This document shows positions 1 through 44,923 of a stretch of DNA of 44,923 nt, one piece after another (the stretch's first letter is position 1; each line of letters starts with the position of its first letter). The translations under genes and the position numbers were made by a program. The notes below the pieces were generated by a model, which searched no databases, was not told the DNA's origin, and worked only from the letters and a program-made list of their open reading frames with translations. This stretch comes from Bradyrhizobium sp. (GTDB lineage: Bacteria > Pseudomonadota > Alphaproteobacteria > Rhizobiales > Xanthobacteraceae): assembly GCF_019244115.1 (NCBI RefSeq), contig NZ_JAFATE010000314.1, forward strand, positions 1-44,923. Reading direction: 5' to 3'.

Positions 1-102
1 CGGGAAACCACTCTCGTCCAGTCTTCGTTTACAAGTGATTCGTGACTCATCTCGTGTTGGAATCACGAGCGTTTCCAATACGCAAGACCAAACTTAACGC
101 CT

Positions 103-455
103 ATGGGGAATGCCGGGTGCTGGCCGCAACCCATGGCCCGCCAGCAACAAGAAAAGCTGGCGGCAGTAACCACAGGTTCAGCCAAATCATCCCGGCATTC
201 CCTGCGCGATGGTTTTAACGCTTATGGCGCGCTCTCCCTGGGAACCGGGCTTTCTTGCTCCCATCGCCCGCGAGATCATCATCTCGCGAGCTTGGCCTCA
301 GCGTCGGGAGGCCAGGACCACGCGCTTTCGCCGTCCGCATCGATATCGCTCGTCCGGCGAGACCAACACGTCCACCGCATCCCCGCCTCACGTGTCGTGA
401 CGATCGCGATACGCCCTCTGCATCGAGGCGGGATAGCCGCACCATACTTCTGATT
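103..455. repeat. Putative dispersed non-coding element (Bradyrhizobium-type repeated sequence)
   Basis: No convincing CDS: only overlapping short Arg/Pro/Ser-rich ORFs in several frames. Contains a perfect hairpin CGCGAGAT-CATC-ATCTCGCG (269-288). The sequence resembles, from memory, a recurrent segment in Bradyrhizobium genomes; not verified. Confidence 0.45.
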
Positions 456-508
456 TGCCGAAACAGCAAGCAGAAATATTTTTTGCTCGGGGGCTGGACA
501 GCATTTTG

Positions 509-2077
509 TCAGAACGACCCGTCGGGCAAATCAGTCCGTACAATCCGACAGTTCAGCCCTCCCCATCCGCTTCCGACGGCGGTTTGAAACGCCGCCCGCT
601 CCGCCGACGTCAGCGACAACCGGTGCTTTGTCCGCCGATCGAGAATATCAGCGGCGCATGTCGCCCACTCCGTGTCGCTGACATAGCTGGCCTCCCGTTC
701 ATAGAGATTCGCGCCAAAATGCCGCCCGAGATCCGCGCAGCGGCGCGCCGATCCCAACAGTTCTCGCGCACGCGTGCCGTAGAGGCGCGCATAGTGATGG
801 ACCAGATCCTGCGGCAGGGCCGCATACTCGCGCGCCAGCTCCGCCGCAAAGTCTGGAAACGACGTCATGTCGCCGCCGGGCAGCGGTTTTCCGGCGGTCC
901 AGGCCGGCTGCATGTCCGGAAACCATGGCAGGAGACGCTGCATCGCGTGCTCGGCGAGTTTTCGGTAGGTGGTGATCTTGCCGCCAAAAATCGACAGCAG
1001 CGGCGCGGTGCCTGCCGCGCCGTCGACCTCGAAGACATAATCCCGCGTCACCGCGGACGGATTTTTGGCATTGTCATCATACAGCGGCCGGACACCGGAG
1101 AAAGTGTGAACGATGTCGCGCGCCTCCGGGGCCTTTCGAAAGTAGCGGCGCAGCACGCGCAACAGATAATCGGTCTCGGCAGCGTCGATCGCGACATCCT
1201 CGGCGCGGCCGTCATAGGGAATGTCGGTGGTGCCGATCAGCGCGAGCTTGTCGCCATAGGGATTGACGAAGATGACGCGACGATCGTCGTTCTGCAGCAG
1301 ATAGGCCTGCGGCCCGTTCCAGAACTTTGGCACTACCAGATGGCTGCCCTTGACGAGGCGCACCCTGTGCCCGGAATTCAGTCCGGCAACGACAGATGCG
1401 ACGTCCTGGACCCAGGGGCCGGCTGCATTGACGAGCACGCGCGCGCGAACGACCTGCGTCGTGCCATCCGCGCCCTGCATCTCGAGCAGCCAGCCGCCGT
1501 TTGCGCGCTGCGCGCGCAAGGCGCGGGTGCGCGGCAGCACGCGCGCGCCGTTCTGGGCCGCATCGATCAGGTTGAGGATGACGAGCCGCGCATCGTCGAC
1601 CCAGCAGTCGGAATATTCGAAACCGCGGCGAAATTCAGAGCGCAGCGGCTTGCCTTCGGGGCTGCGGGTGAGATCCAGGCCGCGGCTCGGCGGGAGGCGC
1701 TTGCGGCCGCCGAGATGATCGTACAGGAACAGGCCAGCCCTTACCAGCCACGCCGGACGCTGCTCCGGCGAATGCGGCAGCACGAACCGCATCGGCCAGA
1801 TGATGTGGGGCGCGGAGGCGAGCAGGACCTCGCGCTCGATCAGCGCTTCGCGCACCAGGCGAAACTCGTAATATTCGAGATAGCGCAGACCGCCATGGAC
1901 GAGCTTGCCCGAGCGCGACGACGTGCCCTCGCCAAAGTCGTCCTTCTCGCAAATCAGAACTTTAAGGCCCCGCCCGGCCGCATCGCGCGCGATGCCGGCC
2001 CCGTTGATTCCGCCCCCGATGACGGCGATGTCGACCAGCCCGTGATCCCCGCCCGCGGCCGGTGCAGCACCATTCAT
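509..2077 (-). CDS. glpD: FAD-dependent glycerol-3-phosphate dehydrogenase family protein (GlpD/EryB-like)
   Basis: 522 aa; N-terminal dinucleotide-binding VDIAVIGGGINGAGIARDAAGRG, SSRSGKLVHGGLRYLE, FGGKITTYRKLAE; first 4 bp overlap the upstream aldolase stop. Confidence 0.88.
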   Translation of the reverse strand: MNGAAPAAGGDHGLVDIAVIGGGINGAGIARDAAGRGLKVLICEKDDFGEGTSSRSGKLVHGGLRYLEYYEFRLVREALIEREVLLASAPHIIWPMRFVLPHSPEQRPAWLVRAGLFLYDHLGGRKRLPPSRGLDLTRSPEGKPLRSEFRRGFEYSDCWVDDARLVILNLIDAAQNGARVLPRTRALRAQRANGGWLLEMQGADGTTQVVRARVLVNAAGPWVQDVASVVAGLNSGHRVRLVKGSHLVVPKFWNGPQAYLLQNDDRRVIFVNPYGDKLALIGTTDIPYDGRAEDVAIDAAETDYLLRVLRRYFRKAPEARDIVHTFSGVRPLYDDNAKNPSAVTRDYVFEVDGAAGTAPLLSIFGGKITTYRKLAEHAMQRLLPWFPDMQPAWTAGKPLPGGDMTSFPDFAAELAREYAALPQDLVHHYARLYGTRARELLGSARRCADLGRHFGANLYEREASYVSDTEWATCAADILDRRTKHRLSLTSAERAAFQTAVGSGWGGLNCRIVRTDLPDGSF

Positions 2078-2823
2078 CGCGTCTTGCCGACCCGCTTCTC
2101 AATTCGCCGCGCGGACGCTTTCGCCGAGGCGCGCGGCTTCACGGCCGGCTTTGCCACGGCTTTGGGCTTCGGAGCCTGCAAGCCGTAGGTCGAAAATCCC
2201 CGCGCGGTCTCCGCGATCTCGTCGTCGCTGAGAATGACGGGCTCACCGAGCGCGAGCGAGAGATAGTATTGGCGCGCAATGGTCTCGAGTTCGACCGCGA
2301 GCCACATCGCCTTGTCGAGGTTGGCGCCGACCGCGATCATGCCGTGATTGGCCAACAGACAGCCATTGCGGCCTTCGAGCGCTTCCAGCGCGAGCTCGGA
2401 GAGCTCCGCGGTGCCGTAGCGTGCATAGCCCGCGCAGCGAATGTCGGTACCGCCGAACGCGGCCATCATGTAGTGGCAGGCGGGGATCGGCTTGCGCGCG
2501 ATCGCGAGCACCGTGGCATAGGTGGAATGGGTGTGCACGACGCTGCCCACGTCCGGGCGGGCGCGCATGATGTCGAGATGAAAGCGCCATTCGGTCGAGG
2601 GCTGCAATGGCCCGGACCATTCGCCATAGGAATCGTCGAGCGCCATCGCGGCGATCATCTCCGGCTTCATCGCGTCATAAGGCGTGGCCGACGGGGTGAT
2701 CAGCATGCGGTCCTTGTAGCGGGCGGAGATGTTGCCTGAGGTACCCTGGTTGAGACCCGAGTCGTTCATCCATCGGCATTTTGCGATGATCGCCTCGCGC
2801 AGCTTTCGTTCCTCACCGGTCAT
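2074..2823 (-). CDS. Class II aldolase/adducin family protein (L-fuculose-phosphate-aldolase-like)
   Basis: 249 aa; TSGNISARY, metal-binding HTHSTYAT and LANHGMIAVG motifs; Ala/Lys/Arg-rich C-terminal tail. Confidence 0.85.
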   Translation of the reverse strand: MTGEERKLREAIIAKCRWMNDSGLNQGTSGNISARYKDRMLITPSATPYDAMKPEMIAAMALDDSYGEWSGPLQPSTEWRFHLDIMRARPDVGSVVHTHSTYATVLAIARKPIPACHYMMAAFGGTDIRCAGYARYGTAELSELALEALEGRNGCLLANHGMIAVGANLDKAMWLAVELETIARQYYLSLALGEPVILSDDEIAETARGFSTYGLQAPKPKAVAKPAVKPRASAKASARRIEKRVGKTR

Positions 2824-2841
2824 AAGCGAAACCTTTCGTCC

Positions 2842-3933
2842 TCAGCAGGGGTTGAGCGGCGGCTCGCCGGCCAGAAAGCGGCGAACCTCCTCGGCCGCCT
2901 GCTCGGCGGCAACAGTGACGGTGCGCACCGAGGCGCCGGCAATGTGCGGCGTCAGTGTGACATTGGGCAGTTGCAGGATCGGCCAGTCCGGCGGCGCCGG
3001 CTCGACGGCATAGGTGTCGAGCATCGCGCCGGCCAGCCGGCCCGAAACCAGCGCGTCATGCAGTGCCTCGTAATCCACCAGCGGCCCGCGCGCGGTATTG
3101 ATGAGGATCGCGCCGTCCTTGACCCGCGCCAGCGCATCACGACCGATGAATCCCGTTGTCTCCAGCGTGACCCGCGCATGCAGGCTGATCACGTCGGCAC
3201 GCGCCAGCAATTCATTCAACGCAACATGCTCGACGCCATCATGACGGTCTTGCGCGCTGAGCTGGACATAGGGATCGGTCACCAGGATCCTGCAGCCAAA
3301 GGCCTTGAGCAGTCTTGTCACCCGGCTGCCGATCGCGCCATAACCGACGATCCCGACCGTCATCTCGGACAGCTCGCGCCCGGTGCGGTCGGCACGATAG
3401 AGATCGCCGCGCCATTCGCCTGATCGCAACGCCTCGTGGCCGCTGCGGATCAGGCGCGTTTCGGCGAGAATCGCCCCGATGGTGAATTCGGCGACCGCGC
3501 TCGCATTGCGGCCGGGCGTGTTGACCACCAGCACGTTGTGATCGCGCGCCGCCTTGAGGTCGATATTGACCGGGCCGCCGCGCGAGACCGCGATGAATTT
3601 CAGCTTGGGAAGCCGTTCCAGCATGGCCCGCGAGATCGGCGCAAGATGCGTGACGAGCAGCGCCGCATCGCCGATGAAGGCCGCGACCTCGTCCGGCTGT
3701 CCCATATATTCCTTCAGGCCATCGAGCGGGGAGCCGGCATAACCGTGCTCCATCGGCTCGTCCGGCCAGGGCTGCTCGAGCGTTTTGATGCTGATGCCGT
3801 TGCCGCACGCCGCGGCAATTTGCTCGGCGAAGACCGACGGCAGCATGAAACGATCGCCGATGACGGCAATGGCGTTGGTATTGGAATGAGACAGCGTCGA
3901 ATCGGGCATCGCGTGAGGCTTTGTACTAGACAT
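2842..3933 (-). CDS. D-2-hydroxyacid dehydrogenase (NAD-dependent, phosphoglycerate-dehydrogenase-like)
   Basis: ORF 2842..3996 trimmed to MSSTKPHAMP; Rossmann motif VGIVGYGAIGSRVTRLLKAFG, INTARGPLVDYEAL, TPHIAGAS. Confidence 0.85.
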   Translation of the reverse strand: MSSTKPHAMPDSTLSHSNTNAIAVIGDRFMLPSVFAEQIAAACGNGISIKTLEQPWPDEPMEHGYAGSPLDGLKEYMGQPDEVAAFIGDAALLVTHLAPISRAMLERLPKLKFIAVSRGGPVNIDLKAARDHNVLVVNTPGRNASAVAEFTIGAILAETRLIRSGHEALRSGEWRGDLYRADRTGRELSEMTVGIVGYGAIGSRVTRLLKAFGCRILVTDPYVQLSAQDRHDGVEHVALNELLARADVISLHARVTLETTGFIGRDALARVKDGAILINTARGPLVDYEALHDALVSGRLAGAMLDTYAVEPAPPDWPILQLPNVTLTPHIAGASVRTVTVAAEQAAEEVRRFLAGEPPLNPC

Positions 3934-5500
3934 GGGCGTCCCCCGCGCGCAAGGCGGCGAGCTGCTTCCAGACCGGCCGGGAGCCGAGCCGCGCATCGAG
4001 GTAGACCGGAAACAGTTTTGCGTAGCGCGCAGCCAGGACCGGATCGGGCGCCTGCGGCGTACTGAGATGCGGGCTCACCCAGTCTTCTGCGCAGGCTGCC
4101 ATGTCGGCGTAGCAGCCGGTGGCGACAGCCGCGATCATCGCCGCTCCCGCGGCACCGGCCTCGGCGCGACTGCAGATCCGAATGTTGCAGTCGAGCGTGG
4201 CCGCAAGGATCGTGCCGAGCGCCCGGCTGCGCGCCGCGCCGCCGGTGATCCTGATATCGCGCGGCAGCGTTCCCATGGCGGCGTAACAATCGCGCGCCGC
4301 GAATGCCAGTCCCTCGATGACAGCGCGCATCAGGTCCCAGTAGCGGTGGCGGGAGCGCAGGCCGAAAAATTGCGCGCAGGCCTCATGCGCGACGAACGGG
4401 CCGCGCTCGCCGGCATCCGAGATGAAGGGATGAAACAGCAGTTCGCCCGGCTCGGCCTGCAGCACGCGTTCGTCGAGCCGTTTGAGGAGATCGCCGCGCG
4501 CGCGCGTCACGCCTTCGGCGGCCAGCACGTCCAAAGCAAGATCGAGCAGCCAGTCGATGTTCAGCGTCGCCGCCATGTTGGATTGCATCTGCGCATAATG
4601 GCCGGGCACCGGGAACGGCATGGTGTAGCCGGTCGCCTCGCTGTTCAATGTCACTGCGTCCGCATTGGCGGCGAGCCGCATATGCATGCCGGTCGAGCCG
4701 ACGATGGTGCAGCCGATATCGGGCGCGGTATCGTAGAGGCCGGCGCCCAGCGCATTGCAGATCACGTCGACATAGCCGAGCGACACCGGCACGCCGGCGG
4801 GCAGGCCAGTCTCCGCCGCGGCCGCATCGGTCAGCCGATGCGTGGTGGCGACGCCGTCGACCACTTTGGGAAAAAGCCTCATCAGATCGGAGATGCCGAT
4901 GAGACCAGCGGTCTCCTCATCAAAACCGCGCTTGCGAAACTTGCCACACGTGAAGGTGGCTTCCGACGGATCGGTGGCGCGCTCGCCGGTGAGCAGGAAG
5001 TAGAGCCAGTCCTTGCAATGAAAGGCGGTGCGCGCCCGCGACAGCACATCCGGCTCGTGGGCCTTGAACCACGCCAATTGGGCGCCCTGCTGGCACGCAT
5101 TGAGGCCGGAGCCAGTGCGGCGATAGAGTTTTGCGTTACGCTCGCTGGACCTGATCTCGTCCACCAGTTTTGCCGCGCGCGAATCGAGCCACAGCAGCGC
5201 CGGCGCGACCGGCCGCCCGTCGTCGTCGATCAGCCAGGTGCCGTCGCCCTGCCCGGTGACCGCGATGGCCGCCAGGCGCGTGCCGAGATCGGGGACGACG
5301 GAGGCAAGTCCCCTGACCGCGGCGACCGTATCGGTCCAGGTCCGCGCCATCTCCTGCTCGACCCGGCCGCCTGCGGCGATGCGATAGCTGTTCGGCAGCG
5401 CGAATTCGCCGAGCTGCCCGCCGTCACGCGCGAACGCCACGGTCTTGATCATCGAGGTGCCGGCATCGATGCCGACGATCAGGTCGCGGCTTTGCGTCAT
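3926..5500 (-). CDS. FGGY-family carbohydrate kinase, erythritol-kinase (EryA)-like
   Basis: 524 aa; IVGIDAGTSMIKTVAF, AVTGQGDGTWLID, GLNACQQGAQLAWFK, TGGAARSRALG; resembles EryA as recalled. Confidence 0.8.
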   Translation of the reverse strand: MTQSRDLIVGIDAGTSMIKTVAFARDGGQLGEFALPNSYRIAAGGRVEQEMARTWTDTVAAVRGLASVVPDLGTRLAAIAVTGQGDGTWLIDDDGRPVAPALLWLDSRAAKLVDEIRSSERNAKLYRRTGSGLNACQQGAQLAWFKAHEPDVLSRARTAFHCKDWLYFLLTGERATDPSEATFTCGKFRKRGFDEETAGLIGISDLMRLFPKVVDGVATTHRLTDAAAAETGLPAGVPVSLGYVDVICNALGAGLYDTAPDIGCTIVGSTGMHMRLAANADAVTLNSEATGYTMPFPVPGHYAQMQSNMAATLNIDWLLDLALDVLAAEGVTRARGDLLKRLDERVLQAEPGELLFHPFISDAGERGPFVAHEACAQFFGLRSRHRYWDLMRAVIEGLAFAARDCYAAMGTLPRDIRITGGAARSRALGTILAATLDCNIRICSRAEAGAAGAAMIAAVATGCYADMAACAEDWVSPHLSTPQAPDPVLAARYAKLFPVYLDARLGSRPVWKQLAALRAGDAHV

Positions 5501-6624
5501 CGTGCCGCCGCCTCCGCATGGTGAATGCAGGTGCCGTCGGCGGCGAAAATGTGGATGTGACGCGGCTCGATCGCAAACGGCACGAGCTCACCCGGCCGCG
5601 CCGCGACGCGGCCCGGCGTGACGGCAATCACGAGATGGCCGCAGAGTTCGCCGGCGATATGCGACTGGTCGCCGAGCCATTGATTGGAGGCAACGCGCAC
5701 GCGTGCCTCGCCCGATCCGACCGCGATCTTCTGTGGCCGGATGCCGATGCGCAGCGACGGCGCCGTCTCCAGCGTTTTTCGCGCGACGGCGTCGAGCGCG
5801 TCGCCCTCGATCTGGAGGGCCACGTCGCGGCCGACCGACAGGCGGAAGCCGCCATCGGTGCGGCTGACATCCGCCTCCAGCAGGTTCATCGGCGGCTCGC
5901 CGATGAAGCTGGCGACGAACAGGTTTGCGGGCCGGTCCTTCAATTCCTTCTCGCTGGCGAACTGCTGCAGCACGCCGTCCTCCATGACCGCGATGCGATC
6001 CGCCAGCGCGCTCGCTTCGGTCTGGTCGTGGGTGACGAAGATCGCCGTCATTTCCCGCTCGGCAAGGAGGCTTTTGATTCGACCGCGCAGCACCGCGCGA
6101 AGCTGCGGCTCGAGCTGCCCCATCGGCTCGTCGAGCAGATAGAGATCGGCGTCGCGCACCAGCGCGCGTGCCAGCGACACCCGCTGCTGCTGACCGCCCG
6201 AGATCGAGCGCGGATAGCTGTCCAGAATGTCCTCGATCTCGACCAAGTGCGCGATCGTGTCGACGCGCCGCGACATCTCCGCGCGCGACAGCTGCCGGGA
6301 TTTCAGCGCAAACGCGATGTTCTCGCGCACCGTAAGCGGCGGATAGAGCGAGTAGCCTTCAAAAGCCATCGCGACCTTGCGCCGGGCCGGCGGCAGCTCG
6401 TGGATGCGCCGTCCCTGCAGCGTGATCGATCCGGCCGTCACGCTCTCAAAACCCGCGATCATGCGCAAGGTCGAGGTCTTGCCGCAGCCGGATGAGCCCA
6501 AGAGTGCGACGATCTCGCCCTTGCCGATCTCCATGTCGAGAGATCGCACGGCGTGAACCGGCGTCTTGCTGCGGCTCGCATAGACCTTGTCAACGCTGCG
6601 AAGCTCGAGTATGCCCATGGCCAT
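5497..6624 (-). CDS. Sugar ABC transporter ATP-binding protein
   Basis: ORF 5497..6789 trimmed to MAMGILELRSVDKVY; Walker A LLGSSGCGKTSTLRM, signature SISGGQQQRVSLARAL, LYLLDEPMGQL. Confidence 0.9.
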   Translation of the reverse strand: MAMGILELRSVDKVYASRSKTPVHAVRSLDMEIGKGEIVALLGSSGCGKTSTLRMIAGFESVTAGSITLQGRRIHELPPARRKVAMAFEGYSLYPPLTVRENIAFALKSRQLSRAEMSRRVDTIAHLVEIEDILDSYPRSISGGQQQRVSLARALVRDADLYLLDEPMGQLEPQLRAVLRGRIKSLLAEREMTAIFVTHDQTEASALADRIAVMEDGVLQQFASEKELKDRPANLFVASFIGEPPMNLLEADVSRTDGGFRLSVGRDVALQIEGDALDAVARKTLETAPSLRIGIRPQKIAVGSGEARVRVASNQWLGDQSHIAGELCGHLVIAVTPGRVAARPGELVPFAIEPRHIHIFAADGTCIHHAEAAAR

Positions 6625-6634
6625 CACTGCTCCA

Positions 6635-7732
6635 TCATGCGGCCTGTCGCCGGTGCGACAGTTCGATGCGGCGTCCGCTCGCGCGGTCGAACAACAGCGC
6701 CGCCTCCGGCGTGAAGCGGACAAAGACTGACGCGTCGGACGCCGTGTAAGGTGCGTCAGGCGGCAGGGCCGCGAGCCATTCCGTTCCATCGGCCAGGCGA
6801 AGCAACAGCACGGCCTTTTCGTGGATCGGCGTGACCGCGAGGATGCGCGCCGGGACGGCGTCGTCAGCAGCCGATAACGAGATCATCAGATCTTCAGGCC
6901 GCACGCCGAGCCAGCAGGCCGCTGTCGGCGGCTCCGCGCCAGCCGGGCCGAGATGCACGCGGGCGCCAGAGATCGCGGCCGAGAGCGCGCCATGCTCGGC
7001 GAGCGGCGTCACCTCGACGAGATTGATGGAGGGATCGCCAAACAGCCGCGCGACGGCGACGGAGGCGGGTCTCGCATAAATGTCCTCGGGAGGCGCGACC
7101 TGCTCGAGGTGGCCGTCGATCAGCACGGCGATGCGATCGGCGATCGCCATCGCCTCGCGATAATCCTGGGTCACATAGAGCACCGATGAAGAACCGCGCC
7201 GCAGCAGGTTCGGCAGTTCGAGCCGCATTTCATAGCGCAGCTTGGCGTCGACATTGCGCAGGGGATCGTCCAGCAGCAGCACGTCCGGGCTGCCGATCAG
7301 CGCACGCGCCAGCGCGGTGCGCTGCTTCTGCCCGTTCGACAATTCACGCGGCATGTGACCCAGCACATGCTCGATCTTGAGCAATCGGCTGATCGCCTGC
7401 ACGCGGGCCGCCACCTCGGCGGCTTTGCCGCGCAGTCCGCTCGCGATGTTCTGGCGGGCCGACATGTGCGGAAACAGCGCAAAATTCTGGAACGCCATGC
7501 CGATGCCGCGCCGCTCGGGCGGCGCGCCGACCATCGAACGGCCGCCGATGAGAATTTCGCCTTCGTCGGGCTCGAACATGCCCGCGATCATGCGCAGCAG
7601 CACCGTCTTGCCACTGCCGGACGGTCCGAACACGGCGACGATCTCGCCGGGCTCGACGGCGAGCGACAGACGATCGGCCGGCAGTGTCGTGCCAAACGCC
7701 TTGCTGACGGATTTGAGCTCGAGCCGTGACAT
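6635..7732 (-). CDS. Sugar ABC transporter ATP-binding protein (second)
   Basis: 365 aa; Walker A FGPSGSGKTVLLRM, LSNGQKQRTALARAL, VLLLDDPLRNVDAKLR. Confidence 0.9.
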   Translation of the reverse strand: MSRLELKSVSKAFGTTLPADRLSLAVEPGEIVAVFGPSGSGKTVLLRMIAGMFEPDEGEILIGGRSMVGAPPERRGIGMAFQNFALFPHMSARQNIASGLRGKAAEVAARVQAISRLLKIEHVLGHMPRELSNGQKQRTALARALIGSPDVLLLDDPLRNVDAKLRYEMRLELPNLLRRGSSSVLYVTQDYREAMAIADRIAVLIDGHLEQVAPPEDIYARPASVAVARLFGDPSINLVEVTPLAEHGALSAAISGARVHLGPAGAEPPTAACWLGVRPEDLMISLSAADDAVPARILAVTPIHEKAVLLLRLADGTEWLAALPPDAPYTASDASVFVRFTPEAALLFDRASGRRIELSHRRQAA

Positions 7733-7735
7733 TCC

Positions 7736-8593
7736 CTAGCCTTTCACCGCGCCGAGCGACAGCCCCTCGACCAGGTAGCGCTGCGCATAAAGCGCGAGCA
7801 GCAGGGTCGGCGTCACCGAGAGCACGATCGCCGCGGCGATCTGCCCGTATTGGATTCCCGAAGCCGTGACGAAGGCGAGCGCGCCGACCGTCACCGGCTG
7901 CTTGTCTGCGGAGGCGAGGATCAGCGCGAAGACAAAATTGTTCCAGCAGAAAATGAACGACAACAGGCCGGCCGCGGCAATGCCGGGCCCGGCGAGCGGC
8001 ACCGCGATGCGCGTAAAAGCCTCGCGCCAGGAATGGCCCGCGAGACGGTAGGCATGCTCGATATCGGGGCTGATGTCCTCAAAGTAGCCGCGCACGATCC
8101 AGAGGATCAACGGCAGTGCAATGAGCTGATAGACCCAGACGATGCCGAAATAGGTGTCGTTGAGGCCGATGTCCTGATAGTACAGCGACAGCGGCAGCAG
8201 CACGAGCAACGGCGGCGCGAAGCGGAACGAGAGCAGCGTGAAGGCGATGGTTTCGCCGAGCTTGAACTTGAATCGTGCGAAGGCATAGGCCGCCGGCACG
8301 CCGAGCAGCAGCGCCAGCACGACAGCGGCGCTCGACAGCGCAAAGCTGTTCCACAGATTGTGCACGAAGGAAATTTCGAGATTGCCCGCGGTCGTCCGCA
8401 ACTGGCCGGAGATCAGCGCCGCGTAATTGCCAAGCGTCGGTTCGAACACGAGGCGGGGCGGGATCCGCAAAATCTGCTCGTTGGTCTGGAACGACATCAG
8501 AAAGATCCAGACGATCGGAAACATGAAGAACACGAGGACGAGCGCAAGGGCGATGCCTCGGAAGATGCGTCCGGCGAGACTGGAATGTTCCAT
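7736..8593 (-). CDS. Carbohydrate ABC transporter permease (MalG-type)
   Basis: 285 aa, multiple TM segments; EAA-like EHAYRLAGHSWREAFTRIAVPLAGPGI; C-terminal YLVEGLSLGAVKG. Confidence 0.88.
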   Translation of the reverse strand: MEHSSLAGRIFRGIALALVLVFFMFPIVWIFLMSFQTNEQILRIPPRLVFEPTLGNYAALISGQLRTTAGNLEISFVHNLWNSFALSSAAVVLALLLGVPAAYAFARFKFKLGETIAFTLLSFRFAPPLLVLLPLSLYYQDIGLNDTYFGIVWVYQLIALPLILWIVRGYFEDISPDIEHAYRLAGHSWREAFTRIAVPLAGPGIAAAGLLSFIFCWNNFVFALILASADKQPVTVGALAFVTASGIQYGQIAAAIVLSVTPTLLLALYAQRYLVEGLSLGAVKG

Positions 8594-8609
8594 GGCCAGC
8601 GCTCCATCC

Positions 8610-9542
8610 TCAGGCCTGGCCGTGTGCGCGTGCGCGCAATCGCAGCCAGTTCCTGATGAAGATGTTCGAGAGGATATTGGTGATGAGCCAGAGGATCATC
8701 AGAAGTGCGGCCGAACGCCCGACATTCGTATACTGGAAGAATTCGAGATAGGCCTGCACCTGGAACACCATCAACCGGTCGCCGGGCCCGCCCTGGGTCA
8801 TCGCATAGATGATGTCGAACTGCTGGATCGAGTCCAGCAGGCGGAACAGCGAAGCGGTGATGATGTAGGGCGCCAGCATCGGCAGCGTGATGCGGAAGAA
8901 CACGAAACTGGCCGGCACGCCGTCGAGCGCGGCCGCCTCGAACGGCTGGCGCGGCAGCGAGCGCAGGCCGGCGAGCAGCAGGATCATGATGAAGGGCGTG
9001 TAGACCCAGATGTCGACCAGCACCACCGTGAACAGCGCGCTCGACGGATCAGAGGCCCATTTGAAGTCGGTGACGCCGAACAGACTGACGAGATAAGAGA
9101 GAATGCCAAAGCCCGGATTGGTCATCAGCTTCCACATCAAGGCCGCGATGGCGGGCGCGGTCATCAGCGGCAGCAGCAGCACGATCGAGACCGCGTTGTG
9201 GAAGCGCGTCGGACGCCGTAGCAGGAGTGCGATGCCAAGCCCGAGCAGGAGCTCGAGAATCACGGTCAAGGCAGTGTAGACGAGCGAGATGCGCAGCGTG
9301 TTCCAGAACGCCGGATCCGACAGAAAGTCGATATAGTTGTCGACCCCGATGAAGCCGCGAAGGTACGGCAAATTGAGCCGGTAGCGCTGCAGGGAATAGG
9401 CCGCCGCGGTCACGAACGGCACCAGGATCGCGATGCAGACCAGCAACGCCGGCAGGCTGAGCAGATAAGGCAGCCAGCGACCGCGTGGCCGCGCCTTGCG
9501 GCCGGTCAGCGGGCTGGTGTGAAGAAGCTGAAGTATGCTCAT
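8610..9542 (-). CDS. Carbohydrate ABC transporter permease (MalF-type)
   Basis: ORF 8610..9644 trimmed to ATG at 9542 (MSILQLLHTS); EAA motif EAAALDGVPASFVFFRITLPMLAPYI. Confidence 0.88.
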   Translation of the reverse strand: MSILQLLHTSPLTGRKARPRGRWLPYLLSLPALLVCIAILVPFVTAAAYSLQRYRLNLPYLRGFIGVDNYIDFLSDPAFWNTLRISLVYTALTVILELLLGLGIALLLRRPTRFHNAVSIVLLLPLMTAPAIAALMWKLMTNPGFGILSYLVSLFGVTDFKWASDPSSALFTVVLVDIWVYTPFIMILLLAGLRSLPRQPFEAAALDGVPASFVFFRITLPMLAPYIITASLFRLLDSIQQFDIIYAMTQGGPGDRLMVFQVQAYLEFFQYTNVGRSAALLMILWLITNILSNIFIRNWLRLRARAHGQA

Positions 9543-9572
9543 CCCTGACCATTGATCGCGTTGCGAGGCACA

Positions 9573-9641
9573 CCGCCGGCCCGGACGGGGCCAACTTCCG
9601 AACCGGCGGGCTGTCATGGTGCGGGAGGAACGGGCACCATG
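9573..9641 (-). other. Intercistronic stem-loops between solute-binding protein and permease genes
   Basis: Perfect 8-bp stem CATGGTGC/GCACCATG (9615-9622/9634-9641) plus CCGCCGG/CCGGCGG (9573-9579/9603-9609). Confidence 0.55.
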
Positions 9642-9648
9642 CAAGACA

Positions 9649-11088
9649 TCAGCCGAGACCAGCCTGCTTGAGCTGGCGGTTGATGCTGTCGGCGAGCTTG
9701 TCGAGCCCTTCGTCGACGCTGACCTCCTTGGCGACCATCTTCTGCAGCGAGGCCGCCCATTCGGTGGTCAGATCGAAGAACAGCGGCTGCGCGGTAAAAT
9801 AGATCTTTGCGCCGGGCGCCGAGACGTCGTGCTGCTCGAGATAGCCCGGATAGGACTTTGCGATGCGGTCGCGGAACTCGCTGTCCTTCCAGACCGAGGC
9901 ACGCACCGGATTGACAAAATCCATCTTGCGGGCGCCGAACAGGTCATGCTCGGTCGAAGCCGCCCATTGCATGAAGGTCCAGGCCGCATCCTTCTGCTTG
10001 GAGAAGCTCGACATCGCCAGCGACCAGATCCAGACATTCGGCGTCGGCGCCTTGGCGGCCGGATTGGCCGCGAAGGCGGCATAGCCGAGATGGCCCTTCT
10101 CCTTGTTGTCGCCCCCGTTCATGAAGTAGCCGAGAATGTCGGCATCGAAGATCATGCCGGAGGCGCCGGCGCCGAGATCGGTGCCGACCTGGTACCAGGT
10201 GTAGGTCGACCAGTTCTTTGGTCCCGACTGCTGGATCATCCTGACCCATTTCTCGTGGAAATCCTTCGAGGCCTTGGTGTTCATGGCGGCCTTCAGCTTG
10301 CCGCCCTCCATCACAAAATCCTTTTGGCCGAAATTCGAATAGGCCGACAGGAAGCCCGGATGGATGGTCGCCCATGAGCGCGAGCCGCGCACGCCGACAC
10401 CATAGGGCCCGCCGGCATCCTTGGTGATCTTGGCCGCGACCTCGATCATCTCGTCGAGATTTTGCGGCGGCTTGACGCCGACCTTCTCGAAGATGGTGCG
10501 GTTGTAGGTGATGTTGTTGAGCTCATACCCCCAGGGAATGCACCATTGCTTGGCCTTGCCGGAGCCGAGCTCGGAGCCGGCGACGCCGTCCCACGCCGTC
10601 GAGGCGCGCAGGCCCGGCAGCACGTCATCCCAGGCGAAGGCCGGATTGGTTTTCGCGCCATCCTTGATGTAGGTGTTGAGGTCCTCGATCCACCCGGCGG
10701 GGCCGTAGGTCCAGGTCATGTACGCGCCGGTCATGAACGCGTCGTATTGGTCCGATTTCGACGACAGCGCCGCGGTGACCTTGTCGAAATAGACGTCCTC
10801 CGGGAAGATGTCGTAGGAGACGTTCATTCCGGTCAGCGCCTTGAAGGCGTCGAGGTCGCCGATCATCGCATCGACGTAAGGGTGCTTGTTCAGCAGCAGC
10901 TTGATCGACTTGCCGCTCTGGCCCTTCCAGTTGAAATCCGCCGCCATCGCCCGCGACACCGAGGCTGCGAAGGCGGCATTGGCGGCGAGCCCGGCGATGC
11001 CGAGTTTGGCGGCGCCGTCCAAGAGATCGCGCCGGCTGATGCGCTTCTTGGCGTAGGAGTCGAACAGATTCTTCTCACGATCGAACAT
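9649..11088 (-). CDS. ABC transporter extracellular solute-binding protein, predicted Tat substrate
   Basis: 479 aa; N-terminus KKRISRRDLLDGAAKLGIAGLAANAAFA; located beside permeases and ATPases. Confidence 0.9.
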   Translation of the reverse strand: MFDREKNLFDSYAKKRISRRDLLDGAAKLGIAGLAANAAFAASVSRAMAADFNWKGQSGKSIKLLLNKHPYVDAMIGDLDAFKALTGMNVSYDIFPEDVYFDKVTAALSSKSDQYDAFMTGAYMTWTYGPAGWIEDLNTYIKDGAKTNPAFAWDDVLPGLRASTAWDGVAGSELGSGKAKQWCIPWGYELNNITYNRTIFEKVGVKPPQNLDEMIEVAAKITKDAGGPYGVGVRGSRSWATIHPGFLSAYSNFGQKDFVMEGGKLKAAMNTKASKDFHEKWVRMIQQSGPKNWSTYTWYQVGTDLGAGASGMIFDADILGYFMNGGDNKEKGHLGYAAFAANPAAKAPTPNVWIWSLAMSSFSKQKDAAWTFMQWAASTEHDLFGARKMDFVNPVRASVWKDSEFRDRIAKSYPGYLEQHDVSAPGAKIYFTAQPLFFDLTTEWAASLQKMVAKEVSVDEGLDKLADSINRQLKQAGLG

Positions 11089-11113
11089 TCAATCCTCTCC
11101 CTGGTTACACGTT

Positions 11114-12124
11114 TCACTTCCGACCCTTGGTTCTTCTCGTGCCGGATGTCGCCTCCGGCTTGTCACTGGCGAGCGCCTGAGCGGTCGCCTCGTCGGTGAT
11201 GAGCCCGTGCAGCATGCCGCTGCGCAGCACCGCCCGCAGCGCGGTCAGCTTGGGCAGGCCGCCCGCGATCGCCACGATGCGGTGCTTTCGCAGGTCATCC
11301 GCGCTCATGGACGTGGCCCGCGCCGACAGATCGATGTCGAGCACGCGGCCGTCCTCGTGAAAAAAATGCCCGAGCAGATCGGCGCAGGCGCCGACCCGCT
11401 TCAATTCGACGACCTCCTCCGGCTTGATCATGCCGCTGGAGACGAGAAAGCCGTCGCGGCTGATCTGGCCGATGCCGACGAACAGCAGCGAGGCCTGGCG
11501 CGCCAACGCGAAGACGTCGGCTATGCCGTATTGCTTCATCAGCACGGCGCGATCGGCGACGGAATTGGCGAATACCGGCACCGGCAGCAGATAGGCCTCG
11601 GCGCCGGTGCGTTCGGACAGGCGATGGATCACGTCGAACGGATTGGCCGCAAACTTTCGCGTCAACCCGCCGAGCAGCGAGACGAACTGCACCTCGCGCG
11701 CCGGCGTCCGCGGCAACTGCTCGATCACGGCGGCGAGCGTACGGCCATGGCCGACGCCAATGACCTTGTCGTCGCCGCGTTCGAGAATCTGGCGCAAGAA
11801 ACTTGCGCCTTCGAGCGCCAGCGCTTTTAGCGGCAGGTCGCCCTCGCCAAGGTCGGGCGCGACGCGACAGAACGCAAGCCCGAGGCGCTGGGCCAGCGTG
11901 TTTTCCAGCGCGACGCATTCCGCCACCGGTCCTTCGACGAAGACGCGGATCATGCCCTCGCGGCTGGCCCGCGCGATCAGGCGGTGCGCCTTGGTGCTCT
12001 GGATGTTCAGCCGTTCGGCGACTTCCGACTGCGTCAGCCCGGCGGCGAAATAGAGCCAGGCCGCGCGCGTCGCCAGTGACGCATCGTCGTCGATGATCGG
12101 CAGCCTGTCGGAAGACCCAGCCAT
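11114..12124 (-). CDS. SorC/DeoR-family sugar-binding transcriptional regulator (EryD-like)
   Basis: ORF 11114..12145 trimmed from TTG to ATG at 12124; N-terminal HTH AAWLYFAAGLTQSEVAERLNIQSTKAHRLIARASREG followed by a sugar-phosphate-binding type domain. Confidence 0.85.
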   Translation of the reverse strand: MAGSSDRLPIIDDDASLATRAAWLYFAAGLTQSEVAERLNIQSTKAHRLIARASREGMIRVFVEGPVAECVALENTLAQRLGLAFCRVAPDLGEGDLPLKALALEGASFLRQILERGDDKVIGVGHGRTLAAVIEQLPRTPAREVQFVSLLGGLTRKFAANPFDVIHRLSERTGAEAYLLPVPVFANSVADRAVLMKQYGIADVFALARQASLLFVGIGQISRDGFLVSSGMIKPEEVVELKRVGACADLLGHFFHEDGRVLDIDLSARATSMSADDLRKHRIVAIAGGLPKLTALRAVLRSGMLHGLITDEATAQALASDKPEATSGTRRTKGRK

Positions 12125-12139
12125 GCTGAAAACGACCGC

Positions 12140-12176
12140 TTGCAAAATTCTTCACGTCTTGCAAAAAATTGCAAAA
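12140..12176. promoter_or_regulatory. Candidate operator: three direct TTGCAAAA repeats
   Basis: TTGCAAAA at 12140, 12159 and 12169 in the divergent regulator/kinase intergenic region. Confidence 0.5.
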
Positions 12177-12282
12177 GCAGCTCCGTGCGTCAAGCCCCTG
12201 ATCATGCTGCGGCGCAACGGTGGTGGCGGCTGCCGGTCGGTGGCACCTGACCGGCTGACCGCAAAGGGCGTAGTGAAGTCGA

Positions 12283-13563
12283 ATGGCAGACCTGTTCCTC
12301 GGCATCGATATCGGCACCGGCGGCGTCCGCGCCTGTGCGATCGATGCACGCGCCGAGATCCAGGGCACGGCTGCGGCGTCCCTGCCGCCGCCGCGGCAGC
12401 AGGGCGATGCGATCGACCAGGAGCCGGAGCTTTGGTGGCAGGCGATGGTGACTGCGATCGGCAAGCTCGGCCAGGCCGTCGATCTCGGCCGCGTCACGCG
12501 CATTTCGGTCGACGGCACGTCCGGCACCTTGCTGCTGATCGATGCGGAGGGCCGGCCGCGTTCGCCTGGGTTGATGTACAACGACGCGCGCTCCGTCGCG
12601 GAGGCAGCCCGCATCGCCAAAATCGTGCCGGCGGAGAGCGGCGCGCATGGCCGCAGCAGCGCGCTGGCAAAACTGCTGCATTTGCTGGACCAGGCCGAGG
12701 CCACCGATCTCCGCCACGCCGTGCACCAAGCTGACTGGATCGCCGGCCGCCTCGCCGCTCTGCACGGCATCAGCGACGAGAACAATGCCTTGAAGCTCGG
12801 CTATGATCCGGTGACCCGCAGATGGCCGGCCTGGCTCGATCACGTCGGCGTGCCGCGCGCGCTGCTGCCAAAGGTGCTGGTGCCGGGGACATCGCTGGCG
12901 ACAATCGATCCGGCCGTCGCGCGATCATTGGGTCTGCCGCCTTCGGCCGAGATCGCGGCCGGCACCACCGACGGCGTCGCCTCCTTCCTCGCAACCGGCG
13001 CAGATCAGCCGGGCGATGCCGTCACTTCGCTCGGCACCACGCTGGTCCTCAAGCAGCTCGCAACCCAGCCCATCTTTGCCGCCGACCAGGGCGTCTACTC
13101 GCACCGCCTCGGCGAGCGCTGGCTCGCGGGCGGCGCCTCCAACACCGGCGGCGCGGCGCTGCTCGCGCATTTCACCGCAGATGAGATGGACCGCCTCACT
13201 CCACAGCTCACACCGGCGGAGCCCACCGGGCTCGACTACTATCCGCTGCCAAAGCCCGGCGAGCGTTTTCCGATCGCCGATCCTTATCTCGCGGCGCGGA
13301 TCACGCCGCGCCCCGCCGAACCGGTTCGCTTTTTTCAGGGCCTGCTCGAGGGCATCGCTGCGGTCGAGGCGCTCGCCTATCAGCGCCTGGCGCTACTCGG
13401 CGCGCACCCCCTGCGCCGCGTCATCAGCATCGGCCGCGGCGCGAAGAATGCACCATGGACGGACATCCGCCGCCGCACGCTCGGCGTTCCCGTCACGACA
13501 GCAGAACAGACGGAGGCCAGTTACGGCGCCGCGCTGCTTGCGCTTCATGGCAGCCCGCCATGA
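12283..13563 (+). CDS. FGGY-family carbohydrate kinase (short, 426 aa)
   Basis: FLGIDIGTGGVRACAID, ISVDGTSGTLLLID, AAGTTDGVASFLATG, TSLGTTLVLK. Confidence 0.83.
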   Translation: MADLFLGIDIGTGGVRACAIDARAEIQGTAAASLPPPRQQGDAIDQEPELWWQAMVTAIGKLGQAVDLGRVTRISVDGTSGTLLLIDAEGRPRSPGLMYNDARSVAEAARIAKIVPAESGAHGRSSALAKLLHLLDQAEATDLRHAVHQADWIAGRLAALHGISDENNALKLGYDPVTRRWPAWLDHVGVPRALLPKVLVPGTSLATIDPAVARSLGLPPSAEIAAGTTDGVASFLATGADQPGDAVTSLGTTLVLKQLATQPIFAADQGVYSHRLGERWLAGGASNTGGAALLAHFTADEMDRLTPQLTPAEPTGLDYYPLPKPGERFPIADPYLAARITPRPAEPVRFFQGLLEGIAAVEALAYQRLALLGAHPLRRVISIGRGAKNAPWTDIRRRTLGVPVTTAEQTEASYGAALLALHGSPP

Positions 13564-14429
13564 CGGAAGGTCCCGTCGCCATCGCCGGGCTTGGCGCCAT
13601 CGCCGACCGTTTCGATCACGTCCTGCTCGACCAATGGGGCACCCTGCACGAGGGCCGCGCGATCGCGCCCGCCGCCTATAGCTGCGTGATGAAGCTTCGC
13701 GACGCGGGCAAGCGCGTGCTGGCGCTGTCCAATTCCGGCAAGCGCGCCGAGGCCAATCAGCGCCGTCTCGCCGCGCTCGGCCTGCCAGCGGAGAGCTATG
13801 AGGGCGTGCTGTCGTCCGGCGAGGTGACGTGGAACGGACTGCGCGCGCGCGATCGCGCGCCGTTCAAGGACCTCGGCCAGGCCTGCTTTTTGATCACGCG
13901 CGACAATGACCGCTCCATCGTCGCCGGACTCGGCCTCAGCCTGGTCGACGATCTCAAACAGGCCGACTTCATCCTGCTCGGCGGGCTCGATGACGCGGCC
14001 GCAGAGCCGGAACAGTGGCGGCGCCGCCTGAGCACGGCGGCGATGCACGACGTCCCGATGCTGTGCGCCAATCCGGACCTCGTGATGTTCGGTGCCGGAG
14101 GACTGATCCCGGCGCCGGGCGCCTTGGCGGCCTTCTATCAATCGCTCGGGGGCAAGGTGAGATTCGTCGGCAAGCCGCATGCCCCGATCTTCGAAGCGGC
14201 GCTGGCGCGGCTCGGCCAGCCGGACCCTAGCCGCGTCCTCGTGGTCGGCGATTCGCTCGATCACGACGTCGCCGGCGGACGCGCGGCGGGCATGCTGACG
14301 GCGCTGATCCGCTCCGGTGTCCACCGGGCGGCGCTGGCGGACGCCGCCGATCTGCCACAGGCGATCCTTAAACTCGCCGGCTCCGAAGCGCGCACGCCGC
14401 ATTGGACACTGCAACATCTGGCCTGGTGA
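13560..14429 (+). CDS. HAD-superfamily hydrolase (TIGR01459-like)
   Basis: ORF trimmed to MTEGPVAIAG at 13560; LLDQWGTLHEG, ALSNSGKRAEAN, GKPHAPIFEAAL, VVGDSLDHDVAGGRAAGM. Confidence 0.8.
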   Translation: MTEGPVAIAGLGAIADRFDHVLLDQWGTLHEGRAIAPAAYSCVMKLRDAGKRVLALSNSGKRAEANQRRLAALGLPAESYEGVLSSGEVTWNGLRARDRAPFKDLGQACFLITRDNDRSIVAGLGLSLVDDLKQADFILLGGLDDAAAEPEQWRRRLSTAAMHDVPMLCANPDLVMFGAGGLIPAPGALAAFYQSLGGKVRFVGKPHAPIFEAALARLGQPDPSRVLVVGDSLDHDVAGGRAAGMLTALIRSGVHRAALADAADLPQAILKLAGSEARTPHWTLQHLAW

Positions 14430-14438
14430 CACCACGCA

Positions 14439-15467
14439 ATGCAGAAACCCGCTGGTATCGACGAACTCCGCCGCATGTCCGCGCGCGTCGGCAGCAACAT
14501 CCTGCTGACGCAGGCCGCCGGCGGCAATTCCTCCATCAAGCAGGACGACGTGCTCTGGGTCAAAGCCTCCGGCATGTGGCTGGCCGATGCCGAGGACAAG
14601 GAGGTCTTCGTGCCGATTTCGCTCTCCGGTGCCCGCGCCGCACTTGCCGAGGACGACGAGCGCATGCCGCTCGCACCGGGCCACCACAGCCCGCTTCGCG
14701 GATCCATCGAGACCTCGCTGCATGCGCTGATGCCGCATCCGGTCGTGCTGCACGTCCATTCCGTGAATACGATTGCATGGTCGGTGCGAACCGACGCGGC
14801 CGACAAGCTGGCCGCGCGCCTTCATGGCCTCGCCTGGCAAAGGCTCGACTATCACCACCCCGGCCTGCCGCTTGCACGCGCCGTGAGCGAAAGCCTGGCG
14901 CGGCGGCCCGCCGACGTGCTGATCCTGGGCAATCATGGCCTCGTCGTCGGCGCGCAAACCTGCGAGGCCGCGGAGGCGCTCGTCCTGGAGGTCGAGCGCC
15001 GCCTTGCGCTGCCACCGCGCAGCGCTGCGCTTGCCGACACGACCGCGCTCGCGGAGATCTGCGATGGCACGGCGTATAGCCCCGTGGCGGACCAGATCAG
15101 CCACCAGCTTGCGACCGACCGTCACAACCTTCGCCTCGTCACGTCAGGCTCGCTCTATCCGGACCACGTCATTTTCCTCGGCCCCGCCTTGCCCGCACTT
15201 GTGGGCGGCGAAACCCTGACGGCGAGACTCGCACACACCGCGAGGGCCGGTTTGCCCGCGCCGATCGCCATGCTGATCCCCGGCAAGGGCATCGTCATCC
15301 GCAACGACGCCAATGCGGCCGCGCAGGCGATGCTGAGCTGCCTCGTGCTGGTTGCGAGCCGCCTGCCGTTGCGGGCACAGATCAAATACCTGCCCGCAAA
15401 GGCCGAGCAGGCCCTGCTCAACTGGGACGCCGAGCGTTACCGTCAACAGATGACGGCAAGTCGCTGA
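14439..15467 (+). CDS. Class II aldolase/adducin family protein (second copy)
   Basis: 342 aa; QAAGGNSSIKQDD, VLHVHSVNTIAW, LILGNHGLVVGAQT. Confidence 0.8.
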   Translation: MQKPAGIDELRRMSARVGSNILLTQAAGGNSSIKQDDVLWVKASGMWLADAEDKEVFVPISLSGARAALAEDDERMPLAPGHHSPLRGSIETSLHALMPHPVVLHVHSVNTIAWSVRTDAADKLAARLHGLAWQRLDYHHPGLPLARAVSESLARRPADVLILGNHGLVVGAQTCEAAEALVLEVERRLALPPRSAALADTTALAEICDGTAYSPVADQISHQLATDRHNLRLVTSGSLYPDHVIFLGPALPALVGGETLTARLAHTARAGLPAPIAMLIPGKGIVIRNDANAAAQAMLSCLVLVASRLPLRAQIKYLPAKAEQALLNWDAERYRQQMTASR

Positions 15468-15487
15468 GAACAGATTGGGATTTCCGA

Positions 15488-15598
15488 CGTCATCGCCCGG
15501 CTCGACCGGGCGATCCAGTACGCGGCGGCTCATCAGCTCGAGCACTGCCGTCTCTGGAATACTGGATGCCCCGCTTAAAGCGGGGCACGACAGCGGAG
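15488..15598. repeat. Palindromic dispersed-repeat-like (REP/MITE-like) element
   Basis: Nested stems: TCGCCCGG-CTCGA-CCGGGCGA (15493-15513), ATCCAGTA/TACTGGAT (15513-15520/15560-15567), GCCCCGC-TTAAA-GCGGGGC (15568-15586). Confidence 0.7.
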
Positions 15599-16056
15599 AG
15601 ATATTGAAGCAGCTCAAGTTTGGGCCTGGCTCCCATGTCCTCCGCAAAGCGCAGCAAGTATCCGTCGGGGTCCTGGACCAGGAATTGCCGGCTGCCTTTT
15701 TCCTGATTTCCGATCCGATACCACGCGACGTGACAGTCCCGAAACAGCGGCCAATTTGCCCGCGCGAGTGCATTGAGCAGCGGGTCGACAGAGGCCACGA
15801 ACATCTGGAAATTGATGCCACGTCCCAAGGGGCACTCGAGATGGCCGGTTTCCCAGTTGCCATTGTGCTGGCACAGCATGATCTGCGATCCCTGCAGCTC
15901 GAGATAGAGAAAGCCGTTCTCCGGCCGCTGATACGCGATCTGAAAACCAAGAATGTCGCACCAGAACTGCTTGCTCTTCGCCAGATCGAAGACGTCGAGC
16001 TCGGGGACGAGCGGTGCGAACCCGCCTGTCGGCATTCGGTCCAGTGAATTTTCCAT
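15490..16056 (-). CDS. VOC/glyoxalase-bleomycin-resistance-like protein
   Basis: 188 aa; PELDVFDLAKSKQFWCDILGFQIAYQR, FLVQDPDGYLLRFAED; its C-terminus reads through the palindromic repeat. Confidence 0.8.
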   Translation of the reverse strand: MENSLDRMPTGGFAPLVPELDVFDLAKSKQFWCDILGFQIAYQRPENGFLYLELQGSQIMLCQHNGNWETGHLECPLGRGINFQMFVASVDPLLNALARANWPLFRDCHVAWYRIGNQEKGSRQFLVQDPDGYLLRFAEDMGARPKLELLQYLSAVVPRFKRGIQYSRDGSARADEPPRTGSPGRAGR

Positions 16057-16195
16057 TTGCTGCTGCTCCGTGCACGGGCAAGGCTAGACCAAGCGCGCCG
16101 GAAGCAAAAGCGGACCATCAAAGCGTGCCCCGATCAGGCGCGCATCGCGGCCGCAATCGCGACGCTCCGCTCGTTGCGACGAGCCAGGCGGCCGA

Positions 16196-18292
16196 TCAGC
16201 GGGCGCAATATTGCCGCGGGCCGCCCGAATAGGGCTGGTAGGTGCAATCCGATGATCGGAACGAGTGATAAAACTGCTCGCAGGCCGCAACGTTGCACTG
16301 GCCGCCATGCGACTCGGCAGAGGCCGGCGCGAGGCTTCCATCGGCGGCCGCCGCGCGATCCTGGTCCGATGCGATGGCGCGCTCGGGCGAGGTCCCGCCG
16401 CTGGACTGTCCGACCGTCGTTGCCGGCGCGCCGGATGCCGGCGAATTGACATCAACCGCCGCTATCTGCTCCGCCTGCTCCACAAAATCCTTCCAGATTT
16501 TTGCAGGCAGCGAGCCGCCCGTCACACGGTTCATCGGGGTGTGGTCGTCATTGCCGACCCAGACGCCGACGACGAGATGGTCGTCGAAGCCGATGAACCA
16601 GGCGTCCCGATAGTCCTGCGCCGTCCCGGTCTTGCCCGCGGCAAAGCCCTGCAGCGCCGCCGCACGCCCGGTGCCGTGCTCGACCACGCCGCGCAACAGT
16701 GCGATCAATTGGGACTGGTACTGTCCCAGACTGTGCTGCGTCGTGCCGGACGCATCGGCCGGCACGTCGCCCTTCTCGGTCACGAGCGCCGCAATGCCGC
16801 GCGGGCTGACGGGGGCCTGTCCGGCGCGGACGGCAGCATAAGCCGAGGTCAGATCGAGCAGCGTCACCTCGTTGCTGCCGAGCGCAAGGCTCGGATTGTT
16901 CTTCAGTGGGGCCCGCAGGCCGAGGTCGCGCGCCGCTGATATCACCTCGCCGATGCCGACCTGCTGCGCCAGGCGCACGGCGGCGTCGTTGAGCGAATCG
17001 GCAAAGGCATCCGCAAGCGTCACCTCGCCGCGGTGACGATGCCCATAGTTCTTGGGCTGCCAGCCGCGGATGTCGATCGGGGCGTCGAGCACCGTGTCAT
17101 CAGGCGTGTAACCCTGGCGCAGCGCGGCGTAATAGTCGAACAGCTTGAATGCCGAGCCGGGCTGCCGCTCGGCATCGACGGCGCGGTTGTATTGGCTCGA
17201 ATCGTAGTTTCGGCCGCCGACCATCGCGAGCACCGCGCCGTTGGGCCGCATCGCAACGAGCGCCGCCTGGCCAGCGTTCTTCTCGCCGCCAGATTTGGCC
17301 AGTGTCGATTGCACGATGTTTTGGGCCAGCTCCTGCAAACGCAGATCGAGTGTCGTCCGCAGGCGAACGGTGCCGCCGCTGGCCGGTATGATCGGCGCAG
17401 CCTTGTTGTAGACCCAGTCCGCGAACCAGCCGGTCGACGCCGGCGCGCTCTCGCCGGCCACGGGCGTCGCCGGATGCAGCTTTGCGACCAGCGCGTCCTC
17501 CTCGGTCAGCTTGCCGTTGGCCACCATCGCATCGATCACGCTGGTCGCCCGCTTGCGTGCGGCGCCAAGATCGTGGAATGGGTCGTCATGACTCGGCGCG
17601 TTGATCATGCCGGCCAGCATGGCCGCCTCGGCGAGGCTCAAATGGTCGACCGTCTTGCCGAAATACACCTTCGCGGCCGCTGGAAATCCGACGGTCCCCG
17701 AGCCGAGATAGACGTTGTTCAGATAGCTCGTGAGGATCTCGTCCTTGGTCAGGTGATGCTCGATCCACAGTGACATCGCCGCTTCCTGGATCTTGCGCTT
17801 GTAGGTTCGCTGCGGACCGAGAAAGAGAATTTTCACCAGCTGCTGCGTGATCGTGCTGCCGCCCGCCACCACCCTGCCGGCCTCGCTGTTCGCCCGGAAC
17901 GCCCGCACCATCGAGAGCGGATCGACGCCGTGATGCCGATAGAAGCGGCGGTCCTCGATGCTGAGCACCGCGTCGATGACGGTGGCGGGCATGTCCTTCA
18001 CCGCCACCGGCGCCAGCTGCAGGTTACCCTTGCGGAACAGGTCGTGCCCGTCGGCCGAGGTCATCACGATCACGCGCCGCGACGTCACCTCCGCTGCCGT
18101 CGGCCACGGGAACGCGACCAGGAACCCCGCTGCGATGCTCGCCGCCACGATGAAGACGAGACAGAGAAGCGTGGCGACGACATATCCCCATCGCGGCCGC
18201 CCCGCGCTCCTTCTGCCGCCCTCTCCCGGATCCGGATTGCTGGCCAAAGGCTCCCTGGAATCGACGGCATTGGCGATGGGTTCGTCGGGCAT
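16196..18292 (-). CDS. Bifunctional penicillin-binding protein 1 (GT51 transglycosylase + transpeptidase)
   Basis: GT51 [31 protein letters not shown]; transpeptidase QPGSAFKLF and [17 protein letters not shown]. Alternative GTG start at 18331. Confidence 0.9.
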
Positions 18293-18369
18293 GTCACTCG
18301 TTCCGCCAGATGTCAGGGAGGAACCGCCCACCTGGTGATGGACCAGGCCCAGGCCGGCGGGCGGAGGCC

Positions 18370-18395
18370 AACGCTAGATGCGCCGCGGGAGTTCC
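18370..18395 (-). promoter_or_regulatory. Candidate EcfG-type promoter upstream of the PBP gene
   Basis: On the minus strand GGAAC-N17-CGTT (18395-18391 / 18373-18370). Confidence 0.45.
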
Positions 18396-18485
18396 CGCAG
18401 TTGCAAACGGATGCTTCACGACTGCACGGGGAACGGCGCGCCCGACAACGAGCGGCGGGCGGTCATTTTGCCGACGGCGACGCAG

Positions 18486-19037
18486 TTAGGAAGCCGCGGC
18501 GCGCGAGGGCAGCCGCCGGGCCGCGCCTTTCGCCATCGCGATCCCTTTGGGAAAGCCGCTGCGATCGGGGTAAAGCCGCCGCCTGCCCCGCTTCGGGTCG
18601 TGCTGCACGGCGAGGTCCTGGGCGCTTCTGACGTCGAGCATGGTGACGGCGCCCACCATCAACAGGGCCAGCACGACATTGCCCTTGCGCGGATTGTCGA
18701 AGCGCAGGGCCGCCAGCAGCGCCAGGATATCGAGGCCATCGCCGGCGATGCGGCTTTTCAGACCGGCCTGCTTGTCGACTGAAAGCGACATCACGCCGGC
18801 CATGATTTCGCGCACGCCGAAGACGCGAATCAGACCCTCTCTGCCGCGCATCCCCAGCGCACGCGTCAGGCGACGTGCAGCAAGCAGTTCGACCGTGCCG
18901 AGCCCGATGCTGAACCAGCCGAGCGCACGCGCCATCCGGTCCGCCGGGGTCCGAACGCTTGGACCGGAGCTGACGATTTTCGGATCACCCTTCGATCTCG
19001 CAACATTGGCCAAGAAATTCATCGCAACAACTCGCAT
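18486..19037 (-). CDS. Hypothetical protein with hydrophobic segments
   Basis: 183 aa ORF directly downstream (4-bp gap) of the Zn-ADH; segments such as LALLAALRF and VVLALLMVGAVTML. Confidence 0.65.
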   Translation of the reverse strand: MRVVAMNFLANVARSKGDPKIVSSGPSVRTPADRMARALGWFSIGLGTVELLAARRLTRALGMRGREGLIRVFGVREIMAGVMSLSVDKQAGLKSRIAGDGLDILALLAALRFDNPRKGNVVLALLMVGAVTMLDVRSAQDLAVQHDPKRGRRRLYPDRSGFPKGIAMAKGAARRLPSRAAAS

Positions 19038-19041
19038 GGTT

Positions 19042-20217
19042 TTACGGCTTGAGCACCACTTTGACGCAGGAATCCTGCTTGTCGCGGAACACCCGGTACA
19101 TCTCCGGTCCCTGCTCCAGCGCGACGCGGTGCGTGATGACGAAGGAGGGATCGATCTGGCCTTCCTCGATCCGCCGCACCAGTTCGTCGGTCCAGCGATT
19201 GACGTGGGTCTGGCCAGTGCGCACCGTCAGCCCTTTGTTCATGAGTGCGCCCATCGGGATCTTGTCGGAAAAGCCGCTATAGACGCCGGGAATCGAGATC
19301 ACGCCGCCCGGGCGGCAGACATAGATGATCTCGCGCAGCACGTGCGGGCGGTCGCTTTCGAGCATGAACATCTGCTTGGCACGATCGAGCAGCGTGGCGG
19401 GCTGAGCCATGTTGACGTGGGATTCCATGCCGGTTGCATCGATGCACTTGTCGGGTCCCTTGTGGTCGGTCAGCGCGTTCAGCCGCTCGACCACACTTTC
19501 CTTGTCGAAATCGATGGTGATGGCGCCCCCGGCTTCAGCCATGGAAAGACGCTCGGGAATGCGGTCGATCGCGATCACCTGCCGGGCACCGAGCAAAAGG
19601 GCGCTGCGGATCGACATCTGGCCGACCGGGCCGCAGCCCCACACCGCGACGCTGTCGGTGGGCTCGATGTCGCATTGCACAGCGGCCTGCCAGCCGGTCG
19701 GAAGGATGTCGCTGAGAAACAGCGCCTGTTCATCGGTCATGCCGGCGGGAATCTTGATATGCGTCCTGTCGGCATAGGGAACGCGCAGGTACTCCGCCTG
19801 GCCGCCGGGATAGCCGCCGGTGATGTGGGTATAACCGAACAGACCGGCGGTCGTATGGCCGAAGATTTTTTCGGCCAGCGCCTTGTTGCGGTTGGTGGTT
19901 TCGCAGACCGAGAAGTTGCCGCGCCTGCACTGGTCGCATTCGCCGCAAATGATGGTGAAGGGCACCACGATGCGCTCGCCCTTCTTCAGAGCGCCGTTGA
20001 CGCCGCCGCCGACCTCGACCACCTCGCCCATCGTCTCATGGCCCATGATGTCGCCGGGCATCATGGCCGGAATGAAATTGTGGAACAGGTGCAGGTCCGA
20101 GCCGCAGATCGCGCAGCTCGTCACCTTGATGATGGCGTCCCGCTCATGCTCGATTTCCGGATCGGTCACCGTGTCGCAGCGGATGTCTTCCTTGCCATGC
20201 CAGACCAGCGCTCTCAT
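19042..20217 (-). CDS. Zinc-dependent alcohol dehydrogenase (formaldehyde-dehydrogenase-like MDR)
   Basis: 391 aa; CAICGSDLHLFHNFIP, GHETMGEVVEVGG, structural-Zn CGECDQCRRGNFSVC, VWGCGPVGQM. Confidence 0.88.
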   Translation of the reverse strand: MRALVWHGKEDIRCDTVTDPEIEHERDAIIKVTSCAICGSDLHLFHNFIPAMMPGDIMGHETMGEVVEVGGGVNGALKKGERIVVPFTIICGECDQCRRGNFSVCETTNRNKALAEKIFGHTTAGLFGYTHITGGYPGGQAEYLRVPYADRTHIKIPAGMTDEQALFLSDILPTGWQAAVQCDIEPTDSVAVWGCGPVGQMSIRSALLLGARQVIAIDRIPERLSMAEAGGAITIDFDKESVVERLNALTDHKGPDKCIDATGMESHVNMAQPATLLDRAKQMFMLESDRPHVLREIIYVCRPGGVISIPGVYSGFSDKIPMGALMNKGLTVRTGQTHVNRWTDELVRRIEEGQIDPSFVITHRVALEQGPEMYRVFRDKQDSCVKVVLKP

Positions 20218-20252
20218 CGCATCCTCCGCTGCCGTCCGCCTCTGCGCAACTC

Positions 20253-20277
20253 AACCGCGAGGGCTCGCGATCGTTCC
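20253..20277 (-). promoter_or_regulatory. Weaker candidate EcfG-like promoter upstream of the Zn-ADH
   Basis: Minus strand GGAAC-N16-GGTT (20277-20273 / 20256-20253), 36 nt upstream of the ATG. Confidence 0.3.
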
Positions 20278-20416
20278 TCGACGGACCGGCGCGCCGCTCC
20301 TCGCACCGACGTTTTCCGGGCAACCAATGATGCGGCGTTTCGACCAAGGGCCGGACGACTTAGGAACCACGGCTTGCGGCGTTCATTGCCCACCATCAAG
20401 CAGATGGAGAGCAACG

Positions 20417-20797
20417 ATGAAGTTGGTCACATGTTTCTTCGCGCTCGCGCTCGCCTCGGCCAGCACGGTTGCATTTGCACAAGACGGCGGTGGTGGCGGC
20501 GCGGGTGGCGGCGGCGCGGGTGGCGCCGGCGCAGGATCGTCCGCGGGCGCTTCGGGTTCGACCGGCAGCATGGGCACGGGCAGCGGCACTGCGACCGGCA
20601 CCGGCAATCCGGCGACCGGCAACCTGTCGGGTCAGAGCGGCACCACCGGCATGAATTCCGGCAATTCCCTGAATGCCAATCCCGGCGTCAATGCCAACCC
20701 CGGCACCAATGCCAACCCGGGCGTCAACCCGAACGCGGGCTGCACGGGCACGTCCAACAGGACGACGACGGGCACCAAGACGACGAACCCTTGCTGA
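20417..20797 (+). CDS. Small secreted Gly/Asn-rich low-complexity protein
   Basis: 126 aa; signal peptide MKLVTCFFALALASASTVAFA, poly-Gly/Ser/Thr stretch and NANPG repeats; internal ATG of the larger ORF 19883..20797. Confidence 0.65.
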   Translation: MKLVTCFFALALASASTVAFAQDGGGGGAGGGGAGGAGAGSSAGASGSTGSMGTGSGTATGTGNPATGNLSGQSGTTGMNSGNSLNANPGVNANPGTNANPGVNPNAGCTGTSNRTTTGTKTTNPC

Positions 20798-20850
20798 GAA
20801 GGCGTCGCGATTGAGAGCGGCCCCGCGACCAGCGGGCTGCGCCGCATGCC

Positions 20851-20886
20851 AAAGAAAATCGGGGCCGGCCATCTGCCGGCCCCGAT
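20851..20886 (-). terminator. Rho-independent terminator for the leftward phosphoesterase gene
   Basis: Perfect 12-bp stem ATCGGGGCCGGC-CATCT-GCCGGCCCCGAT (20858-20886); read on the minus strand it is followed by TTTCTTT. Confidence 0.8.
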
Positions 20887-20903
20887 CGATTCGTCACTTC
20901 GTG

Positions 20904-22829
20904 TCAGTCGCGATCGTGACCGTGATCGTGGTCATGATCAAAGTCGTGACCATGGTCGAAATCGAACATGTCGAACAGATCGCCGATCGCCGGCATGTTG
21001 ACGGGAACGTAGGGATTGTCGTCGTCCGAGCGCGGATTGGGCAGGTTGTCGCGGCTGCGCGCCGTCAGCTTGCCGAGGTACCAGTTGCGTTCGACGAATT
21101 TCACGAACGAGGAATGCTCGTTGTAGACATGGCTGACATGGCCGCCGCGTGAGAACCGCGACACCGCGATCATCGGAATGCGCGGGCCGGTGCCGAAGAA
21201 GTCCACGGGCTGGATGAAACCGGAGTCGTAGTAGCCGCCACCCTCGTCCACCGTCACGAAGATCGCCGTGGATTCCCACTGCTCCCGATTGCTCTTAGCG
21301 AGTTCGATGATGTTCTTGGCAAAGGCCTCGAACAGATCGAACTTCGACGAGGCCGGATGACCGTCCATCGCGCCGTCGGGCTTGACATAGGAGACGGCCG
21401 GTAGCGTGCCTTTCTTCAGATCATCGAACAGGTCGGTGACATCGCGCATGTGATCGGCGCGCATTGCCGGATAGTTCAGCTGATACTCGAACGGATTGCA
21501 GATGTCGCAATAAAGTCCGTCGAGCGGAGCGCCGGTGCCGGACACGTTGTAGCCGCCACCATAATACTTCCATGGGATGTTCTTGGCGCTGAGGAGATCG
21601 CCGATCGAGGTCATCGTGACCGTCGGCACTGAACCCGCGCCGGCGGGGGTGCCCTGCGGCGTCCAGGCCGGGCCGATATTGACGGCGGGATAAAAATGGC
21701 CCGCATCGCACTTGGTCTGCAACCTGTAGGGCAGCTTGCCGAGGTAATCCAGGATCGCTTTCATGCCCGGCGCCGTCGAATCGGAGCAGTTGAACCACTG
21801 CTTGCGCGACGTATAGAGGTTGAGCGTGTTCGGTTGCGGGTCGGGATTGTAGATGGTGCTGGCCGGCGGCGCGATCGCGATGCCGTGGCCGTCGCTGTAG
21901 AAGATCTGATCGGCGAAGCCGAGCGGCATGCTGTCGGCCCAAGTCCCGCCCATGACCGGCTGATGATAGTTGTCGCTGATGGTGTAGGTGTCGGCGAGCG
22001 ACTTGAAGAAGGGCACGTCGCCCCGCTGCATGTTGAAGAACGCCATGGTCTGGCCGGTGTCGTGCGGCGTGCCGCCCGGGGGCGTCGAAAAGGTCGTGGT
22101 CACGGCCGACTGCAGATCGTGCAGGCAGCCGGTCGGATTGCGGCGGCTGACATGATTGCTGTCGATGGCACAATCCATCTGCTGATACATCTGGAAGAAC
22201 TGATGGATGGTGTCGCCGGTATAGGCGTCATAGGGCATGGTCGGTCCGGTCAACTGAAACGGGCCGGGCGGCAGCGTGTTGACATTGGTGATGCGGGTGT
22301 CCGGTCCGACGCTGTTCGGCAGGCCCGTTCCGCCCGTGCCGAACAGAAACTGATCCGCGGCCGGCAGGCCGGGATCGCCGCCGGGCAGACCGAGAATGGC
22401 AGCCGCGGGGGGATTTTGCACGCCCGCCAGGTCCGGCGCGGGCAGTGTCGCGTACAGCGTCTTGTTGGCCGGACCGGCGCTGATGAAAAACTTGCCGCCA
22501 TTCGGCGCCGAAACGATCTGGAACTGGTGCGCGCGGTCGAAATTCTCGTTCGGCGAGCCATCGGCCTTCACGATCCGCTCGGAGAGCAGATTGAGCACAT
22601 GCTCGTCGTCCGACTTCGGCCGGTAGGTCGCAAACAGATGATCAAAGCTACGGTTCTCGCCGACGATGATGATGACATGTTTGATCCGGGAGGCGGTCCT
22701 GATGCGTTCAACCGCATTCTGCGAGGCACTTCCCTCTTCCGCACGAACGGCATGTGACAGCGCGAGGGTGACGACCGATGCACCCAGCAGCAATCGGCCA
22801 AGCCTCCGCGCGAGCGAAGCTTTCCACAT
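20904..22829 (-). CDS. Secreted phosphoesterase (phospholipase C/acid phosphatase family)
   Basis: 641 aa; signal-like N-terminus; KHVIIIVGENRSFDHLFATYRP; FVTVDEGGGYYDSGFIQP; tail DFDHGHDFDHDHDHGHDRD. Confidence 0.88.
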   Translation of the reverse strand: MWKASLARRLGRLLLGASVVTLALSHAVRAEEGSASQNAVERIRTASRIKHVIIIVGENRSFDHLFATYRPKSDDEHVLNLLSERIVKADGSPNENFDRAHQFQIVSAPNGGKFFISAGPANKTLYATLPAPDLAGVQNPPAAAILGLPGGDPGLPAADQFLFGTGGTGLPNSVGPDTRITNVNTLPPGPFQLTGPTMPYDAYTGDTIHQFFQMYQQMDCAIDSNHVSRRNPTGCLHDLQSAVTTTFSTPPGGTPHDTGQTMAFFNMQRGDVPFFKSLADTYTISDNYHQPVMGGTWADSMPLGFADQIFYSDGHGIAIAPPASTIYNPDPQPNTLNLYTSRKQWFNCSDSTAPGMKAILDYLGKLPYRLQTKCDAGHFYPAVNIGPAWTPQGTPAGAGSVPTVTMTSIGDLLSAKNIPWKYYGGGYNVSGTGAPLDGLYCDICNPFEYQLNYPAMRADHMRDVTDLFDDLKKGTLPAVSYVKPDGAMDGHPASSKFDLFEAFAKNIIELAKSNREQWESTAIFVTVDEGGGYYDSGFIQPVDFFGTGPRIPMIAVSRFSRGGHVSHVYNEHSSFVKFVERNWYLGKLTARSRDNLPNPRSDDDNPYVPVNMPAIGDLFDMFDFDHGHDFDHDHDHGHDRD

Positions 22830-23008
22830 AGCTCTCTCCTGTTGGATTTTTGGAAATGAACAGCAACAGGAGCGTGCTTAGTGCGAGTCGATGACGCGCA
22901 ATTCAGCGCTTGCGTAACAGTTCGGAGACAACGAAGCGACAGGACGGTGGCAGACCGATCGGACGGTAATTATTCCGGATCGCCGTGAACACGAAATCGC
23001 GAGCGCGC

Positions 23009-24568
23009 TCACACAAGCTCCGACTCCGGAATTTCGTGCGCGAGGCGCGTTCGCAGCGGCGCGAGATTTTTGGCATGATGCCGCCACCTGCCCAGGGACG
23101 ACGTATAGATCGGACGCCGCACCTGCACCGCGCTCGCGGTCGCCGACGGCGCCGGGCTTTCATGAAAGCGCAGCACCTCGTCGGCCCAGGGCAGTCCGAG
23201 AAAATCGATGATCGTTCGGCTCGACGTTTCCGGCTCGCGCACGACATCCTCGTAGTTTACGATCATCAGCGCGTGTGGCGGCAAGGTCGCCTGCCAATGT
23301 TGCGAGAGGCGGCGATAGGCCAGAATGGTGTCCGCCAGTTCGACCTGATCGTAGGCGAACGGAAACTTGCCCTGGAAATGCGCCTTGTAGATCGCCCAGC
23401 CGGCGTCGAGCGGATGACGCTGCACCAGGATGATTTTTGCAGCCGGCAGCGCCACGTGGATCAGCCCGCAATGGAGATAGTTCTCCAGCGTCTTGTCGAG
23501 AAAGCGCGCATTCGGCGGCAGGCGGAATGCGGCGGCGTCGATATATCGCTTGCCGAGCCGTGCCGGATCGGCCGCACCGGCCTGCCCCGCGATGGCGCGG
23601 GCGAGTTCGGAAGCGAATGCGCCGGTTTCGCCGACCGAACTCATCGCCGGGTGGCTCGCGATGATGCGCTCGACCAGCGTCGTGCCGGTGCGCGGCAGGC
23701 CGGTCACGAACACCGGGGCCGCGGCGGCGTGGCCTGAAGGCGCGGAGGCGATCCAGTCCCGCGTGTGCAGGCGGATGATCCGGTCGATCTCGGCCGCCAT
23801 ATTGGGACGATCAGGCGCCATGAGGTGGAGCTGCAAGTCGCACCCGGCCTGCACATGCGCGAAGGCGCGCTCCCAAAGCTCCAGATCCTCGCATTCCTTG
23901 CCGAGCGCAAAGCGCAGCAGGATCTCGCTCGGCCGCGCCAGCTTTGCGTCGCGGATCAGCGCCTCCATCTCCTCGACATGGTTGCGGTCGGCGCTCTGGA
24001 CCCGCAGGTCCGAGCGCAGATAATGCGCAAGCGCATAATGCGGATCGCGCGCGATGGCGGCATCGCAATGCGTTTCAGCATCGCCGAGCGCACCGATCAT
24101 GCGTTCTGTCGCCGCCAGATTGAACAGATATTGCGGCACGTCAGGGCATAGCTCGACCGCGCGGACGAAGAATTCGCCGGCCCTGCGGTGCAGTCCGAGC
24201 AGGCCGAACATCGCCCCGAGCGCGTCGAGCGCGTCAGGCGCGGCGCCGACGTGCTTCGCGGCAGCTTCCGTGGCCGACAACGCCTCGCGGCTGTCGCCGC
24301 TGAGGAAAAGGCATTTGGCGCGAAGAATGAGCGGCATGGCTTGGCGCGGCGCAAGCCTGACCGCGCGGCCTGCGCAGACGATCGCGGCATCGTACCGGCC
24401 GCGCCGCAGGGCCGTCTCGGTCAGGAGACACCACGCCGCCCAATCGTCGGCGCTATCCGCGAGAATTTCCGCGCAGATGCGCTCGGTCGCGGCAATGTCT
24501 CCCGCGCCGAACGCGCGCCGGGCTGCGTCGATGCCTGGCGGCTGACGGTGTGGAACGGTTGTTCTCAA
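23009..24568 (-). CDS. TPR-domain sulfotransferase family protein
   Basis: 519 aa; N-terminal TPR-like helices, then PAPS-binding-like FVTGLPRTGTTLVERIIASHPAMSSVGE. Confidence 0.83.
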   Translation of the reverse strand: MRTTVPHRQPPGIDAARRAFGAGDIAATERICAEILADSADDWAAWCLLTETALRRGRYDAAIVCAGRAVRLAPRQAMPLILRAKCLFLSGDSREALSATEAAAKHVGAAPDALDALGAMFGLLGLHRRAGEFFVRAVELCPDVPQYLFNLAATERMIGALGDAETHCDAAIARDPHYALAHYLRSDLRVQSADRNHVEEMEALIRDAKLARPSEILLRFALGKECEDLELWERAFAHVQAGCDLQLHLMAPDRPNMAAEIDRIIRLHTRDWIASAPSGHAAAAPVFVTGLPRTGTTLVERIIASHPAMSSVGETGAFASELARAIAGQAGAADPARLGKRYIDAAAFRLPPNARFLDKTLENYLHCGLIHVALPAAKIILVQRHPLDAGWAIYKAHFQGKFPFAYDQVELADTILAYRRLSQHWQATLPPHALMIVNYEDVVREPETSSRTIIDFLGLPWADEVLRFHESPAPSATASAVQVRRPIYTSSLGRWRHHAKNLAPLRTRLAHEIPESELV

Positions 24569-24615
24569 TCAACAGGCTCCTTCCGAAAAGGAGAACGATC
24601 GCTTCCCCCCCGGCT

Positions 24616-24705
24616 CGTCATGGACGGGGCTTGTCCCGGCCATTCACGTCTTTGAAGCACCAAAGAAGAAAAACGTGGATGCCCGACACAAGGCCGGGCA
24701 TGACG
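24616..24705. repeat. Palindromic REP-like intergenic element
   Basis: Imperfect long inverted repeat CGTCATGGACGGGGCTTGTCCCGGCCATTCACGTC ... AACGTGGATGCCCGACACAAGGCCGGGCATGACG. Confidence 0.7.
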
Positions 24706-24760
24706 ACGGAGGAAATTCAGCGCCCCGGAGCCAAAGCCCCGATGCGCAATGTGCGCGCGA

Positions 24761-26848
24761 TCAGTCGTGATCGTGGTCGTGACCGCCGTGGCGGTCGAAG
24801 TCGAAGCTCGCGAAGAGATCGCCAAGCGCCGGACGGTTGAGCGGCACGTAGGGGTTCTCGTTCGACGTCTTCGGGTTAGGCAGATTATCGCGGCTGCGAT
24901 CCGAGATTTTTGGCAGGTCCCAGTTCCGCTCGATGAACTTCACGATCGAGGCGTGATCGGTATATTCGTGCGACACGCGCCCGCCCCGTGAATATTTCGA
25001 GACCACGATCATCGGAATACGCGTGCCGTCACCGAAATAGTCGAGCGGCTGCACGTAGCCCGAATCGTAATAGCCGCCGCCTTCGTCGGTCGTGACCAGG
25101 ATCGCGGTGGACTCCCAAAGCTCCTCGTTCGACTGTACCTGTTCGATGATCTTGCGCGAGAAGGCTTCGAACAGCGAGAATTTCGATGACGCCGGGTGGC
25201 CGTCGTTGAAGGTCGACGGCTTGACCCACGATACCGCCGGCAGGTTGCCGCTGGCGATGGCATCGTAGAGATCATTGGTGTCCTTCAGGTGAGCATCGCG
25301 CTGGTCGGCGTGCGTCATGATCGACGCCGAGTACAGGAAGGGATTGCAGATATTGCAGTAGAGATAGGCGACCGGATCGAGCGCGCCGAAATTCGTGCCC
25401 TCACCCGGCGCGGTCTTGAAGTCGTTCCAGCGCTCGCCGAAATAGGCCCAGGACACCTGGGCGCCGTTCAGCACGTCGCCGATATGCTTCTGCTTGATGA
25501 CCGGCGGTAGCGTGAACGGGCCATTGTTGATCGGGTCGGTCTGGCCGCTGCCGATATAGGCGGGCACGTAGTTGTTCAACAGATAATAATGGTCCGGCGC
25601 GCAGTTCGGCGAGACGTGCAGCGCGCCCAGATAGGAGACGATCGTCGCCACGCCTGGCTGCATCGAGTCGGAGCAGTTGGTGTAGCTGCCGCCGCCGTAG
25701 CCGTCATTGGTGTACCAGTTGTTGGTTTCCGGTGCCGGGTTCGGATTCTCGACCTCATCGACATAGGCGGGCGGATTGGAGCCCGGCACCAGCACATGGT
25801 TCGGCGTCGCCGGATTGCCGTTGGCGTCGGAATACCACAGCGCGTCGGCATAGCCGAACATCATCTGGTTGGCAAACGTGCCGCCCATGATCGGCTGGTG
25901 ATAATTGTCGAGCAGCGTGTATTCGCGGGCAAGCTTGACGAAATAAGGCGCATCACCTTTCGCGACGTTGTAGAAGCCCATCGCGATGTTGCCTTCCTTG
26001 AGCAGAGGCGACGGGGCGGGCGACGGGAACGGCTTGCCGTTGCTGCCCGAAGAGACGGTCTCCTCGACCCACGGGAACAGGTCGGCTTGGCATCCGCTGG
26101 CATTCTGCCGCGACACCTTGACGGCGTCGCAGTCGAGCTGCTGCCACATCTGGTAGAAGCGATGCACGGGGCTGCCGCCATAGGTGTCGTAGAGGCTCGC
26201 GCCCTGCGCCGTCACCAGCGGATAAGGTCCGTTCGGCAGGTTGGCAGCGTTTTGGATGCGCGTGTCCGGCGAGTTGCCGGCAATGCCCGTCGCCCCCTCG
26301 GTCAAGAGCGGCAGATCCTGCGTGCGCAGGCTGAAATGGACGCCATTGTCGTCACTCTCGGCCTGCTTGGCGAGATCGAGCGTGGCCATGCAGCCCGGAC
26401 CATTGAGCGCCGCAGTGTCGACCGCGCCATAGCAGGTCTGCGGCGCATAGGAGGTTCCGGGCGTCTGCAGCTTGTTGCTGGTGGTGTTGTAGGGCGTCTT
26501 GTTGCCGGGATGATTGGAATAGAAATTGGTGTCTTCGGCGGCGAACTGCGCGGCCTTCGCATAGTTCGGTCCCGGGGTGCCGTCGATGTTGATGATGCCC
26601 TTGGAGAGCAGGTTGTCGACCTGCTCGCCGTAACGCGGCACATAGGTCGCGAACACATGGTCGAAGGTGCGGTTCTCGCCCATGATGATGATGACGTGCT
26701 TGATCGGGGTGTCGGCCTTGCGGTCGCCCGCGTGCGAGCCACCCAGCGTGGCCTCGGACGCGTAAGCATCGCAGCCCATCAGCGAGAGAATGGCGGCGGT
26801 GACCACGGTGCGATCGCGCAGTCGTTGCGTCAGCTGCTTGAGCATCAT
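24761..26848 (-). CDS. Secreted phosphoesterase (phospholipase C/acid phosphatase family), paralog of 20904..22829
   Basis: 695 aa; KHVIIIMGENRTFDHVFATYVP; VTTDEGGGYYDSGYVQPLDYFGDGTRIPMIVVSKYSRGG; tail FDFDRHGGHDHDHD. Confidence 0.88.
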   Translation of the reverse strand: MMLKQLTQRLRDRTVVTAAILSLMGCDAYASEATLGGSHAGDRKADTPIKHVIIIMGENRTFDHVFATYVPRYGEQVDNLLSKGIINIDGTPGPNYAKAAQFAAEDTNFYSNHPGNKTPYNTTSNKLQTPGTSYAPQTCYGAVDTAALNGPGCMATLDLAKQAESDDNGVHFSLRTQDLPLLTEGATGIAGNSPDTRIQNAANLPNGPYPLVTAQGASLYDTYGGSPVHRFYQMWQQLDCDAVKVSRQNASGCQADLFPWVEETVSSGSNGKPFPSPAPSPLLKEGNIAMGFYNVAKGDAPYFVKLAREYTLLDNYHQPIMGGTFANQMMFGYADALWYSDANGNPATPNHVLVPGSNPPAYVDEVENPNPAPETNNWYTNDGYGGGSYTNCSDSMQPGVATIVSYLGALHVSPNCAPDHYYLLNNYVPAYIGSGQTDPINNGPFTLPPVIKQKHIGDVLNGAQVSWAYFGERWNDFKTAPGEGTNFGALDPVAYLYCNICNPFLYSASIMTHADQRDAHLKDTNDLYDAIASGNLPAVSWVKPSTFNDGHPASSKFSLFEAFSRKIIEQVQSNEELWESTAILVTTDEGGGYYDSGYVQPLDYFGDGTRIPMIVVSKYSRGGRVSHEYTDHASIVKFIERNWDLPKISDRSRDNLPNPKTSNENPYVPLNRPALGDLFASFDFDRHGGHDHDHD

Positions 26849-26916
26849 GTCCTCATGATGAGATGAAAATGAAAATCGAAGCGACTTGATGTCGCGCCAG
26901 AACCTAAGCGGCCGAC

Positions 26917-26934
26917 ATGACAGGTTTGCTTCAG
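26917..26934 (-). promoter_or_regulatory. Candidate PHO-box-like site upstream of phosphoesterase
   Basis: Minus strand CTGAAGC-AAAC-CTGTCAT; one half-site 7/7 and the other 3/7 to CTGTCAT. Confidence 0.35.
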
Positions 26935-27203
26935 GATCGTGTCATTGCGCATGAGACCACAAAAGATGCGCGAAAAAATCGATCGAGGTATCGGCGGGAA
27001 CCGGCTTTGGATCGTCCGGCCGTTCGCCTTGCGGAACGCCGTCTCAGATTTCAACGCAGCGTCACAGCGGTGCCGTGGTATAGGCTTCCGGCAGTAATGA
27101 TGACGCCACGCAATCGCTTCCGGGCGAACTTCGGATTCGGGACAGTGGGCATATTTGGGTTATATGACGACGCGTCACTCTTCAGCCTGTCCATCTCACA
27201 GCC

Positions 27204-27677
27204 ATGATCGCCGTCGCCTTCCTCGTCCTGCTTGCGCTTGCGAGCCTGCTGCTCGCGTGGATCGATCTGCGCCGCGGCATCATTCCCGACTGGCTCAATC
27301 TGGCAATCGCCGTTCTGGGTCTCGCCAGGATCGTGATCCTCGAGGACTGGGTCTTGGCGCTCAGCGCGGCCGCCGAGGGCATCCTGACCGGCGCGATCGT
27401 CTGGCTGCTGCGGTGGCTGTATTTTCGGCTGCGACAGCGCCAGGGCCTCGGGCTCGGCGATGTCAAGCTGCTCGCCGCCTCCGCGATCTGGGTCGGCATC
27501 GCCGGCATCCCGATGCTGCTGCTGGTCGCCTCGCTCGCAGCGCTCGCGGCCGCGGGCGTTCTGCATCTGGCGGGCGCGAAGATGACGCGGCAGACGGCGC
27601 TTCCGTTCGGCCCGTTTCTCGCGTTCGGGCAGCTCGCCACACTCGCCCTTCAGCAAACCGGCTGGATGGTCTATTGA
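27204..27677 (+). CDS. gspO: Prepilin peptidase, A24 catalytic-domain only
   Basis: 157 aa membrane protein; AWIDLRRGIIPDWLN and GLGLGDVKLLAASAIWVG (conserved Asp motifs); beside the gsp cluster. 3' end overlaps the convergent gene by 7 bp. Confidence 0.8.
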   Translation: MIAVAFLVLLALASLLLAWIDLRRGIIPDWLNLAIAVLGLARIVILEDWVLALSAAAEGILTGAIVWLLRWLYFRLRQRQGLGLGDVKLLAASAIWVGIAGIPMLLLVASLAALAAAGVLHLAGAKMTRQTALPFGPFLAFGQLATLALQQTGWMVY

Positions 27678-28366
27678 CGACGGTTGCCGCGACGCGGCGG
27701 ATCGGGGGACTGCTCGCTCTCATCGACTTGCGCACGCAACGAACTTGTCGGCGACGCGCCGGCCGTGCCGGGCTGGGGAAGGCTCAGGATCTCCGTCTGC
27801 TGGTCACGCTGCAGGATCACCTCGCGGCCCTGCACCGCGCGCAGTCGCCAGCCCTGAAAATCCTCGCCGATCTTCAGGCGCAGCGCCGCCCTGCTTGCCT
27901 GGTCAATGAAGATTCCAAAACTTTCATCTCCACTCGAGATCGTGCCCACCAGTGCGAGCGGCGGCCGCTCGACCCGGGGCTTTGGCGGAGGCGGCGCCGC
28001 CTTCACCAGCGCGACCGGCGCGACGGCGGGCGGAGGCGGCCGGCGCGAGACCGAAAAGATCGGCCGCTCGCGTGTGTTCGACAGTGTCGCAAGCGGGATC
28101 GCCCATAGCGGATTGGCGCTCAGCGCGCGTTCCGGTGGTGCAGGCGCCGATACCGGCGCCTGCACCGCGACCGCCGCCGGCTGATCCCACAATGACGGCG
28201 CCGTTGGCGTATCGGCGCGCCGCGGCGGGTCGATGTCATGACCGCTGTCGTCGATTGAAAAGGCCGAGGTCGAGGCTGGCACAGCGAATGCGGACAACAG
28301 CAGCACCGCAAGCGTCCTGGCGTGTTTCAGCATCGTCCCGAGCCCGCTCATTTTGCCCCCTGCCAT
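27671..28366 (-). CDS. General secretion pathway GspN/GspC-like (PilP/HR-type) protein
   Basis: 231 aa; NPLWAIPLATLSNTRERPIFSVSRRPPPP, PPLALVGTISSGDESFGIFIDQASRAALRLKIGEDFQGWRL; Pro-rich linker. Confidence 0.65.
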   Translation of the reverse strand: MAGGKMSGLGTMLKHARTLAVLLLSAFAVPASTSAFSIDDSGHDIDPPRRADTPTAPSLWDQPAAVAVQAPVSAPAPPERALSANPLWAIPLATLSNTRERPIFSVSRRPPPPAVAPVALVKAAPPPPKPRVERPPLALVGTISSGDESFGIFIDQASRAALRLKIGEDFQGWRLRAVQGREVILQRDQQTEILSLPQPGTAGASPTSSLRAQVDESEQSPDPPRRGNRRQ

Positions 28367-28908
28367 TGGCCGGAGACCGCGATCAGGACGCGCAGCTTGC
28401 CCTCACCGCCCGCTGACGCGCCGGCCGGCGCCTGCACGGAGAGTTGGTCGACAAACAGGAACGGCATGCCGGCCTCGACGTCATAGAGCAGCTTCTGCAG
28501 GCCGGGCTGATCGATCTCGCAGTTCGCGATGACCGTGACGAAGCCTGCCTTGGCTTGCGTGCCCTGCAGATCGATCTGCGAGGACAGTACATTCCCGCCA
28601 AGCCTGGTGACCGCGGTGGACACGCGCTGCAACAGCGCCGCGCCGGCGACGGTGACGGTGGCGCCATCCAAAAATGGCGAGCCGGCGGGCCCCTGAATGT
28701 CCACGGCCGACCCATGTGACGCCGTGGTCTTGCGGCCTTCGAACTGCTCCAGCATGGCCCTTGCCGCCGCGACCTCGGCGCGCTTGCCGAGCATGTCGGC
28801 AAGCGCGCCTCCGATCACGAACAGCGCCAGCAGCATGACGCAGGCGTAGGCTGCCGCGGCCGGCAGCGGCTTGCCCAAGGCCTTTTGCAGTGTGGCGGCC
28901 TGATTCAT
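28348..28908 (-). CDS. gspM: Type II secretion protein GspM
   Basis: ORF trimmed to MNQAATLQKALGKPLP at 28908 (186 aa); single N-terminal TM, PilO-like; position between gspL and gspN. Confidence 0.7.
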   Translation of the reverse strand: MNQAATLQKALGKPLPAAAAYACVMLLALFVIGGALADMLGKRAEVAAARAMLEQFEGRKTTASHGSAVDIQGPAGSPFLDGATVTVAGAALLQRVSTAVTRLGGNVLSSQIDLQGTQAKAGFVTVIANCEIDQPGLQKLLYDVEAGMPFLFVDQLSVQAPAGASAGGEGKLRVLIAVSGQWQGAK

Positions 28909-29969
28909 GAACCTGATCCGAAATAGGGTGTGACATGGGCTTCGACATGGAAGCGCTCGCCGGGATCCTCCGGCGCGCGCGTCGTCGGAGCAAAGAATGT
29001 CGCGCGGGTGAACTGCGGTGACTGTTCGATCAGCCGGATCAGTGCGGGTGCATCCTGCGTCAGACCGGCCACCTGCATCTTGTCGCCCTCGATGCGCAGC
29101 TCCGTCACATAGGTGCTGTCCGGCAGCACGCGCGAGATGCCCTCGAGCACCATGACGCTCGACGGCGAGGTCTGCTTGCGCCGGGCGAGCAGCGTTTCGG
29201 CCGATCCGCTTCCCGGATTGAGCCGAAGCGCCGCGCGACGCTGCGCGATCCGCCGGCCCAGCTCCTGCTGTTCGGCCTCGAGCGAGCCGACCACATAGCT
29301 CGAGATTGCAAACGACAGCAGCGCCGCGGCGCAGCTGCCGAGCAGCGCGACGCGCAGCAGGCGTGGCGCATCGATCATGGAGGCGCCCGTCAGCCGCCGC
29401 TCGAACAGCGTGACCCGGTCCGTTCCGCTGGCTGCATCGACCGGCACGACCTGTCCGACGACAGACGCCGCACCGAGATTCTGCGCGAGCTTGACGAGTG
29501 GCTCGATCGTCTGCTTCGAGGTGGCCGCCAGCGTCAGGGCGATGCGGTCGCCCGCGACCGGCGCAGGCGCTGTCATGCCGAACACGGCGTCGTTTGCCGT
29601 CCACGGCGTCAAGCGGTCGATCTGGGCACGGATCATGCCGCCCAGAAAATCAGCCGCCTGTTTCGGGAAATCGACGGCGCGAAACAGCACCTGGTCCGGC
29701 CGCATCAGGATGTCGATGCGGCTGCCGCGGAACGCGGCGCGCCACTCCGCGCCGGGGGCCGGCTCGACGCGATCATGATCGAGCCTGAACGCAAGCTGTG
29801 GCAGCGTCGCCCCCTTTCGCAGCGCGCCCGCGCGCGCCGTGAAGGCGCCCGCTTCATGCTCGACGAGGACGATCCGCCGCTGCGGCGCGATTCGCGCCGT
29901 CACGGCATCGAGCGCGGCCGCGACGCCAGACATCCACACCGCGAACAGGTCTTTCAGTTCCGACATCAT
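28905..29969 (-). CDS. gspL: Type II secretion protein GspL (PilN-type domain)
   Basis: 354 aa; cytoplasmic actin-like part, TM LLRVALLGSCAAALLSFAISSYVVG, periplasmic part; synteny. Confidence 0.75.
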   Translation of the reverse strand: MMSELKDLFAVWMSGVAAALDAVTARIAPQRRIVLVEHEAGAFTARAGALRKGATLPQLAFRLDHDRVEPAPGAEWRAAFRGSRIDILMRPDQVLFRAVDFPKQAADFLGGMIRAQIDRLTPWTANDAVFGMTAPAPVAGDRIALTLAATSKQTIEPLVKLAQNLGAASVVGQVVPVDAASGTDRVTLFERRLTGASMIDAPRLLRVALLGSCAAALLSFAISSYVVGSLEAEQQELGRRIAQRRAALRLNPGSGSAETLLARRKQTSPSSVMVLEGISRVLPDSTYVTELRIEGDKMQVAGLTQDAPALIRLIEQSPQFTRATFFAPTTRAPEDPGERFHVEAHVTPYFGSGS

Positions 29970-29975
29970 GTCCTG

Positions 29976-30899
29976 TCAAAACTCCCTTGAAGCGCGCCGG
30001 AGCCTCGGCACGTCGTTCTGCCATGACAGAACCCGGTAAGGGTCCTCTTCTTTTTCGTTGCCGAGACGGATCACGATTTCGGACATCGTCTGCCGCCCGT
30101 TCGGAAAGCGCAACCGGACCTCGATCCGGTAGGCGCGGCTCTGCTGCGCGGACGCGCTGGCGGCGGCCGGGCCGAGCGCGGCGGCGATGGCCGCCTTGTC
30201 GTTCGCGAGCGCGCCTCGACCGTCCAGAAACTGCTTCAGGAGCAGCGGCGTCATGCCGGGGAGTGCCGCGATCACCTCGGGCGCTGCGGTCAGGGCATCG
30301 ACGCCAGCTGCACCGCTGAACACGGTGAGATGGGGCAGCGCCCGCGCCACCAGCGCCGGCGGCAGGCCGAGCACGAGCGCAAGCTCGTTGACATGGGCGA
30401 ACGGCGCCTGGCGCGGCGAATAGGCCCGGCCTGCCGCCCGATAGAGCGCGTCCTCTTTTCCTTTGTCGTCCTCCATCGCCTTGGTGCGCCAGGCGATGAT
30501 GCGCTCGGCATATTCGCGCGCGTCCTCCGCCGATGCACCGAGCACGGTCAAAAGGCCGGCGATCAGCTCCTTCGGCGCCGCATTGAGATCGATACGCGCC
30601 GCTTCCGACACGAAGCTGACGGCGAGATCCATGTCGCTCAGGCGGGCGTGAAACGATCCGCGCGCCGGCCGCGCCTTCTCGCCTGTGAGCTGCAGTTGAT
30701 AGGCGGTCAGTTCGACGCCGGCGGACACCAGGCCTTCGGCCTGCACCGCCTCGTCAGCAACCGAGAGCGCGCGCGCCGAGTTCGACAGATAGACCGAGAA
30801 GACCGTCACCAGCGCGGCCAACGCGGCAAGCAGCCAAAGCACCGCGACAATGACGAAGCCGCGATTGGATGATGCGCGGGACGCGGAGAATCTTGTCAT
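29976..30899 (-). CDS. gspK: Type II secretion minor pseudopilin GspK
   Basis: 307 aa; N-terminus SNRGFVIVAVLWLLAALAALVTVF lacking Glu5, typical of GspK; helix-hairpin-like region. Confidence 0.82.
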   Translation of the reverse strand: MTRFSASRASSNRGFVIVAVLWLLAALAALVTVFSVYLSNSARALSVADEAVQAEGLVSAGVELTAYQLQLTGEKARPARGSFHARLSDMDLAVSFVSEAARIDLNAAPKELIAGLLTVLGASAEDAREYAERIIAWRTKAMEDDKGKEDALYRAAGRAYSPRQAPFAHVNELALVLGLPPALVARALPHLTVFSGAAGVDALTAAPEVIAALPGMTPLLLKQFLDGRGALANDKAAIAAALGPAAASASAQQSRAYRIEVRLRFPNGRQTMSEIVIRLGNEKEEDPYRVLSWQNDVPRLRRASREF

Positions 30900-31621
30900 C
30901 CGTTTGCCCCCGGCTTTGCGGGCGCGGCCGGGGTGTCGCCCTTGCCACTGTCCTTCGTGTCGCCCTTTGCATCGTCATCGGATTTGGCGGCACCCGCGGC
31001 CGCATCGACATGGACCGTCGCCACCGTCGACACCGAGAGGACCCGTCCGCTGCCCGCCTCCCGGACGGTGAGCCTGACCAGTGCCGGCAGCATCTCCATG
31101 TCGTGCCAGGCGTCGTGGAACACGTGGTCCGGACCGGCATAGGACAGCGACAGGCGCAGCGGCGATCGCAGCAGAACCACGGGATCGGCGACGTGAATCT
31201 CCGACGGCGCGACGCCGGGCGATAGCGGTGCGAATGGCGCGCGCGAGCGCACCGTGATGAACTGGCCCTTGTCGGCGTTTTCGCCGATCCGCACCACGTC
31301 CAGCCCGATGCCGACATTGGGACCGAGCGCGGTGCGCACGAACGTCACCGCAAGCGCCGAGCCGTCGAACAGCGGCTTCTTGCTGTTGCCGCTGGCCGGC
31401 ACATATTCGGCGGCCGCGAGATCGGCGGCGACCCGCTGCATCGCGATGCCCAAAATCTCGCTGCGCTGGATGCGGTCGATGCCGCGATTCCAGTTCGGCA
31501 GCCATTGCGCGGTCAAGGTCGCGAGGGCGGACAATACGAGACCGGTCAGCGCCAGCGCGATCAGCGCCTCGATCAGCGTAAAGCCCCGCTCGCCAGCTCG
31601 CCCGATGGCCATCGTGGTCAT
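30896..31621 (-). CDS. gspJ: Type II secretion pseudopilin GspJ
   Basis: 241 aa; prepilin motif ERGFTLIEALIALALTGLVLSAL. Confidence 0.82.
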   Translation of the reverse strand: MTTMAIGRAGERGFTLIEALIALALTGLVLSALATLTAQWLPNWNRGIDRIQRSEILGIAMQRVAADLAAAEYVPASGNSKKPLFDGSALAVTFVRTALGPNVGIGLDVVRIGENADKGQFITVRSRAPFAPLSPGVAPSEIHVADPVVLLRSPLRLSLSYAGPDHVFHDAWHDMEMLPALVRLTVREAGSGRVLSVSTVATVHVDAAAGAAKSDDDAKGDTKDSGKGDTPAAPAKPGANG

Positions 31622-32031
31622 TGCCGAGGCCTTTGCATCAGGCGGACGGTCTCGAGCTCGACGCTCGCGCCGGAGGCGGCGCGTACCCGGACCTTCACCA
31701 GCTCGGGAATCCAGGCCACATCCGCATGCTCAACGATCCAGTCGCCGCCGACCGGACCGATGTCGATCCGCCAGCGAAAGTCGTGCAGCTGCCCGGAGAG
31801 TACGCCGGGCCGCAGCTCCTTGCGCGGCGGCACTTCGCTCGCGAGCACGCTCTGTGCGGTCTGCATCAGCGCGACATGGCTTTCCAGCGTCCGCACACCG
31901 CGCGCATTGGTCGACATGACAGAGCCGATCGCGACGACCGCCACCGCCACGATCGCGAGCGCGATCAGGACTTCCAGAACCGTGAAGCCGGCCTCACATC
32001 GGTCAGTTGGCGAATGGCGCGCGGGAGACAA
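31618..32031 (-). CDS. gspI: Type II secretion pseudopilin GspI
   Basis: 137 aa; prepilin motif EAGFTVLEVLIALAIVAVAVVAIG. Confidence 0.82.
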   Translation of the reverse strand: MSPARHSPTDRCEAGFTVLEVLIALAIVAVAVVAIGSVMSTNARGVRTLESHVALMQTAQSVLASEVPPRKELRPGVLSGQLHDFRWRIDIGPVGGDWIVEHADVAWIPELVKVRVRAASGASVELETVRLMQRPRQ

Positions 32032-32467
32032 TTTCGATCCTTCCGGTCAGCCAGTTGACGCGAATCTCGTAGGTCTGATCCAGCCGTGTCAGCGCGATCG
32101 CGCCGCCGCACGACATGCCGTCGGCGAAGAAGCTGATGGTCGACAGCGCCGCGTATTGCCGACAGGTTTTTGGCAGCAACGCATCGAAGCGCACGTCCTC
32201 GGGAATGCGAAGCGCCTGCGCCGTCGCGCCCGAGCGGATGGCGCGCGCATGTGCATCAACCAGCGTCGCGACGTCGGCGTGACGGCGGATCGCGATGTCG
32301 CGATCGGTCTTCAGCACCGTCGCCGCCTCCAGCGCATAGGCCTGCAGCTGCGCACGCGAGGTGTGGCGGGCAAGCGCCGGCAGCAGCACGGCCGCCAGCA
32401 CGGCGATGAGCGCGATGATGCACACCATCTCCAACAGCGTGAAGCCCTGCTGGCTGGACCTCGTCAT
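32003..32467 (-). CDS. gspH: Type II secretion pseudopilin GspH
   Basis: 154 aa; prepilin motif QQGFTLLEMVCIIALIAVLAAV. Confidence 0.82.
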   Translation of the reverse strand: MTRSSQQGFTLLEMVCIIALIAVLAAVLLPALARHTSRAQLQAYALEAATVLKTDRDIAIRRHADVATLVDAHARAIRSGATAQALRIPEDVRFDALLPKTCRQYAALSTISFFADGMSCGGAIALTRLDQTYEIRVNWLTGRIEIVSRAPFAN

Positions 32468-32950
32468 CTACTCGTTTCGCGCGCTCGTCATGGTGTCGAG
32501 CGAGATGTCGGCGGCGGTGCCGCTGCCGCCTTCCTGCCCGTCCGACCCCAGGGAAATGATGTCATAGGCGCCGTGCTCGCCGGGCGCGCGATAGATGTAG
32601 GGATGGCTCCAGGGATCGTTGGGAACGGCGCCGCCCTTCAGATAAGGCCCGTTCCAGGCGGCCACCCCGGGAGCCGGGCGCACCAGCGCGGCGAGGCCCT
32701 CCGCGCTCGACGGATAGCGGCCGGCGTCCAGATTGAAGAGATCCAGCGCGCTGGCAAAGCTCTGCATCTGGATCTTGGCCGCCTTGACCTTCGACTCGCT
32801 CAGATAGTTGAGCACGCGCGGGCCCACCAAGCCCATGATCAGACCGATGATGGTGATCACCACCAGCATCTCGACCAGCGTGAAGCCGAGCTCGCCGCCT
32901 CTGCCTTGCCGGCGATGCATGTCCCTTTTTGTTAGAGCTTCTTTTCGCAT
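32468..32950 (-). CDS. gspG: Type II secretion major pseudopilin GspG
   Basis: 160 aa; ELGFTLVEMLVVITIIGLIMGLVGPRVL, LDAGRYPSSAEGLAALVRP, DPWSHPYIYRAPGEHGAYDIISLGSDGQEGG. Confidence 0.93.
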   Translation of the reverse strand: MRKEALTKRDMHRRQGRGGELGFTLVEMLVVITIIGLIMGLVGPRVLNYLSESKVKAAKIQMQSFASALDLFNLDAGRYPSSAEGLAALVRPAPGVAAWNGPYLKGGAVPNDPWSHPYIYRAPGEHGAYDIISLGSDGQEGGSGTAADISLDTMTSARNE

Positions 32951-32962
32951 GACGACCTCCGA

Positions 32963-34174
32963 TTATCCGACGAGCTGGGTGACCGAGAGCAGCGCGGTCA
33001 TGACCGAGACGATCAGGCCGCCGACCACGGTCGAGATGGAGATGATGGCGAGCGGCCCGATGATGCCGACGACGCGATCGAGCCTGCGCTGCAGCTTGGC
33101 CTCGTAGAATTCGGCGACCCGGCCCGCGAGCACGGGCAGTTGCCCGGTCTCCTCGCCTAATCTGAGCATGCGCACCGCCATCGGCGGCAGGCTGTTGGTA
33201 GCCGACAGGCCTTCCGACAGCTTGCCGCCATGCCGCACGCGATCGGCGGCGACCGACCAGGTTTGCGCGTCACCGGTGACCGCCATGATGTCGACCAGGA
33301 TGCGCAGCGTCGCCGTCAGATTGACCCCGCTCGACAGCAGCACGCCGAGATTCCGGCAGAACAGGCTGGTCCGGTAGAAGCGGAAGATACCGGAGATGCC
33401 GGGCAGCCGCGCGATCGCGCCGATCAGGGCGGCCCGCGCGCCGCGCTGGCGCAAGGTGAACCAGATCGCGGCAATCAGGGCGGCGGCCGCGAGCGAGAGC
33501 GTCGTTGCATTGCCGCGCATGAGCTCCGACAGCTGGATGAAGAAGCTCAGCGCGGTATCGGACTTGCCGCCAAAATCCTGCAGCACGGAGGAGAATTGCG
33601 GCAGCACGAACAGGATGAAGAACAGCATCACACAGAGCGCCGCGACCAGCACGAAGGCGGGATATTGCATGGCATCCGACAGTTTGCGGCGCATCTGCTC
33701 GGCCCGTTCGCGCTCGCTCCCGAGGAGTTCCAGCACCTGGTCGAGCGTGCCGGAGACCTCGCCGACCCTGACCAGCGCGACATACATCGGCGGAAACAGC
33801 AGGGGATGGCCGCCGACTGCCTCGGCAAAGCTTTCCCCGGTCAGCAGCGCGGCACGCAATTTGGCGACCACAGGGCGCAGGCGGCCGACATCGGCATCGC
33901 TTGCAAGCAGCTCGAGCGCATCGTCAAGCCGCGCGCCGGCCTTGAGCAGCAGCGCGAGATCGCGCGTGAACGTCGTGACTTCTGCGGCGCTCGGCTGGTT
34001 GAAGAAGCCGAAGCTGGCGCCCGCCGCGGCGGCGCGTTTCTCCTCGACGGTTTCGATCGGCAGCAGCCGCAGATATTCGATGCGGGCGGCGACCTCGTGC
34101 TCGGTCGGCGCCGAGAGCGTGCCCTGGACGATCTCGCCGGTCTGGGTCAGGGCCCTGTAGCGAAATGTCGGCAC
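32963..34174 (-). CDS. gspF: Type II secretion inner-membrane protein GspF
   Basis: 403 aa (GTG start); PTFRYRALTQTGEIVQGTLSA, duplicated T2SF domain with TM segments. Confidence 0.92.
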   Translation of the reverse strand: MPTFRYRALTQTGEIVQGTLSAPTEHEVAARIEYLRLLPIETVEEKRAAAAGASFGFFNQPSAAEVTTFTRDLALLLKAGARLDDALELLASDADVGRLRPVVAKLRAALLTGESFAEAVGGHPLLFPPMYVALVRVGEVSGTLDQVLELLGSERERAEQMRRKLSDAMQYPAFVLVAALCVMLFFILFVLPQFSSVLQDFGGKSDTALSFFIQLSELMRGNATTLSLAAAALIAAIWFTLRQRGARAALIGAIARLPGISGIFRFYRTSLFCRNLGVLLSSGVNLTATLRILVDIMAVTGDAQTWSVAADRVRHGGKLSEGLSATNSLPPMAVRMLRLGEETGQLPVLAGRVAEFYEAKLQRRLDRVVGIIGPLAIISISTVVGGLIVSVMTALLSVTQLVG

Positions 34175-34183
34175 GTGTCACCT

Positions 34184-35899
34184 CTAGCGGGCGGTGGTGA
34201 CGCGGAGGATTTCCGCGGGACTGGTGAGGCCGGCCCGGCACTTGGCAAGCCCGTCATCGAGCATTGTGGTCATGCCGCCGCGGATCGCGGTTTGGTCGAC
34301 CTTCAGTCCATCGGTCTTTTCACCGATCAGTTCGCGCAGCGCGTTGTCCAGTTCGAGCACCTCGAACACGCCGATCCGGCCGCGATAGCCCGTGCCGCCG
34401 CAACGCTCGCAGCCGCAGGGCTGATGGATGGTCTCCCCGATCCGGAAGCCAAGGGAGGCAAGGCGCGGATCCTCGGCCATATCGGCCTCGTCGAGCACCC
34501 TCGCAGACTTGCAGCGTTCGCAGAGCTGGCGCACCAGCCGCTGCGCGATGACGGCGCGCAAGGTCGAGCGCAACAGATAGGCCTCGACGCCGAGATCGAG
34601 CAGCCGCGGCAGGGCGGCGGCCGCAGTCTCGGTGTGCAGCGTGGTCAGCACGAGATGCCCGGTCAGCGCGGCATGCACGGCAACATGGGCGGTCTCGGCA
34701 TCTCGGACCTCGCCGACCATGATGACGTCGGGGTCCTGGCGGACGAAGGAGCGCAGCGCGCTCGCAAAGGTGAGACCGATGGCCGGCTTGACCTGCGACT
34801 GGTTGACCCCGGCAATCTCGTATTCGACCGGATCCTCGATCGTGAGAATCTTTCGGGTCGGCTCGTTCAGGATCGACAGGATCGTCGCCAAAGTGGTGGT
34901 CTTGCCGCTGCCGGTCGGCCCGGTGATCACGATCATGCCGTGCGGCAGTTTCAAGAGACGCCGCAGCTTGGCTTCGTCGGTCCGCGCGAAGCCGAGCCTG
35001 TCGACGACCAGCAGGCCGCGATCCTTCGGCAGGATGCGGATGACGGCGGATTCGCCATGCTGGGTCGGCATGATCGCGACGCGGATGTCGATGTCGGTGC
35101 GGCCGGCGTGCAGGCGCGCCGCGCCATCCTGCGGCAGGCGGCGCTCGGCGATGTTGAGGCTTGCGATGATCTTGATGCGCGAGATGACCGCCTGCGGCAG
35201 CACGCCGGCCGGGGACGCGACCGGCCGCAGCAGGCCGTCGATCCGCATGCGAACGACGAGGCCTGACGCAAACGGCTCGACATGGATGTCGCTGGCGCGC
35301 AGTTCGACAGCCTTTTCCAGGAGATCGTTGACCGCGCGCACGACGGGCGCGCCGCTCGCGAGGTCGCGCAGGCTCTCGATATCGTCCTCGCGCAGCTGTG
35401 CGGGCCCGTCCGCATCGCGCTGTCCATCGACCTGGTCGGTCACGAGGCGCTGGTCCAGCACGATGGCGAGTTCGTCGAACGCGGCGATCCGGATTTCGAT
35501 ATCTGCGCCAAGCACGATTTCCGCCGCACGCCTGGCCGCCAGGTCTGTCGGATCGGCAATGGCGAGGATGGCGCGACGATCCTCGGACTGGTAGGGAAAG
35601 ACCAGCGTCTCGCGCAGAAAGCGCTGCGAGAAGGCGGCGATCAGCGGCGTCGCCGCCAGCATCTCTTGCAGTGCAACACGTTCGCTGTGGAAAAAGCGGG
35701 CACCCTCGTCGGCAAATTCGCCCGGCGACAGCGTAGTCATTTCCCAGAGCTTGGCGAGCGGGGCCTGTTGCGGGCTGCGCGGGCCGCTGCCCTGCGGCTG
35801 GTCGGCGATGCCGGAATCGGTAACCTGGGAGGCTTCCGTGGGCTTCAGATGCCCGGCCTGGCGAAGATACTCTATGAACTGCAATGGCTGGCCGGTCAT
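34184..35899 (-). CDS. gspE: Type II secretion ATPase GspE
   Basis: 571 aa; Walker A ITGPTGSGKTTTLATIL, RQDPDVIMVGEVRDAETAHVAVHAALTGHLVLTTLHTE, tetracysteine CERC...CGCERCGGTGYRGR. Confidence 0.94.
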   Translation of the reverse strand: MTGQPLQFIEYLRQAGHLKPTEASQVTDSGIADQPQGSGPRSPQQAPLAKLWEMTTLSPGEFADEGARFFHSERVALQEMLAATPLIAAFSQRFLRETLVFPYQSEDRRAILAIADPTDLAARRAAEIVLGADIEIRIAAFDELAIVLDQRLVTDQVDGQRDADGPAQLREDDIESLRDLASGAPVVRAVNDLLEKAVELRASDIHVEPFASGLVVRMRIDGLLRPVASPAGVLPQAVISRIKIIASLNIAERRLPQDGAARLHAGRTDIDIRVAIMPTQHGESAVIRILPKDRGLLVVDRLGFARTDEAKLRRLLKLPHGMIVITGPTGSGKTTTLATILSILNEPTRKILTIEDPVEYEIAGVNQSQVKPAIGLTFASALRSFVRQDPDVIMVGEVRDAETAHVAVHAALTGHLVLTTLHTETAAAALPRLLDLGVEAYLLRSTLRAVIAQRLVRQLCERCKSARVLDEADMAEDPRLASLGFRIGETIHQPCGCERCGGTGYRGRIGVFEVLELDNALRELIGEKTDGLKVDQTAIRGGMTTMLDDGLAKCRAGLTSPAEILRVTTAR

Positions 35900-35966
35900 G
35901 CTTCGTTCCAGTCGCAGCGTTTCAATTGAACCGATGATGCGGTGGCCGCCCGGACCAATGGTCTGG

Positions 35967-36085
35967 TGCTAGTTTGGCGCATCTGACATTCGCTACATCA
36001 TGTCCGCAGGTTCTGATAGCAAACGTCAGATCAAAGCCATACTAGAATCTTGATTTTGCTAGTGTCCTTCGGTTCTGACATCCGC
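35967..36085. promoter_or_regulatory. Imperfect direct repeat pair in the divergent gspE/gspD intergenic region
   Basis: TGCTAGT...TCTGACATTCGC (35967-35993) and TGCTAGT...TCTGACATCCGC (36057-36085). Confidence 0.35.
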
Positions 36086-36339
36086 GAATGAGCCCGCGGC
36101 GGGATAATACGAATGTCGGGACCGGGACACCAGCCTTATCGATCCGAAATGTGACACCGCTACGAAGACGGCAGTGCAGCAAACGACCATTGCCGAAAGG
36201 TCACACTTGTCTGTCATTAAGTCATCAAGCACGCCAGCTAATTGTTGTTGTCATGTTCCCCGGCTACTGATGCAACCTTGTGCGGATCGCCATCGTGCAG
36301 GATTCGCAATCGACATTGTTGAGTTGAATCGGGGAAGAG

Positions 36340-38706
36340 ATGGTGCGTGTCGGCAGTCAGCGCCGGCCTATTGCGACCGTACCTGGACTTTGTGCGATCG
36401 CGGCGGCGCTTTGCGCGATCAGCCTCTTGGCATCTTGCAACTCCGCGACATTTGGGACCACCGGAAACACGGCTCCCGCCGATATCGACGTGCTCGACAA
36501 GGTGCGTTCGCTGGACATCATGCCCCGCCAGGCACAGGGCGTGAACGGCTCACAGCCCGGGATGAACGGCCGAAGCCAGGCTGCCGTGTATGAAGGAACC
36601 GTCGTAGCGGACGTTCCCGATGCGCGGGTGCAGCGCACATCGAGCGGCAACGGCTACGATCTCAATTTCGAGAACACGCCGGTCGCGACCGTTGCCAAGG
36701 TGGTACTCGGCGACATCATGAACACCGGCTACACCATCGATCCGCGGGTGCAGGGCACGGTCAGCCTGGTCTCGGTGCGGCCGGTCGCCAAATCCGACAT
36801 CATTTTCGTGCTCGAGAGCGCCCTCAGGCTGAGTGGCGTGGTGCTGGTGCGCGACGTCAGCGGTTATCGCCTGTCGCCGCTCGGCGATGCCATCGGCTCC
36901 GGCCGGGTCGATGCGAACGCAGGGAGTCCGGAACCCGGCTACGGCGTCTCCATCGTGCCGCTGCAATATGTGTCGGCGCAGACCATTTTGAAACTGCTCG
37001 ATTCCTTTGCGACCAGGCCGGGCAGCGTGCGCGCCGACACGACGCGCAATCTGCTCATGATCCAGGGCACCGGCACCGAGCGGCAGTCGGCGGTCGAAAC
37101 CGTGATGAGCTTCGATGTCGACTGGATGCGCGGCCAGTCCGTCGGCATCTACCCGCTCGCCAACTCGGCGCCCGAACCGATCATCTCCGAACTGGAAAAG
37201 ATCATGGACTCCGGTGAAAGCGGCCTCAGCCAGAATCTCGTCAAGCTGCAGGCCATCGCCCGGCTGAATGCCATCCTGGTGGTCAGCCGCAAGCCGGCGC
37301 TGCTGCAGACCGCCGCGACCTGGATCAGGCGGCTCGACCGAGGTGACATGGCGCGCAACACCGTTCACGTCTACCATGTCCGCTTTGGCGAAGCGCGCCA
37401 GATGGCCCGGGTCCTGACCGACATGTTCATCGGCGGATCACAATCCTCGCTCGACAATGCCGACAACGAGATTGCGCCTGGATCCGGCTCGTCGGCGACA
37501 TCGAGCGTTGCCGACCGGCTGTCGCTGAATACGAACAACTCCTCCGCCGGTGGCAATTCGCAGTCTTCACCAGGCAGCTTTGCCTCGCGCTTTCAATCCG
37601 CTACGGGCGGCGGCACATCGGGGTTTGGCCAATCGTCGCAAACGGCCCAAACCGCCGCCGGATCGCAATCGGCGGCGGGCGGCGCGCTCGACAGCCGCTC
37701 CGCTGGCGGAGGCGGCCAGCCGCCGATGCAGGGCGTGCGCATCACGCCGGATACCGTCAACAACACGCTGCTGATCTATGCGGACCAGGGCAACTATCGG
37801 ATCATCGAGGCTACGCTGCAGCAGATCGACCGGCCGCAATTGCAGGTCGCGATCGATGCGACGATCGCCGAGGTGACGCTCACCAACGAATTGAGCTATG
37901 GCGTGCAGGCGTTCCTGACCAGCAAGAATCTTGGCCTGAAGCCGGACCAGGGCTCGATCCTCAATACGCAGTCGACGGCGCCGCCGGCCACAACCACCAC
38001 GACGGTCAACAATGTCGCGACCACGGTGACCAGCGCCTTCATCAACCGCGCCTTTCCGGGATTCAATTTCCTGATCGGCTCGGAGGCGCAGCCGAGCGCG
38101 ATCCTGGATGCCCTCCACACCGTCACCAGCGTCAAGGTGCTGTCCAACCCATCCCTGGTGGTGATCAACAACCAGGTCGCGACGCTGCAGGTCGGCGACG
38201 TCGTCCCGGTCTCCACCGGCAGCGCCACGGTGCTCACCACCAGCAACACCGTCGTCAACACCATCGATTACCGCAACACCGGCATCATCCTGCGCGTGTC
38301 GCCGCGCATCAATGCCAACGGCAATGTCCGGCTGGAGGTCGAGCAGGAGATCAGCAACGTCTCGCCGCAGACAGCTGCTTCGCTGACGCCGACGGTTTCG
38401 GAACGGCGGGTGAAAAGCTCGATTTCCATCGCCAACGGCCAGACCGTGCTGCTGGCCGGCCTGATCAGCGAACAGCAAAATGGCGCGCGCAACGGCATTC
38501 CCGTGCTCGACGAGATCCAGGGGCTGGGCGACGCCTTCTCGCATCAGGACAAGAAGGGCACGCGGACCGAATTGATCATCTTCATTCGTCCGCAGATCAT
38601 CCGCGACGGCAGCGATGCCCATCACGTCGCCGAAGAGCTGCGGTCGAAACTGCGTGGCAACGTGGGGGCAAGCACCGATGATCTCGTGGTTCACACGACG
38701 CGGTGA
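36340..38706 (+). CDS. gspD: Type II secretion outer-membrane secretin GspD, predicted lipoprotein
   Basis: 788 aa; N-terminal LLASC lipobox, secretin N-domains, Gly/Ser/Gln linker, secretin core VKVLSNPSLVVINNQVATLQVGDVVPV and GIPVLDEIQGLGDAFSHQDKKGTRTELIIFIRPQII. Confidence 0.93.
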   Translation: MVRVGSQRRPIATVPGLCAIAAALCAISLLASCNSATFGTTGNTAPADIDVLDKVRSLDIMPRQAQGVNGSQPGMNGRSQAAVYEGTVVADVPDARVQRTSSGNGYDLNFENTPVATVAKVVLGDIMNTGYTIDPRVQGTVSLVSVRPVAKSDIIFVLESALRLSGVVLVRDVSGYRLSPLGDAIGSGRVDANAGSPEPGYGVSIVPLQYVSAQTILKLLDSFATRPGSVRADTTRNLLMIQGTGTERQSAVETVMSFDVDWMRGQSVGIYPLANSAPEPIISELEKIMDSGESGLSQNLVKLQAIARLNAILVVSRKPALLQTAATWIRRLDRGDMARNTVHVYHVRFGEARQMARVLTDMFIGGSQSSLDNADNEIAPGSGSSATSSVADRLSLNTNNSSAGGNSQSSPGSFASRFQSATGGGTSGFGQSSQTAQTAAGSQSAAGGALDSRSAGGGGQPPMQGVRITPDTVNNTLLIYADQGNYRIIEATLQQIDRPQLQVAIDATIAEVTLTNELSYGVQAFLTSKNLGLKPDQGSILNTQSTAPPATTTTTVNNVATTVTSAFINRAFPGFNFLIGSEAQPSAILDALHTVTSVKVLSNPSLVVINNQVATLQVGDVVPVSTGSATVLTTSNTVVNTIDYRNTGIILRVSPRINANGNVRLEVEQEISNVSPQTAASLTPTVSERRVKSSISIANGQTVLLAGLISEQQNGARNGIPVLDEIQGLGDAFSHQDKKGTRTELIIFIRPQIIRDGSDAHHVAEELRSKLRGNVGASTDDLVVHTTR

Positions 38707-39247
38707 CGGCGTCGCCGCAGGCGCGTCACACCATTTGATAGCGGCGGATGCGCACTGGCGCGTCTGGCTTACGGTCGCGCTGCTCGCAGTATGCTGCGTC
38801 GGACAGCCGGCGCCCGCGCGTGCGGACGCGGTCGCGCGCGCCAACGCCGCCTATGCCCGCGGCGACTTCATCCAGGCGGTCAACCTGTTGACGCCGCCGG
38901 CACTGCATGGAAACGCGCGGGCGCAGGCGTTTCTCGGCTTTCTGTATGAGAACGGCTACGGCGCGCCGCAGGCCTATGTCGCTGCCGCAGATCTTTATAT
39001 GCAGGCGGCGGTCAGCGGTAATCCGTTCGCTCAGTGCATGCTCGGGCTGATGTACGACAAAGGGCATGGCGTGCCGCAGGATTTCGTGCTGGCCTATAAA
39101 TGGCTCGATCTCGCCGCGGCGCGGGCTTCGCTGCGGGAGCGCGATTATTTCTTGCGCCTGCGCAATGCCGTGGCCTCAAAGATGTCGCCGGCGCAGATCG
39201 GCGAAGGACAGCATCTCGCGCTTAGCTGGGCACCGGGCCGATTCTAA
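38678..39247 (+). CDS. Sel1-repeat-containing periplasmic protein
   Basis: Trimmed from ORF 38615..39247; signal peptide ...LLAVCCVGQPAPARA; AQAFLGFLYENGYGAPQAY and AQCMLGLMYDKGHGVPQDFVLAYKWLDLAAA. Confidence 0.78.
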   Translation: MISWFTRRGDGVAAGASHHLIAADAHWRVWLTVALLAVCCVGQPAPARADAVARANAAYARGDFIQAVNLLTPPALHGNARAQAFLGFLYENGYGAPQAYVAAADLYMQAAVSGNPFAQCMLGLMYDKGHGVPQDFVLAYKWLDLAAARASLRERDYFLRLRNAVASKMSPAQIGEGQHLALSWAPGRF

Positions 39248-39266
39248 ATTCATTGCCCGGCACGAC

Positions 39267-39290
39267 AATGTCACGGCGTGCCGCGACATT
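39267..39290. promoter_or_regulatory. 24-bp near-perfect palindrome
   Basis: AATGTCACGGC-GT-GCCGCGACATT, one mismatch between arms. Confidence 0.45.
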
Positions 39291-39400
39291 CATGTGCGTT
39301 CCGGTCAGACGTCACGCCAGCGTCAACGTAGCGCAACACGCCGCACCGTAATCTCTCCATGTCGGACATTTCAGTCTTCACCAGCCGACGTCGGGAGAAC

Positions 39401-41524
39401 ATGATGACAAGATTGAAAGCTCAAATGCGGGCGCCGATCTCCGTTGCGCTCGGCCTGTTCTTTCTCGGTACCGCCTCGCAATCGGCATCGGCCGCCTGCC
39501 AGTTGCATTCGCCGGACGGCCGGATCAAGCATGTGATCAATATCGTTTTCGACAACGTGCATCTGCGGCGTGACAATCCGAACGTTCCCTCCGACCTCGA
39601 ACAGATGCCGAACCTGCTCAACTTCCTGCAGAGCAACGGCGTCGTCAGCGGCAACAACCATACGCCGCTGATCTCGCACACCGCGCACGACATCGTCACC
39701 GGTCTGACCGGCGTCTATGGCGACCGCAACGGTATTCCCGTCGCCAACTCCTACGGCTTCTTCAAGCCGGACGGCAGCGTCGGCTTCTCGAGCTCCTTCC
39801 TGTACTGGACCGCGCTCGGCGGCGACGGCAAACCGGAAATGCTCAACGAACTGGGCAAGACCGCGCCCGCGCCATGGGTGCCCTATACCCGCGCCGGCTG
39901 TGACGTCGGCGCGTTCTCCGTCGCCAATATCGAGTTCGAGCGCGTGCCGGACGACGTGACAACATTCTATGGCGCGGGCAGCCCTCAGGACCTCGCGGTG
40001 CGGGCGGACCTCGCCTCGTCGAGCCCGGCCACCCGCCAGCAGGCGACCACCGACTATCTCGGCATCGCCATCCATTGCGCCGTCGGCAGCAAGCTCTGCC
40101 AAAACGGCTTTGCCGCAAATGATCCCCTGCCCGACGAGCCCAACGGCTATGTCGGCTTCAAGGGCCTGTTCGGCAACATCAACGTGCAGCCGGTGATCTC
40201 GCCATCCGGTCCGGTGAAGGATCTTGATGGCAACGTGATTGCCGACCAGTTCGGCCATCCCGGCTTCCCGAACGGTTTTAGCCCGCTGGCGACGCAATCG
40301 CTCGGCTATGCCGCGACCATGCTCGAATCCGGCGTGCCGGTGGTGTATTTCTACATCGCCGACGCGCATGACAACCGCTCCGCCCCCGGCACCTTCGGCC
40401 CCGGCGAGGCCGGCTACGTCGCGCAGCTCAAGCAGTACGACATCGCGTTCGGAAAATTCTTCGAGCGCCTCGCCAAGGACGGCATCACCAAGGACAATAC
40501 GCTGTTCACGGTGGTGCCCGACGAGAACGATCATTTCGTCGGCAGCGCTCCGACGCCGGCCAATTGCGACGGCATCAAGGTGCCCTGCACCTATGCAAAG
40601 GTCGGCGAGGTCAACGCCCAAATCGATCGTCTCTTGATCACGCAGCGCGCCAACACGACACCGTTCGCGATCCACACCGATGACGCGCCGACCTTCTATC
40701 TCACCGGCAATCCAGCGCCAACCGCCGCCGTCACCCGCACGATGGAGCACGATCTGGATGCGCTGGTCGCGACCAACCCGATCACCGGCAATACCGACAA
40801 GCTGTCGGCGCTGCTGGCCGATCAGGCCGAGATGAAGCTGCTGCACATGGTCACCACGAGCGCCGCACGCACGCCGACGCTGACCATGTTCGGCAACGAA
40901 AATTACTTCTTCGTAACCGTCAGCAAGCCGCCTGCGACGGCTTGCGCGGTTCAGTCCGACTGCGTCTTCGTCGGCTCCGGCTTTGCCTGGAATCACGGCG
41001 ACTTCCAAAGGGACATCACGCGGACCTGGGTCGCGATGGTCGGCCCCGGCGTGAAACAGCTCGGGCGCAATGATGAGGTGTTCACCGATCATGCCGACGT
41101 GCGGCCGACGGTCATGGCGCTGCTCGGCCTCTCCGACGACTATCTGCATGAGGGCCGCGTGGTCGCCGAATGGATCAATGAGCGCGCGCTGCCGGACGGC
41201 ATCCGTGATGCCCGGGAAAACTTCATCGAGCTCGCGCAGGCCTACAAGCAGCTTAATGCCCCGCTCGGCCGGCTCGGCCGCGCGAGCCTCGTCTGGTCGA
41301 ATCGCTCCGTGATCGCGACCGACAAGGTCTATGCGCGCTATCTGAAGGAGATCGGCGACGTCACTGAGGATCGCGACGAACTCGCGGGCCAGATCAAGAC
41401 GGTGCTCGACAACGCGGCATTCCATCATCGTCCGGTCGACGAACGGGCCGAAGACGGGCTTGGCGATCGCGCGAAAAGGCTGATCGACCACGTCGAGGAT
41501 CGCGCCGAACGCGATCGCGACTGA
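39401..41524 (+). CDS. Secreted alkaline-phosphatase-superfamily protein
   Basis: ORF 39359..41524 trimmed to MMTRLKAQ; signal peptide ALGLFFLGTASQSASA; IVFDNVHLRRDN, HTAHDIVTGLTGVYGDRNG, VVPDENDHF, TDHADVRPTVMALLGLSDDY. Confidence 0.82.
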   Translation: MMTRLKAQMRAPISVALGLFFLGTASQSASAACQLHSPDGRIKHVINIVFDNVHLRRDNPNVPSDLEQMPNLLNFLQSNGVVSGNNHTPLISHTAHDIVTGLTGVYGDRNGIPVANSYGFFKPDGSVGFSSSFLYWTALGGDGKPEMLNELGKTAPAPWVPYTRAGCDVGAFSVANIEFERVPDDVTTFYGAGSPQDLAVRADLASSSPATRQQATTDYLGIAIHCAVGSKLCQNGFAANDPLPDEPNGYVGFKGLFGNINVQPVISPSGPVKDLDGNVIADQFGHPGFPNGFSPLATQSLGYAATMLESGVPVVYFYIADAHDNRSAPGTFGPGEAGYVAQLKQYDIAFGKFFERLAKDGITKDNTLFTVVPDENDHFVGSAPTPANCDGIKVPCTYAKVGEVNAQIDRLLITQRANTTPFAIHTDDAPTFYLTGNPAPTAAVTRTMEHDLDALVATNPITGNTDKLSALLADQAEMKLLHMVTTSAARTPTLTMFGNENYFFVTVSKPPATACAVQSDCVFVGSGFAWNHGDFQRDITRTWVAMVGPGVKQLGRNDEVFTDHADVRPTVMALLGLSDDYLHEGRVVAEWINERALPDGIRDARENFIELAQAYKQLNAPLGRLGRASLVWSNRSVIATDKVYARYLKEIGDVTEDRDELAGQIKTVLDNAAFHHRPVDERAEDGLGDRAKRLIDHVEDRAERDRD

Positions 41525-41559
41525 TTTCACGCGCCGCAATAGATCGTCCAACAGGCAGA

Positions 41560-41580
41560 CCCGCCGGCTCAACCGGCGGG
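41560..41580. terminator. Possible bidirectional terminator hairpin between convergent genes
   Basis: Perfect 8-bp stem CCCGCCGG-CTCAA-CCGGCGGG; no strong U-tract. Confidence 0.5.
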
Positions 41581-41612
41581 ACTTGTCCAACTTGGGCTCA
41601 GGATCGGGCTGT

Positions 41613-42245
41613 TCAACCCGCAGGTCCGATCCGAGCCAGCGACGCCGAGATCAGCGTTTGCCTGTGCAACGAGGGATAGACCGTCTCGCGGACGAGCGTC
41701 AGCGTGTCGATGTCGGCGCGGAGTTCCAGCCGCAACGGCGCCACGGTCTCGGGCAGATCGCGCCTGATGCCGCTTGGGTCCGCGTAGCGACAGAGTGTGA
41801 CGTGGATGGTGTCGTAGACCAGCGATTGCTTTGCGCCGGGCGGTAGCACGAGCCGCGAAAACACTCGGCGCGCGCGTGCGACCGATGGCTGGTCATCGGC
41901 CAGCACGACGATTGCGCGCTCGGTAACGCGTATTGTCCGGAAACGAAGCTGGAACGCCGGCACCTCCAGTTGGATGCGCCTGACGGCCTCCTCGGCCTGC
42001 GATCGCATGCTGCGCCAATAGCGGTCCTTGTCGAAAGACAGGTCGCGGGGAGAAACCAGCGAATAGCAAGTCACGTGAAGGCTTTCCGCGGGAGCAACCC
42101 ACAATCCGGACACCACGGTCTGTCGAAGCCGGCGCGAGAATTCCGCCAATGCGCCGCGGACCGCTGCCGGCAATGCGAACTGGGCCTGATAGGACAGGCA
42201 TGATTGCTCCAGAAGCTCATCGCGCTGCGGATTGAATCCCGTCAT
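41613..42245 (-). CDS. 2'-5' RNA ligase / 2H phosphoesterase-like protein
   Basis: 210 aa; two HxT motifs, SLHVTCYSLV and TIHVTLCRYA. Confidence 0.75.
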   Translation of the reverse strand: MTGFNPQRDELLEQSCLSYQAQFALPAAVRGALAEFSRRLRQTVVSGLWVAPAESLHVTCYSLVSPRDLSFDKDRYWRSMRSQAEEAVRRIQLEVPAFQLRFRTIRVTERAIVVLADDQPSVARARRVFSRLVLPPGAKQSLVYDTIHVTLCRYADPSGIRRDLPETVAPLRLELRADIDTLTLVRETVYPSLHRQTLISASLARIGPAG

Positions 42246-42414
42246 CCCTCCCCCTCGCGCTGATCGCGGACCTTACAGCCTTGCATGTCAATCCCCCATC
42301 CCTGATCAGCGCGAAAGCGGCTTTTGCCTTGCCGCGCCGCCATGCGGCGGCCCCTTCGCGGCGGCTGCCCGGCCGTCGCAGGACAATCAGGGATCGAGAA
42401 ACTTGCTTCAACAG

Positions 42415-42450
42415 GTACCTTGCTATACAGTGTACCTTGCTATATAAGGT
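42415..42450 (+). promoter_or_regulatory. Candidate PadR operator overlapping promoter
   Basis: Direct repeat GTACCTTGCTATA at 42415 and 42432 (17-bp spacing); second copy extends to ACCTTGCTATATAAGGT, an inverted repeat. Confidence 0.5.
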
Positions 42451-42481
42451 AAGGCGAAGAGCCAGCGGGCTGTGCGCGTTG

Positions 42482-42808
42482 ATGACGGACTCGGCGAACC
42501 AGATTCAGCTCAAGAAAGGCGCGCTCGAACTGTGCGTGCTCGCCCTCCTGGCGCGGCGCGAGAGCTACGCCTATGAGATCGCGAGCACGCTTGCGGCCGG
42601 CGTCGGCATGAGCGAAGGCACGATCTATCCCCTTATGCGTCGCATGCAGGACGACGGGCTGGTGGATACCCGCCTCGCCGAATCGAGCAGCGGCCCGCCG
42701 CGAAAATACTATCGCCTCACGCCGGCCGGCCGCTCGGCCTTCGCGGCGCAGAAGCGCGAATGGCGAAGTTTTACGGATGCCGTCGATCAGTTGCTGGGAG
42801 ACCGCTGA
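42482..42808 (+). CDS. PadR-family transcriptional regulator
   Basis: 108 aa from ATG 42482; LKKGALELCVLALLARRESYAYEIAS, MSEGTIYPLMRRMQDDGLVDTRLAESSSGPPRKYYRLTPAG. Confidence 0.92.
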   Translation: MTDSANQIQLKKGALELCVLALLARRESYAYEIASTLAAGVGMSEGTIYPLMRRMQDDGLVDTRLAESSSGPPRKYYRLTPAGRSAFAAQKREWRSFTDAVDQLLGDR

Positions 42809-43381
42809 ATGAACCGCGTCGCCTTCTTGACCATTCTCAATGACGGGCTTGCCGGGCTTCCCGCCGACGAGATCGACGACATCCTCGCCGACTACATGTC
42901 GTATTTCGATGAAGCCGAGGCCTCCGGCCGAAGCGAGGCGGAGGTCGCTGCCGCGCTCGGCGATCCCCGGCGGCTGGCGCGGGAACTGCGCGCCGAAACC
43001 GGGCTGCGCCGCTGGGAAAATCGCCGCAGCCTCGGCAATTCCGCAGCCGCCCTGCTGGCGCTCGGCGGATTGGCCGCGGTCGACTTTCTGTTTCTGCTGC
43101 CGGTGCTGTTCACGGTGACGCTGATCATGCTGGTGATCGGTCTCGTCGTCGTCGTGCTCGGCATCGTCGGCATCGGCTTGCTGCTCAGTCTCCTAAAACT
43201 CGGGCACTTCGCCTCGATCGCCGCAATCGTGCTGCGTGCGGTGGCGGGCATCGGGCTGATCGCCGGCAGTGTCGGCGGCGGCGCGCTGCTGCTGCTGGGG
43301 CTCAACGGCGCGGTGAAGATGCTCGGCAATTACGCCCGGCTGCATTACCGGCTGCTCAAGCCGGAACAGGACCAGATTTAA
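42809..43381 (+). CDS. DUF1700/HAAS-domain membrane protein
   Basis: 190 aa; GLPADEIDDILADYMSYFDEAEASGRSEAEVAAALGDPRRLARELRAE followed by TM helices. Confidence 0.85.
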   Translation: MNRVAFLTILNDGLAGLPADEIDDILADYMSYFDEAEASGRSEAEVAAALGDPRRLARELRAETGLRRWENRRSLGNSAAALLALGGLAAVDFLFLLPVLFTVTLIMLVIGLVVVVLGIVGIGLLLSLLKLGHFASIAAIVLRAVAGIGLIAGSVGGGALLLLGLNGAVKMLGNYARLHYRLLKPEQDQI

Positions 43382-43400
43382 CAGGGATCAGAGGTGCGCC

Positions 43401-44321
43401 ATGAACAGACGTCTCATAGGGATTGCGGCGGTGTCGCTGAGCATTGCGGCGGCGTGCGGGATATTCACGGTTCTGACGTCGGCAACGGACTGGATCAACG
43501 GCGACTACCGATCCTGGGCCGCTCCGCTCCGAACCTGCGCATCGGCGAAAAAAGCCGGCGCGGGCGAGCACCGCACCGTCGATCTCGATTGGCTCGGCAG
43601 CAACGCCGTCAAGATCAAGATTCCGGCGCAGGTGCGTTACCAGCCGGGACCCAAGGCAGAGGCAAGCGTCAGCGGTGACGCCGACCTGGTCAGCCATGTG
43701 CGCCTGCGCGATGGCACGCTGGAGTGGGACACGGTGGAATGGGACCGCCTGGTCGACTGTTTCCCGGCGGGCGATCTCGTGATCCAGTTCTCCGGCCCCG
43801 CGGTCACGGCATGGACGCTGAACGGATCGGGTGAACTCGACCTCTCCGACGTCAAGCAGGATGTGCTGCGCATCACCATGCATGGCAGCGGCATCGTGAC
43901 GGCAAGCGGCGAGGTTCGCGAGGCGTCGCTCGAGGCATCCGGCTCCGGCCTTGCCCACCTCGGCCGGCTCGTCACCCAGCAGACCATCGCGAAAATCCAC
44001 GGCAGCGGCGCTCTCGACCTCGCCGACATCAAGCAGGACGTGCTGCGCCTCACGATGCATGGCAGCGGCGTCGTCACCGCCAGCGGAGCGGCCAAAGAAG
44101 TATCGCTCGAGTCCGCTGGCTCCGGCCGCGCCGACCTCGGCCGGCTGATCACCGAACGCGCCAGCGCGCAGGTTTACGGCAGCAGCGACGTCGACCTCGC
44201 GCCGCGCCAGGATGCCGATATCTCCGTCTTCGGAAGTTCGGTGGTGAAACTGCACGGCGCGGCGGCGGCGCGGATCAATTCGCGCGTGTTGGGTTCAGGT
44301 CAGATCAAGCAGATGCCGTAG
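43401..44321 (+). CDS. Head-GIN/DUF2807-domain protein
   Basis: 306 aa; N-terminal TM/signal; repeated GSG-type beta-strand motifs (MHGSGIVTASG, IHGSGALDLAD, VYGSSDVDLA). Confidence 0.78.
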   Translation: MNRRLIGIAAVSLSIAAACGIFTVLTSATDWINGDYRSWAAPLRTCASAKKAGAGEHRTVDLDWLGSNAVKIKIPAQVRYQPGPKAEASVSGDADLVSHVRLRDGTLEWDTVEWDRLVDCFPAGDLVIQFSGPAVTAWTLNGSGELDLSDVKQDVLRITMHGSGIVTASGEVREASLEASGSGLAHLGRLVTQQTIAKIHGSGALDLADIKQDVLRLTMHGSGVVTASGAAKEVSLESAGSGRADLGRLITERASAQVYGSSDVDLAPRQDADISVFGSSVVKLHGAAAARINSRVLGSGQIKQMP

Positions 44322-44366
44322 GCTCTTTGCAGTCGAGCAACCTTGCGCAACAGGGAGGAGAAGTCG

Positions 44367-44923
44367 ATGTACGCTTCCAACCACGTCTGCCGATTCCTTT
44401 CCGTCATCGGCTTCTGCCTCACGGCGACGCTGGCATCGGCCGCCGGGCTGATGGGGATCGATATTCCGGCCGACGCCGAAGGTCCGGCCATTCACGGCGT
44501 GGTGTGGTCACCCTGCACTGAGCCGCCGGGAGAGTTTCATGCCGACAATTTCATCGTGCCGGCCGTGCCGGGCTGCCCGCTCGCGGGAGACCATCTGCCG
44601 CTGATCGCTTTTTCCCATGGGCAAGGCGCTGGCCTTCTCATCAATCACGACACCGCCGAGGCCCTCGCCGATCACGGCTTCATTGTCGGAGCGATCAATC
44701 ACCCCGGCGATTACGTGCAGGATCTGAGCCATACCGACGACCTCTCGGGCTTCAACGAGCGGCCCACCGACATCAAGCGCCTGATCGACTTCATGCTCGG
44801 TGCGTCGCCGTTCGCCGCGAGAATCGATCAGGAGAGAATCGGCTTCTTTGGCTACTCGCGCGGCGCCTATGCCGGGCTTGTGCTGATCGGCGCCAATCCG
44901 GATTGGGCCGGAGCGGCCTCGAA
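44367..44923 (+). CDS. Alpha/beta hydrolase (dienelactone-hydrolase-like), truncated by window end
   Basis: Open from ATG 44367; signal peptide LSVIGFCLTATLASAAG; HLPLIAFSHGQGAG, IGFFGYSRGAYAGLVLIGAN (G-x-S-x-G). Confidence 0.8.
   Translation, partial: MYASNHVCRFLSVIGFCLTATLASAAGLMGIDIPADAEGPAIHGVVWSPCTEPPGEFHADNFIVPAVPGCPLAGDHLPLIAFSHGQGAGLLINHDTAEALADHGFIVGAINHPGDYVQDLSHTDDLSGFNERPTDIKRLIDFMLGASPFAARIDQERIGFFGYSRGAYAGLVLIGANPDWAGAAS

Follow-up and report, generated by a model that had tools for sequence, protein, structure and literature searches.

A type II secretion lineage of Bradyrhizobium with adjoining phosphoesterase genes and a likely role in phosphate scavenging

Background

How type II secretion systems (T2SSs) choose their cargo is an old open question, and it is raised by a locus of Bradyrhizobium sp. 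in which a T2SS gene cluster is flanked by genes for phosphatase-like proteins: are these neighbours its cargo? A sequence-only reading had proposed a dedicated phosphatase export system with a lipid-anchored secretin, analogous to the Hxc system of Pseudomonas. In order to follow this up, the whole stretch of DNA (44,923 nucleotides, hereafter the window) was analyzed, and the T2SS lineage to which it belongs (class A) was compared with the other gspD groups of the same genus as a control. Class A has gained phosphoesterases of different families beside T2SS groups of the same genus that have not, which makes for a natural comparison set. If true, the proposal would identify which exoenzymes, and which exporter, a very common genus of soils and root nodules uses to mobilize organic phosphorus. 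A search of the literature available to the analysis found no description of phosphoesterase-T2SS linkage in Bradyrhizobium.

Results

The window holds a complete T2SS cluster (gspO, a C/N-like gene, gspM-L-K-J-I-H-G-F-E and a divergent gspD). Two PF04185 phosphoesterase genes lie on one side of it, and on the other a gene for a candidate divergent alkaline-phosphatase-superfamily protein; the three products are called PE1, PE2 and AP3 (Table 1). Every T2SS and phosphatase gene that the sequence-only reading had named was found at the position it gave, with the correction that gspO is encoded on the plus strand and points toward the operon; the Sel1-repeat and TPR-sulfotransferase genes had been omitted from its list. 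Its "N/C-like" gene is present, but the likeness of the product to GspC models is weak (E = 1.7e-7 to 6e-3, below cut-off) and a Pfam search of it gave no match. GspD scored 414 bits against the NCBIfam model type_II_gspD (cut-off 351), while the best-scoring NCBIfam model for GspE was type_II_gspE, yet below that model's cut-off. The cluster encodes the secretin GspD, GspE and GspF, GspG with the minor pseudopilins H-K, and GspL and GspM. Other T2SSs are encoded in the same genome.

Table 1. Features of the T2SS locus and its flanks (positions in the window)
Feature	Position	Strand	Basis or remark
PE1, phosphoesterase (PF04185) of 641 aa; signal peptide and Asp/His-rich tail	20904-22829	-	E = 1.7e-48
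TPR + Sulfotransfer_3 protein, between PE1 and PE2	23009-24568	-	profile match; conserved pair with PE2
PE2, phosphoesterase (PF04185) of 695 aa; signal peptide	24761-26848	-	E = 2e-50
gspO, prepilin peptidase, 157 aa, A24 domain only	27204-27677	+	Peptidase_A24 E = 1e-15; convergent with operon
GspC/N-like protein, 231 aa	27671-28366	-	weak GspC-model matches
gspM, subtype b	28348-28908	-	T2SSM_b E = 2.5e-31
gspL	28905-29969	-	PilN-type domain E = 2.7e-14
gspK	29976-30899	-	E = 3e-13
gspJ	30896-31621	-	N_methyl and conserved gene order
gspI	31618-32031	-	N_methyl and conserved gene order
gspH	32003-32467	-	N_methyl and conserved gene order
gspG, major pseudopilin	32468-32950	-	T2SSG E = 3e-38; matches solved GspG structures
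gspF	32963-34174	-	E = 6e-50
gspE, ATPase	34184-35899	-	T2SSE E = 5e-126
Putative gspE promoter: Pho-box-like half-site GTGTCAC, then GATAAG after 10 nt	36135-36157	-	conserved block; inference
CTGTCAT in gspD/gspE interval	36211-36217	+	sequence
Putative gspD promoter: Pho-box-like half-site TTGTCAT, then TACTGA after 10 nt	36248-36270	+	conserved block; inference
gspD secretin, lipobox LLAS-C33-N	36340-38706	+	N0 and secretin domains
Sel1-repeat protein with signal peptide	38675-39247	+	E = 3e-12; adjoins gspD in class A
AP3, divergent alkaline-phosphatase-superfamily protein (candidate) with signal peptide	39401-41524	+	residues, weak family/PDB matches

The PF04185 assignments of PE1 (166 bits) and PE2 (172 bits) lie far above the Pfam gathering score of 23, and the PE2 sequence matches solved acid phosphatase and phospholipase C structures. 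Both proteins carry Asp/His-rich tails, and they share with PE-A the C-terminal end PA(I/L)(G/S)DLF..FDF, which was considered as an export signal; it is not specific to the T2SS, since unlinked relatives carry such ends and tails too. A lipobox in PE2 (LMGC) was likewise set aside, as it is not conserved among PE2 orthologues. AP3 had no match above cut-off in Pfam or NCBIfam, and looks like a divergent member of the alkaline phosphatase superfamily: it matched PF01663 at E = 0.043 (14 of 18 AP3-family members match this model, the best at 3e-6), gave weak colinear matches to ENPP4 and a sulfatase in the PDB, and carries D51, T94, D321, H323, D377, H378 and H564, to which candidate metal-ligand and nucleophile roles were assigned by eye. 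Comparison of the AP3 profile with the PF04185 and PF01663 sets gave low probabilities (15-18%), and an AlphaFold model based on a three-sequence alignment (pLDDT 31) was discarded.

The linkage between phosphoesterase and T2SS genes is conserved and specific to the lineage. A PF04185 gene lay within 25 kb of gspD in 28/38 class A loci and in none of the 59 loci of the other three gspD groups (class B 0/18, class C 0/32, class E 0/9; Fisher p = 3e-16, related genomes not being independent), so that the sequence-only reading, which had named missing linkage in related genomes as a ground for its own rejection, held on this point. When the phosphoesterase set was compared with class C loci (± 10 kb), the only match among 39 was that of Roseiarcus. 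Two class A genomes without the usual gene have others in its stead, namely two PF04185 and one PF01663 phosphoesterases in G171 and one PF01663 phosphoesterase in G159, and some complete class A genomes (e.g., G135) have neither a PF04185 nor an AP3 gene near gspD. The linked PF04185 genes are spread over several clades, and their tree needs at least six label changes, from which it follows that phosphoesterases joined the class A T2SS more than once. Outside the genus, none of the five genomes in an order-wide sample that had both gspG and PF04185 carried them on one contig, and single loci of Tardiphaga, Roseiarcus and a Xanthobacteraceae MAG do show the linkage. The AP3 family was gspD-linked at 10 of 18 places in relatives, and lay beside gspD in 3/38 class A and 7/10 class D loci; the class D proteins have lost a His of a predicted metal pair.

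The individual enzymes are also found apart from secretion genes. Orthologues of PE1 (82-84% identity) are T2SS-linked in L012 and unlinked in L139, L140 and L143, and the PE1/AP3 cluster occurs without a T2SS in G122 and G082. The pair of PE2 and the TPR-sulfotransferase gene recurs in L138, L144, L145 and L146, and none of 13 close PE2 orthologues in relatives (72-80% identity) lay within 25 kb of a gspD.

The interval between gspD and gspE bears a conserved promoter footprint of Pho type. CTGTCAT was found on the gspD strand in 25/33 class A and 1/37 class C intervals, and on the gspE strand in 12/33 and 0/37, respectively, where about 2-3% would be expected; pstS promoters of the same genus contain CTGTCATCCAACTGTCAT or close variants. 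A search of the window for a two-repeat Pho box (consensus count) gave a best match no better than shuffles, and the Pho case therefore rests on conservation. Judging from these sites, production of the class A T2SS is probably raised by phosphate starvation via PhoB at the gspD/gspE promoters. Upstream of the phosphatase genes the Pho-type half-site is mostly absent.

The lipid-anchored secretin had been read as a tie to Hxc. The lipobox of GspD is real, but 34/35 secretins of class A and 38/38 of class C have the lipobox cysteine, which marks no special Hxc link; being present in nearly all of the Bradyrhizobium T2SSs checked, the lipobox is uninformative on phosphatases, and the liposecretin was dropped as a mark of phosphatase export.

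Discussion

We consider it likely that class A is a T2SS lineage of Bradyrhizobium and near relatives whose main cargo is phosphate-releasing members of the alkaline phosphatase superfamily, with PE1, PE2 and AP3 as putative substrates. Signal peptides would take these three across the inner membrane; once folded in the periplasm, they would be pushed by the GspE/F/L/M platform and the G-K pseudopilus through the lipid-anchored GspD channel to the outside of the cell or its surface. There, the enzymes could split phosphate from phosphomonoesters, phosphodiesters and phospholipid headgroups, the phosphate released from organic phosphorus would be taken up by Pst, and PhoB at the gspD/gspE promoters would raise T2SS production in phosphate starvation. 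The idea of a phosphatase exporter is favored by the lineage-specific linkage, the alternative phosphoesterases and the Pho-type half-sites, and is weakened by the phosphatase promoters that mostly lack such a site. That the system is dedicated to phosphatases is a weaker proposal, given the class A loci with neither gene family nearby and the 13 close PE2 orthologues, none of them within 25 kb of a gspD.

Class A could instead be a general-purpose T2SS that exports many unrelated enzymes, the adjoining phosphoesterases being only part of its cargo. Genes for T2SS cargo elsewhere are often unlinked to the secretion genes, several class A loci have no phosphoesterase nearby, and TonB-receptor, PepSY, di-haem peroxidase and imelysin genes lie near many of them; however, the secreted enzymes beside class A are repeatedly phosphoesterases, drawn from different families, a pattern not seen in the other T2SS groups of the genus, and the half-site conserved at the promoters is a Pho-type one. 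We regard a general exporter as rather unlikely. Less probable still, and in our view quite improbable, is a neighborhood without export, in which the phosphoesterases stay periplasmic or are released in some other way (another T2SS, vesicles), their linkage being due to shared control by phosphate or to an island passed on as a whole. PE1-PEx-AP3 clusters and PE2-sulfotransferase pairs that occur without a T2SS, the phosphoesterase promoters mostly without the half-site found at the T2SS, and the other T2SSs of the genome are all in keeping with it. Against it, the linkage has come up repeatedly, involving several families of phosphoesterases but only certain groups of T2SSs, and one inherited island would give one clade, whereas the at least six changes in the tree argue against such plain inheritance.

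A bolder form of the phosphate-export reading, to which we give little credence, makes class A a platform that repeatedly takes on phosphoesterases of different families, and class D a sister phosphate T2SS that carries a PstS-like binder along with AP3 proteins that are inactive "pseudo-phosphatases". Repeated uptake of this kind suggests that cargo recognition may use a feature shared by the superfamily, and not one cognate substrate.

Among known systems, the Xcp systems of Pseudomonas export phospholipase C and phosphatase, i.e., PF04185-type enzymes, along with many other types of cargo, and the cargo genes are not clustered with Xcp. The Hxc type was compared by its lipid-anchored secretin, its DING/LapA-type cargo gene and its phosphate-starvation control (PhoB, VreI). 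As in Hxc of Pseudomonas (LapA; Psp/DING in SBW25), the T2SS of the window is clustered with genes for phosphate-acquisition exoproteins and has a lipid-anchored secretin. The cargo is not shared: LapA is a DING-like (DING/PstS-type) protein (PMC2225411), whereas the window cluster contains no DING/LapA-type cargo gene and its candidates belong to PF04185 and a divergent phosphodiesterase-like family, which are assigned to the alkaline phosphatase superfamily, the latter tentatively, so the analogy drawn by the sequence-only reading survives as a functional likeness only. The window cluster also differs in including gspO, and no sigma/anti-sigma genes are among the annotated window genes. Hxc of P. 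aeruginosa is under phosphate-starvation control (PMC7035377), and phosphate limitation fails to induce hxcR in P. fluorescens SBW25 (PMC2225411). Within Bradyrhizobium, the closer Hxc look-alike is the class D T2SS (L131-L133), which like class A has a linked AP3-family gene, but which differs in its gspD (about 46% identical) and has a PBP_like_2 (PstS-like) protein and glycosyltransferases.

The T2SS of Caulobacter crescentus secretes ElpS under phosphate starvation; this lipoprotein, whose gene adjoins the T2SS, raises extracellular alkaline phosphatase activity and is thought to activate a phosphatase, not to be one itself (PMC2996285). It resembles the present system in being alphaproteobacterial, in its neighboring phosphate-starvation cargo gene and in the inverted gspO behind gspN; its gsp genes stand in alphabetical order (PMC2996285), whereas gspD of the window is divergent from E-M. 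A phosphate-scavenging T2SS is thus the best, and a probable, reading of the locus, of a kind for which Hxc and Caulobacter are precedents.

Methods

The gspD matches from 149 genomes of the genus were binned by identity to the gspD of the window into classes A (at least 69%), B (56–67%), C (52–55%), D (44–49%), and E (36%), which are identity bands and not tree-derived clades. PF04185 genes in these relatives, whose gene calls were mechanical, were retrieved with the window phosphoesterase PE2 as query, and linkage was limited to 25 kb from gspD. Five pstS promoters in the right orientation were counted, leaving out two minus-strand pstS loci of relative G141.

Results

The source genome is a draft of 7.6 Mb in 915 contigs (91% complete), in which the window forms one entire contig (C447), with its closest sequence matches in Bradyrhizobium, Tardiphaga, and alphaproteobacterial MAGs. 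Five secretin matches were found in this genome, of which two besides that of the window are T2SS gspD genes (C531, C210). Pfam and NCBIfam searches recovered the gsp cluster and three flanking phosphatase-type genes as the sequence-only reading had them. These searches backed gspM, L, K, G, F, E, and D, gspH, gspI, and gspJ were recognized by prepilin methylation motifs and their place in the conserved gene order, and the C/N-like gene was closest to GspC models, with a score below their cut-off. In the Caulobacter T2SS, gspO is likewise inverted, behind gspN (PMC2996285). Two of the flanking genes (PE1, PE2) encode PF04185 phosphoesterases, and the third (AP3) matched no curated family above its cut-off. 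A Sel1-repeat gene is found next to gspD in almost every class A locus; in class C it lies close by, on the opposite strand. Its secreted product is a possible T2SS accessory. In one relative (G055, locus L143), the PadR-HAAS pair adjoins the PE1 orthologue.

Features of the window and of comparison loci in the genus
Feature	Location	Strand	Remark
TPR-sulfotransferase gene	window 23009-24568		between PE1 and PE2
gspO	window 27204-27677	+	157 aa, A24 peptidase domain; convergent with gsp operon
Sel1-repeat gene	window 38675-39247		behind gspD; secreted protein
PadR regulator, HAAS, DUF2807 genes	window 42500-44321
CCP_MauG di-haem peroxidase and imelysin genes	L118:8664-10828	-	class A
Gene directly before gspD	L160:9375-11240		class B-type; on a different contig of the source genome
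Gene directly before gspD	L042:7986-9809		class B-type
Gene directly before gspD	L044:7983-9815		class B-type

D51, T94, H323, H564, and other residues are common to 18 AP3-family members, at positions that correspond to those of the alkaline phosphatase superfamily. PF01663 matched 14 of the 18 (best E = 3e-6; 0.043 for the window AP3 itself), and a profile search of solved structures gave weak colinear matches to ENPP4 and a sulfatase; structure prediction of AP3 yielded no usable model. Class D members carry R for H378, S or T for D374 in most, and N for D321 in some, and may be inactive because of these substitutions.

The proposal that this T2SS exports the neighbouring phosphatases survives, as a prediction from gene order, the comparison with relatives that the sequence-only reading had set as a test: a PF04185 gene lay within 25 kb of gspD in 28/38 class A cases, nearly all about 13–14 kb upstream on the opposite strand, vs. 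0/59 for B, C, and E together (Fisher p = 3e-16, too strong a figure given that the genomes are related and the counts non-independent). Four of the 10 remaining class A cases were at contig ends or on fragments. Outside the genus, gspG and PF04185 shared a contig in none of the five genomes of an order-wide sample having both, and such linkage was found at single loci in Tardiphaga, Roseiarcus, and one Xanthobacteraceae MAG. An AP3-family gene stood beside gspD in 3/38 class A and 7/10 class D cases.

The typical class A neighbour is PE-A, a third PF04185 clade orthologous to neither PE1 nor PE2, followed in the usual locus by di-haem peroxidase and imelysin genes and then gspO; this peroxidase-imelysin arrangement is kept in most class A loci and is absent from the window. 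Among class A loci lacking PE-A, G159 has a PF01663 protein in its place, G171 an adjoining acid-phosphatase-like PF04185 protein, phospholipase C (PF04185 + PF05506), and PF01663 protein, and G096 a 674 aa secreted protein with no Pfam match, its DUF3604-type likeness judged by eye only. On a tree of 42 PF04185 proteins, the T2SS-linked state must have been gained or lost six times or more, with some long branches and unsure deep joins.

Two conserved blocks stand out in the otherwise diverged class A gspD/gspE interval, TGTCAT-10 nt-TA facing gspD and TGTCA(T/C)-10 nt-GATAA facing gspE. Exact CTGTCAT occurred in 25/33 class A intervals on the gspD strand and 12/33 on the gspE strand (class C: 1/37 and 0/37). 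Two CTGTCAT-type repeats with a spacing of 11 nt were present in four of the five pstS promoters (G034, G135, G159, G171); in the remaining one (G084), a near-match accompanies a single repeat. The spacing from repeat to -10 element equals that of PhoB promoters. PhoB control of the class A T2SS is rated only as likely from these motifs, since the second repeat is weak at T2SS promoters and the site is mostly missing in front of the phosphatase genes.

In class D loci L131–L133 (G130:C37, G141, G034), the AP3-family gene directly precedes gspD. L131 has a FecR gene; in L132 and L133 a 643–646 aa PBP_like_2 (PstS-like) protein adjoins gspG, accompanied by family-41 glycosyltransferase, TPR, and small sigma-like protein genes. 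The class B-type proteins encoded before gspD (608–621 aa) matched Porin_O_P below threshold (E = 0.0003–0.002).

Discussion

The most interesting feature of the class A T2SS is its repeated recruitment of phosphoesterases. In relatives, PE2 and the TPR-sulfotransferase gene form a two-gene unit that lies apart from any T2SS, and G122 and G082 have PE1 and AP3 clustered with a further PF04185 gene, likewise without a T2SS; the window thus looks, judging by gene order, like several modules assembled around one T2SS.

Hxc, the nearest known idea, is a T2SS that adjoins phosphate-starvation exoproteins. The protein family differs: Psp belongs to the DING proteins and LapA is DING-like (PMC2225411), but the window enzymes are of the alkaline phosphatase superfamily, AP3 as a putative divergent member. 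The lipid-anchored secretin does not set the window T2SS apart. Class D of the same genus is closer to Hxc in content, considering its PstS-like protein, FecR (one locus), and small sigma-factor-like protein (two loci, by eye). The nearest alphaproteobacterial precedent is the Caulobacter T2SS with ElpS (PMC2996285), and the window T2SS would best be filed as a phosphate-scavenging T2SS, a kind already known.
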